Positions 1-64,000 of a stretch of 64,000 bases of DNA are shown here, piece by piece. Made by a program: the position numbers and the translations under genes. The DNA comes from Cinnamomum chago (lineage: Eukaryota; Streptophyta; Magnoliopsida; Laurales; Lauraceae). Position 1 is the first letter of the stretch. Each line of letters begins with the position of its first letter. The DNA is taken from positions 63,914,001-63,978,000 of the forward strand of contig CP142459.1 in assembly GCA_038049695.1 (NCBI GenBank), read 5' to 3'. Below the pieces are notes generated by a model. The model was not told the origin of the DNA and made no database searches. It saw only the letters and a program-made list of their open reading frames with translations.

Positions 1-489
1 GATATTATTTAATCCAATTGTTATTCACACATGTCCCTCCATCATATTGTGAACTAAGCCCAGACCCGTCACCCACCAACAAGTAAAATAAGGAAAAAAA
101 GCCAAAAAAATCGTTTTGCAGGATTGCCGCCGTATTCATCCGCGGTATTCCTACAATTTCCGGTTTTCCTACTCTCACAGAGGAGGAAAACTGGAAATTG
201 CGAATTTATGACGACGAAAACTGGAAAATGCGAGTGTACCGCCCATGCCAGCAGCGGTAAAGCTGCATGAGTGTCCAAATGAAGTCCCAGGACCTTTCCA
301 TTTCCAATTAACGTAAAGTAGAATGAAAGAATCCACAGTTGCGTTTTTTCTTGTAGCCCATATATAGTGAACTCCCATATGATATGAATAGACAGAAAAA
401 AAAAAATCACACAAGCTGACTTTGGTAATAGACATAGTTGCTTATATGCACAAAAAATCAGTGATGTGTCGACTACTAGGGCATGTTTG

Positions 490-1008
490 TAGGGTTGCAA
501 AAGGAACGGTTCCGCATCGGAACCATAGTGGGCCCGGACACGTTTCTAAATAACGGTTTCGGTTCCGGATCCGGTCTTGACTCGGAACGTGTTTAGTTGG
601 TTCTAGACCCGGCACCGATAGGAAAACCCAGATCCGGGTCCACCTAGAGGACTGGAATCTAGTTCCAAAATTGATTTTAATTTATATTTTTCCTTCATTT
701 TTGTTAAAATAAGCATATCATTTAGCTTATAACGGTGCGTCAAATTCTACTACCTCTAATATTGCATATAAAAATGTCCAAAAAAAGTAGATTTTGAGGT
801 ACAATTTGCAATATCAAACGCTCATAAGCAGGGTCCTGGGTCCACATGTCGGAACCCGTTTGGACACGGACCCGTTTATCAATCGGAACCTAAATTAGGT
901 TACGGACCCGGACACGTTTAAGAATAATCGGAACGTAAAATAGGTTCCCGACCCGGTTTTTTTACAGGTCGGATCTTTCGGGTAATCGGATACCCGTTTG
1001 CAGCCCTA
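490..1008. mobile_element. hAT-type MITE, unit 1 copy (519 bp; type description)
   Basis: The left end 'tagggttgcaaaaggaac' matches the reverse complement of the right end, 'tagggctgcaaacggg'. The 8 bp before it are 'catgtttg'; the 8 bp after are 'taagtctg' here and 'caagtctg' in most units (6 of 8 matching). Subterminal regions are GC-rich with many 'cggaac', 'ggacccg' and 'ggacacgttt' motifs, and the middle is AT-rich. Ends, 8-bp duplication and subterminal motif clusters are hallmarks of hAT elements. There is no room for a transposase, so it is non-autonomous. Confidence 0.8.
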
Positions 1009-1026
1009 TAAGTCTGCGAGTATAGG

Positions 1027-1293
1027 CTATTTTTTTTTTTTTTGTCCAGTTGAAATGTCGGTTTCGCTGGTTTCTCGTATATTCTCAACCGTAGATATTA
1101 AGATCTTTGGTTTTTTACGGTAACAATTATGCACCCTGTATAGTAGAATCAATAATTTTGTAGAACCCAAGATACATTTAGTTTGAAAATTTCCCCGAAA
1201 ATATAGGTCGTGCATGGCCATGAGATTGTTAAACACATATACAATTGTCATGGGCTGCATTCTCACTTTAAGACCAGCGAAAACGTTGTTCAA
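1027..1293 (-). other. Minus-strand ORF of 77-125 codons kept in most units, coding status doubtful
   Basis: The frame starts MNNVFAGLKV and runs to the A-rich tract, where length changes shift the frame and give different C-termini between units. Eighty-odd residues are shared. Replacements between units are frequent (for example GNFQ/RNFQ/RNFP, DISTG/VISTG/GISTG). I recognise no domain. A homopolymer deciding the C-terminus argues against a maintained protein. It could be the tail of a decayed exon. Confidence 0.3.
1030..1043. repeat. Poly(T) tract (poly(A) on the minus strand)
   Basis: 14 T here. The length varies between units from about 11 to about 20, and in units 20-24 it is broken by one C. 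On the minus strand it directly follows 'ttcaactggac', like a retroposed poly(A) tail. Confidence 0.85.
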
Positions 1294-1390
1294 TGCATGG
1301 GTTAAATAATATATGAAATAAGAAAGAGAGGGTTAAATGATCATAACAGAATGGTGAGTCAAATATATGTCGACTGTAACGAAAATAGAT

Positions 1391-1412
1391 AGACAGCTGT
1401 CAAAAGCTGTCT
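1391..1412. repeat. 8-bp perfect inverted repeat agacagct / agctgtct
   Basis: Arms 1391-1398 and 1405-1412 flank the loop 'gtcaaa'. It is kept in most units; unit 5 ('agacagcggtc'), unit 18 ('aaaagttgtctc') and unit 19 (loop change) carry single changes. No function is evident. Confidence 0.6.
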
Positions 1413-1458
1413 CAGAATGTCTCTCCTCTCTTTTCAGGCGATTGTAACGGGAAACTCC

Positions 1459-1470
1459 CCATATATAGGA
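1459..1470 (-). promoter_or_regulatory. TATA-box-like site on the minus strand
   Basis: The minus strand reads 'tcctatatatggggag', a good plant TATA match, about 170 bp upstream of the MNNVF frame. It is kept in every unit. A second similar site ('ctatatatggg') lies in segment A at about 359-369. No start-site motif or transcript evidence is available. Confidence 0.3.
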
Positions 1471-2190
1471 TTCCTGCTGACCAAAAAGGCCATACACAAG
1501 TTAGCCCTAGCTAGCGCAAGCCTTTGAGAGTCCTTTTCGCCAACTCAGATGGGCCTACTCGGGAGACGGAGAGTGGTCTAGTTAGGACTAGATCAACTTG
1601 CTTAACGTATAATCATCCTAAATTGAGACAAGCATGCCCTTACTGAATCGATTTTTCCGTGTTCTGTCCATCTTGTACTTGGTTTGAGAGAGCCCAATCC
1701 GCTTCTACCTATTCCATAGTGAAACCCACTCGTCACCTGCAAGGATCCGATCCAAAACGCCCAGATGTTGCTGATTTTTTTAAGTAGGATTTAGTCACGA
1801 GTGGACACAGCCCTATTCGTCGACTTCTCACTCACGAACTATTTCATATTTGGTAAGCTTACTTTACCAGTTAAGTAAAGTGAAGGGCTAATATGAGGGA
1901 CTTTAAAAAGAGAGGCTCAAATAAAAAAAATATTAGGTTTCGAATACCATCTCTTCCATGAAAAAAAAATGTTAAAAGGACACTCTCTCATGCAAGATAA
2001 TGATAAAAAAAAAAAAAGACAAGGGGTGTTCATTGAAGAGGTAGGGCTATTCCGAGGAATGCCCAAAAGCCACTTCTAAACTAGAAGCCTTAACCAGGCC
2101 CAAGCATGAGTCACGCCTGAAGTTTTTGGCCCGGACCCAAGCCGCATGGAAATGATGAAGCCCGAGCCCGGCCTATAGAAATTTTTTTTT

Positions 2191-2297
2191 AGCTTCTTAC
2201 CAAGTCCTAAGCCAACACAGCTGTTCTGGTCACCTTCTCTTTGAGGTCATGGGCTTGAGTCCCCGCATTGCTGCTCCCTCCCTCCCTCCCTCCCTCA
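2191..2297 (+). mobile_element. tRNA-derived SINE-like fragment nested in element D (shown in unit 1)
   Basis: 'ggtcatgggcttgagtcccc' at 2245-2264 resembles a tRNA T-arm. Within it 'ggcttgagtcc' matches the RNA polymerase III box B consensus at most positions. No convincing box A is visible at the expected distance, and the tail is (CCCT)n(TA)n rather than poly(A). This suggests a decayed SINE; it is not a functional tRNA gene. Confidence 0.4.
2274..2296 (-). repeat. (CCCT)n tract with G-quadruplex potential on the minus strand
   Basis: Five CCC runs with single-T spacers give GGGA repeats on the minus strand, the strict G3 with one-base-loop pattern. The run number varies: three in units 20 and 21, interrupted in unit 4, four to five elsewhere. 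Confidence 0.8.
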
Positions 2298-2298
2298 C

Positions 2299-2324
2299 AA
2301 ATATATATATATATAAATATATAT
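2299..2324. repeat. (TA)n microsatellite
   Basis: It directly follows the (CCCT)n tract. Its length and interruptions differ between nearly all units and provide the main unit-length variation. The longest tracts are in units 6 (about 15287), 8 (about 20540) and 19 (about 51776). Confidence 0.9.
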
Positions 2325-2781
2325 GTTTGGGCGGGACGGGAATATCGGCTTTCAAGCACTAAGTGTAAATAAATAATAAATAATAAAAAGAAACCGAGCA
2401 CGGCATATCTATTAATAATTGAACCCCATGCCCAAAGCCCAATCCTTGAGCTCCCATAAAAAAAAAAAAAAAAAAAAAAAAATACTCCACTTTTTAACAG
2501 AGAAAATAAAAATGCTACTCTCACCTTTTGATTCTACTACTCCCTTACTTTTGTTCTATCTTATATTGACCTGTTACTCAACTTCACCGGTAAAGTAAAT
2601 TTACGATTTATTTCATTTATTGTGATTTGATATTATTTAATCCAATAGTTATTCACACATGTCCCTCCATCATATTGTGAACTAAGCCCAGACCCGTCAC
2701 CCACCAACAAGTAAAATAAGGAAAAAAAGCCAAAAAAATCGTTTTGCAGGATTGCCGCCGTATTCATCCGCGGTATTCCTA

Positions 2782-2828
2782 CAATTTCCGGTTTTCCTCC
2801 TCTCACAGAGGAGGAAAACTGGAAATTG
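2782..2828. repeat. 47-nt near-perfect hairpin (22-bp stem, 3-nt loop)
   Basis: The left arm 2782-2803 (from 'caatttccgg') and the right arm 2807-2828 (to 'actggaaattg') pair at 21 of 22 positions. The exception is a G/T opposition that wobble-pairs in RNA. The loop is 'cac'. It lies 153 bp after each unit start in most units. Arms are weakened in units 1, 3 and 5 ('cctactctc'), 18, 22, 23 and 24. It is too short and too tight-looped for a standard plant miRNA precursor. Confidence 0.9.
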
Positions 2829-2866
2829 CGAATTTATGACGACGAAAACTGGAAAATGCGAATTTA
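2814..2866. repeat. 23-bp direct repeat, 30-bp period, overlapping the hairpin arm
   Basis: 2814-2836 and 2844-2866 both begin 'gaaaactggaaa' and end 'tgcgaattta', matching at 22 of 23 positions. They are separated by 'tgacgac'. The first copy overlaps the right hairpin arm, so the arm sequence occurs three times within about 85 bp. Confidence 0.85.
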
Positions 2867-2889
2867 CCGCCCATGCCAGCAGCGGTAAA
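2863..2889. repeat. 8-bp inverted repeat tttaccgc / gcggtaaa
   Basis: A perfect 8-bp stem with an 11-nt loop ('ccatgccagca') directly follows the direct repeat. In units 1, 3 and 5 the outer bases change and only 6 bp pair. Confidence 0.7.
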
Positions 2890-3116
2890 GCTGCATGAGT
2901 GTCCAAATGAAGTCCCAGGACCTTTCCATTTCCAATTAACATAAAGTAGAATGAAAGAATCCACAGTTGCGTTTTTTCTTATAGCCCATATATAGTGAAC
3001 TCCCATATGATATGAATAGACAGAAAAAAAAAATCACACAAGCTGACTTTGGCAATAGACATAGTTGCTTATATGCACAAAAAATCAGTGATGTGTCGAC
3101 TACTAGGGCATGTTTG

Positions 3117-3635
3117 TAGGGTTGCAAAAGGAACGATGCCGCATCGGAACCATAGTGGGCCCGGACACGTTTCTAAATAACGGTTCCGGTTCCGGATCCG
3201 GTCTTGACTCGGAACGTGTTTAGTTGGTTCTAGACCCGACACCGATAGGAAAACCCAGATCCGGGTCCACCTAGAGGACTGGAATCTAGTTCCAAAATTG
3301 ATTTTAATTTATATTTTTCCTTCATTTTTGTTAAAATAAGCATATCATTTAGCTTATAACGGTGCGTCAAATTCTACTACCTCTAATATTGCATATAAAA
3401 ATGTACAAAAAAAGTTGATTTTGAGGTACAATTTGCAATATCAAACGCTCATAAGCCGGGTCCTGGGTCCACATGTCGGAACCCGTTTGGACACGGACCC
3501 GTTTATCAATCGGAACCTAAATTAGGTTACGGACCCGGACACGTTTAAGAATAATCGGAACGTAAAATAGGTTCCCGACCCGGTTTTTTTACAGGTCGGA
3601 TCTTTCGGGTAATCGGATACCCGTTTGCAGCCCTA
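3117..3635. mobile_element. hAT-type MITE, unit 2 copy
   Basis: 519 bp. The left subterminal palindrome is altered to 'ggaacgatgcc'; right flank 'taagtctg'. Confidence 0.78.
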
Positions 3636-4475
3636 TAAGTCTGCGAGTATAGGCTATTTTTTTTTTTTTTTGTCCAGTTGAAATGTCGGTTTCGCTGGTT
3701 TCTCGTATATTCTCAACCGTAGATATTAAGATCTTTGGTTTTTTACGGTAACAATTATGCACCCTGTATAGTAGAATCAATAATTTTGTAGAACCCAAGA
3801 TACATTTAGTTTGAAAATTTCCCCGAAAATATAGGTCGTGCATGGCCATGAGATTGTTAAACACATATACAATTGTCATGGGCTGCATTCTCACTTTAAG
3901 ACCAGCGAAAACGTTGTTCAATGCATGGGTTAAATAATATATGAAATAAGAAAGAGAGGGTTAAATGATCATAACAGAATGGTGAGTCAAATATATGTCG
4001 ACTGTAACGAAAATAGATAGACAGCTGTCAAAAGCTGTCTCAGAATGTCTCTCCTCTCTTTTCAGGCGATTGTAACGGGAAACTCCCCATATATAGGATT
4101 CCTGCTGACCAAAAAGGCCATACACAAGTTAGCCCTAGCTAGCGCAAGCCTTTGAGAGTCCTTTTCGCCAACTCAGATGGGCCTACTCGGGAGACGGAGA
4201 GTGGTCTAGTTAGGACTAGATCAACTTGCTTAACGTATAATCATCCTAAATTGAGACAAGCATGCCCTTACTGAATCGATTTTTCCGTGTTCTGTCCATC
4301 TTGTACTTGGTTTGAGAGAGCCCATTCCGCTTCTACCTATTCCATAGTGAAACCCACTCGTCACCTGCAAGGATCCGATCCAAAACGCCCAGATGTTGCT
4401 GATTTTTTTAAGTAGGATTTAGTCACGAGTGGACACAGCCCTATTCGTCGACTTCTCACTCACGAACTATTTCAT

Positions 4476-5251
4476 ATTTGGTAAGCTTACTTTACCAGTT
4501 AAGTAAAGTGAAGGGCTAATATGAGGGACTTTAAAAAGAGAGGCTCAAATAAAAAAAATATTAGGTTTCGAATACCATCTCTTCCATGAAAAAAAAATGT
4601 TAAAAGGACACTCTCTCAGGCAAGATAATGATAAAAAAAAAAAAAGACAAGGGGTGTTCATTGAAGGGGTAGGGCTATTCCGAGGAATGCCCAAAAGCCA
4701 CTTCTAAACTAGAAGCCTTAACCAGGCCCAAGCATGAGTCACGCCTGAAGTTTTTGGCCCGGACCCAAGCCGCATGGAAATGATGAAGCCCGAGCCCGGC
4801 CTATAGAAATTTTTTTTTAGCTTCTTACCAAGTCCTAAGCCAACACAGCTGTTCTGGTCACCTTCTCTTTGAGGTCATGGGCTTGAGTCCCCGCATTGCT
4901 GCTCCCTCCCTCCCTCCCTCACAAATATATATTTATATATATATATATATATATATATAAATATATGTTTGGGCGGGACGAGAATATCGGCTTTCAAGCA
5001 CTAGGTGTAAATAATTAATAAATAATAAAAAGAAACCGAGCACGGCATATCTATTAATAATTGAACCCCATGCCCAAAGCCCAATCCTTGAGCTCCCATA
5101 AAAAATTAAAAAAATAATAAAAAAATACTCCACTTTTTAACAGAGAAAATAAAAATGCTACTCTCACCTTTTGATTCTACTACTCCCTTACTTTTGTTCT
5201 ATCTTATATTGACCTGTTACTCAACTTCACCGGTAAAGTAAATTTACGATT
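4476..5251. mobile_element. TIR element D, unit 2 copy
   Basis: 776 bp; lengthened by the long (TA)n tract. Confidence 0.58.
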
Positions 5252-5759
5252 TATTTCATTTATTGTGATTTGATATTATTTAATCCAATTGTTATTCACA
5301 CATGTCCCTCCATCATATTGTGAACTAAGCCCAGACCCGTCACCCACCAACAAGTAAAATAAGGAAAAAAAGCCAAAAAAATCGTTTTGCAGGATTGCCG
5401 CCGTATTCATCCGCGGTATTCCTACAATTTCCGGTTTTCCTACTCTCACAGAGGAGGAAAACTGGAAATTGCGAATTTATGACGACGAAAACTGGAAAAT
5501 GCGAGTGTACCGCCCATGCCAGCAGCGGTAAAGCTGCATGAGTGTCCAAATGAAGTCCCAGGACCTTTCCATTTCCAATTAACGTAAAGTAGAATGAAAG
5601 AATCCACAGTTGCGTTTTTTCTTGTAGCCCATATATAGTGAACTCCCATATGATATGAATAGACAGAAAAAAAAAATCACACAAGCTGACTTTGGTAATA
5701 GACATAGTTGCTTATATGCACAAAAAATCAGTGATGTGTCGACTACTAGGGCATGTTTG

Positions 5760-6278
5760 TAGGGTTGCAAAAGGAACGGTTCCGCATCGGAACCATAGTG
5801 GGCCCGGACACGTTTCTAAATAACGGTTCCGGTTCCGGATCCGGTCTTGACTCGGAACGTGTTTAGTTGGTTCTAGACCCGGCACCGATAGGAAAACCCA
5901 GATCCGGGTCCACCTAGAGGACTGGAATCTAGTTCCAAAATTGATTTTAATTTATATTTTTCCTTCATTTTTGTTAAAATAAGCATATCATTTAGCTTAT
6001 AACGGTGCGTCAAATTCTACTACCTCTAATATTGCATATAAAAATGTCCAAAAAAAGTAGATTTTGAGGTACAATTTGCAATATCAAACGCTCATAAGCA
6101 GGGTCCTGGGTCCACATGTCGGAACCCGTTTGGACACGGACCCGTTTATCAATCGGAACCTAAATTAGGTTACGGACCCGGACACGTTTAAGAATAATCG
6201 GAACGTAAAATAGGTTCCTGACCCGGTTTTTTTACAGGTCGGATCTTTCGGGTAATCGGATACCCGTTTGCAGCCCTA
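5760..6278. mobile_element. hAT-type MITE, unit 3 copy
   Basis: 519 bp; right flank 'caagtctg'; 'ttcctgaccc' near 6216 where others have 'ttcccgaccc'. Confidence 0.78.
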
Positions 6279-7117
6279 CAAGTCTGCGAGTATAGGCTTT
6301 TTTTTTTTTTTTTGTCCAGTTGAAATGACGGTTTCGCTGGTTTCTCGTAGATTCTCAACCGTAGATATTAAGATCTTTGGTTTTTTACGGTAACAATTAT
6401 GCACCCTGTATAGTAGAATCAATAATTTTGTAGAACCCAAGATACATTTAGTTGGAAAATTTCTCCGAAAATATAGGTCGTGCATGGCCATGAGATTGTT
6501 AAACACATATACAATTGTCATGGGCTGCATTCTCACTTTAAGACCAGCGAAAACGTTGTTCAATGCATGGGTTAAATAATATATGAAATAAGAAAGAGAG
6601 GGTTAAATGATCATAACAGAATGGTGAGTCAAATATATGTCGACTGTAACGAAAATAGATAGACAGCTGTCAAAAGCTGTCTCAGAATGCTTCTCCTCTC
6701 TTCTTAGGCGATTTTAACGGGAAACTCCCCATATATAGGATTCCTGCTGACCAAAAAGGCCAGACACAAGTTAGCCCTAGCTAGCGCAAGCCTTTGAGAG
6801 TCCTTTTCGCCAACTCAGATGGGCCTACTCGGGAGACGGAGAGTGGTCTAGTTAGGACTAGATCAACTTGCTTAACGTATAATCATCCTAAATTGAGACA
6901 AGCATGCCCTTACTGAATCGATTTTTCCGCGTTCTGTCCATCTTGTACTTGGTTTGAGAGAGCCCAATCCGCTTCTACCTATTCCATAGTGAAACCCACT
7001 CGTCACCTGCAAGGATCCGATCCAAAACGCCCAGATGTTGCTGATTTTTTTAAGTAGGATTTAGTCACGAGTGGACACAGCCCTATTCGTCGACTTCTCA
7101 CTCACGAACTATTTCAT

Positions 7118-7870
7118 ATTTGGTAAGCTTACTTTACCAGTTAAGTAAAGTGAAGGGCTAATATGAGGGACTTTAAAAAGAGAGGCTCAAATAAAAAAAA
7201 TATTAGGTTTCGAATACCATCTCTTCCATGAAAAAAAAATGTTAAAAGGACACTCTCTCATGCAAGATAATGATAAAAAAAAAAGACAAGGGGTGTTCAT
7301 TGAAGAGGTAGGGCTATTCCGAGGAATGCCCAAAAGCCACTTCTAAACTAGAAGCCTTAACCAGGCCCAAGCATGAGTCACGCCTGAAGTTTTTGGCCCG
7401 GACCCAAGCCGCATGGAAATGATGAAGCCCGAGCCCGGCCTATAGAAATTTTTTTTTAGCTTCTTACCAAGTCCTAAGCCAACACAGCTGTTCTGGTCAC
7501 CTTCTCTTTGAGGTCATGGGCTTGAGTCCCCGCATTGCTGCTCCCTCCCTCCCTCCCTCACAAATATATATATATAAATATATATGTTTGGGCGGGACGA
7601 GAATATCGGCTTTCAAGCACTAGGTGTAAATAATTAATAAATAATAAAAAGAAACCGAGCACGGCATATCTATTAATAATTGAACCCCATGCCGAAAGCC
7701 CAATCCTTGAGCTCCCATAAAAAATTAAAAAAATAATAAAAAAATACTCCACTTTTTAACAGAGAAAATAAAAATGCTACTCTCACCTTTTGATTCTACT
7801 ACTCCCTTACTTTTGTTCTATCTTATATTGACCTGTTACTCAACTTCTCCGGTAAAGTAAATTTACTATT
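7118..7870. mobile_element. TIR element D, unit 3 copy
   Basis: 753 bp; right end 'tttactatt' instead of 'tttacgatt'. Confidence 0.58.
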
Positions 7871-8378
7871 TATTTCATTTATTGTGATTTGATATTATTT
7901 AATCCAATTGTTATTCACACATGTCCCTCCATCATATTGTGAACTAAGCCCAGACCCGTCACCCACCAACAAGTAAAATAATTAAAAAAAGCCAAAAAAA
8001 TCATTTTGCAGGATTGCCGCCGTATTCATCCGCGGTATTCCTACAATTTCCGGTTTTCCTCCTCTCACAGAGGAGGAAAACTGGAAATTGCGAATTTATG
8101 ACGACGAAAACTGGAAAATGCGAATTTACCGCCCATGCCAGCAGCGGTAAAGCTGCATGAGTGTCCAAATGAAGTCCCAGGACCTTTCCATTTCCAATTA
8201 ACATAAAGTAGAATGAAAGAATCCACAGTTGCGTTTTTTCTTATAGCCCATATATAGTGAACTCCCATATGATATGAATAGACAGAAAAAAAAAATCACA
8301 CAAGCTGACTTTGGCAATAGACATAGTTGCTTATATGCACAAAAAATCAGTGATGTGTCGACTACTAGGGCATGTTTG

Positions 8379-8897
8379 TAGGGTTGCAAAAGGAACGGTG
8401 CCGCATCGGAACCATAGTGGGCCCGGACACGTTTCTAAATAACGGTTCCGGTTCCGGATCCGGTCTTGACTCGGAACGTGTTTAGTTGGTTCTAGACCCG
8501 ACACCGATAGGAAAACCCAGATCCGGGTCCACCTAGAGGACTGGAATCTAGTTCCAAAATTGATTTTAATTTATATTTTTCCTTCATTTTTGTTAAAATA
8601 AGCATATCATTTAGCTTATAACGGTGCGTCAAATTCTACTACCTCTAATATTGCATATAAAAATGTACAAAAAAAGTTGATTTTGAGGTACAATTTGCAA
8701 TATCAAACGCTCATAAGCCGGGTCCTGGGTCCACATGTCGGAACCCGTTTGGACACGGACCCGTTTATCAATCGGAACCTAAATTAGGTTACGGACCCGG
8801 ACACGTTTAAGAATAATCGGAACGTAAAATAGGTTCCCGACCCGGTTTTTTTACAGGTCGGATCTTTCGGGTAATCGGATACCCGTTTGCAGCCCTA
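8379..8897. mobile_element. hAT-type MITE, unit 4 copy
   Basis: 519 bp; near-identical to the unit 2 copy; right flank 'taagtctg'. Confidence 0.78.
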
Positions 8898-9734
8898 TAA
8901 GTCTGCGAGTATAGGCTATTTTTTTTTTTTGTCCAGTTGAAATGCCGGTTTCGCTGGTTTCTCGTATATTCTCAACCGTAGATATTAAGATCTTTGGTTT
9001 TTTACGGTAACAATTATGCACCCTGTATAGTAGAATCAATAATTTTGTAGAACCCAAGATACATTTAGTTTGAAAATTTCCCCGAAAATATAGGTCGTGC
9101 ATGGCCATGAGATTGTTAAACACATATACAATTGTCATGGGCTGCATTCTCACTTTAAGACCAGCGAAAACGTTGTTCAATGCATGGGTTAAATAATATA
9201 TGAAATAAGAAAGAGAGGGTTAAATGATCATAACAGAATGGTGAGTCAAATATATGTCGACTGTAACGAAAATAGATAGACAGCTGTCAAAAGCTGTCTC
9301 AGAATGTCTCTCCTCTCTTTTCAGGCGATTGTAACGGGAAACTCCCCATATATAGGATTCCTGCTGACCAAAAAGGCCATACACAAGTTAGCCCTAGCTA
9401 GCGCAAGCCTTTGAGAGTCCTTTTCGCCAACTCAGATGGGCCTACTCGGGTGACGGAGAGTGGTCTAGTTAGGACTAGATCAACTTGCTTAACGTATAAT
9501 CATCCTAAATTGAGACAAGCATGCCCTTACTGAATCGATTTTTCCGTGTTCTGTCCATCTTGTACTTGGTTTGAGAGAGCCCATTCCGCTTCTACCTATT
9601 CCATAGTGAAACCCACTCGTCACCTGCAAGGATCCGATCCAAAACGCCCAGATGTTGCTGATTTTTTTAAGTAGGATTTAGTCACGAGTGGACACAGCCC
9701 TATTCGTCGACTTCTCACTCACGAACTATTTCAT

Positions 9735-10504
9735 ATTTGGTAAGCTTACTTTACCAGTTAAGTAAAGTGAAGGGCTAATATGAGGGACTTTAAAAAGAGA
9801 GGCTCAAATAAAAAAAATATTAGGTTTCGAATACCATCTCTTCCATGAAAAAAAAATGTTAAAAGGACACTCTCTCAGGCAAGATAATGATAAAAAAAAA
9901 AAAAGACAAGGGGTGTTCATTGAAGGGGTAGGGCTATTCCGAGGAATGCCCAAAAGCCACTTCTAAACTAGAAGCCTTAACCAGGCCCAAGCATGAGTCA
10001 CGCCTGAAGTTTTTGGCCCGGACCCAAGCCGCATGGAAATGATGAAGCCCGAGCCCGGCCTATAGAAATTTTTTTTTAGCTTCTTACCAAGTCCTAAGCC
10101 AACACAGCTGTTCTGGTCACCTTCTCTTTGAGGTCATGGGCTTGAGTCCCCGCATTGCTGCTCCCTCCCAACCTCCCTCACAAATATATATTTATATATA
10201 TATATATATATAAATATATGTTTGGGCGGGACGAGAATATCGGCTTTCAAGCACTAGGTGTAAATAATTAATAAATAATAAAAAGAAACCGAGCACGGCA
10301 TATCTATTAATAATTGAACCCCATGCCCAAAGCCCAATCCTTGAGCTCCCATAAAAAATTAAAAAAATAATAAAAAAATACTCCACTTTTTAACAGAGAA
10401 AATAAAAATGCTACTCTCACCTTTTGATTCTACTACTCCCTTACTTTTGTTCTATCTTATATTGACCTGTTACTCAACTTCACCGGTAAAGTAAATTTAC
10501 GATT
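9735..10504. mobile_element. TIR element D, unit 4 copy
   Basis: 770 bp; interrupted (CCCT)n tract inside. Confidence 0.58.
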
Positions 10505-11012
10505 TATTTCATTTATTGTGATTTGATATTATTTAATCCAATTGTTATTCACACATGTCCCTCCATCATATTGTGAACTAAGCCCAGACCCGTCACCCAC
10601 CAACAAGTAAAATAAGGAAAAAAAGCCAAAAAAATCGTTTTGCAGGATTGCCGCCGTATTCATCCGCGGTATTCCTACAATTTCCGGTTTTCCTACTCTC
10701 ACAGAGGAGGAAAACTGGAAATTGCGAATTTATGACGACGAAAACTGGAAAATGCGAGTGTACCGCCCATGCCAGCAGCGGTAAAGCTGCATGAGTGTCC
10801 AAATGAAGTCCCAGGACCTTTCCATTTCCAATTAACGTAAAGTAGAATGAAAGAATCCACAGTTGCGTTTTTTCTTGTAGCCCATATATAGTGAACTCCC
10901 ATATGATATGAATAGACAGAAAAAAAAAATCACACAAGCTGACTTTGGTAATAGACATAGTTGCTTATATGCACAAAAAATCAGTGATGTGTCGACTACT
11001 AGGGCATGTTTG

Positions 11013-11531
11013 TAGGGTTGCAAAAGGAACGGTTCCGCATCGGAACCATAGTGGGCCCGGACACGTTTCTAAATAACGGTTCCGGTTCCGGATCCGGTCT
11101 TGACTCGGAACGTGTTTAGTTGGTTCTAGACCCGGCACCGATAGGAAAACCCAGATCCGGGTCCACCTAGAGGACTGGAATCTAGTTCCAAAATTGATTT
11201 TAATTTATATTTTTCCTTCATTTTTGTTAAAATAAGCATATCATTTAGCTTATAACGGTGCGTCAAATTCTACTACCTCTAATATTGCATATAAAAATGT
11301 CCAAAAAAAGTTGATTTTTAGGTAAAATTTGCAATATCAAACGCTCATAAGCCGGGTCCTGGGTCCACATGTCGGAACCCGTTTGGACACGGACCCGTTT
11401 ATCAATCGGAACCTAAATTAGGTTACGGACCCGGACACGTTTAAGAATAATCGGAACGTAAAATAGGTTCCCGACCCGGTTTTTTTACAGGTCGGATCTT
11501 TCGGGTAATCGGATACCCGTTTGCAGCCCTA
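11013..11531. mobile_element. hAT-type MITE, unit 5 copy
   Basis: 519 bp; private changes in the AT-rich middle ('tttttaggtaaaatttg' near 11315). Confidence 0.78.
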
Positions 11532-12372
11532 CAAGTCTGCGAGTATAGGCTTTTTTTTTTTTTTTTTTGTCCAGTTGAAATGACGGTTTCGCTGGTTTCT
11601 CGTATATTCTCAACCGTAAATATTAAGATCTTTGGTTTTTTACGGGAACAATTATGCACCCTGTTTAGTAGAATCAATAATTTCGAAGAACCCAAGATAC
11701 ATTTAGTTTGAAAATTTCTCCGAAAATATAGGTCGTGCATGGCCATGAGATTGTTAAACACATATACAATTGTCATGGGCTGCATTCTCACTTTAAGACC
11801 AGCGAAAACGTTGTTCAATGCATGGGTTAAATAATATATGAAATAAGAAAGAGAGGGTTAAATGATCATAACAGAATGGTGAGTCAAATATATGTCGACT
11901 GTAACGAAAATAGATAGACAGCGGTCAAAAGCTGTCTCAGAATGTCTCTCCTCTCTTTTTAGGCGATTTTAACGGGAAACTCCCCATATATAGGATTCCT
12001 GCTGACCAAAAAGGCCAGACACAAGTTAGCCCTAGCTAGCGCAAGCCTTTGAGAGTCCTTTTCGCCAACTCAGATGGGCCTACTCGGGAGACGGAGAGTG
12101 GTCTAGTTAGGACTAGATCAACTTGCTTAACGTATAATCATCCTAAATTGAGACAAGCATGCCCTTACTGAATCGATTTTTCCGAGTTCTGTCCATCTTG
12201 TACTTGGTTTGAGAGAGCCCATTCCGCTTCTACCTATTCCATAGTGAAACCCACTCGTCACCTGCAAGGATCCGATCCAAAACGCCCAGATGTTGCTGAT
12301 TTTTTTAAGTAGGATTTAGTCACGAGTGGACACAGCCCTATTCGTCGACTTCTCACTCACGAACTATTTCAT

Positions 12373-13129
12373 ATTTGGTAAGCTTACTTTACCAGTTAAA
12401 TAAAGTGAAGGGCTAATATGAGGGACTTTAAAAAGAGAGGGTCAAATAAAAAAAATATTAGGTTTCGAATACCATCTCTTCCATGAAAAAAAAATGTTAA
12501 AAGGACACTCTCTCATGCAAGATAATGATAAAAAAAAAGACTAGGGGTGTTCATTGAAGAGGTAGGGCTATTCCGAGGAATGCCCAAAAGCCACTTCTAA
12601 ACTAGAAGCCTTAACCTGGCCCAAGCATGTGTCACGCCGAAGATTTTGGCCTGGACCCAAGCCGCATGGAAAAGATGAAGCCCGAGCCCGGCCTATAGAT
12701 AAAATTTTTTAGCTTCTTACCAAGTCCTAAGCCAACACAGCTGTTCTGGTCACCTTCTCTTTGAGGTCATGGGCTTGAGTCCCCGCATTGCTGCTCCCTC
12801 CCTCCCTCCCTCACAAATATATATATATATATATAAATCTATATGTTTGGGCGGGACGAAAATATCGGCTTTCAAGCACTAAGTGTAAATAAATAATAAA
12901 TAATAAAAAGAAACCGAGCACGGCATATCTATTAATAATTGAACCCCATGCCCAAAGCCCAATCCTTGAGCTCCCATAAAAAATTAAAAAAATAAAAAAA
13001 AATAACTCCACTTTTTAATAGAGAAAATAAAAATGCTACTCTCACCTTTTGATTCTACTACTCCCTTACTTTTGTTCTATCTTATATTGACCTGTTACTC
13101 AACTTCACCGGTAAAGTAAATTTACGATA
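12373..13129. mobile_element. TIR element D, unit 5 copy
   Basis: 757 bp; diverged interior near 12617-12710. Confidence 0.58.
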
Positions 13130-13518
13130 TATTTCATTTATTGTGATTAGATATTATTTAATCCAATTGTTATTCACACATGTCCCTCCATCATATTGTG
13201 AACTAAGCCCAGACGTGTCACCCACCAACAAGTAAAATAATGAAAAAAAGCCAAAAAAATCGTTTTGCAGGATTGCCGCCGTATTCATCCGCGGTATTCC
13301 TACAATTTCCGGTTTTCCTCCTCTCACAGAGGAGGAAAACTAGAAATTGCGAATTTATGACGACGAAAACTGGAAAATGCGAATTTACCGCCCATGCCAG
13401 CAGCGGTAAAGCTGCATGAGTGTCCAAATGAAGTCCCAGGACCTTTCCATTTCCAATTAACATAAAGTAGAATGAAAGAATCCACAGTTGCGTTTTTTCT
13501 TATAGCCCATATATAGTG

Positions 13519-13996
13519 GGCCCGGACACGTTTCTAAATAACGGTCCCGGTTCCGGATCCGGTCTTGACTCGGAACGTGTTTAGTTGGTTCTAGACCCGG
13601 CACCGATAGGAAAACCCAGATCCGGGTCCACCTAGAGGACTGGAATCTAGTTCCAAAATTGATTTTAATTTATATTTTTCCTTCATTTTTGTTAAAATAA
13701 GCATATCATTTAGCTTATAACGGTGCGTCAAATTCTACTACCTCTAATATTGCATATAAAAATGTCCAAAAAAAGTTGATTTTCAGGTACAATTTGCAAT
13801 ATCAAACGCTCATAAGCCGGGTCCTGGGTCCACATGTCGGAACCCGTTTGGACACGGACCCGTTTATCAATCGGAACCTAAATTAGGTTACGGACCCGGA
13901 CACGTTTATGAATAATCGGAACGTAAAATAGGTTCCCGACCCGGTTCTTTTACAGGTCGGATCTTTCGGGTAATCGGATACCCGTTTGCAGCCCTA
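13519..13996. mobile_element. hAT-type MITE, unit 6 copy, left end deleted
   Basis: Starts at 'ggcccgg', right after the deletion junction. The left inverted repeat and left flank are missing. The right end is intact. Confidence 0.75.
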
Positions 13997-14834
13997 CAAG
14001 TCTGCGAGTATAGGCTTTTTTTTTTTTTTTTGTCCAGTTGAAATGACGGTTTCGCTGGTTTCACGTATATTCTCAACTGTAGATATTAAGATCTTTGGTT
14101 TTTTACGGTAACAATTATGCACCCTGTATAGTAGAATCAATAATTTCGTAGAACCCAAGATACATTTAGTTTGGAAATTTCTCCGAAAATATAGGTCGTG
14201 CATGGCCATGAGATTGTTAAACACATATATAATTTTCATGGGCTGCAATCTCACTTTAAGACCAGCTAAAACGTTGTTCAATGCATGGGTTAAATAATAT
14301 ATGAAATAAGAAAGAGAGGGTTAAATGATCATAACAGAGTGGTGAGTCAAATATATGTCGACTGTAACGAAAATAGATAGACAGCTGTCAAAAGCTGTCT
14401 CAGAATGTCTCTCCTCTCTTTTTAGGCGATTTTAACGGGAAACTCCCCATATATAGGATTCCTGCTGACCAAAAAGGCCAGACACAAGTTAGCCCTAGCT
14501 AGCGCAAGCCTTTGAGAGTCCTTTTCGCCAACTCAGATGGGCCTACTCGGGAGACGGAGAGTGGTCTAGTTAGGACTAGATCAACTTGCTTAACGTATAA
14601 TCATCCTAAATTGAGACAAGCATGCCCTTACTGAATCGATTTTTCCGTGTTCTGTCCATCTTGTACTTGGTTTGAGAGAGCCATTCCGCTTCTACCTATT
14701 CCATAGTGAAACCCACTCGTCACCTGCAAGGATCCGATCCAAAACGCCCAGATGTTGCTGATTTTTTTAAGTAGGATTTAGTTACGAGTGGACACAGCCC
14801 TATTCGTCGACTTCTCACTCACGAACTATTTCAT

Positions 14835-15275
14835 ATTTGGTAAGCTTACTTTACCAGTTAAGTAAAGTGAAGGGCTAATATGAGGGACTTTAAAAAGAGA
14901 GGGTCAAATAAAAAAAATATTAGGTTTCGAATACCATCTCTTCCATGAAAAAAAAATGTTAAAAGGACACTCTCTCATGCAAGATAATGATAAAAAAAAA
15001 GACTAGGGGTGTTCATTGAAGAGGTAGGGCTATTCCGAGGAATGCCCAACAGCCACTTCTAAACTAGAAGCCTTAACATGGCCCAAGCATGAGTCACGCC
15101 TGAAGTTTTTGGCCCGACCCCAAGCCGCATGGAAATGATGAAGCCCGAGCCCGGCCTATAGAAATTTTTTTTTAGCTTCTTACCAAGTCCTAAGCCAACA
15201 CAGCTGTTCTGGTCACCTTCTTTTTGAGGTCATGGGCTTGAGTCCCCGCATTGCTGCTCCCTCCCTCCCTCCCTC

Positions 15276-15316
<41 letters not shown>

Positions 15317-15606
15317 TATGTGTTTGGGCGGGACGGGAATATCGGCTTTCAAGCATTAAGTGTAAATAAATAATAAATAATAAAAAGAAACCGAGCACGG
15401 CATATCTATTAATAATTGAACCCCATGCCCAAAGCCCAATCCTTGAGCTCCCATAAAATATCAAAAAAATAATAAAAAAATACTCCACTTTTTAACAGAG
15501 AAAATAAAAATGCTACTCTCACCTTTTGATTCTACTACTCCCTTACTTTTGTTCTATCTTATATTGACCTGTTACTCAACTTCACCGGTAAAGTAAATTT
15601 ACGATT
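14835..15606. mobile_element. TIR element D, unit 6 copy
   Basis: 772 bp; intact despite the deletion elsewhere in the unit; long (TA)n tract. Confidence 0.58.
15004..15160. mobile_element. hAT-like end fragment nested in element D (shown in unit 6)
   Basis: Begins 'taggggtgttcat', a sequence often found at the termini of plant hAT MITEs. It continues through GC-rich 'ggcccga' and 'gcccgagcccggcc' motifs typical of the subterminal regions of that group. No matching right end is visible, so it is a truncated remnant at best. The first base is altered in units 1-4. Confidence 0.35.
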
Positions 15607-16114
15607 TATTTCATTTATTGTGATTTGATATTATTTAATCCAATTGTTATTCACACATGTCCCTCCATCATATTGTGAACAAAGCCCAGACCCGTCACCC
15701 ACCAACAAGTAAAATAAGGAAAAAAAGCCAAAAAAATCATTTTGCAGGATTGCCGCCGTATTCATCTGCGGTATTCCTACAATTTCCGGTTTTCCTCCTC
15801 TCACAGAGGAGGAAAACTGGAAATTGCGAATTTATGACGACGAAAACTGGAAAATGCGAATTTACCGCCCATGCCAGCAGCGGTAAAGCTGCATGAGTGT
15901 CCAAATGAAGTCCCAGGACCTTTCCATTTCCAATTAACATAAAGTAGAATGAAGGAATCCACAGTTGCGTTTTTTCTTATAGCCCATATATAGTGAACTC
16001 CCATATGATATGAATAGACTGAAAAAAAAAATCACACAAGCTGACGATGGCAATTGACATAGTTTCTTATATGCACAGAAAATCAGTGATGTGTCAACTA
16101 CTAGGGCACGTTTG

Positions 16115-16633
16115 TAGGGTTGCAAAAGGAACGGTTCCGCATCGGAACCACAGTGGGCCCGGACACGTTTCTAAATAACGGTTCCGGTTCCGGATCCGGT
16201 CTTGACTCGGAACGTGTTTAGTTGGTTCTAGACCCGGCACCGATAGGAAAACCCAGATCCGGGTCCACCTAGAGGACTGGAATCTAGTTCCAAAATTGAT
16301 TTTAATTTATATTTTTCCTTCATTTTTGTTAAAATAAGCATATCATTTTGCTTATAACGGTGCGTCAAATTCTACTACCTCTAATATTGCATATAAAAAT
16401 GTCCAAAAAAAGTTGATTTTCAGGTACAATTTGCAATATCAAACGCTCATAAGCCGGGTCCTGGGTCCACATGTCGGAACCCGTTTGGACACGGACCCGT
16501 TTATCAATCGGAACCTAAATTAGGTTACGGACCCGGACACGTTTATGAATAATCGGATCGTAAAATAGGTTCCCGACCCGGTTTTTTTACAGGTCGGATC
16601 TTTCGGGTAATCGGATACCCGTTTGCAGCCCTA
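16115..16633. mobile_element. hAT-type MITE, unit 7 copy
   Basis: 519 bp; left flank 'cacgtttg'; internal 'ccacagtggg' and 'attttgcttat' are private. Confidence 0.78.
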
Positions 16634-17471
16634 CAAGTCTGCGAGTATAGGCTTTTTTTTTTTTTTTGTCCAGTTGAAATGACGTTTTCGCTGGTTTCAC
16701 GTATATTCTCAACCGTAGATATTAAGATCTTTGGTTTTTTACGGTAACAATTATGCACCCTGTATAGTAGAATCAATAATTTCGTAGAACCCAAGATACA
16801 TTTAGTTTGGAAATTTCTCCGAAAATATAGGTCGTGCATGGCCATGAGATTGTTAAACACATATATAATTGTCATGGGCTGCATTCTCACTTTAAGACCA
16901 GCAAAAACGTTGTTCAATGCATGGGTTAAATAAAATATGAAATAAGAAAGAGAGGGTTAAATGATCATAACAGAATGGTGAGTCAAATATATGTCGACTG
17001 TAACGAAAATAGATAGACAGCTGTCAAAAGCTGTCTCAGAATGTCTCTCCTCTCTTTTTAGGCGATTTTAACGGGAAACTCCCCATATATAGGATTCCTG
17101 CTGACCAAAAAGGCCAGACACAAGTTAGCCCTTGCTAGCGCAAGCCTTTGAGAGTCCTTTTCGCCAACTCAGATGGGCCAACTCGGGAGACGGAGAGTGG
17201 TCTAGTTAGGACTAGATCAACTTGCTTAACGTATAATCATCCTAAATTGAGACAAGCATGCCCTTACTGAATCGATTTTTCCCTGTTCTGTCCATCTTGT
17301 ACTTGGGTTGAGAGAGCCCATTCCGCTTCTACCTATTCCATAGTGAAACCCACTCGTCACCTGCAAGGATCCAATCCAAAACGCCCAGATGTTGCTGATT
17401 TTTTAAAGTAGGATTTAGTCACGAGTGGACACAGCCCTATTCGTCGACTTCTCACTCACGAACTATTTCAT

Positions 17472-18225
17472 ATTTGGTAAGCTTACTTTACCAGTTAAGT
17501 AAAGTGAAGGGCTAATATGAGGGACTTTAAAAAGAGAGGGTCAAATAAAAAAAATATTAGGTTTCAAATACCATCTCTTCCATGAAAAAAAAATGTTAAA
17601 AGGACACTCTCTCATGCAAGATAATGATAAAAAAAAAAGACTAGGGGTGTTCATTGAAGAGGTAGGGCTATTCCGAGGAATGCCCAACAGCCACTTCTAA
17701 ACTAGAAGCCTTAACCTGGCCCAAGCATGAGTCACGGCTGAAGTTTTTGGCCCGAACCCAAGCCGCATAGAAATGATGAAGCCCGAGCCCGGCCTATAGA
17801 AATTTTTTTTTAGCTTCTTACCAAGTCCTAAGCCAACACAGCTGTTCTGGTCACCTTCTCTTTGAGGTCATGGGCTTGAGTCCCCGCATTGCTGCTCCCT
17901 CCCTCCCTCCCTCACAAATATATATATAAATAAATATATATGTTTGGGCGGGACGGGAATATCGGCTTTCAAGCACTAAGTGTAAATAAATAATAAATAA
18001 TAAAAAGAAACCGAGCACGGCATATCTATTAATAATTGAACCCCATGCCCAAAGCCCAATCCTTGAGCTCCCATAAAAAATAAAAAAAATAAAAAAAAAT
18101 ACTCCACTTTTTAATAGAGAAAATAAAAATGCTACTCTCACCTTTTGATTCTACTACTCCCTTACTTTTGTTCTATCTTATATTGACCTGTTACTCAACT
18201 TCACCGGTAAAGTAAATTTACGATT
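17472..18225. mobile_element. TIR element D, unit 7 copy
   Basis: 754 bp; (TA)n broken as 'tataaataaatata'. Confidence 0.58.
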
Positions 18226-18733
18226 TATTTCATTTATTGTGATTTGATATTATTTAATCCAATTGTTATTCACACATGTCCCTCCATCTTATTGTGAACT
18301 AAGCCCAGACCCGTCACCCACCAACAAGTAAAATAAGGAAAAAAAGCCAAAAAAATCGTTTTGCAGGATTGCCGCCGTATTCATCCGCGGTATTCCTACA
18401 ATTTCCGGTTTTCCTCCTCTCACAGAGGAGGAAAACTGGAAATTGCGAATTTATGACGACGAAAACTGGAAAATGCGAATTTACCGCCCATGCCAGCAGC
18501 GGTAAAGCTGCATGAGTGTCCAAATGAAGTCCCAGGACCTTTCCATTTCCAATTAACATAAAGTAGAATGAAAGAATCCACAGTTGCGTTTTTTCTTATA
18601 GCCCATATATAGTGAACTCCCATATGATATGAATAGACAGAAAAAAAAAATCACACAAGCTGACTTTGGCAATTGACATAGTTGCTTATATGCACAGAAA
18701 ATCAGTGATGTGTCGACTACTAGGGCATGTTTG

Positions 18734-19252
18734 TAGGGTTGCAAAAGGAACGGTTCCGCATCGGAACCATAGTGGGCCCGGACACGTTTCTAAATAACGG
18801 TTCCGGTTCTGGATCCGGTCTTGACTCGGAACGTGTTTAGTTGGTTCTAGACCCGGCACCGATAGGAAAACCCAGATCCGGGCCCACCTAGAGGACTGGA
18901 ATCTAGTTCCAAAATTGATTTTAATTTACATTTTTCCTTCATTTTTGTTAAAATAAGCATATCATTTAGCTTATAACGGTGCGTCAAATTCTACTACCTC
19001 TAATATTGCATATAAAAATGTCCAAAAAAAGTTGATTTTCAGGTACAATTTGCAATATCAAACGCTCATAAGCCGGGTCCTGGGTCCACATGTCGGAACC
19101 CGTTTGGACACGGACCCGTTTATCAATCGGAACCTAAATTAGGTTACGGACCCGGACACGTTTATGAATAATCGGAACGTAAAATAGGTTCCCGACCCGG
19201 TTTTTTTACAGGTCGGATCTTTCGGGTAATCGGATACCCGTTTGCAGCCCTA
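18734..19252. mobile_element. hAT-type MITE, unit 8 copy
   Basis: 519 bp; 'ggttctggatcc' breaks the GGTTCC repeat, as in unit 10. Confidence 0.78.
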
Positions 19253-20089
19253 CAAGTCTGCGAGTATAGGCTTTTTTTTTTTTTTGTCCAGTTGAAATGA
19301 CGGTTTCGCTGGTTTCACGTTTATTCTCAACCGTAGATATTAAGATCTTTGGTTTTTTACGGTAACAATTATGCACCGTGTATAGTAGAATCAATAATTT
19401 CGTAGAACCCAAGATACATTTAGTTTGGAAATTTCTCCGAAAATATAGGTCGTGCATGGCCATGAGATTGTTAAACACATATATAATTGTCATGGGCTGC
19501 ATTCTCACTTTAAGACCAGCAAAAACGTTGTTCAATGCATGGGTTAAATAATATATGAAATAAGAAAGAGAGGGTTAAATGATCATAACAGAATGGTGAG
19601 TCAAATGTATGTTGACTGTAACGAAAATAGATAGACAGCTGTCAAAAGCTGTCTCAGAATGTCTCTCCTCTCTTTTTAGGCGATTTTAACGGGAAACTCC
19701 CCATATATAGGATTCCTGCTGACCAAAAAGGCCAGACACAAGTTAGCCCTAGCTAGCGCAAGCCTTTGAGAGTCCTTTTCGCCAACTCAGATGGGCCTAC
19801 TCGGGAGACGGAGAGTGGTCTAGTTAGGACTAGATCAACTTGCTTAACGTATAATCATCCTAAATTGAGACAAGCATGCCCTTACTGAATCGATTTTTCC
19901 GTGTTCTGTCCATCTTGTACTTGGTTTGAGAGAGCCCATTCCGCTTCTACCTATTCCATAGTGAAACCCACTCGTCACCTGCAAGGATCCGATCCAAAAT
20001 GCCCAGATGTTGCTGATTTTTTTAAGTAGGATTTAGTCACGAGTGGACACAGCCCTATTCGTCGACTTCTCACTCACGAACTATTTCAT

Positions 20090-20537
20090 ATTTGGTAAGC
20101 TTACTTTACCAGTTAAATAAAGTGAAGGGCTAATATGAGGGACTTTAAAAAGAGAGGGTCAAATAAAAAAAATATTAGGTTTCGAATACCATCTCTTCCA
20201 TGAAAAAAAAATGTTAAAAGGACACTCTCTCATGCAAGATAATGATAAAAAAAAAAAAGACTAGGGGTGTTCATTGAAGAGGTAGGGCTATTCCGAGGAC
20301 TGCCCAACAGCCACTTCTAAACTAGAAGCCTTAACCTGGCCCAAGCATGAGTCACGCCTGAAGTTTTTGGCCCGAACCCAAGCCGCATGGAAATGATGAA
20401 GCCCGAGCCCGGCCTATAGAAAAAAAAATTCTGCTTCTTACCAAGTCCTAAGCCAACACAGCTGTTCTGGTCACCTTCTCTTTGAGGTCATGGGCTTGAG
20501 TCCCCGCATTGCTGCTCCCTCCCTCCCTCCCTCCCTC

Positions 20538-20576
<39 letters not shown>

Positions 20577-20862
20577 TATATGTTTGGGCGGGACGGGAAT
20601 ATCGGCTTTCAAGCACTAAGTGTAAATAAATAATAAATAATAAAAAGAAACCGAGCACGGCATATCTATTAATAATTGAACCCCATGCCCAAAGCCCAAT
20701 CCTTGGGCTCCCATAAAAAATTAAAAAAAAAAAAAATACTCCACTTTTTAACAGAGAAAATAAAAATGCTACTCTCACCTTTTGATTCTACTACTCCCTT
20801 ACTTTTGTTCTATCTTATATTGACCTGTTACTCAACTTCACCGGTAAAGTAAATTTACGATT
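20090..20862. mobile_element. TIR element D, unit 8 copy
   Basis: 773 bp; long (TA)n tract. Confidence 0.58.
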
Positions 20863-21370
20863 TATTTCATTTATTGTGATTTGATATTATTTAATCCAAT
20901 TGTTATTCACACATGTCCCTCCATCATATTGTGAACTAAGCCCAGACCCGTCACCCACCAACAAGTAAAATAAGGAAAAAAAGCCAAAAAAATTGTTTTG
21001 CAGGATTGCCGCCGTATTCATCCGCGGTATTCCTACAATTTCCGGTTTTCCTCCTCTCACAGAGGAGGAAAACTGGAAATTGCGAATTTATGACGACGAA
21101 AACTGGAAAATGCGAATTTACCGCCCATGCCAGCAGCGGTAAAGCTGCATGAGTGTCCAAATGAAGTCCCAGGACCTTTCCATTTCCAATTAACATAAAG
21201 TAGAATGAAAGAATCCACAGTTGCGTTTTTTCTTATAGCCCATATATAGTGAACTCCCATATGATATGAATACACAGAAAAAAAAAATCACACAAGCTGA
21301 CTTTGGCAATTGACAAAGTTGCTTATATGCACAGAAAATCAGTGATGTGTCGACTACTAGGGCATGTTTG

Positions 21371-21890
21371 TAGGGTTGCAAAAGGAACGGTTCAGCATCG
21401 GAACCGTAGTGGGCCCGGACACGTTTCTAAATAACGGTTCCGGTTTCGGATCCGGTCTTGACTCGGAACGTGTTTAGTAGGTTCTAGACCCGGCAACGAT
21501 AGGAAAACCCAGATCCGGGTCCACCTAGAGGACTGGAATCTAGTTCCAAAATTGATTTTAATTTATATTCTTCCTTCATTTTTGTTAAAATAAGCATATC
21601 ATTTAGCTTATAACGGTGCGCCAAATTCTACTACCTCTAATATTGCATATAAAAATGTCCAAAAAAAAGTTGATTTTCAGGTACAATTTGCAATATCAAA
21701 CGCTCATAAGCCGGGTCCTGGGTCCACATGTCGGAACCCGTTTGGACACGGACCCGTTTATCAATCGGAACCTAAATTAGGTTACGGACCCGGACACGTT
21801 TATGAATAATCGGAACGTAAAATAGGTTCCCGACCCGGTTTTTTTACAGGTCGGATCTTTCGGGTAATCGGATACCCGTTTGCAGCCCTA
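21371..21890. mobile_element. hAT-type MITE, unit 9 copy
   Basis: 520 bp; carries the 'ggcaacgat' and 'gcgccaaatt' variants shared with unit 11. Confidence 0.78.
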
Positions 21891-22728
21891 CAAGTCTGCG
21901 AGTATAGGCTTTTTTTTTTTTTTTGTCCAGTTGAAATGACGGTTTCGCTGGTTTCACGTATATTCTCAACCGTAGATATTAAGATCTTTGGTTTTTTACG
22001 GTAACAATTATGCACCCTGTATAGTAGAATCAATAATTTCGTAGAACCCAAGATACATTTAGTTTGGAAATTTCTCCGAAAATATAGGTCGTGCATGGCC
22101 ATGAGATTGTTAAACACATATATAATTGTCATGGGCTGCATTCTCACTTTAAGACCAGCAAAAACGTTGTTCAATGCATGGGTTAAATAATATATGAAAT
22201 AAGAAAGAGAGGGTTAAATGATCATAACAGAATGGTGAGTCAAATGTATGTTGACTGTAACGAAAATAGATAGACAGCTGTCAAAAGCTGTCTCAGAATG
22301 TCTCTCCTCTCTTTTTAGGCGATTTTAACGGGAAACTCCCCATATATAGGATTCCTGCTGACCAAAAAGGCCAGACACAAGTTAGCCCTAGCTAGCGCAA
22401 GCCTTTGAGAGTCCTTTTCGCCAACTCAGATGGGCCTACTCGGGAGACGGAGAGTGGTCTAGTTAGGACTAGATCAACTTGCTTAACGTATAATCATCCT
22501 AAATTGAGACAAGCATGCCCTTACTGAATCGATTTTTCCGAGTTCTGTCCATCTTGTACTTGGTTTGAGAGAGCCCATTCCGCTTCTACCTATTCCATAG
22601 TGAAACCCACTCGTCACCTGCAAGGATCCGATCCAAAACGCCCAGATGTTGCTGATTATTTAAAGTAGGATTTAGTCACGAGTGGACACAGCCCTATTCG
22701 TCAACTTCTCACTCACGAACTATTTCAT

Positions 22729-23481
22729 ATTTGGTAAGCTTACTTTACCAGTTAAATAAAGTGAAGGGCTAATATGAGGGACTTTAAAAAGAGAGGGTCA
22801 AATAAAAAAAATATTAGGTTTCGAATACCATCTCTTCCATGAAAAAAAAATGTTAAAAGGACACTCTCTCATGCAAGATAATGATAAAAAAAAAGACTAG
22901 GGGTGTTCATTGAAGAGGTAGGGCTATTCCGAGGAATGCCCAACAACCCCTTCTAAACTAGAAGCCTTAACCTGGCCCAAGCATGAGTCACGCCTGAAGT
23001 TTTTGGCCCGAACCCAAGCCGCATGGAAATGATGAAGCCCGAGCCCGGCCTATAGAAAAAACAATTTAGCTTCTTACCAAGCCCTAAGCCAACACAGCTG
23101 TTCTGGTCACCTTCTCTTTGAGGTCATGGGCTTGAGTCCCCGCATTGCTGCTCCCTCCCTCCCTCCCTCACAAATATATATATATATATATAAATATATA
23201 TGTTTGGGCGGGACGGGAATATCGGCTTTCAAGCACTAAGTGTAAATAAATAATAAATAATAAAAAGAAACCGAGCACGGCATATCTATTAATAATTGAA
23301 CCCCATGCCCAAAGCCCAATCCTTGAGCTCCCATAAAAAATTAAAAAAAAAAAAATACTCCACTTTTTAACAGAGAAAATAAAAATGCTACTCTCACCTT
23401 TTGATTCTACTACTCCCTTACTTTTGTTGTATCTTATATTGACCTGTTACTCAACTTCACCGGTAAAGTAAATTTACTATT
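22729..23481. mobile_element. TIR element D, unit 9 copy
   Basis: 753 bp; right end 'tttactatt', as in unit 3. Confidence 0.58.
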
Positions 23482-23989
23482 TATTTCATTTATTGTGATT
23501 TGATATTATTTAATCCAATTGTTATTCACACATGTCCCTCCATCATATTGTGAACTAAGCCCAGACCCGTCACCCACCAACAAGTGAAATAAGGAAAAAA
23601 AGCCAAAAAAATCGTTTTGCAGGATTGCCGCCGTATTCATCCGCGGTATTCCTACAATTTCCGGATTTCCTCCTCTCACAGAGGAGGAAAACTGGAAATT
23701 GCGAATTTATGACGACGAAAACTGGAAAATGCGAATTTACCGCCCATGCCAGCAGCGGTAAAGCTGCATGAGTGTCCAAATGAAGTCCCAGGACCTTTCC
23801 ATTTCCAATTAACATAAAGTAGAATGAAAGAATCCACAGTTGCGTTTTTTCTTATAGCCCATATATAGTGAACTCCCATATGATATGAATACACAGAAAA
23901 AAAAAATCACACAAGCTGACTTTGGCAATTGACATAGTTGCTTATATGCACAGAAAATCAGTGATGTGTCGACTACTAGGGCATGTTTG

Positions 23990-24508
23990 TAGGGTTGCAA
24001 AAGGAACGGTTCCGCATCGGAACCATAGTGGGCCCGGACACGTTTCTAAATAACGGTTCCGGTTCTGGATCCGGTCTTGACTCGGAACGTGTTTAGTTGG
24101 TTCTAGACCCGGCACCGATAGGAAAACCCAGATCCGGGTCCACCTAGAGGACTGGAATCTAGTTCCAAAATTGATTTTAATTTATATTTTTCCTTCATTT
24201 TTGTTAAAATAAGCATATCATTTAGCTTATAACGGTGCGTCAAATTCTACTACCTCTAATATTGCATATAAAAATGTCCAAAAAAAGTTGATTTTTAGGT
24301 ACAATTTGCAATATCAAACGCTCATAAGCCGGGTCCTGGGTCCACATGTCGGAACCCGTTTGGACACGGACCCGTTTATCAATCGGAACCTAAATTAGGT
24401 TACGGACCCGGACACGTTTAAGAATAATCGGAACGTAAAATAGGTTCCCGACCCGGTTTTTTTACAGGTCGGATCTTTCGGGTAATCGGATACCCGTTTG
24501 CAGCCCTA
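23990..24508. mobile_element. hAT-type MITE, unit 10 copy
   Basis: 519 bp; useful intact comparison for the interrupted unit 12 copy. Confidence 0.78.
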
Positions 24509-25345
24509 CAAGTCTGCGAGTATAGGCTTTTTTTTTTTTTTGTCCAGTTGAAATGACGGTTTCGCTGGTTTCACGTATATTCTCAACCGTAGATATTAAG
24601 ATCTTTGGTTTTTTACGGTAACAATTATGCACCCTGTATAGTAGAATCAATAATTTCGTAGAACCCAAGATACATTTAGTTTGGAAATTTCTCCGAAAAT
24701 ATAGGTCGTGCATGGCCATGAGATTGTTAAACACATATATAATTGTCATGGGCTGCATTCTCACTTTAAGACCAGCAAAAACGTTGTTCAATGCATGGGT
24801 TAAATAATATATGAAATAAGAAAGAGAGGGTTAAATGATCATAACTGAATGGTGAGTCAAATGTATGTTGACTGTAACGAAAATAGATAGACAGCTGTCA
24901 AAAGCTGTCTCAGAATGCCTCTCCTCTCTTTTTAGGCGATTTTAACGGGAAACTCCCCATATATAGGATTCCTGCTGACCAAAAAGGCCAGACACAAGTT
25001 AGCCCTAGCTAGCGCAAGCCTTTGAGAGTCCTTTTCGCCAACTCAGATGGGCCTACTCGGGAGACGGAGAGTGGTCTAGTTAGGACTAGATCAACTTGCT
25101 TAACGTATAATCATCCTAAATTGAGACAAGCATGCCCTTACTGAATCGATTTTTCCGAGTTCTGTCCATCTTGTACTTGGTTTGAGAGAGCCCATTCCTC
25201 TTCTACCTATTCCATAGTGAAACCCACTCGTCACCTGCAAGGATCCGATCCAAAACGCCCAGATGTTGCTGATTTTTTTAAGTAGGATTTAGTCACGAGT
25301 GGACAAAGCCCTATTCGTCGACTTCTCACTCACGAACTATTTCAT

Positions 25346-26102
25346 ATTTGGTAAGCTTACTTTACCAGTTAAATAAAGTGAAGGGCTAATATGAGGGACT
25401 TTAAAAAGAGAGGGTCGAATAAAAAAAAATATTAGGTTTCGAATACCATCTCTTCCTTGAAAAAAAATGTTAAAAGGACACTCTCTCATGCAAGATAATG
25501 ATAAAAAAAAAAGACAAGGGGTGTTCATTGAAGAGGTAGGGCTATTCCGAGGAGTGCCCAACAGCCACTTCTAAACTAGAAGCCTTAACCTGGCCCAAGC
25601 ATGAGTCACGCCTGAAGTTTTTGGCCCGAACCCAAGCCGCATGGAAATGATGAAGCCTGAGCCCGGCCTATAGAAAAAAAAATTCTGCTTCTTACCAAGT
25701 CCTAAGCCAACACAGCTGTTCTGGTCACCTTCTCTTTGAGGTCATGGGCTTGAGTCCCCGCATTGCTGCTCCCTCCCTCCCTCCCTCCCTCACAAATATA
25801 TATATATAAATATATATGTTTGGGCGGGACGGGAATATCGGCTTTCAAGCACTAAGTGTAAATAAATAATAAATAATAAAAAGAAACCGAGCACGGCATA
25901 TCTATTAATAATTGAACCCCATGCCCAAAGCCCAATCCTTGAGCTCCCATAAAAAATAAAAAAATAAAATAAAAAATACTCCACTTTTTAACAGAGAAAA
26001 TAAAAATGCTACTCTCACCTTTTGATTCTACTACTCCCTTACTTTTGTTCTATCTTATATTGACCTGTTACTCAACTTCACCGGTAAAGTAAATTTACGA
26101 TT
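25346..26102. mobile_element. TIR element D, unit 10 copy
   Basis: 757 bp. Confidence 0.58.
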
Positions 26103-26609
26103 TATTTCATTTATTGTGATTTGATATTATTTAATCCAATAGTTATTCACACATGTCCCTCCATCATATTGTGAACTAAGCCCAGACCCGTCACCCACCA
26201 ACAAGTAAAATAAAGAAAAAAAGCCAAAAAAATCGTTTTGCAGGATTGCCGCCGTATTCATCCGCGGTATTCCTACAATTTCCGGTTTTCCTCCTCTCAC
26301 AGAGGAGGAAAACTGGAAATTGCGAATTTATGACGACGAAAACTGGAAAATGCGAATTTACCGCCCATGCCAGCAGCGGTAAAGCTGCATGAGTGTCCAA
26401 ATGAAGTCCCAGGACCTTTCCATTTCCAATTAACATAAAGTAGAATGAAAGAATCCACAGTTGCGTTTTTTCTTATAGCCCATATATAGTGAACTCCCAA
26501 ATGATATGAATAGACAGAAAAAAAAATCACACAAGCTGACTTTGGCAATTGACATAGTTGCTTATATGCACAGAAAATCAGTGATGTGTCGACTACTAGG
26601 GCATGTTTG

Positions 26610-27129
26610 TAGGGTTGCAAAAGGAACGGTTCCGCATCGGAACCGTAGTGGGCCCGGACACGTTTCTAAATAACGGTTCCAGTTCCGGATCCGGTCTTGA
26701 CTCGGAACGTGTTTAGTAGGTTCTAGACCCGGCAACGATAGGAAAACCTAGATCCGGGTCCACCTAGAGGACTGGAATCTAGTTCCAAAATTGATTTTAA
26801 TTTATATTCTTCCTTCATTTTTGTTAAAATAAGCATATCATTTAGCTTATAACGGTGCGCCAAATTCTACTACCTCTAATATTGCATATAAAAATGTCCA
26901 AAAAAAAGTTGATTTTCAGGTACAATTTGCAATATCAAACGCTCATAAGCCGGGTCCTGGGTCCACATGTCGGAACCCGTTTGGACACGGACCCGTTTAT
27001 CAATCGGAACCTAAATTAGGTTACGGACCCGGACACGTTTATGAATAATCGGAACGTAAAATAGGTTCCCGACCCGGTTTTTTTACAGGTCGGATCTTTC
27101 GGGTAATCGGATACCCGTTTGCAGCCCTA
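26610..27129. mobile_element. hAT-type MITE, unit 11 copy
   Basis: 520 bp; unit-9-type variants; private 'aaaacctagatcc' near 26745. Confidence 0.78.
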
Positions 27130-27966
27130 CAAGTCTGCGAGTATAGGCTTTTTTTTTTTTTGTCCAGTTGAAATGACGGTTTCGCTGGTTTCACGTATAT
27201 TCTCAACCGTAGATATTAAGATCTTTGGTTTTTTACGGTAACAATTATGCACCCTGTATAGTAGAATCAATAATTTCGTAGAACCCAAGATACATTTAGT
27301 TTGGAAATTTCTCCGAAAATATAGGTCGTGCATGGCCATGAGATTGTTAAACACATATATAATTGTCATGGGCTGCATTCTCACTTTAAGACCAGCAAAA
27401 ACGTTGTTCAATGCATGGGTTAAATAATATATGAAATAAGAAAGAGAGGGTTAAATGATCATAACAGAATGGTGAGTCAAATGTATGTTGACTGTAACGA
27501 AAATAGATAGACAGCTGTCAAAAGCTGTCTCAGAATGCCTCTCCTCTCTTTTTAGGCGATTTTAACGGGAAACTCCCCATATATAGGATTCCTGCTGACC
27601 AAAAAGGCCAGACACAAGTTAGCCCTAGCTAGCGCAAGCCTTTGAGAGTCCTTTTCGCCAACTCAGATGGGCCTACTCGGGAGACGGAGAGTGGTCTAGT
27701 TAGGACTAGATCAACTTGCTTAACGTATAATCATCCTAAATTGAGACAAGCATGCCCTTACTGAATCGATTTTTCCGTGTTCTGTCCATCTTGTACTTGG
27801 TTTGAGAGAGCCCATTCCGCTTCTACCTATTCCATAGTGAAACCCACTCGTCACCTGCAAGGATCCGATCCAAAACGCCCAGATGTTGCTGATTTTTTTT
27901 AAGTAGGATTTAGTCACGAGTGGACACAGCCCTATTCGTCGACTTCTCACTCACGAACTATTTCAT

Positions 27967-28723
27967 ATTTGGTAAGCTTACTTTACCAGTTAAATAAAGT
28001 GAAGGGCTAATATGAGGGACTTTAAAAAGAGAGGGTCAAATAAAAAAAAATATTAGGTTTCGAATACCATCTCTTCCATGAAAAAAAAATGTTAAAAGGA
28101 CACTCTCTCATGCAAGATAATGATAAAAAAAAAAGACTAGGGGTGTTCATTGAAGAGGTAGGGCTATTCGGAGGAATGCCCAACAACCACTTCTAAACTA
28201 GAAGCCTTAACCTGGCCCAAGCATGAGTCACGCCTGAAGTTTTTGGCCCGAACCCAAGCCGCTTGGAAATGATGAAGCCCGAGCCCGGCCTATAGAGAAA
28301 GAAATTTAGCTTCTTACCAAGTCCTAAGCCAACACAGCTGTTCTGGTCACCTTCTCTTTGAGGTCATGGGCTTGAGTCCCCGCATTGCTGCTCCCTCCCT
28401 CCCTCCCTCCCTCACAAATATATATATATATAAATATATATGTTTGGGCGGGACGGGAATATCGGCTTTCAAGCACTAAGTGTAAATAAATAATAAATAA
28501 TAAAAAGAAACCGAGCACGGCATATCTATTAATAATTGAACCCCATGCCCAAAGCCCAATCCTTGAGCTCCCATAAAAAATAAAAAAAAAAAAAAAATAC
28601 TCCACTTTTTAACAGAGAAAATAAAAATGCTACTCTCACCTTTTCATTCTACTACTCCCTTACTTTTGTTGTATCTTATATTGACCTGTTACTCAACTTC
28701 ACCGGTAAAGTAAATTTACGATT
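27967..28723. mobile_element. TIR element D, unit 11 copy
   Basis: 757 bp; private 'ccgcttggaaatg', shared with units 13, 14 and 16. Confidence 0.58.
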
Positions 28724-29353
28724 TATTTCATTTATTGTGATTTGATATTATTTAATCCAATTGTTATTCTCACATGTCCCTCCATCATATTGTGAACTAA
28801 GCCCAGACCCGTCACCCACCAACAAGTGAAATAAGGAAAAAAAGCCAAAAAAATCGTTTTGCAGGATTGCCGCCGTATTCATCCGCGGTATTCCTACAAT
28901 TTCCGGATTTCCTCCTCTCACAGAGGAGGAAAACTGGAAATTGCGAATTTATGACGACGAAAACTGGAAAATGCGAATTTACCGCCCATGCCAGCAGCGG
29001 TAAAGCTGCATGAGTGTCCAAATGAAGTCCCAGGACCTTTCCATTTCCAATTAACATAAAGTAGAATGAAAGAATCCACAGTTGCGTTTTTTCTTATAGC
29101 CCATATATAGTGAACTCCCATATGATATGAATACACAGAAAAAAAAAATCACACAAGCTGACTTTGGCAATTGACATAGTTGCTTATATGCACAGAAAAT
29201 CAGTGATGTGTCGACTACTAGGGCATGTTTGTAGGGTTGCAAAAGGAACGGTTCCGCATCGGAACCATAGTGGGCCCGGACACGTTTCGAAATAACGGTT
29301 CCGGTTCCGGATCCGGTCTTGACTCGGAACGTGTTTAGTTGGTTCTAGACCCG

Positions 29354-29358
29354 GCACC
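29354..29358. repeat. Target-site duplication, left copy (gcacc)
   Basis: Identical to 31711-31715. Uninterrupted units have a single 'gcacc' in 'cccggcaccgatag'. Confidence 0.88.
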
Positions 29359-29610
29359 TGTAAGTCCATGGGGATCCGAACCCTAGAGGGGGGGTGAATA
29401 GGGTGAGCTTCTTCTATGACCAATTTTAACAATTTTAAATTCTTAAAAACAAACTAGTCACATGTGATGATTAATCATACAAGATGCGGAAGCTAACAAA
29501 AGAATCATCACAAAGCAAACACCATAACACAAGTATTTGTAGTGGTTCGGCCTCAATGCCTACATCCACTACCGGCTTGTGATCCAACACCCCACCGGAT
29601 TTCCACTATT

Positions 29611-29750
29611 TATGCTTTTCAATAGGCTAAGCAATAACCTTTACAATATGCTTTCCAAGGCTAAGCAATAACCTTTACATTGATGTTTTTCAAGGCTTAA
29701 CATCAACCTACACACTATGCTTTTATAGGCTAAGCAATAACCTCTTCAAC
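29611..29750. repeat. Four ~35-bp tandem repeats in the LTR
   Basis: Units at 29611, 29647, 29681 and 29716 (34-36 bp) follow the pattern 'tatgctttt..aggctaagcaataacct'. The third is the most diverged ('ggcttaacatcaacct'). Confidence 0.75.
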
Positions 29751-30247
29751 CATAGGTTGGTTATCTCACTAAGATAGTGTCTTTAATACACTTGATGGAG
29801 ATTCAATTAAGCTCATTACATTGCCTCTTAATTAGGCGGATATGGAAGTGTAATTCTAATACACACTCACACTAAGAATGCAAAGATGAAAACATATGAA
29901 GTGTGTGTGTGTGGTCCTCAATCATTTTGAAAATGAAAGCTCATAAATGTAAGCCTAAGGCTTTTGAAAGTTTTAGCTTATAAAACATTTATGATTGAGG
30001 ATATAGTACAATCACATGTTAAAAGTAACAACTTGTTAATGATATCAAAGTTACACAAGTTGTATGAAATGGATTAGCTCTAAACATGTGATGCATAGGG
30101 ATGTCAATCAAATCATCAATGTAGCTCAAAACATAAAAATAGATTTGATTGAAATTAGGGGACAAATCATATGTAATTATAAAGACAACTTGAAAATGAT
30201 TTACCAATCAAAGTAAGGCAAGTTGTGAAACATTAAAACAATAATAC

Positions 30248-30841
30248 ACATATGATTTGTAATGATGTTGAATCCAAAACATAAGATACATTTGAAAGAG
30301 ATTTTCTTATGATGGAAAACAACAACCAAAGATTTAACAAAGTATATGAATCATGTTACATATTTCATTAACATGATCTACTTAGATTTACCAAAGATAA
30401 AGTACTACTTTGATGAATCAATGGTGATATATCCAAAACAATAGATCTATTCAAAATATAGAACATGCTAAGGATACAACAAATCATAGATTAACATGTT
30501 ACTAAGATTTACCAATGATAAAGCAAAATATGAAAACATATGATTTGTAAAGAAGTTGAATCCAAAACATAAGTTAGTTTTGAAAGAGATGTTCTTATGA
30601 TGGAAAACAACAACCAAAGATTCAACCCAGTATATGGATCATGTTACATATAATTCCAAAGGTTTTTCCATTAACATGATCTACTTAGATTTACCAAAGT
30701 TAAGTACTACTTGGATTGAATCATATGGTGTTGTATCCAAAACAATAAATCAACTCAAAACATAAAACATGTTAAGGACACAACACAAACATAGTTTAAC
30801 ATGCTAGAAATGATTTACCAAAAATAAAACAAAGCATGAAA
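30248..30841. repeat. Internal tandem duplication in the LTR (~288 bp + ~306 bp)
   Basis: 30248-30535 and 30536-30841 both start 'acatatgatttgtaa'. They share in order 'gttgaatccaaaacataag', 'cttatgatggaaaacaac', 'acatgatctacttag' and 'tatccaaaacaat'. Divergence is appreciable, with small indels. A third start ('acatatgat') occurs at 30842. Confidence 0.8.
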
Positions 30842-31010
30842 ACATATGATTAAGAAAGGAAGAGCCTACTTGGTGGTTTAACTTCATTAATCCAAGCTTT
30901 AGCTTTCCTAATCTTCCCCTTCATCCCTTGGTTCTTTTCCCTTTTGATATGCCTCAATACCTCTCAAGGAGGGGCTTAAAAATCCCAACTTTTGGAAAGG
31001 GAAAGAACTC

Positions 31011-31020
31011 ATTTTTATAG
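31011..31020 (-). promoter_or_regulatory. Probable LTR TATA box
   Basis: The minus strand reads 'ggctataaaaatgag', a near-consensus plant TATA box about 690 bp from the LTR 5' end (31710). This fits a U3 promoter with transcription towards 29359. Confidence 0.55.
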
Positions 31021-31049
31021 CCAAAACAGCCCAACGGCTAGTTTACCCG

Positions 31050-31213
31050 GTCAACCGGCCAAAACAGGCAGGTTAACCGGCCAAGCACAACGGTCATAAA
31101 AAGAGCCGTTGTGTTTTGGGTCATCCTGCACTGTGGCCGGTTAACCGGGCTAACATGGCCGGTTAACCGGCTACACTGCGGGTTGACCACCCCGGTTAAC
31201 CCCATGGTTAACC
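31050..31213. promoter_or_regulatory. Cluster of GGTTAACC palindromes upstream of the LTR TATA box
   Basis: Five 'gttaac' hexamers (about 31072, 31140, 31162, 31195 and 31207) and two variants ('gtcaac' 31050, 'gttgac' 31183) are embedded mostly in 'ccggttaaccgg' contexts. An 8-bp hairpin 'cacaacgg'/'ccgttgtg' (31086-31113) lies among them. The block is GC-rich within an AT-rich LTR and sits where U3 enhancers are expected. The binding factor is unknown. Confidence 0.5.
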
Positions 31214-31710
31214 CCGCAGCACCAAAATTCCCAAAAAATGCATTTTTCACAGTTTTGCTTGGGGGAACTTTTTGGCCACTAAATCAAGCTTGGAAAACAT
31301 GTTTTAAAGATTCTAAAGGTTTTTAAAACATGACATAAAAAGCCTAAAAAGTTTCAAAACTTTTAAAACAAAGGCTTGCTTGATTTCTAAAAACTCCTTT
31401 TTCAAAAACAATGCATACACATATGATTATGAAGGGATGAATGTATGCAAAGTTCAAACCTAAATGCTCAACAAGATTTTCCAAATATAATGCACAAGGA
31501 AATAGGTTTTCAAAAGAGTTTGGGTTTCAAAACTAATGCATCCAAGTTTAAAACCAAACCATGCATAAAACAAAAGCCTTTCCAAATCTTAAAAGCTATG
31601 CATGTATAAAACCAGATTTCAAGGTTTTCTAAAACAATGCAAGTGTGAGAATTCAAATGATGCTAAAGTGCAAATGCATCCATCAAATTGCAAATACAAA
31701 ATCCCTAACA

Positions 31711-31715
31711 GCACC
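31711..31715. repeat. Target-site duplication, right copy (gcacc)
   Basis: It directly follows the terminal 'taaca' and leads back into the MITE sequence 'gataggaaaacc'. Confidence 0.88.
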
Positions 31716-32948
31716 GATAGGAAAACCCAGATCCGGGTCCACCTAGAGGACTGGAATCTAGTTCCAAAATTGATTTTAATTTATATTTTTCCTTCATTTT
31801 TGTTAAAATAAGCATATCATTTAGCTTATAACGGTGCGTCACATTCTACTACCTCTAATATTGCATATAAAAATGTCCAAAAAAAGTTGATTTTCAGGTA
31901 CAATTTGCAATATCAAACGCTCATAAGCCGGGTCCTGGGTCCACATGTCGGAACCCGTTTGGATACGGACCCGTTTATCAATCGGAACCTAAATTAGGTT
32001 ACGGACCCGGACACGTTTATGAATAATCGGAACGTAAAATAGGTTCCCGACCCGGTTTTTTTACAGGTCGGATCTTACGGGTAATCGGATACCCGTTTGC
32101 AGCCCTACAAGTCTGCGAGTATAGGCTTTTTTTTTTTTTTTTTTGTCCAGTTGAAATGACGGTTTCGCTGGTTTCACGTATATTCTCAACCGTAGATATT
32201 AAGATCTTTGGTTTTTTACGGTAACAATTATGCACCGTGTATAGTAGAATCAATAATTTCGTAGAACCCAAGATACATTTAGTTTGGAAATTTCTCCGAA
32301 AATATAGGTCGTGCATGGCCATGAGATTGTTAAACACATATATAATTGTCATGGGCTGCATTCTCACTTTAAGACCAGCAAAAACGTTGTTCAATGCATG
32401 GGTTAAATAATATATGAAATAAGAAAGAGAGGGTTAAATGATCATAACAGAATGGTGAGTCAAATGTATGTTGACTGTAACGAAAATAGATAGACAGCTG
32501 TCAAAAGCTGTCTCAGAATGCCTCTCCTCTCTTTTTAGGCGATTTTAACGGGAAACTCCCCATATATAGGATTCCTGCTGACCAAAAAGGCCAGACACAA
32601 GTTAGCCCTAGCTAGCGCAAGCCTTTGAGAGTCCTTTTCGCCAACTCAGATGGGCCTACTCGGGAGACGGAGAGTGGTCTAGTTAGGACTAGATCAACTT
32701 GCTTAACGTATAATCATCCTAAATTGAGACAAGCATGCCCTTACTGAATCGATTTTTCCGAGTTCTGTCCATCTTGTACTTGGTTTGAGAGAGCCCATTC
32801 CGCTTCTACCTATTCCATAGTGAAACCCACTTGTCACCTGCAAGGATCCGATCCAAAACGCCCAGATGTTGCTGATTTTTTTAAGTAGGATTTAGTCACG
32901 AGTGGACACAGCCCTATTCGTCGACTTCTCACTCACGAACTATTTCAT

Positions 32949-33709
32949 ATTTGGTAAGCTTACTTTACCAGTTAAATAAAGTGAAGGGCTAATATGAGGG
33001 ACTTTAAAAAGAGAGGGTCAAATAAAAAAAAATATTAGGTTTCGAATACCATCTCTTCCATGAAAAAAAAATGTTAAAAGGACACTCTCTCATGCAAGAT
33101 AATGATAAAAAAAAAAAGACTAGGGGTGTTCATTGAAGAGGTAGGGCTATTCCGAGGAATGCCCAACAGCCACTTCTAAACTAGAAGCCTTAACCTGGCC
33201 CAAGCATGAGTCACGCCTGAAGTTTTTGGCCCGAACCCAAGCCGCATGGAAATGAAGAAGCCTGAGCCCGGCCTATAGAAAAAAAAATTCTGCTTCTTAC
33301 CAAGTCCTAAGCCAACACAGCTGTTCTGGTCACCTTCTCTTTGAGGTCATGGGCTTGAGTCCCCGCATTGCTGCTCCCTCCCTCCCTCCCTCCCTCACAA
33401 ATATATATATATATAAATATATATGTTTGGGCGGGACGGGAATATCGCCTTTCAAGCACTAAGTGTAAATAAATAATAAATAATAAAAAGAAACCGAGCA
33501 CGGCATATCTATTAATAATTGAACCCCATGCCCAAAGCCCAATCCTTGAGCTCCCATAAAAAATTAAAAAATAAAATAAAAAATACTCCACTTTTTAACA
33601 GAGAAAATAAAAATGCTACTCTCACCTTTTGATTCTACTACTCCCTTACTTTTGTTCTATCTTATATTTACCTGTTACTCAACTTCACCGGTAAAGTAAA
33701 TTTACGATT
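32949..33709. mobile_element. TIR element D, unit 12 copy
   Basis: 761 bp; unaffected by the LTR insertion. Confidence 0.58.
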
Positions 33710-34217
33710 TATTTCATTTATTGTGATTTGATATTATTTAATCCAATTGTTATTCACACATGTCCCTCCATCATATTGTGAACTAAGCCCAGACCCGTCA
33801 CCCACCAACAAGTAAAATAAGGAAAAAAAGCCAAAAAAATCGTTTTGCAGGATTGCCGCCGTATTCATCCGCGGTATTCCTACAATTTCCGGTTTTCCTC
33901 CTCTCACAGAGGAGGAAAACTGGAAATTGCGAATTTATGACGACGAAAACTGGAAAATGCGAATTTACCGCCCATGCCAGCAGCGGTAAAGCTGCATGAG
34001 TGTCCAAATGAAGTCCCAGGACCTTTCCATTTCCAATTAACATAAAGTAGAATGAAAGAATCCACAGTTGCGTTTTTTCTTATAGCCCATATATAGTGAA
34101 CTCCCATATGATATGAATAGACAGAAAAAAAAAATCACACAAGCTGACTTTGGCAATTGACATAGTTGCTTATATGCACAGAAAATCAGTGATGTGTCGA
34201 CTACTAGGGCATGTTTG

Positions 34218-34736
34218 TAGGGTTGCAAAAGGAACGGTTCCGCATCGGAACCATAGTGGGCCCGGACACGTTTCTAAATAACGGTTCCGGTTCCGGATCC
34301 GGTCTTGACTCGGAACGTGTTTAGTAGGTTCTAGACCCGGCACCGATAGGAAAACCCAGATCCGGGTCCACCTAGAGGACTGGAATCTAGTTCCAAAATT
34401 GATTTTAATTTATATTCTTCCTTCATTTTTGTTAAAATAAGCATATCATTTAGCTTATAACGGTGCGTCAAATTCTACTACCTCTAATATTGCATATAAA
34501 AATGTCCAAAAAAAGTTGATTTTCAGGTACAATTTGCAATATCAAACGCTCATAAGCCGGGTCCTGGGTACACATGTCGGAACCCGTTTGGACACGGACC
34601 CGTTTATCAATCGGAACCTAAATTAGGTTACGGACCCGGACACGTTTATGAATAATCGGAACGTAAAATAGGTTCCCGACCCGATTTTTTTACAGGTCGG
34701 ATCTTTCGGGTAATCGGATACCCGTTTGCAGCCCTA
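34218..34736. mobile_element. hAT-type MITE, unit 13 copy
   Basis: 519 bp; private 'gacccgatttttt' near 34678 and 'gggtacacatg' near 34566. Confidence 0.78.
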
Positions 34737-35571
34737 CAAGTCTACGAGTATAGGCTTTTTTTTTTTTGTCCAGTTGAAATGACGGTTTCGCTCGTTTCAC
34801 GTATATTCTCAACCGTAGATATTAAGATCTTTGGTTTTTTACGGTAACAATTATGCACCCTGTATAGTAGAATCAATAATTTCGTAGAACCCAAGATACA
34901 TTTAGTTTGGAAATTTCTCCGAAAATATAGGTCGTGCATGGCCATGAGATTGTTAAACACATATATAATTGTCATGGGCTGCATTCTCACTTTAAGACCA
35001 GCAAAAACGTTGTTCAATGCATGGGTTAAATAATATATGAAATAAGAAAGAGAGGGTTAAATGATCATAACAGAATGGTGAGTCAAATGTATGTTGACTG
35101 TAACGAAAATAGATAGACAGCTGTCAAAAGCTGTCTCAGAATGCCTCTCCTCTCTTTTTAGGCGATTTTAACGGGAAACTCCCCATATATAGGATTCCTG
35201 CTGACCAAAAAGGCCAGACACAAGTTAGCCCTAGCTAGCGCAAGCCTTTGAGAGTCCTTTTCGCCAACTCAGATGGGCCTACTCGGGAGACGGAGAGTGG
35301 TCTAGTTAGGACTAGATCAACTTGCTTAACGTATAATCATCCTAAATTGAGACAAGCATGCCCTTACTGAATCGATTTTTCCGTGTTCTGTCCATCTTGT
35401 ACTTGGTTTGAGAGAGCCCATTCCGCTTCTACCTATTCCATAGTGAAACCCACTCGTCACCTGCAAGGATCCGATCCAAAACGCCCAGATGTTGCTGATT
35501 TTTTTAAGTAGGATTTAGTCACGAGTGGACACAGCCCTATTCGTCGACTTCTCACTCACGAACTATTTCAT

Positions 35572-36337
35572 ATTTGGTAAGCTTACTTTACCAGTTAAAT
35601 AAAGTGAAGGGCTAATATGAGGGACTTTAAAAAGAGAGGGTCAAATAAAAAAAAATATTAGGTTTCGAATACCATCTCTTCCATGAAAAAAAAATGTTAA
35701 AAGGACACTCTCTCATGCAAGATAATGATAAAAAAAAAAAGACTAGGGGTGTTCATTGAAGAGGTAGGGCTATTCCGAGGAATGCCCAACAACCACTTCT
35801 AAACTAGAAGCCTTAACCTGGCCCAAGCATGAGTCACGCCTGAAGTTTTTGGCCCGAACCCAAGCCGCTTGGAAATGATGAAGCCCGAGCCCGGCCTATA
35901 GAGAAAGAAATTTAGCTTCTTACCAAGTCCTAAGCCAACACAGCTGTTCTGGTCACCTTCTCTTTGAGGTCATGGGCTTGAGTCCCCGCATTGCTGCTCC
36001 CTCCCTCCCTCCCTCCCTCACAAATATATATATATATATATATAAATATATATGTTTGGGCGGGACGGGAATATCGGCTTTCAAGCACTAAGTGTAAATA
36101 AATAATAAATAATAAAAAGAAACCGAGCGCGACATATCTATTAATAATTGAACCCCATGCCCAAAGCCCAATCCTTGAGCTCCCATCTAAAATTAAAAAA
36201 ATAATAAAAAATACTCCACTTTTTAACAGAGAAAATAAAAATGCTACTCTCACCTTTTGATTCTACTACTCCCTTACTTTTGTTCTATCTTATATTGACC
36301 TGTTACTCAACTTCACCGGTAAAGTAAATTTATGATT
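35572..36337. mobile_element. TIR element D, unit 13 copy
   Basis: 766 bp; 'cccatctaaaatt' variant shared with unit 18. Confidence 0.58.
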
Positions 36338-36845
36338 TATTTCATTTATTGTGATTTGATATTATTTAATCCAATTGTTATTCTCACATGTCCCTCCATC
36401 ATATTGTGAACTAAGCCCAGACCCGTCACCCACCAACAAGTAAAATAAGGAAAAAAAGCCAAAAAAATCGTTTTGCAGAATTGCCGCCGTATTCATCCGC
36501 GGTATTCCTACAATTTCCGGTTTTCCTCCTCTCACAGAGGAGGAAAACTGGAAATTGCAAATTTTTGACGACGAAAACTGGAAAATGCGAATTTACCGCC
36601 CATGCCAGCAGCGGTAAAGCTGCATGAGTGTCCAAATGAAGTCCCAGGACCTTTCCATTTCCAATTAACATAAAGTAGAATGAAAGAATCCACAGTTGCG
36701 TTTTTTCTTATAACCCATATATAGTGAACTCCCATATGATATGAATAGACAGAAAAAAAAAATCACACAAGCTGACTTTGGCAATTGACATAGATGCTTA
36801 TATGCACAGAAAATCAGTGATGTGTCGACTACTAGGGCATGTTTG

Positions 36846-37364
36846 TAGGGTTGCAAAAGGAACGGTTCCGCATCGGAACTATAGTGGGCCCGGACACGTT
36901 TCTAAATAACGGTTCCGGTTCCGGATCCGGTCTTGACTCGGAACGTGTTTAGTAGGTTCTAGACCCGGCACCGATAGGAAAACCCAGATCCGGGTCCACC
37001 TAGAGGACTGGAATCTAGTTCCAAAATTGATTTTAATTTATATTTTTCCTTCATTTTTGTTAAAATAAGCATATCATTTAGCTTATAACGGTGCGTCAAA
37101 TTCTACTACCTCTAATATTGCATATAAAAATGTCCAAAAAAAGTTGATTTTCTGGTACAATTTGCAATATCAAACGCTCATAAGCCGGGTCCTGGGTCCA
37201 CATGTCGGAACCCGTTTGGACACGGACCCGTTTATCAATCGGAACCTAAATTAGGTTACGGACCCGGACACGTTTATGAATAATCGGAACGTAAAATAGG
37301 TTCCCGACCCGGTTTTTTTACAGGTCGGATCTTTCGGGTAATCGGATACCCGTTTGCAGCCCTA
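36846..37364. mobile_element. hAT-type MITE, unit 14 copy
   Basis: 519 bp; private 'cggaactatag' near 36876. Confidence 0.78.
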
Positions 37365-38207
37365 CAAGTCTGCGAGTATAGGCTTTTTTTTTTTTTTTTT
37401 TTTGTCCAGTTGAAATGACGGTTTCGCTCGTTTCACGTATATTCTCAACCGTAGATATTAAGATCTTTGGTTTTTTACGGTAACAATTATGCACCCTGTA
37501 TAGTAGAATCAATAATTTCGTAGAACCCAAGATACATTTAGTTTGGAAATTTCTCCGAAAATATAGGTCGTGCATGGCCATGAGATTGTTAAACACATAT
37601 ATAATTGTCATGGGCTGCATTCTCACTTTAAGACCAGCAAAAACGTTGTTCAATGCATGGGTTAAATAATATATGAAATAAGAAAGAGAGGGTTAAATGA
37701 TCATAATAGAATGGTGAGTCAAATGTATGTTGACTGTAACGAAAATAGATAGACAGCTGTCAAAAGCTGTCTCAGAATGCCTCTCCTCTCTTTTTAGGCG
37801 ATTTTAACGGGAAACTCCCCATATATAGGATTCCTGCTGACCAAAAAGGCCAGACACAAGTTAGCCCTAGCTAGCGCAAGCCTTTGAGAGTCCTTTTCGC
37901 CAACTCAGATGGGCCTACTCGGGAGACGGAGAGTGGTCTAGTTAGGACTAGATCAACTTGCTTAACGTATAATCATCCTAAATTGAGACAAGCATGCCCT
38001 TACTGAATCGATTTTTCCGTGTTCTGTCCATCTTGTACTTGGTTTGAGAGAGCCCATTCCGCTTCTACCTATTCCATAGTGAAACCCACTCGTCACCTGC
38101 AAGGATCCGGTCCAAAACGCCCAGATGTTGCTTATTTTTTTAAGTAGGATTTAGTCACGAGTGGACACAGCCCTATTCGTCGACTTCTCACTCACGAACT
38201 ATTTCAT

Positions 38208-38967
38208 ATTTGGTAAGCTTACTTTACCAGTTAAATAAAGTGAAGGGCTAATATGAGGGACTTTAAAAAGAGAGGGTCAAATAAAAAAAAATATTAGGTT
38301 TCGAATACCATCTCTTCCATGAAAAAAAAATGTTAAAAGGACACTCTCTCATGCAAGATAATGATAAAAAAAAAACGACTAGGGGTGTTCATTGAAGAGG
38401 TAGGGCTATTCCGAGGAATGCCCAACAGCCACTTCTAAACTAGAAGCCTTAACCTGGCCCAAGCATGAGTCACGCCTGAAGTTTTTGGCCCGAACCCAAG
38501 CCGCTTGGAAATGATGAAGCCCGAGCCCGGCCTATAGAGAAAAAAATTTAGCTTCTTACCAAGTCCTAAGCCAACACAGCTGTTCTGGTCACCTTCTCTT
38601 TGAGGTCATGGGCTTGAATCCCCGCATTGCTGCCCCCTCCCTCCCTCCCTCCCTCACAAATATATATATATATATAAATATATATGTTTGGGCGGGACGG
38701 GAATATCGGCTTTCAAGCACTAAGTGTAAATAAATAATAAATAATAAAAAGAAACCGAGCACGGCATATCTATTAATAATTGAACCCCATGCCCAAAGCC
38801 CAATCCTTGAGCTCCCATAAAAAATTAAAAAAAAAAAAAAATACTCCACTTTTTAACAGAGAAAATAAAAATGCTACTCTCACCTTTTCATTCTACTACT
38901 CCCTTACTTTTGTTCTATCTTTTATTGACCTGTTACTCAACTTCACCGGTAAAGTAAATTTACGATT
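38208..38967. mobile_element. TIR element D, unit 14 copy
   Basis: 760 bp. Confidence 0.58.
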
Positions 38968-39475
38968 TATTTCATTTATTGTGATTTGATATTATTTAAT
39001 CCAATTGTTATTCTCACATGTCCCTCCATCATATTGTGAACTAAGCCCAGACCCGTCACCCACCAACAAGTAAAATAAGGAAAAAAAGCCAAAAAAATCG
39101 TTTTGCAGGATTGCCGCCATATTCATCCGCGGTATTCCTACAATTTCCGGTTTTCCTCCTCTCACAGAGGAGGAAAACTGGAAATTGCGAATTTATGACG
39201 ACGAAAACTGGAAAATGCGAATTTACCGCCCATGCCAGCAGCGGTAAAGCTGCATGAGTGTCCAAATGAAGTCCCAGGACCTTTCCATTTCCAATTAACA
39301 TAAAGTAGAATGAAAGAATCCACAGTTGCGTTTTTTCTTATAGCCCATATATAGTGAACTCCCATATGATATGAATAGACAGAAAAAAAAAATCACACAA
39401 GCTGACTTTGGCAATTGACATAGTTGCTTATATGCACAGAAAATCAGTGATGTGTCGACTACTAGGGCATGTTTG

Positions 39476-39994
39476 TAGGGTTGCAAAAGGAACGGTTCCG
39501 CATCGGAACCATAGTGGGCCCGGACACGTTTCTAAATAACGGTTCCGGTTCCGGATCCGGTCTTGACTCGGAACGTGTTTAGTAGGTTCTAGACCCGGCA
39601 CCGATAGGAAAACCCAGATCCGGGTCCACCTAGAGGACTGGAATCTAGTTCCAAAATTGATTTTAATTTATATTCTTCCTTCATTTTTGTCAAAATAAGC
39701 ATAACATTTAGCTTATAACGGTGCGTCAAATTCTACTACCTCTAATATTGCAAATAAAAATGTCCAAAAAAGGTTGATTTTCAGGTACAATTTGCAATAT
39801 CAAACGCTCATAAGCCGGGTCCTGGGTCCACATGTCGGAACCCGTTTGGACACGGACCCGTTTATCAATCGGAACCTAAATTAGGTTACGGACCCGGACA
39901 CGTTTATGAATAATCGGAACGTAAAATAGGTTCCCGACCCGGTTTTTTTACAGGTCGGATCTTTCGGGTAATCGGATACCCGTTTGCAGCCCTA
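39476..39994. mobile_element. hAT-type MITE, unit 15 copy
   Basis: 519 bp; several private changes in the AT-rich middle (39689-39775). Confidence 0.78.
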
Positions 39995-40830
39995 CAAGTC
40001 TGCGAGTATAGGCTTTTTTTTTTTTTGTCCAGTTGAAATGACGGTTTCGCTAGTTTCACGTATATTCTCAACCGTAGATATTAAGATCTTTGGTTTTTTA
40101 CGGTAACAATTATGCACCCTGTATAGTAGAATCAATAATTTCGTAGAACCCAAGATACATTTAGTTTGGAAATTTCTCCGAAAATATAGGTCGTGCATGG
40201 CCATGAGATTGTTAAACACATATATAATTGTCATGGGCTGCATTCTCACTTTAAGACCAGCAAAAACGTTGTTCAATGCATGGGTTAAATAATATATGAA
40301 ATAAGAAAGAGAGGGTTAAATGATCATAACAGAATGGTGAGTCAAATGTATGTTGACTATAACGAAAATAGATAGACAGCTGTCAAAAGCTGTCTCAGAA
40401 TGCCTCTCCTCTCTTTTTAGGCGATTTTAACGGGAAACTCCCCATATATAGGATTCCTGCTGACCAAAAAGGCCAGACACAAGTTAGCCCTAGCTAGCGC
40501 AAGCCTTTGAGAGTCCTTTTCGCCAACTCAGATGGGCCTACTCGGGAGACGGAGAGTGGTCTAGTTAGGACTAGATCAACTTGCTTAACGTATAATCATC
40601 CTAAATTGAGACAAGCATGCCCTTACTGAATCGATTTTTCCGTGTTCTGTCCATCTTGTACTTGGTTTGAGAGAGCCCATTCCGCTTCTACCTATTCCAT
40701 AGTGAAACCCACTCGTCACCTGCAAGGATCCGATCCAAAACGCCCAGATGTTGCTGATTTTTTTAAGCAGGATTTAGTCACGAGTGGACACAGCCCTATT
40801 CGTCGACTTCTCACTCACGAACTATTTCAT

Positions 40831-41588
40831 ATTTGGTAAGCTTACTTTACCAGTTAAATAAAGTGAAGGGCTAATATGAGGGACTTTAAAAAGAGAGGGT
40901 CAAATAAAAAAAAATATTTGGTTTCGAATACCATCTCTTCCATGAAAAAAAAATGTTAAAAGGACACTCTCTCATGCAAGATAATGATAAAAAATAAAAA
41001 GACTAGGGGTGTTCATTGAAGAGGTAGGGCTATTCCGAGGAATGCCCAACAGCCACTTCTAAACGAGAAGCCTTAACCTGGCCCAAGCATGAGTCACGCC
41101 TAAAGTTTTTGGCCCGAACCCAAGCCGCATGGAAATGATGAAGCCCGAGCCCGGCCTATAGAAAAAAAATTTTAGCTTCTTACCAAGTCCTAAGCCAACA
41201 CAGCTGTTCTGGTCACCTTCTCTTTGAGGTCCTGGGCTTGAGTCCCCGCATTGCTGCTCCCTCCCTCCCTCCCTCACAAATATATATATATATATATATA
41301 TATATGTTTGGGCGGGACGGGAATATCGGCTTTCAAGCACTAAGTGTAAATAAATAATAAATAATAAAAAGAAACCGAGCACGGCATATCTATTAATAAT
41401 TGAACCCCATGCCCAAAGCCCAATCCTTGAGCTCCCATAAAAAATTAAAAAAAAAAAAAAAATACTCCACTTTTTAACAGAGAAAATAAAAATGCTACTC
41501 TCACCTTTTCATTCTACTACTCCCTTACTTTTGTTCTATCTTATATTGACCTGTTACTCAACTTCACCGGTAAAGTAAATTTACGATT
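40831..41588. mobile_element. TIR element D, unit 15 copy
   Basis: 758 bp; (TA)n tract without the 'taaata' break. Confidence 0.58.
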
Positions 41589-42096
41589 TATTTCATTTAT
41601 TGTGATTTGATATTATTTAATCCAATTGTTATTCTCACATGTCCCTCCATCATATTGTGAACTAAGCCCAGACCCGTCACCCACCAACAAGTAAAATAAG
41701 GAAAAAAAGCCAAAAAAATCGTTTTGCAGGATTGCCGCCGTATTCATCCGCGGTATTCCTACAATTTCCGGTTTTCCTCCTCTCACAGAGGAGGAAAACT
41801 GGAAATTGCGAATTTATGACGACGAAAACTGGAAAATGCGAATTTACCGCCCATGCCAGCAGCGGTAAAGCTGCATGAGTGTCCAAATGAAGTCCCAGGA
41901 CCTTTCCATTTCCAATTAACATAAAGTAGAATGAAAGAATCCACAGTTGCGTTTTTTCTTATAGCCCATATATAGTGAACTCCCATATGATATGAATAGA
42001 CAGAAAAAAAAAATCACACAAGCTGACTTTGGCAATTGACATAGTTGCTTATATGCACAGAAAATCAGTGATGTGTCGACTACGAGGGCATGTTTG

Positions 42097-42615
42097 TAGG
42101 GTTGCAAAAGGAACGGTTCCGCATCGGAACCATAGTGGGCCCGGACACGTTTCTAAATAACGGTTCCGGTTCCGGATCCGGTCTTGACTCGGAACGTGTT
42201 TAGTAGGTTCTAGACCCGGCACCGATAGGAAAACCCAGATCCGGGTCCACCTAGAGGACTGGAATCTAGTTCCAAAATTGATTTTAATTTATATTCTTCC
42301 TTCATTTTTGTTAAAATAAGCATATCATTTAGCTTATAACGGTGCGTCAAATTCTACTACCTCTAATATTGCATATAAAAATGTCCAAAAAAAGTTGATT
42401 TTCAGGTACAATTTGCAATATCAAACGCTCATAAGCCGGGTCCTGGGTCCACATGTCGGAACCCGTTTGGACACGGACCCGTTTATCAATCGGAACCTAA
42501 ATTAGGTTACGGACCCGGACACGTTTATGAATAATCGGAACGTAAAATAGGTTCCCGACCCGGTTTTTTTACAGGTCGGATCTTTCGGGTAATCGGATAC
42601 CCGTTTGCAGCCCTA
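42097..42615. mobile_element. hAT-type MITE, unit 16 copy
   Basis: 519 bp; close to the consensus of units 13-16. Confidence 0.78.
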
Positions 42616-43453
42616 CAAGTCTGCGAGTATAGGCTTTTTTTTTTTTTTTGTCCAGTTGAAATGACGGTTTCGCTGGTTTCACGTATATTCTCAACCGTAG
42701 ATATTAAGATCTTTGGTTTTTTACGGTAACAATTATGCACCCTGTATAGTAGAATCAATAATTTCGTAGAACCCAAGATACATTTAGTTTGGAAATTTCT
42801 CCGAAAATATAGGTCGTGCATGGCCATGAGATTGTTAAACACATATATAATTGTCATGGGCTGCATTCTCACTTTAAGACCAGCAAAAACGTTGTTCAAT
42901 GCATGGGTTAAATAATATATGAAATAAGAAAGAGAGGGTTAAATGATCATAACAGAATGGTGAGTCAAATGTATGTTGACTGTAACGAAAATAGATAGAC
43001 AGCTGTCAAAAGCTGTCTCAGAATGCCTCTCCTCTCTTTTTAGGCGATTTTAACGGGAAACTCCCCATATATAGGATTCCTGCTGACCAAAAAGGCCAGA
43101 CACAAGTTAGCCCTAGCTAGCGCAAGCCTTTGAGAGTCCTTTTCGCCAACTCAGATGGGCCTACTCGAGAGACGGAGAGTGGTCTAGTTAGGACTAGATC
43201 AACTTGCTTAACGTATAATCATCCTAAATTGAGACAAGCATGCCCTTACTGAATCGATTTTTGCGTGTTCTGTCCATCTTGTACTTGGTTTGAGAGAGCC
43301 CATTCCGCTTCTACCTATTCCATAGTGAAACCCACTCGTCACCTGCAAGGATCCGATCCAAAACGCCCAGATGTTGCTGATTTTTTTAAGTAGGATTTAG
43401 TCACGAGTGGACACAGCCCTATTCGTCGACTTCTCACTCACGAACTATTTCAT

Positions 43454-44206
43454 ATTTGGTAAGCTTACTTTACCAGTTAAATAAAGTGAAGGGCTAATAT
43501 GAGGGACTTTAAAAAGAGAGGGTCAAATAAAAAAAAATATTAGGTTTCGAATACCATCTCTTCCATGAAAAAAAAATGTTAAAAGGACACTCTCTCATGC
43601 AAGATAATGATAAAAAAAAAAGACTAGGGGTGTTCATTGAAGAGGTAGGGCTATTCCGAGGAATGCCCAACAGCCACTTCTAAACTAGAAGCCTTAACCT
43701 GGCCCAAGCATGAGTCACGCCTGAAGTTTTTGGCCCGAACCCAAGCCGCTTGGAAATGATGAAGCCCGAGCCCGGCCTATAGAAAAAAAAATTTAGCTTC
43801 TTACCAAGTCCTAAGCCAACACAGCTGTTCTGGTCACCTTCCCTTTGAGGTCATGGGCTTGAGTCCCCGCATTGCTGCTCCCTCCCTCCCTCCCTCCCTC
43901 ACAAATATATGTATATATATATAAATATTTATGTTTGGGCGGGACGGGAATATCGGCTTTCAAGCACTAAGTGTAAATAAATAATAAATAATAAAAAGAA
44001 ACCGAGCACGGCATATCTATTAATAATTGAACCCCATGCCCAAAGCCCAATCCTTGAGCTCCCATAAAAAATTAAAAAAATACTCTACTTTTTAACAGAG
44101 AAAATAAAAATGCTACTCTCACCTTTTGATTCTACTACTCCCTTACTTTTTTTCTATCTTATATTGACCTGTTACTCAACTTCACCGGTAAAGTAAATTT
44201 ACGATT
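43454..44206. mobile_element. TIR element D, unit 16 copy
   Basis: 753 bp; short A-rich tract near 44070. Confidence 0.58.
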
Positions 44207-44713
44207 TATTTCATTTATTGTGATTTGATATTATTTAATCCAATTATTATTCTCACATGTCCCTCCATCATATTGTGAACTAAGCCCAGACCCGTCACCC
44301 ACCAACAAGTAAAATAAGGAAAAAAAGCCAAAAAAATCGTTTTGCAGGATTGCCGCCGTATTCATCCGCGGTATTCCTACAATTTCCGGTTTTCCTCCTC
44401 TCACAGAGGAGGAAAACTGGAAATTGCGAATTTATGACGACGAAAACTGGAAAATGCGAATTTACCGCCCATGCCAGCAGCGGTAAAGCTGCATGAGTGT
44501 CCAAATGAAGTCCCAGGACCTTTCCATTTCCAAATAACATAAAGTAGAATGAAAGAATCCACAGTTGCGTTTTTTCTTATAGCCCATATATAGTGAACTC
44601 CCATATGATATGAATAGACAGAAAAAAAAATCACACAAGCTGACTTTGGCAATTGACATAGATGCTTATATGCACAGAAAATCAGTGATGTGTCGACTAC
44701 TAGGGCATGTCTG

Positions 44714-45232
44714 TAGGGTTGCAAAAGGAACGGTTCCGCATCGGAACCATAGCGGGCCCGGACACGTTTCTAAATAACGGTTCCGGTTCCGGATCCGGTC
44801 TTGACTCGGAACGTGTTTAGTTGGTTCTAGACCCGGCACCGATAGGAAAACCCAGATCCGGGTCCACCTAGATGACTGGAATCTAGTTCCAAAATTGATT
44901 TTAATTTATATTCTTCCTTCATTTTTGTTAAAATAAGCATATCATTTAGCTTATAACGGTGCGTCAAATTCTACTACCTCTAATATTGCATATAAAAATG
45001 TCCAAAAAAAGTTGATTTTCAGGTACAATTTGCAATATCAAACGCTCATAAGCCGGGTCCTGGGTCCACATGTCGGAACCCGTTTGGACACGGACCCGTT
45101 TATCAATCGGAACCTAAATTAGGTTACGGACCCGGACACGTTTATGAATAATCGGAACGTAAAATAGGTTCCCGACCCGGTTTTTTTACAGGTCGGATCT
45201 TTCGGGTAATCGGATACCCGTTTGCAGCCCTA
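44714..45232. mobile_element. hAT-type MITE, unit 17 copy
   Basis: 519 bp; flanks 'catgtctg' and 'caagtctg' match at 7 of 8, the best pair in the window. Confidence 0.78.
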
Positions 45233-46070
45233 CAAGTCTGCGAGTATAGGCTTTTTTTTTTTTTTTGTCCAGTTGAAATGACGGTTTCGCTGGTTTCACG
45301 TATATTCTCAACCGTAGATATTAAGATCTTTGGTTTTTTACGGTAACAATTATGCACCCTGTATAGTAGAATCAATAATTTCGTAGAACCCAAGATACAT
45401 TTAGTTTGGAAATTTCTCCGAAAATATAGGTCGTGCATGGCCATGAGATTGTTAAACACATATATAATTGTCATGGGCTGCATTCTCACTTTAAGACCAG
45501 CAAAAACGTTGTTCAAGGCATGGGTTAAATAATATATGAAATAAGAAAGAGAGGGTTAAATGATCATAACAGAATGGTGAGTCAAATGTATGTTGACTGT
45601 AACGAAAATAGATAGACAGCTGTCAAAAGCTGTCTCAGAATGTCTCTCCTCTCTTTTTAGGCGATTTTAACGGGAAACTCCCCATATATAGGATTCCTGC
45701 TGACCAAAAAGGCCAGACACAAGTTAGCCCTAGCTAGCGCAAGCCTTTGAGAGTCCTTTTCGCCAACTCAGATGGGCCTACTCGGGAGACGGAGAGTGGT
45801 CTAGTTAGGACTAGATCAACTTGCTTAACGTATAATCATCCTAAATTGAGACAAGCATGCCCTTACTGAATCGATTTTTCCGTGTTCTGTCCATCTTGTA
45901 CTTGGTTTGAGAGAGCCCATTCCGCTTCTACCTATTCCATAGTGAAACCCACTCGTCACCTGCAAGGATCCGATCCAAAACGCCCAGATGTTGCTGATTT
46001 TTTTAAGTAGGATTTAGTCACGAGTGGACACAGCCCTATTCGTCGACTTCTCACTCACGAACTATTTCAT

Positions 46071-46837
46071 ATTTGGTAAGCTTACTTTACCAGTTAAATA
46101 AAGTGAAGGGCTAATATGAGGGACTTTAAAAAGAGAGGGTCAAATAAAAAAAATATTAGGTTTCGAATACCATCTCTTCCATGAAAAAAAAATGTTAAAA
46201 GGACACTCTCTCATGCAAGATAATGATAAAAAAAAAAGACTATGGGTGTTCATTGAAGAGGTAGGGCTATTCCGAGGAATGCCCAACAGCCACTTCTAAA
46301 CGAGAAGCCTTAACCTGGCCCAAGCATGAGTCACGCCTGAAGTTTTTGGCCCGAACCCAAGCCGCATGGAAATGATGAAGCCCGAGCCCGGCCTATAGAA
46401 AAAAAAATTTAGCTTCTTACCAAGTCCTAAGCCAACACAGCTGTTCTGGTCACCTTCCCTTTGAGGTCATGGGCTTGAGTCCCCGCATTGCTGCTCCCTC
46501 CCTCCCTCCCTCCCTCACAAATATATGTATATATATATATATAAATATATATGTTTGGGCGGGACGGGAATATCGGCTTTCAAGCACTAAGTGTAAATAA
46601 ATAATAAATAATAAAAAGAAACCGAGCATGGCATACCTATTAATAATTGAACCCCATGCCCAAAGCCCAATCCTTGAGCTCTCATAAAAAATAAAAAAAA
46701 TAAAAAAAAAATACTCCACTTTTTAACAGAGAAAATAAAAATGCTACTCTCACCTTTTGATTCTACTACTCCCTTACTTTTGTTCTATCTTATATTGACC
46801 TGTTACTCAACTTCACCGGTAAAGTAAATTTACGATT
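46071..46837. mobile_element. TIR element D, unit 17 copy
   Basis: 767 bp; private 'cgagcatggcatac' near 46623. Confidence 0.58.
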
Positions 46838-47344
46838 TATTTCATTTATTGTGATTTGATATTATTTAATCCAATTGTTATTCTCACATGTCCCTCCATC
46901 ATATTGTGAACTAAGCCCAGACCCGTCACCCACCAACAAGTAAAATAAAAAAAAAAAGCCAAAAAAATCGTTTTGCAGGATTGCCGCAGTATTCATCCGC
47001 GGTATTCCTACAATTTCCGGTTTTCCTCCTCTCACAGAGGATGAAAACTGGAAATTGCGAATTTATGACGACGAAAACTGGAAAAGGCGAATTTACCGCC
47101 CATGCCAGCAGCGGTAAAGCTGCATGAGTGTCCAAATGAAGTCCCAAGACCTTTCCATTTCCAATTAACATAAAGTAGAATGAAAGAATCCACAGTTGCG
47201 TTTTTTCTTATAGCCCATATATAGTGAACTCCCATATGATATGAATACACAGAAAAAAAAATCACACAAGCTGACTTTCGCAATTGACATAGTTGCTTAT
47301 ATGCACAGAAAATCAGTGATGTGTCGACTACTAGGGCATGTTTG

Positions 47345-47863
47345 TAGGGTTGCAAAAGGAACGGTTCCGCATCGGAACCATAGTGGGCCCGGACACGTTT
47401 CTAAATAACGGTTCCGGTTCCGGATCCGGTCTTGACTCGGAACGTGTTTAGTTGGTTCTAGACCCGGCACCGATAGGAAAACCCAGATCCGGGTCCACCT
47501 AGAGGACTGGAATCTAGTTCCAAAATTGATTTTAATTTATATTTTTCCTTCATTTTTGTTAAAATAAGCATATCATTTAGCTTATAACGGTGCGTCAAAT
47601 TCTACTACCTCTATTATTGCATATAAAAATGTCCAAAAAAAGTTGATTTTCAGGTACAATTTGCAATATCAAACGCTCATAAGCCGGGTCCTGGGTCCAC
47701 ATGTCGGAACCCGTTTGGACACGGACCCGTTTATCAATCGGAACCTAAATTAGGTTACGGACCCGGACACGTTTATGAATAATCGGAACGTAAAATAGGT
47801 TCCCAACCCGGTTTTTTTACAGGTCGGATCTTTCGGGTAATCGGATACGCGTTTGCAGCCCTA
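47345..47863. mobile_element. hAT-type MITE, unit 18 copy
   Basis: 519 bp; the right inverted repeat has 'atacgcgtttgc'. Confidence 0.78.
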
Positions 47864-48702
47864 CAAGTCTGCGAGTATAGGCTTTTTTTTTTTTTTTTGT
47901 CCAGTTGAAATGACGGTTTCGCTGGTTTCACGTATATTCTCAACCGTAGATATTAAGATCTTTGGTTTTTTACGGTAACAATTATGCACCCTGTATAGTA
48001 GAATCAATAATTTCGTAGAACCCAAGATACATTTAGTTTGGAAATTTCTCCGAAAATATAGGTCGTGCATGGCCATGAGATTGTTAAACACATATATAAT
48101 TGTCATGGGCTGCATTCTCACTTTAAGACCAGCAAAAACGTTGTTCAATGCATGGGTTAAATAATATATGAAATAAGAAAGAGAGGGTTAAATGATCATA
48201 ACAGAATGGTGAGTCAAATGTATGTTGACTGTAACGAAAATAGATAGACAGCTGTCAAAAGTTGTCTCAGAATGTCTCTCCTCTCTTTTTAGGCGATTTT
48301 AACGGGAAACTCCCCATATATAGGATTCCTGCTGACCAAAAAGGCCAGACACAAGTTAGCCCTAGCTAGCGCAAGCCTTTGAGAGTCCTTTTCGCCAACT
48401 CAGATGGGCCTACTCGGGAGACGGAGAGTGGTCTAGTTAGGACTAGATCAACTTGCTTAACGTATAATCATCCTAAATTGAGACAAGCATGCCCTTACTG
48501 AATCGATTTTTCCGTGTTCTGTCCATCTTGTACTTGGTTTGAGAGAGCCCATTCCGCTTCTACCTATTCCATAGTGAAACCCACTCGTCACCTGCAAGGA
48601 TCCGATCCAAAACGCCCAGATGTTGCTGATTTTTTTAAGTAGGATTTAGTCACGAGTGGACACAGCCCTATTCGTCGACTTCTCACTCACGAACTATTTC
48701 AT

Positions 48703-49468
48703 ATTTGGTAAGCTTACTTTACCAGTTAAATAAAGTGAAGGGCTAATATGAGGGACTTTAAAAAGAGAGGGTCAAATAAAAAAAAATATTAGGTTTCGAA
48801 TACCATCTCTTCCATGAAAAAAAATGTTAAAAGGACACTCTCTCATGCAAGATAATGATAAAAAAAAAAAAGACTAGGGGTGTTCATTGAAGAGGTATGG
48901 CTATTCCGAGGAATGCCCAACAACCACTTCTAAACTAGAAGCCTTAACCTGGCCCAAGCATGAGTCACGCCTGAAGTTTTTGGCCCGAACACAAGCCGCA
49001 TGGAAATGATGAAGCCCGAGCCTGGCCTATAGAAAAAAAAATTTAGCTTCTTACCAAGTCCTAAGCCAACACAGCTGTTCTGGTCACCTTCTATTTGAGG
49101 TCATGGGCTTGAGTCCCCGCATTGCTGCTCCCTCCCTCCCTCCCTCCCTCACAAATATATATATATATATATATAAATATATATGTTTGGGCGGGACGGG
49201 AATATCGGCTTTCAAGCACTAAGTGTAAATAAATAATAAATAATAAAAAGAAACCGAGCACGGCATATCTATTAATAATTGAACCCCATGCCCAAAGCCC
49301 AATCCTTGAGCTCCCATCTAAAATTAAAAAAATAATAAAAAATACTCCACTTTTTAACAGAGAAAATAAAAATGCTACTCTCACCTTTTGATTCTACTAC
49401 TCCCTTACTTTTGTTCTATCTTATATTGACCTGTTACTCAACTTCCCCGGTAAAGTAAATTTACGATT
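48703..49468. mobile_element. TIR element D, unit 18 copy
   Basis: 766 bp; the right flanking repeat is mutated to 'tattttat'. Confidence 0.58.
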
Positions 49469-49975
49469 TATTTTATTTATTGTGATTTGATATTATTTAA
49501 TCCAATTGTTATTCTCACATGTCCCTCCATCATATTGTTAACTAAGCCCAGACCCGTCACCCACCAACAAGTAAAATAAGGAAAAAAAGCCAAAAAAATC
49601 GTTTTGCAGGATTACCGCCGTATTCATCCGCGGTATTCCTACAATTTCCGGTTTTCCTCCTCTCACAGAGGAGGAAAACTGGAAATTGCGAATTTATGAC
49701 GACGAAAACTGGAAAATGCGAATTTACCGCCCATGCCAGCAGCGGTAAAGCTGCATGAGTGTCCAAATGAAGTCCCAGGACCTTTCCATTTCCAATTAAC
49801 ATAAAGTAGAATGAAAGAATCCACAGTTGCGTTTTTTCTTATAGCCCATATATAGTGAACTCCCATATGATATGAATAGACAGAAAAAAAAATCACACAA
49901 GCTGACTTTGGCAATTGACATAGTTGCTTATATGCACAGAAAATTAGTGATGTGTCGACTACTTGGGCATGTTTG

Positions 49976-50489
49976 TAGGGTTGCAAAAGGAACGGTTCCG
50001 CATCGGAACCATAGTGGGCCCAGACACGTTTCTAAATAACGGTTCCGGATCCGGTCTTGACTCGGAACGTGTTTAGTTGGTTCTAGACCCGGCACCGATA
50101 AGAAAACCCAGATCCGGGTCCACCTAGAGGACTGGAATCTAGTTCCAAAATTGATTTTAATTTATATTCTTCCTTCATTTTTGTTAAAATAAGCATATCA
50201 TTTAGCTTATAACGGTGCGCCAAATTCTACTACCTCTAATATTGCATATAAAAATGTCCAAAAAAAAGTTGATTTTGAGGTACAATTTGCAATATCAAAC
50301 GCTCATAAGCCGGGTCCTGGGTCCACATGTCGGAACCCGTTTGGACACGGACCCGTTTATCAATCGGAACCTAAATTAGGTTACGGACCCGGACACGTTT
50401 ATGAATAATCGGAACGTAAAATAGGTTCCCGACCCGGTTTTTTTACAGGTCGGATCTTTCGGGTAATCGGATACCCGTTTGCAGCCCTA
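49976..50489. mobile_element. hAT-type MITE, unit 19 copy
   Basis: 514 bp, shortened by loss of a 'ggttcc' hexamer. Confidence 0.78.
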
Positions 50490-51328
50490 CAAGTCTGCGA
50501 GTATAGGCTTTTTTTTTTTTTTTTGTCCAGTTGAAATGACGGTTTCGCTGGTTTCACGTATATTCTCAACCGTAGATATTAAGATCTTTGGTTTTTTACG
50601 GTAACAATTATGCACCCTGTATAGTAGAATCAATAATTTCGTAGAACCCAAGATACATTTAGTTTGGAAATTTCTCCGAAAATATAGGTCGTGCATGGCC
50701 ATGAGATTGTTAAACACATATATAATTGTCATGGGCTGCATTCTCACTTTAAGACCAGCAAAAACGTTGTTCAATGCATGGGTTAAATAATATATGAAAT
50801 AAGAAAGAGAGGGTTAAATGATCATAACAGAATGGTGAGTCAAATGTATGTTGACTGTAACGAAAATAGATAGACAGCTGTGAAAAGCTGTCTCAGAATG
50901 ACTCTCCTCTCTTTTTAGGCGATTTTAACGGGAAACTCCCCATATATAGGATTCCTGCTGACCAAAAAGGCCAGACACAAGTTAGCCCTAGCTAGCGCAA
51001 GCCTTTGAGAGTCCTTTTCGCCAACTCAGATGGGCCTACTCGGGAGACGGAGAGTGGTCTAGTTAGGACTAGATCAACTTGCTTAACGTATAATCATCCT
51101 AAATTGAGACAAGCATGCCCTTACTGAATCGATTTTTCCGTGTTCTGTCCATCTTGTACTTGGTTTGAGAGAGCCCATTCCGCTTCTACCTATTCCATAG
51201 TGAAACCCACTCGTCACCTGCAAGGATCCGATCCAAAACGCCCAGATGTTGCTGATTTTTTTAAGTAGGATTTAGTCACGAGTGGACACAGCCCTATTCG
51301 TCGACTTCTCACTCACGAACTATTTCAT

Positions 51329-51771
51329 ATTTGGTAAGCTTACTTTACCAGTTAAATAAAGTGAAGGGCTAATATGAGGGACTTTAAAAAGAGAGGGTCA
51401 AATAAAAAAAAATATTAGGTTTCGAATACCATCTCTTCCATGAAAAAAAATGTTAAAAGGACACTCTCTCATGCAAGATAATGATAAAAAAAAAAAGACT
51501 AGGGGTGTTCATTGAAGAGGTAGGGCTATTCCGAGGAATGCCCAACAGCCACTTCTAAACGAGAAGCCTTAACCTGGCCCAAGCATGAGTCACGCCTGAA
51601 GTATTTGGCCCGAACCCAAGCCGCATGGAAATGATGAAGCCCGAGCCCGGCCTATAGAGAAAAAAATTTAGCTTCTTACCAAGTCCTAAGCCAACACAGC
51701 TGTTCTGGTCACCTTCTCTTTGAGGTCATGGGCTTGAGTCCCCGCATTGCTGCTCCCTCCCTCCCTCCCTC

Positions 51772-51812
<41 letters not shown>

Positions 51813-52102
51813 TATATGTTTGGGCGGGACGGGAATATCGGCTTTCAAGCACTAAGTGTAAATAAATAATAAATAATAAAAAGAAACCGAGCACGGCATA
51901 TCTATTAATAATTGAACCCCATGCCCAAAGCCCAATCCTTGAGATCCCATAAAAAATTAAAAAAAATAATAATAAATACTCCACTTTTTAACAGAGAAAA
52001 TAAAAATGCTACTCTCACCTTTTGATTCTACTACTCCCTTACTTTTGTTCTATCTTATATTGACCTGTTACTCAACTTCACCGGTAAAGTAAATTTACGA
52101 TT
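51329..52102. mobile_element. TIR element D, unit 19 copy
   Basis: 774 bp; long (TA)n tract. Confidence 0.58.
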
Positions 52103-52610
52103 TATTTCATTTATTGTGATTTGATATTATTTAATCCAATTGTTATTCACACATGTCCCTCCATCATATTGTGAACTAAGCCCAGACCCGTCACCCACCA
52201 ACAAGTAAAATAAGGAAAAAAAGCCAAAAAAATCGTTTTGCAGGATTGCCGCCGTATTCATCCGCGGTATTCCTACAATTTCCGGTTTTCCTCCTCTCAC
52301 AGAGGAGGAAAACTGGAAATTGCGAATTTATGACCACGAAAACTGTAAAATGCGAATTTACCGCCCATGCCAGCAGCGGTAAAGCTGCATGAGTGTCCAA
52401 ATGAAGTCACAGGACCTTTCCATTTCCAATTAACATAAAGTAGAATGAAAGAATGCACAGTTGCGTTTTTTCTTATAGCCCATATATAGTGAACTCCCAT
52501 ATGATATGAATAGACAGAAAAAAAAAATCACACAAGCTGACTTTGGCAATTGACATAGTTGCTTATATGCACAGAAAATCAGTGATGTGTCGACTACTAG
52601 GGCATGTTTG

Positions 52611-53129
52611 TAGGGTTGCAAAAGGAACGGTTCCGCATCGGAACCATAGTGGGCCCGGACACGTTTCTAAATAACGGTTCCGGTTCCGGATCCGGTCTTG
52701 ACTCGGAACGTGTTTAGTTGGTTCTAGACCCGGCACCGATAGGAAAACCCAGATCCGGGTCCACCTAAAGGACTGGAATCTAGTTCCAAAATTGATTTTA
52801 ATTTATATTTTTCCTTCATTTTTGTTAAAATAAGCATATCATTTAGCTTATAACGGTGCGTCAAATTCTACTACCTCTAATATTGCATATAAAAATGTCC
52901 AAAAAAAGTCGATTTTCAGGTACAATTTCCAATATCAAACGCTCATAATCCGGGTCCTGGTTCCACATGTCGGAACCCGTTTGGACACGGACCCGTTTAT
53001 CAATCGGAACCTAAATTAGGTTACGGACCCGGACACGTTTATGAATAATCGGAACGTAAAATAGGTTCCCGACCCGGTTTTTTTACAGGTCGGATCTTTC
53101 GGGTAATCGGATACCCGTTTGCAGCCCTA
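52611..53129. mobile_element. hAT-type MITE, unit 20 copy
   Basis: 519 bp; a cluster of private changes near 52911-52965. Confidence 0.78.
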
Positions 53130-53971
53130 CAAGTCTGCGAGTATAGGCTTTTTTTTTCTTTTTTTTTGTCCAGTTGAAATGACGGTTTCGCTGGTTTCAC
53201 GTTTATTCTCAATCGTAGATATTAAGATCTTTGGTTTTTTACGGTAACAATTATGCACCCTGTATAGTAGAATCAATAATTTCGTAGAACCCAAGATACA
53301 TTTAGTTTGGAAATTTCTCCGAAAATATAGGTCGTGCATGGCCATGAGATTGTTAAACACATATATAATTGTCATGGGCTGCATTCTCACTTTAAGACCA
53401 GCAAAAACGTTGTTCAATGCATGGATTAAATAATATATGAAATAAGAAAGAGAGGGTTAAATGATCATAACAGAATGGTGAGTCAAATATATGTCGACTG
53501 TATCGAAAATAGATAGACAGCTGTCAAAAGCTGTCTCAGAATGTCTCTCCTCTCTTTTTAGGCGATTTTAACGGGAAACTCCCCATATATAGGATTCCTG
53601 CTGACCAAAAAGGCCAGACACAAGTTAGCCCTAGCTAGCGCAAGCCTTTGAGAGTCCTTTTCGCCAACTCAGATGGGCCTACTCGGGAGACGTAGAGTGG
53701 TCTAGTTAGGACTAGATCAACTTGCTTAACGTATAATCATCCTAAATTGAAACAAGCATGCCCTTACTGAATCGATTTTTCCGTGTTCTGTCCATCTTGT
53801 ACTTGGTTTGAGAGAGCCCATTCCGCTTCAACCTATTCCATAGTGAAACCCAATCGTCACCTGCAAGGATTCGATCCAAAATGCCCAGATGTTGCTGATT
53901 TTTTTAAGTAGGATTTAGTCACGAGTGGACACAGCCCTATTCGTCGACTTCTCACTCACGAACTATTTCAT

Positions 53972-54725
53972 ATTTGGTAAGCTTACTTTACCAGTTAAGT
54001 AAAGTGAAGGGCTAATATGAGGGACTTTAAAAAGAGAGGGTCAAATAAAAAAAATATTAGGTTTCGAATAACATCTCTTCCATGAAAAAAAAATGTTAAA
54101 AGGACACTCACTCATGCAAGATAATGATAAAAAAAAAAAAAAACTAGGGGTGTTCATTGAAGAGGTAGGGCTATTCCAAGGAATGCCCAACAGCCACTTC
54201 TAAACTAGAAGCCTTAACCTGGCCCAAGCATGAGTCACGCCTGAAGTTTTTGGCCCGAACCCAAGCCGCATGGAAATGATGAAGCCCGAGCCCGGCCTAT
54301 AGAAAAAAAAATTTAGCTTCTTACCAAGTCCTAAGCCAACACAGCTGCTCTGGTCACCTTCTCTTTGAGGTCATGGGCTTGAGTCCCCGCATTGCGGCTC
54401 CCTCCCTCCCTCACAAATATATATATATATATAAATATATATGTTTGGGCGGGACGGGAATATCGGCTTTCAAGCACTAAGTGTAAATAAATAATAAATA
54501 ATAAAAAGAAACCGAGCACGGCTTATCTATTAATAATTGAACCCCATGCCCAAAGCCCAATCCTTGAGCTCCCATAAAAAATTAAAAAAAAAAAAAAAAT
54601 ACTCCACTTTTTAACAGAGAAAATAAAAATGCTACTCTCACCTTTCGATTCTACTACTCCCTTACTTTTGTTCTATCTTATATTGACCTGTTACTCAACT
54701 TCCCCGGTAAAGTAAATTTACGATT
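53972..54725. mobile_element. TIR element D, unit 20 copy
   Basis: 754 bp; only three CCC runs in the pyrimidine tract. Confidence 0.58.
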
Positions 54726-55231
54726 TATTTCATTTATTGTGATTTGATATTATTTAATCCAATTTTTATTCACACATGTCCCTCCATCATTTTGTGAACT
54801 AAGCCCAGACCCGTCACCCACCAACAAGTAAAATAAGAAAAAAAGGCCAAAAAAATTGTTTTGCAGGATTGCCGCCGTATTCATCCGCGGTATTTCTACA
54901 ATTTCCGGTTTTCCTCCTCTCACAGAGGAGGAAAACTGGAAATTGCGAATTTATGACGACGAAAACTGGAAAATGCGAATTTACCGCCCAAGCCAGCAGC
55001 GGTAAAGCTGCATGAGTGTCCAAATGAAGTCCCAGGACCTTTCCATTTCCAATTAACATAAAGTAGAATGAAAGAATCCACAGTTGCGTTTTTTCTTATA
55101 GCCCATATATAGTGAACTCCCATATGATATGAATAAACAGAAAAAAAATCACACAAGCTGACTTTGGCAATTGACATAGTTGCTTATATGCACAGAAAAT
55201 CAGTGATGTGTCGACTACTAGGGCATGTTTG

Positions 55232-55750
55232 TAGGGTTGCAAAAGGAACGGTTCCGCATCGGAACCATAGTGGGCCCGGACACGTTTCTAAATAACGGTT
55301 CCGGTTCCGGATCCGGTCTTGACTCGGAACGTGTTTCGTTGGTTCTAGACCGGGCACCGATAGGAAAACCCAGATCCGGGTCCACCTAGAGGACTGGAAT
55401 CTAGTTCCAAAATTGATTTTAATTTATATTTTTCCTTCATTTTTGTTAAAATAAGCATATCATTTAACTTATAACGGTGCGTCAAATTCTACTACCTCTA
55501 ATATTGCATATAAAAATGTCCAAAAAAAGTTGATTTTGAGGTACAATTTGCAATTTCAAACGCTCATAAGCCGGGTCCTGGGTCCACATGTCGGAACCCG
55601 TTTGGACACGGACCCGTTTATCAATCGGAACCTAAATTAGGTTACGGACCCGGACACGTTTATGAATAATCGGAACGTAAAATAGGTTCCCGACCCGGTT
55701 TTTTTACAGGTCGGATCTTTCGGGTAATCGGATACCCGTTTGCAGCCCTA
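55232..55750. mobile_element. hAT-type MITE, unit 21 copy
   Basis: 519 bp; carries 'gtgtttcgttgg'. Confidence 0.78.
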
Positions 55751-56592
55751 CAAGTCTGCGAGTATAGGCTTTTTTTTTCTTTTTTTTTGTCCAGTTGAAA
55801 TGACGGTTTCGCTGGTTTCACGTTTATTCTCAACCGTAGATATTAAGATCTTTGGTTTTCTACGGTAACAATTATGCACCCTGTATAGTAGAATCAATAA
55901 TTTCGTAGAACCCAAGATACATTTAGTTTGGAAATTTATCCGAAAATATAGGCCGTGCATGGCCATGAGATTGTTAAACACATATATAATTGTCATGGGC
56001 TGCATTCTCACTTTAAGACCAGCAAAAACGTTGTTCAATGCATGGATTAAATAATATATGAAATAAGAAAGAGAGGGTTAAATGATCATAACAGAATGGT
56101 GAGTCAAATATATGCCGACTGTAACGAAAATAGATAGACAGCTGTCAAAAGCTGTCTCAGAATGTCTCTCCTCTCTTTTTAGGCGATTTTAACGGGAAAC
56201 TCCCCATATATAGGATTCCTGCTGACCAAAAAGGCCAGACACAAGTTAGCCCTAGCTAGCGCAAGCCTTTGAGAGTCCTTTTCGCCAACTCAGATGGGCC
56301 TACTCGGGAGACGGAGAGTGGTCTAGTTAGGACTAGATCAACTTGCTTAACGTATAATCATCCTAAATTGAGACAAGCATGCCCTTACTGATTCGATTTT
56401 TCCGTGTTCTGTCCATCTTGTACTTGGTTTGAGAGAGCCCATTCCGCTTCTACCTATTCCATAGTGAAACCCACTCGTCACCTGCAAGGATCCGATCCAA
56501 AATGCCCAGATGTTGCTGATTTTTTTAAGTAGGATTTAGTCACGAGTGGACACAGCCCTATTCTTCGACTTCTCACTCACGAACTATTTCAT

Positions 56593-57347
56593 ATTTGGTA
56601 AGCTTACTTTACCAGTTAAGTAAAGTGAAGGGCTAATATGAGGGACTTTAAAAAGAGAGGGTCAAATAAAAAAAATATTAGGTTTCGAATACCATCTCTT
56701 CCATGAAAAAAAAATGTTAAAAGGACACTCACTCATGCAAGATAATGATAGAAAAAAAAAAAACTAGGGGTGTTCATTGAAGAGGTAGGGCTATTCCGAG
56801 GAATGCCCAACAGCCACTTCTAAACTAGAAGCCTTAACCTGGCCCAAGCATGAGTCACGCCTGAAGTTTTTGGCCCGAACCCAAGCCGCATGGAAATGAT
56901 GAAGCCCGAGCCCGGCCTATAGAAAAAAAAATTTAGCTTCTTACCAAGTCCTAAGCCAACACAGCTGCTCTGGTCACCTTCTCTTTGAGGTCATGGGCTT
57001 GAGTCCCCGCATTGCTGCTCCCTCCCTCCCTCACAAATATATATATATATATAAATATATATGTTTGGGCGGGACGGGAATATCGGCTTTCAAGCACTAA
57101 GTGTAAATAAATAATAAATAATAAAAAGAAACCGAGCACGGCATATCTATTTATAATTGAACCCCATGCCCAAAGCCCAATCCTTGAGCTCCCATAAAAA
57201 ATTAAAAAAATAATAAAAAAATACTCCACTTTTTAACAGAGAAAATAAAAATGCTACTCTCACCTTTCGATTCTACTACTCCCTTACTTTTGTTCTATCT
57301 TATATTGACCTGTTACTCAACTTCACCGGTAAAGTAAATTTACGATT
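56593..57347. mobile_element. TIR element D, unit 21 copy
   Basis: 755 bp; only three CCC runs. Confidence 0.58.
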
Positions 57348-57854
57348 TATTTCATTTATTGTGATTTGATATTATTTAATCCAATTTTTATTCACACATG
57401 TCCCTCCATCATATTGTGAACTAAGCCCAGACCCGTCACCCACCAACAAGTAAAATAAGAAAAAAAAGCCAAAAAAATCGTTTTGCAGGATTGACGCCGT
57501 ATTCATCCGCGGTATTCCTACAATTTCCGGTTTTCCTCCTCTCACAGAGGAGGAAAACGGGAAATTGCGAATTTATGACGACGAAAACTGGAAAATGCGA
57601 ATTTTCCGCCCATGCCAGCAGCGGTAAAGCTGCATGAGTGTCCAAATGAAGTCCCAGGACCTTTCCATTTCCAATTAACATAAAGTAGAATGAAAGAATC
57701 CACAGTTGCGTTTTTTCTTATAGCCCATATATAGTGAACTCCCATATGATATGAATAAACAGAAAAAAAAATCACACAAGCTAACTTTGGCAATTGACAT
57801 AGTTGCTTATATGCACAGAAAATCAGTGATGTGTCGACTACTAGGGCATGTTTG

Positions 57855-58373
57855 TAGGGTTGCAAAAGGAACGGTTCCGCATCGGAACCATAGTGGGCCC
57901 GGACACGTTTCTAAATAACGGTTCCGGTTCCGGATCCGGTCTTGACTCGGAACGTGTTTCGTTGGTTCTAGACCCGGCACCGATAGGAAAACCCAGATCC
58001 GGGTCCACCTAGAGGACTGGAATCTAGTTCCAAAATTGATTTTAATTTATATTTTTCCTTCATTTTTGTTAAAATAAGCATATCATTTAGCTTATAACGG
58101 TGCGTCAAATTCTACAACCTCTAATATTGCATATAAAAATGTCCAAAAAAAGTTGATTTTGAGGTACAATTTGCAATATCAAACGCTAATAAGCCGGGTC
58201 CTGGGTCCACATGTCGGAACCCGTTTGGACACGGACCCGTTTATTAATCGGAACCTAAATTAGGTTACGGACCCGGACACGTTTATGAATAATCGGAACG
58301 TAAAATAGGTTCCCGACCCGGTTTTTTTACAGGTCGGATCTTTCGGGTAATCGGATACACGTTTGCAGCCCTA
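57855..58373. mobile_element. hAT-type MITE, unit 22 copy
   Basis: 519 bp; the right inverted repeat has 'atacacgtttgc'. Confidence 0.78.
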
Positions 58374-59215
58374 CAAGTCTGCGAGTATAGTCTTTTTTTT
58401 TCTTTTTTTTTGTCCAGTTGAAATGACGGTTTCGCTGGTTTCACGTTTATTCTCAACCGTAGATATTAAGATCTTTGGTTTTTTACGGTAACAATTATGC
58501 ACCCTGTATAGTAGAATCAATAATTTCGTAGAACCCAAGATACATTTAGTTTGGAAATTTCTCCGAAAATATAGGTCGTGCATGGCCATGAGATTGTTAA
58601 ACACATATATAATTGTCATGGGCTGCATTCTCACTTTAAGACCAGCAAAAACGTTGTTCAATGCATGGATTAAATAATATATGAAATAAGAAAGAGAGGG
58701 TTAAATGATCATAACAGAATGGTGAGTCAAATATATGTTGACTGTAACGAAAATAGATAGACAGCTGTCAAAAGCTGTCTCAGAATGTCTCTCCTCTCTT
58801 TTTAGGCGATTTTAACGGGAAACTCCCCATATATAGGATTCCTGCTGACCAAAAAGGCCAGACACAAGTTAGCCCTAGCTAGCGCAAGCCTTTGAGAGTC
58901 CTTTTCGCCAACTCAGATGGGCCTACTCGGGAGACGGAGAGTGGTCTAGTTAGGACTAGATCAACTTGCTTAACGTATAATCATCCTAAATTGAGACAAG
59001 CATGCCCTTACTGAATCGATTTTTCCGTGTTCTGTCCATCTTGTACTTGGCTTGAGAGAGCCCATTTCGCTTCTACCTATTCCATAGTGAGACCCACTCG
59101 TCCCCTGCAAGGATCCGATCCAAAATGCCCAGATGTTGCTGATTTTTTTAAGTAGGATTTAGTCACGAGTGGACACAGCCCTATTCGTCGACTTCTCACT
59201 CACGAACTATTTCAT

Positions 59216-59974
59216 ATTTGGTAAGCTTACTTTACCAGTTAAGTAAAGTGAAGGGCTAATATGAGGGACTTTAAAAAGGGAGGGTCAAATAAAAAAAATA
59301 TTAGGTTTCGAATACCATCTCTTCCATGAAAAAAAAATGTTAAAAGGACACTCACTCATGCAAGATAATGATAAAAAAAAGAAAAACTAGGGGTGTTCAT
59401 TGAAGAGGTAGGGCTATTCCGAGGAATGCCCAACAGCCACTTCTAAACTAGAAGCCTTAACCTGGCCCAAGCATGAGTCACGCCTGAAGTTTTTGGCCCG
59501 AACCCAAGCCGCATGGAAATGATGAAGCCCGAGCCCGGCCTATAGAAAAAAAAATTTAGCTTCTTACCAAGTCCTAAGCCAACACAGCTGCTCTGGTCAC
59601 CTTCTCTTTGAGGTCATGGGCTTGATTCCCCGGATTGCTGCTCCCTCCCTCCCTCCCTCACAAATATATATATATATTTAAATATATATGTTTGGGCGGG
59701 ACGGGAATATCGGCTTTCAAGCACTAAGTGTAAATAAATAATAAATAATAAAAAGAAACCGAGCACGGCATATCTATTAATAATTGAACCCCATGCCCAA
59801 AGCCCAATCCTTGAGCTCCCATAAAAAATTAAAAAAATAATAAAAAAATACTCCACTTTTTAACAGAGAAAATAAAAATGCTACTCTCACCTTTTGATTC
59901 TACTACACCCTTACTTTTGTTCTATCTTATATTGACCTGTTACTCAACTTCACCGGTAAAGTAAATTTACGATT
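59216..59974. mobile_element. TIR element D, unit 22 copy
   Basis: 759 bp; private 'tatatttaaatata' near 59667. Confidence 0.58.
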
Positions 59975-60482
59975 TATTTCATTTATTGTGATTTGATATT
60001 ATTTAATCCAATTGTTATTCACACATGTCCCTCCATCATATTGTGAACTAAGCCCAGACCCGTCACCCACCAACAAGTAAAATAAGGAAAAAAAGCCAAA
60101 AAAATTGTTTTGCAGGATTGCCGCCGTATTCATCCGCGGTATTCCTACAATTTCCGGTTTTCCATCTCTCACAGAGGAGGAAAACTGGAAATTGCGAATT
60201 TATGACGACGAAAACTGGAAAATGCGAATTTACCGCCCATGCCAGCAGCGGTAAAGCTGCATGAGTGTCCAAATGAAGTCCCAGGACCTTTCCATTTCCA
60301 ATTAACATAAAGTAGAATGAAAGAATCCACAGTTGCGTTTTTTCTTATAGCCCATATATAGTGAACTCCCATATGATATGAATAGACAGAAAAAAAAAAT
60401 CACACAAGCTGACTTTGGCAATTGACATAGTTGCTTATATGCACAGAAAATCAGTGATGTGTCGACTACTAGGGCATGTTTG

Positions 60483-61001
60483 TAGGGTTGCAAAAGGAAC
60501 GGTTCCGCATCGGAACCATAGTGGGCCCGGACACGTTTCTAAATAACGGTCCCGGTTCCAGATCCGGTCTTGACTCGGAACGTGTTTAGTTGGTTCTAGA
60601 CCCGGCACCGATAGGAAAACCCAGATCCAGGTCCACCTAGAGGACTGGAATCTAGTTTCAAAATTGATTTTAATTTATATTTTTTACTTCATTTTTGTAA
60701 AAATAAGCATATCATTTAGCTTATAACGGTGCGTCAAATTCCACTACCTCTAATATTGCATGTAAAAATGTCCAAAAAAGTTGATTTTGAGGTACAATTT
60801 GCAATATCAAACGCTCATAAGCCGGGTCCTGGGTCCACATGTCGGAACCCGTTTGGACACGGACCCGTTTATCAATCGGAACCTAAATTAGGTTACGGAC
60901 CCGGACAAGTTTATGAATAATCGGAACGTAAAATAGGTTCCCGACCCGGTTTTTTTACAGGTCGGATCTTTCGGGTAATCGGATACCCGTTTGCAGCCCT
61001 A
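60483..61001. mobile_element. hAT-type MITE, unit 23 copy
   Basis: 519 bp; the most diverged interior, with changes at 60549-60780 ('ggtcccggttccag', 'ttttttacttc', 'gcatgtaaaaatg'). Confidence 0.78.
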
Positions 61002-61843
61002 CAAGTCTGCGAGTATAGGCTTTTTTTTTTCTTTTTTTTGTCCAGTTGAAATGACGGTTTCGCTGGTTTCACGTTTATTCTCAACCGTAGATATTAAGAT
61101 CTTTGGTTTTTTACGGTAACAATTATGCACCCTGTATAGTAGAATCAATAATTTCGTAGAACCCAAGATACATTTAGTTTGGAAATTTCTCCGAAAATAT
61201 AGGTCGTGCATGGCCATGAGATTGTTAAAGACATATATAATTGTCATGGGCTGCATTCTCACTTTAAGACCAGCAAAAACGTTGTTCAATGCATGGTTTA
61301 AATAATATATGAAATAAGAAAGAGAGGGTTAAATGATCATAACAGAATGGTGAGTCAAATATATGTTGACTGTAACGAAAATAGATAGACAGCTGTCAAA
61401 AGCTGTCTCAGAAAGTCTCTCCTCTCTTTTTAGGCGATTTTAAAGGGAAACTTCCCATATATAGGATTCCTGCTGACCAAAAAGGCCAGACACAAGTTAG
61501 CCCTAGCTAGCGCAAGCCTTTGAGAGTCCTTTTCGCCAACTCAGATGGGCCTACTCGGGAGACGGAGAGTGGTCTAGTTAGGACTAGATCAACTTGCTTA
61601 ACGTATAATCATCCTAAATTGAGACAAGCATGCCCTTACTGAATCGATTTTTCCGTGTTCTGTCCATCTTGTACTTGGTTTGAGAGAGCCCATTCCGCTT
61701 CTACCTATTCCATAGTGAAACCCACTCGTCACCTGCAAGGATCCGATCCAAAATGCCCAGATGTTGCTGATTTTTTTAAGTAGGATTTAGTCACGAGTGG
61801 ACACAGCCCTATTCGTCGACTTCTCACTCACGAACTATTTCAT

Positions 61844-62596
61844 ATTTGGTAAGCTTACTTTACCAGTTAAGTAAAGTGAAGGGCTAATATGAGGGACTTT
61901 AAAAAGAGAGGGTCAAATAAAAAAAATATTAGGTTTCGAATACCATCTCTTCCATGAAAAAAAATGTTAAAAGGACACTCACTCATGCACGATAATGTAA
62001 AAAAAAAAAAAATAGGGGTGTTCATTGAAGAGGTAGGGCTATTCCGAGGAATGCCCAACAGCCACTTCTAAACTAGAAGCCTTAACCTGGCCCAAGCATG
62101 AGTCACGCCTGAAGTTTTTGGCCCGAACCCAGGCCGCATGGAAATGATGAAGCCCGAGCCCGGCCTATAGAAAAAAAATTTAGCTTCTTACCAAGTCCTA
62201 AGCCAACACAGCTGCTCTGGTCACCTTCTCTTTGAGGTCATGGGCTTGAGTCCCCGCATTGCTGCTCCCTCCCTCCCTCCCTCACAAATATATATATATG
62301 TAAATATATATGTTTGGGTGGGACGGGAATATCGGCTTTCAAGCACTAAGTGTAAATAAATAATAAATAATAAAAAGAAACCGAGCACGGCATATCTATT
62401 AATAATTGAACCCCATGCCCAAAGCCCAATCCTTGAGCTCCCATAAAAAATTAAAAAAATAATAAATAAATACTCCACTTTTTAACAGAGAAAATAAAAA
62501 TGCTACTCTCACCTTTTGATTCTACTACTCCCTTACTTTTGTTCTATCTTATATTGACCTGTTACTCAACTTCACCGGTAAAGTAAATTTACGATT
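61844..62596. mobile_element. TIR element D, unit 23 copy
   Basis: 753 bp; (TA)n broken by a G ('atatgtaaata') near 62295. Confidence 0.58.
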
Positions 62597-62616
62597 TATT
62601 TCATTTATTGTGATTT

Positions 62617-64000
62617 GATATTATTTAATCCAATTGTTATTCACACATGTCCCTCCATCATATTGTGAACTAAACCCAGACCCGTCACCCACCAACAAGT
62701 AAAATAAGGAAAAAAAGCCAAAAAAATCGTTTTGCAGGATTGCCGCCATATTCATCCGCGGTATTCCCACAATTTCCGGTTTTCCATCTCTCACAGAGGA
62801 GGAAAACTGGAAATTGCGAATTTATGACGACGAAAACTGGAAAGTGCGAATTTACCGCCCATGCCAGCAGCGGTAAAGCTGCATGAGTGTCCAAATGAAG
62901 TCCCAGGACCTTTCCATTTCCAATTAACATAAAGTAGAATGAAAGAATCCACAGTTGCGTTTTTTCTTATAGCCCATATATAGTGAACTCCCATATGATA
63001 TGAATAGACAGAAAAAAAAAATCACAGAAGCTGACTTTGGCAATTGACATAGTTGCTTATATGCACAGAAAATCAGTGATGTGTCGACTACTAGGGCATG
63101 TTTGTAGGGTTGCAAAAGGAACGGTTCCGCATCGGAACCATAGTGGGCCCGGACACGTTTCTAAATAACGGTTCCGGTTCCGGATCCGGTCTTGACTCGG
63201 AACGTGTTTAGTTGGTTCTAGACCCGGCACCGATAGGAAAACCCAGATCCGGGGCCACCTAGAGGACTGGAATCTAGTTCCAAAATTGATTTTAATTTAT
63301 ATTTTTCCTTCATTTTTGTTAAAATAAGCATATCATTTAGCTTATAACGGTGCGTCAAATTCTACTACCTCTAATATTGCATATAAAAATGTCCAAAAAA
63401 AGTTGATTTTGAGGTACAATTTGCAAAATATCAAACGCTCATAAGCCGGGTCCTGGGTCCACATGTCGGAACCCGTTTGGACACGGACCCGTTTATCAAT
63501 CGGAACCTAAATTAGGTTACAGACCTGGACACGTTTATGAATAATCGGAACGTAAAATAGGTTCCCGACCCGGTTTTTTTACAGGTCGGATCTTTCGGGT
63601 AATCGGATACCCGTTTGCAGCCCTACAAGTCTGCGAGTATAGGCTTTTTTTTTCTTTTTTTTTGTCCAGTTGAAATGACGGTTTCGCTGGTTTCAGGTTT
63701 ATTCTCAACCGTAGATATTAAGATCTTTGGTTTTTTACGGTAACAATTATGCACCCTGTATAGTAGAATCAATAATTTCGTAGAACCCAATATACATTTA
63801 GTTTGGAAATTTCTCCGAAAATATAGGTCGTGCATGGCCATGAGATTGTTAAACACATATAATTGTCATGGGCTGCATTCTCAATTTAAGACCAGCAAAA
63901 ACGTTGTTCAATGCATGGATTAAATAATATATGAAATAAGAAAGAGAGGGTTAAATGATCATAACAGAATGGTGAGTCAAATATATGTTGACTGTAACGA
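62617..64000. repeat. Satellite unit 24, cut by the window end (1384 bp seen)
   Basis: Contains segment A, a complete MITE and about 375 bp of the core. It has the C-broken poly(T) tract near 63654 and a private 'gcaaaatatc' insertion near 63424. Confidence 0.95.
63105..63625. mobile_element. hAT-type MITE, unit 24 copy
   Basis: 521 bp owing to a small insertion near 63424. Confidence 0.78.

What the first reader, a model, noticed from the sequence alone, without database searches (positions are those of the whole stretch)
1..64000. A ≥64-kb array of a 2.6-kb satellite built from transposon pieces
Typical plant satellites have units of about 150-400 bp. Here a 2.62-kb unit holding two TIR elements, a SINE-like piece and unrecognised sequence is repeated 23 times or more with few differences, in one orientation. 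This shows a mosaic locus amplified as a whole, by unequal exchange or rolling-circle reinsertion. It is the best candidate for something undescribed in the window: a macrosatellite that might mark a centromere, heterochromatic knob or other structural domain.
Basis: partly seen in the sequence, partly recalled or inferred. Interest (0 to 1): 0.75.

Follow-up and report, generated by a model that had tools for sequence, protein, structure and literature searches.

The report
Kilobase-unit satellite array, camphor-relative tree
A stretch of about 2,600 letters is repeated head to tail some 67 times on one chromosome of the tree Cinnamomum chago, and related versions form similar blocks on other chromosomes; it looks like an undescribed long-unit satellite kept uniform by repeated DNA exchange, not a centromere.

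Summary
The array is real. The window holds 23 units of about 2.62 kb in one orientation (21 uninterrupted, one shortened, one split by an LTR-like insert), mean pairwise identity 98.0%. It is the middle of a 177-kb array (C9:63879117-64056102) in Cinnamomum chago, identified by exact organelle lengths. It is not unique: two pattern searches find 1,028 and 1,085 related places, and the rows shown lie in arrays or small groups on C2, C4, C6, C8 and C9, mostly 1-11 Mb from chromosome ends. One C2 and one C8 unit match the whole unit at about 92%. The unit contains one well-supported 519-bp hAT-like element and is otherwise unrecognised. The mechanism is readable: a 485-bp segment of the C2/C8 units survives in C9 only in the two outermost units, while 64 inner places share a deletion junction found nowhere else. 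Neighbours are more alike than chance, blocks are duplicated, and 13 neighbouring units average 99.90% identity. That fits homogenisation by unequal exchange or conversion. The published putative centromere repeat is absent. New member of a known kind; no evidence of function.

The parts
1..64000 (+). part of a 177-kb head-to-tail array of a 2.62-kb unit (whole array C9:63879117-64056102)
   Evidence: strand is that of the reference unit as read, no transcription known
6001..8619 (+). reference unit (unit 3 of 23); the start point is arbitrary
8379..8897 (.). 519-bp hAT-like element (TIR TAGGGTTGCAAA / TTTGCAGCCCTA); 23 exact left ends and 24 exact right ends in the window
   Evidence: diverged relatives (63-70%) of this piece alone in the left flank; scattered end matches
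8371..8378 (.). left copy of the 8-bp target duplication (CATGTTTG); the right copy follows 8897 (TAAGTCTG here; CAAGTCTG in two other units printed; CATGTCTG in the C2 unit)
7129..7860 (.). possible second TIR pair (TTACTTTACC ... GGTAAAGTAA), 732 bp from end to end, no target duplication found; weak
7511..7530 (+). box-B-like motif, the possible SINE remnant; exact in 20 places in the window
   Evidence: copies; identification recalled, no tRNA/Rfam hit
8044..8090 (.). near-perfect hairpin, arms of 22 bases as reported, 3-base loop
   Evidence: present in the sampled C2 and C8 units
29359..31710 (.). 2,352-bp solo-LTR-like insertion (TG...CA) into one unit; not part of the unit
29354..29358 (.). 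target-site duplication GCACC, left copy (right copy 31711-31715)
11254..13718 (+). unit shortened to 2,465 bp by an internal deletion near 13513-13518

Best explanation
This is a non-coding macrosatellite (long-unit satellite) family of Cinnamomum chago. Shown: a mosaic unit of up to about 3.1 kb, holding a 519-bp hAT-like insertion, exists in tandem on several chromosomes; the units read from C9, C2 and C8 differ by their own deletions (485 bp in C9, about 350 bp in C2) and substitutions; within the C9 array the long form survives only at the two edges and a deletion variant fills the inside. Inferred: the array grew and was kept uniform by unequal crossing-over between misaligned units or sister chromatids and by conversion, in blocks of one to about a dozen units; copies were seeded on other chromosomes by rare ectopic exchange or circle reinsertion, after which each array evolved largely alone. 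No selected function is needed to explain what is seen.
For: Array and identity. Same whole unit on C2 (92.8% of 2,238 aligned sites against the C9 consensus) and C8 (91.6% of 2,581), one unit each. The 485-bp segment occurs in the 244 kb of C9 only in the two edge units, 90% identical to C8; the deletion junction (up to 3 mismatches) has 64 places, all in this array. Neighbour identity 0.9882 against 0.9810 (sd 0.0005) in 2,000 shuffles of unit order, none reaching it (61 units). Units 05, 06, 07, 08 and 10 have their best match in units 16, 18, 19, 20 and 21 (99.6-99.8%), units 32 and 33 in 34 and 35. Units 46-58 (13, 78 pairs) average 99.90%, minimum 99.77%. In a tree of 21 rows (18 of the 61 C9 units, the right edge unit, one C8, one C2) the C9 rows separate from C2 and C8 (100/100), and with those two as outgroup the right edge unit branches first, then the last complete unit n61 (the fork uniting the other C9 units with n61 has 100/100, the next 87/92). 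No Pfam domain in three unit ORFs, no Rfam or tRNA hit. Organelle lengths equal those of the C. chago assembly.
Against: Only one unit each of C2 and C8 was read; other arrays are known from patterns of 27-35 bases, and most lists were cut at 100 rows. How copies reached other chromosomes is not shown. The first complete unit on the left, n01, does not branch deep in the tree; the left edge fragment was not put in. The unit keeps CpG better than its surroundings (observed/expected 0.87; 0.74 outside a 528-bp stretch with the hAT-like piece; seven flank stretches 0.28-0.56; LTR-like inserts 0.28 and 0.38), and some stretches vary little within C9; decay of a silenced satellite would not predict the former. 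Young copies and homogenisation could explain it. Transcription was not examined.
Confidence: 0.85

Rival explanations
1. A functional array: the unit carries a promoter or non-coding RNA gene, or a structural element like mammalian DXZ4, and copy number and sequence are kept by selection.
For: CpG retention; low-diversity stretches at unit positions 751-900, 1051-1125 and 2176-2250 within C9 (0.005-0.006 against 0.011-0.053 elsewhere); a 34-mer with 1,028 places within 3 mismatches; a CpG-to-CpA variant of 27 of its bases, with no other change, occurs once in the genome; TATA-like sequences (seen by eye).
Against: Those stretches are not clearly better conserved between arrays (C9-C8 identity 0.92-0.95 at 751-900 and 0.93 at 1051-1125, though 0.99 at 976-1050 and 0.96 at 2176-2250; whole unit 0.92), so recent homogenisation can explain them; no Rfam match; no domain in the three ORFs tested; one TATA-like stretch is missing from the C2 unit.
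Confidence: 0.07
2. The unit is itself a mobile element (Helitron-like or other rolling-circle element) that leaves tandem arrays when it transposes.
For: Units with the same content recur on several chromosomes; some loci show only one to a few places (C2:79.5, 82.8 and 85.6 Mb, C4:2.87 Mb, C6:4.34 Mb).
Against: The perfect matches shown for non-hAT parts lie mostly in tandem clusters, not scattered (lists cut at 100 rows); no domain found in the three ORFs tested; the C9 array breaks at different unit positions on its two sides, so no fixed element ends are seen. Helitron ends were not searched for.
Confidence: 0.06
3. A centromere or heterochromatic knob repeat.
For: Large tandem arrays in a plant; potato centromeres have long units (PMC3648361, passages).
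Against: A different putative centromere motif was published for this assembly and has no match in the 244 kb examined; C8 shows two arrays and C9 three, near both ends; gene-like ORFs in the left flank.
Confidence: 0.02
4. Assembly artefact: few real copies multiplied by the assembler.
For: The 13-unit block n46-n58 (about 34 kb, outside the window) is nearly identical and longer than the 18-kb HiFi reads, so its exact copy number is uncertain.
Against: The 23 units in the window differ from each other by at least 0.19%, so 18-kb HiFi reads, some seven units, should place them (inference); 80x HiFi plus 30x ONT, one gap in the whole assembly (PMC11068913).
Confidence: 0.02

Closest known systems
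Sobo satellite of wild potato (Solanum bulbocastanum)
   Same: kilobase unit (4.7 kb), array of about 360 kb, unit partly similar to a mobile element (PMC3648361 passages; the species name is recalled)
   Different: Sobo is pericentromeric and related to gypsy LTRs; here the arrays shown are mostly distal, several chromosomes carry diverged versions, and the recognised piece is hAT-like, not an LTR
Potato centromere-specific satellites of 979 bp to 5.4 kb
   Same: long units (PMC3648361 passages)
   Different: those span centromere cores; here the published centromere motif is a different sequence
2D8 repeat of potato (5.9 kb, dimer of about 3-kb monomers)
   Same: unit size, plant (PMC8122249 passages)
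   Different: 2D8 resembles the ribosomal intergenic spacer and is pericentric; no Rfam match at all here, though a spacer itself would not be in Rfam
Human macrosatellites D4Z4 (3.3 kb) and DXZ4 (3 kb, CpG-rich)
   Same: unit size, tens of copies, non-centromeric; raised CpG is shared with DXZ4 (PMC8122249 passages)
   Different: different organisms, no sequence relation expected (not compared); no domain found in the ORFs tested, no known chromatin role
LTR-retrotransposon-derived satellites of Lathyrus sativus
   Same: plant satellites arising from mobile-element sequence (PMC7004042 abstract)
   Different: those grew from short tandem repeats inside LTR elements, mainly in primary constrictions

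Membership tests
satellite / macrosatellite DNA | many head-to-tail copies of a unit, here of kilobase length | tested here: met
satellite / macrosatellite DNA | non-coding unit | tested here: met
   no Pfam hit for three ORFs, no Rfam or tRNA hit; transcription not tested, shorter ORFs not searched
satellite / macrosatellite DNA | concerted evolution: copies within an array more alike than between arrays | tested here: met
   98.1% within C9 (61 units) against 92-93% to one C2 and one C8 unit; tree
hAT-like non-autonomous element (519 bp piece) | terminal inverted repeats of hAT type | tested here: met
   TAGGGTTGCAAA / TTTGCAGCCCTA, 11 of 12; that this end type is hAT is recalled
hAT-like non-autonomous element (519 bp piece) | 8-bp target-site duplication | tested here: inconclusive
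   6 of 8 in the C9 consensus; 7 of 8 if the C9 left copy is set against the C2 right copy
hAT-like non-autonomous element (519 bp piece) | dispersed copies outside the arrays | tested here: met
   two diverged relatives (63-70%) in the left flank, one with a similar right end; six single places within 1 mismatch of the right end on C4, C5 and C9 away from known arrays
SINE-derived piece | Pol III boxes A and B, 3' tail, dispersed copies | tested here: inconclusive
   only a box-B-like motif, by eye; ARAGORN and Rfam negative; dispersed copies not sought
centromeric satellite | matches the putative centromere repeat of this genome | tested here: not met
   no match of the printed motif in 244 kb of C9 nor in the C8 unit
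centromeric satellite | CENH3 binding | not testable with these tools
   needs ChIP
Sobo-like LTR-derived satellite | unit similar to LTR retrotransposon sequence | not tested
   no transposon library available; the LTR-like sequences seen are later insertions

The most novel reading that the evidence does not exclude
A chromosome-end-biased family of gene-neighbouring, CpG-retaining macrosatellites in Lauraceae that stays unmethylated and acts as a chromatin or pairing element of the distal arms, with array-specific versions serving as chromosome-specific tags.
Probability: 0.05. Interest if true: 0.7.

Novelty: new member of a known kind. Interest (0 to 1): 0.35.

Why it matters
Long-unit satellites are hard to assemble. 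Here a near-complete assembly shows a whole array with the ancestral unit preserved at both edges and a deletion variant filling the inside. That makes the edge prediction of unequal-exchange models (cited from memory) directly measurable, and other arrays of the same family in the same genome offer repeats of the test. Array-specific deletions and unit lengths could also serve as chromosome markers for Cinnamomum cytogenetics.

Tried and rejected
Coding origin: Pfam on three window ORFs, nothing; the stop-to-stop list of the C8 unit was not searched. RNA gene: Rfam and ARAGORN negative. Centromere: rejected as above. Methylation-free state inferred from the mutation spectrum: dropped, since a low transition/transversion ratio is also seen between the two LTR-like inserts (86:142); only CpG observed/expected is reported. 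Hairpin as a dispersed element: the count 932+1,226 is not readable because the near-palindrome may match both strands; the 100 perfect places shown lie in the C4, C8 and C9 arrays or groups. Full map of arrays: most lists stop at 100 rows. No row on C1, C3, C7 or C10-C12 was shown in any pattern search, but C10-C12 come last in each list and were not reached by the 0-mismatch rows; C5 shows one hAT-end row., narrow patterns with complete lists (1 and 15 places), hit C8, and C2 and C9. Literature: I looked at the listings (25 of 74; 20 of 54; 15 of 432; 15 of 30; 6 of 6; none found; 8 of 18,498) and saw no paper on this repeat; that covers open-licence PMC papers only, no supplements or repeat libraries.
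Full report
Identity of the source. The window is C9:63914001-63978000 of a 1,061,006,199-base genome in 14 contigs. Contigs C13 and C14 are 707,525 and 152,753 bp; these are exactly the mitochondrial and chloroplast lengths given for Cinnamomum chago (PMC11068913; abstract, Methods part 1, Technical Validation, passages). That assembly used 80x HiFi and 30x ONT reads, has 12 chromosomes and one gap.

The observation. One 2,621-bp stretch finds 23 tandem units in the window, all in one orientation: 21 uninterrupted, one shortened, one split. Their mean pairwise identity is 98.0%. The split unit holds a 2,352-bp solo-LTR-like insert with a 5-bp target duplication. With flanks fetched the array runs from C9:63879117 to 64056102, about 67 units counting partial ones (my count from the rows). 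A second LTR-like insert of the same family, in the opposite orientation, starts at C9:63895962 and is about 2.2 kb long.

What the unit is made of. A 519-bp element with inverted ends TAGGGTTGCAAA/TTTGCAGCCCTA sits in the units: 23 left ends and 24 right ends match exactly in the window. Its flanks show a decayed 8-bp duplication. Two diverged relatives (63-70%) of this piece alone occur in the left flank. The rest (about 2.1 kb) has no recognised content: no Pfam domain in the three ORFs tested, no Rfam family, no tRNA. A short inverted pair and a hairpin are present. The SINE claim rests on a box-B-like motif recognised by eye.

A genome-wide family. A 30-mer of the C9 unit has 61 exact places, all in this array. 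A 34-mer from another part has 1,028 places within 3 mismatches and a 35-mer 1,085; the control patterns read backwards give 0. Three further unit patterns give 676, 906 and 665 (906 is the hAT end). The rows shown (at most 100 per search) reveal arrays at C2:1.93-2.10 Mb (spacing about 2.78 kb), C6:5.98-6.01 Mb (3.03 kb), C8:6.12-6.45 Mb (3.09 kb), C8:65.53-65.76 Mb or further (2.57 kb), C9:4.15-4.37 Mb or further (2.53 kb), the present one (2.62 kb) and C9:72.23-72.31 Mb or further (3.08 kb; seen with the hAT-end pattern only), with small groups on C2, C4 and C6. Of the 15 clusters or single places tabulated, 12 lie 1.0-11.2 Mb from the nearest end and three small C2 groups 25-31 Mb from it. 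Only one C2 unit and one C8 unit could be read: both match the C9 consensus over the whole unit, at 92.8% and 91.6% of aligned sites, apart from a 485-bp segment missing in C9, about 350 bp missing in C2, and smaller indels.

How it works. The 485-bp segment gives the clearest result. In 244 kb of C9 it occurs twice, once in each edge unit, 90% identical to the C8 copy. The junction left by its deletion has 64 places within 3 mismatches, all in this array, none elsewhere in the genome. The simplest reading is that the array was founded by the long form, a deletion arose inside it, and the short form then replaced the long one everywhere but at the edges. This is what repeated unequal exchange or conversion is expected to do (established theory, recalled). 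Further support comes from 61 units (one of them the shortened one; the two units split by inserts, one with a large internal deletion, and the partial edge units were left out): neighbours are more alike than in 2,000 shuffled orders; units 05, 06, 07, 08 and 10 match units 16, 18, 19, 20 and 21 best, and 32 and 33 match 34 and 35; units 46-58 average 99.90% identity, minimum 99.77% over 78 pairs. In the tree, with C2 and C8 as outgroup, the right edge unit branches first among the C9 rows, then the last complete unit (18 of 61 C9 units used); the first complete unit on the left does not branch deep, which is a point against a simple edge picture on that side. Transfer between chromosomes is inferred only.

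Surroundings. The left flank has a TCP-domain ORF (34 kb from the array), three tandem copies of an ORF with weak AAA_11 similarity below Pfam's cut-off (my recollection: SDE3/MOV10-like helicase), each with a proline/serine-rich ORF beside it, and a SWIM zinc-finger ORF of the kind found in MULE transposases (recalled). The nearest ORF of that cluster is 3.5 kb from the array; an unidentified ORF is 2.7 kb from it. One of the proline/serine-rich ORFs was not scanned. The right flank (32 kb) gave two ORFs of 150 residues or more; one had no Pfam hit, the other a weak one below the cut-off. The published putative centromere motif has no match in these 244 kb.

CpG. Observed/expected CpG is 0.87 in the array, 0.28-0.56 in seven flank stretches, 0.28 and 0.38 in the LTR-like inserts. 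The hAT-like stretch is CpG-rich (1.33); without it the unit consensus still has 0.74. This could mean weak methylation in the germ line, or merely youth and homogenisation. The mutation spectrum does not decide it.

Verdict. The centromere idea is not supported; the knob idea was not tested directly. I saw no description of this repeat in the paper listings that I looked at, but long-unit, transposon-related plant satellites are a known kind (PMC3648361 passages; PMC8122249 passages; PMC7004042 abstract).

Noticed in passing
C9:64011121-64045299 (L041-L044), outside the window: 13 neighbouring units with mean identity 99.90% (minimum 99.77%, 78 pairs): a very recent burst, and a place where the assembled copy number is doubtful.
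   Followed up: partly
C9:63844001-63876437 (L031-L034): Left flank holds a TCP-domain ORF and a three-fold tandem cluster of a helicase-like ORF (weak AAA_11) paired with a proline/serine-rich ORF.
   Followed up: partly
window 29359-31710 and C9:63895962 onwards (about 2.2 kb): Two solo-LTR-like inserts of one family in the same array in opposite orientation, 94% alike over 1.7 kb.
   Followed up: partly
C2, C8 and C9: Orientation differs between arms in the rows shown: C8 left +, right -; C9 left -, both right arrays +; C2 left has a small + block beside a large - block.
   Followed up: no
window, whole array: CpG observed/expected 0.87 against 0.28-0.56 in the flanks, which I would not expect of a silenced plant repeat.
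   Followed up: partly
window 7095-7128 in the reference unit (unit positions 1095-1128): A 34-mer with 1,028 places within 3 mismatches genome-wide; a CpG-to-CpA variant of 27 of its bases, otherwise unchanged, occurs once.
   Followed up: partly
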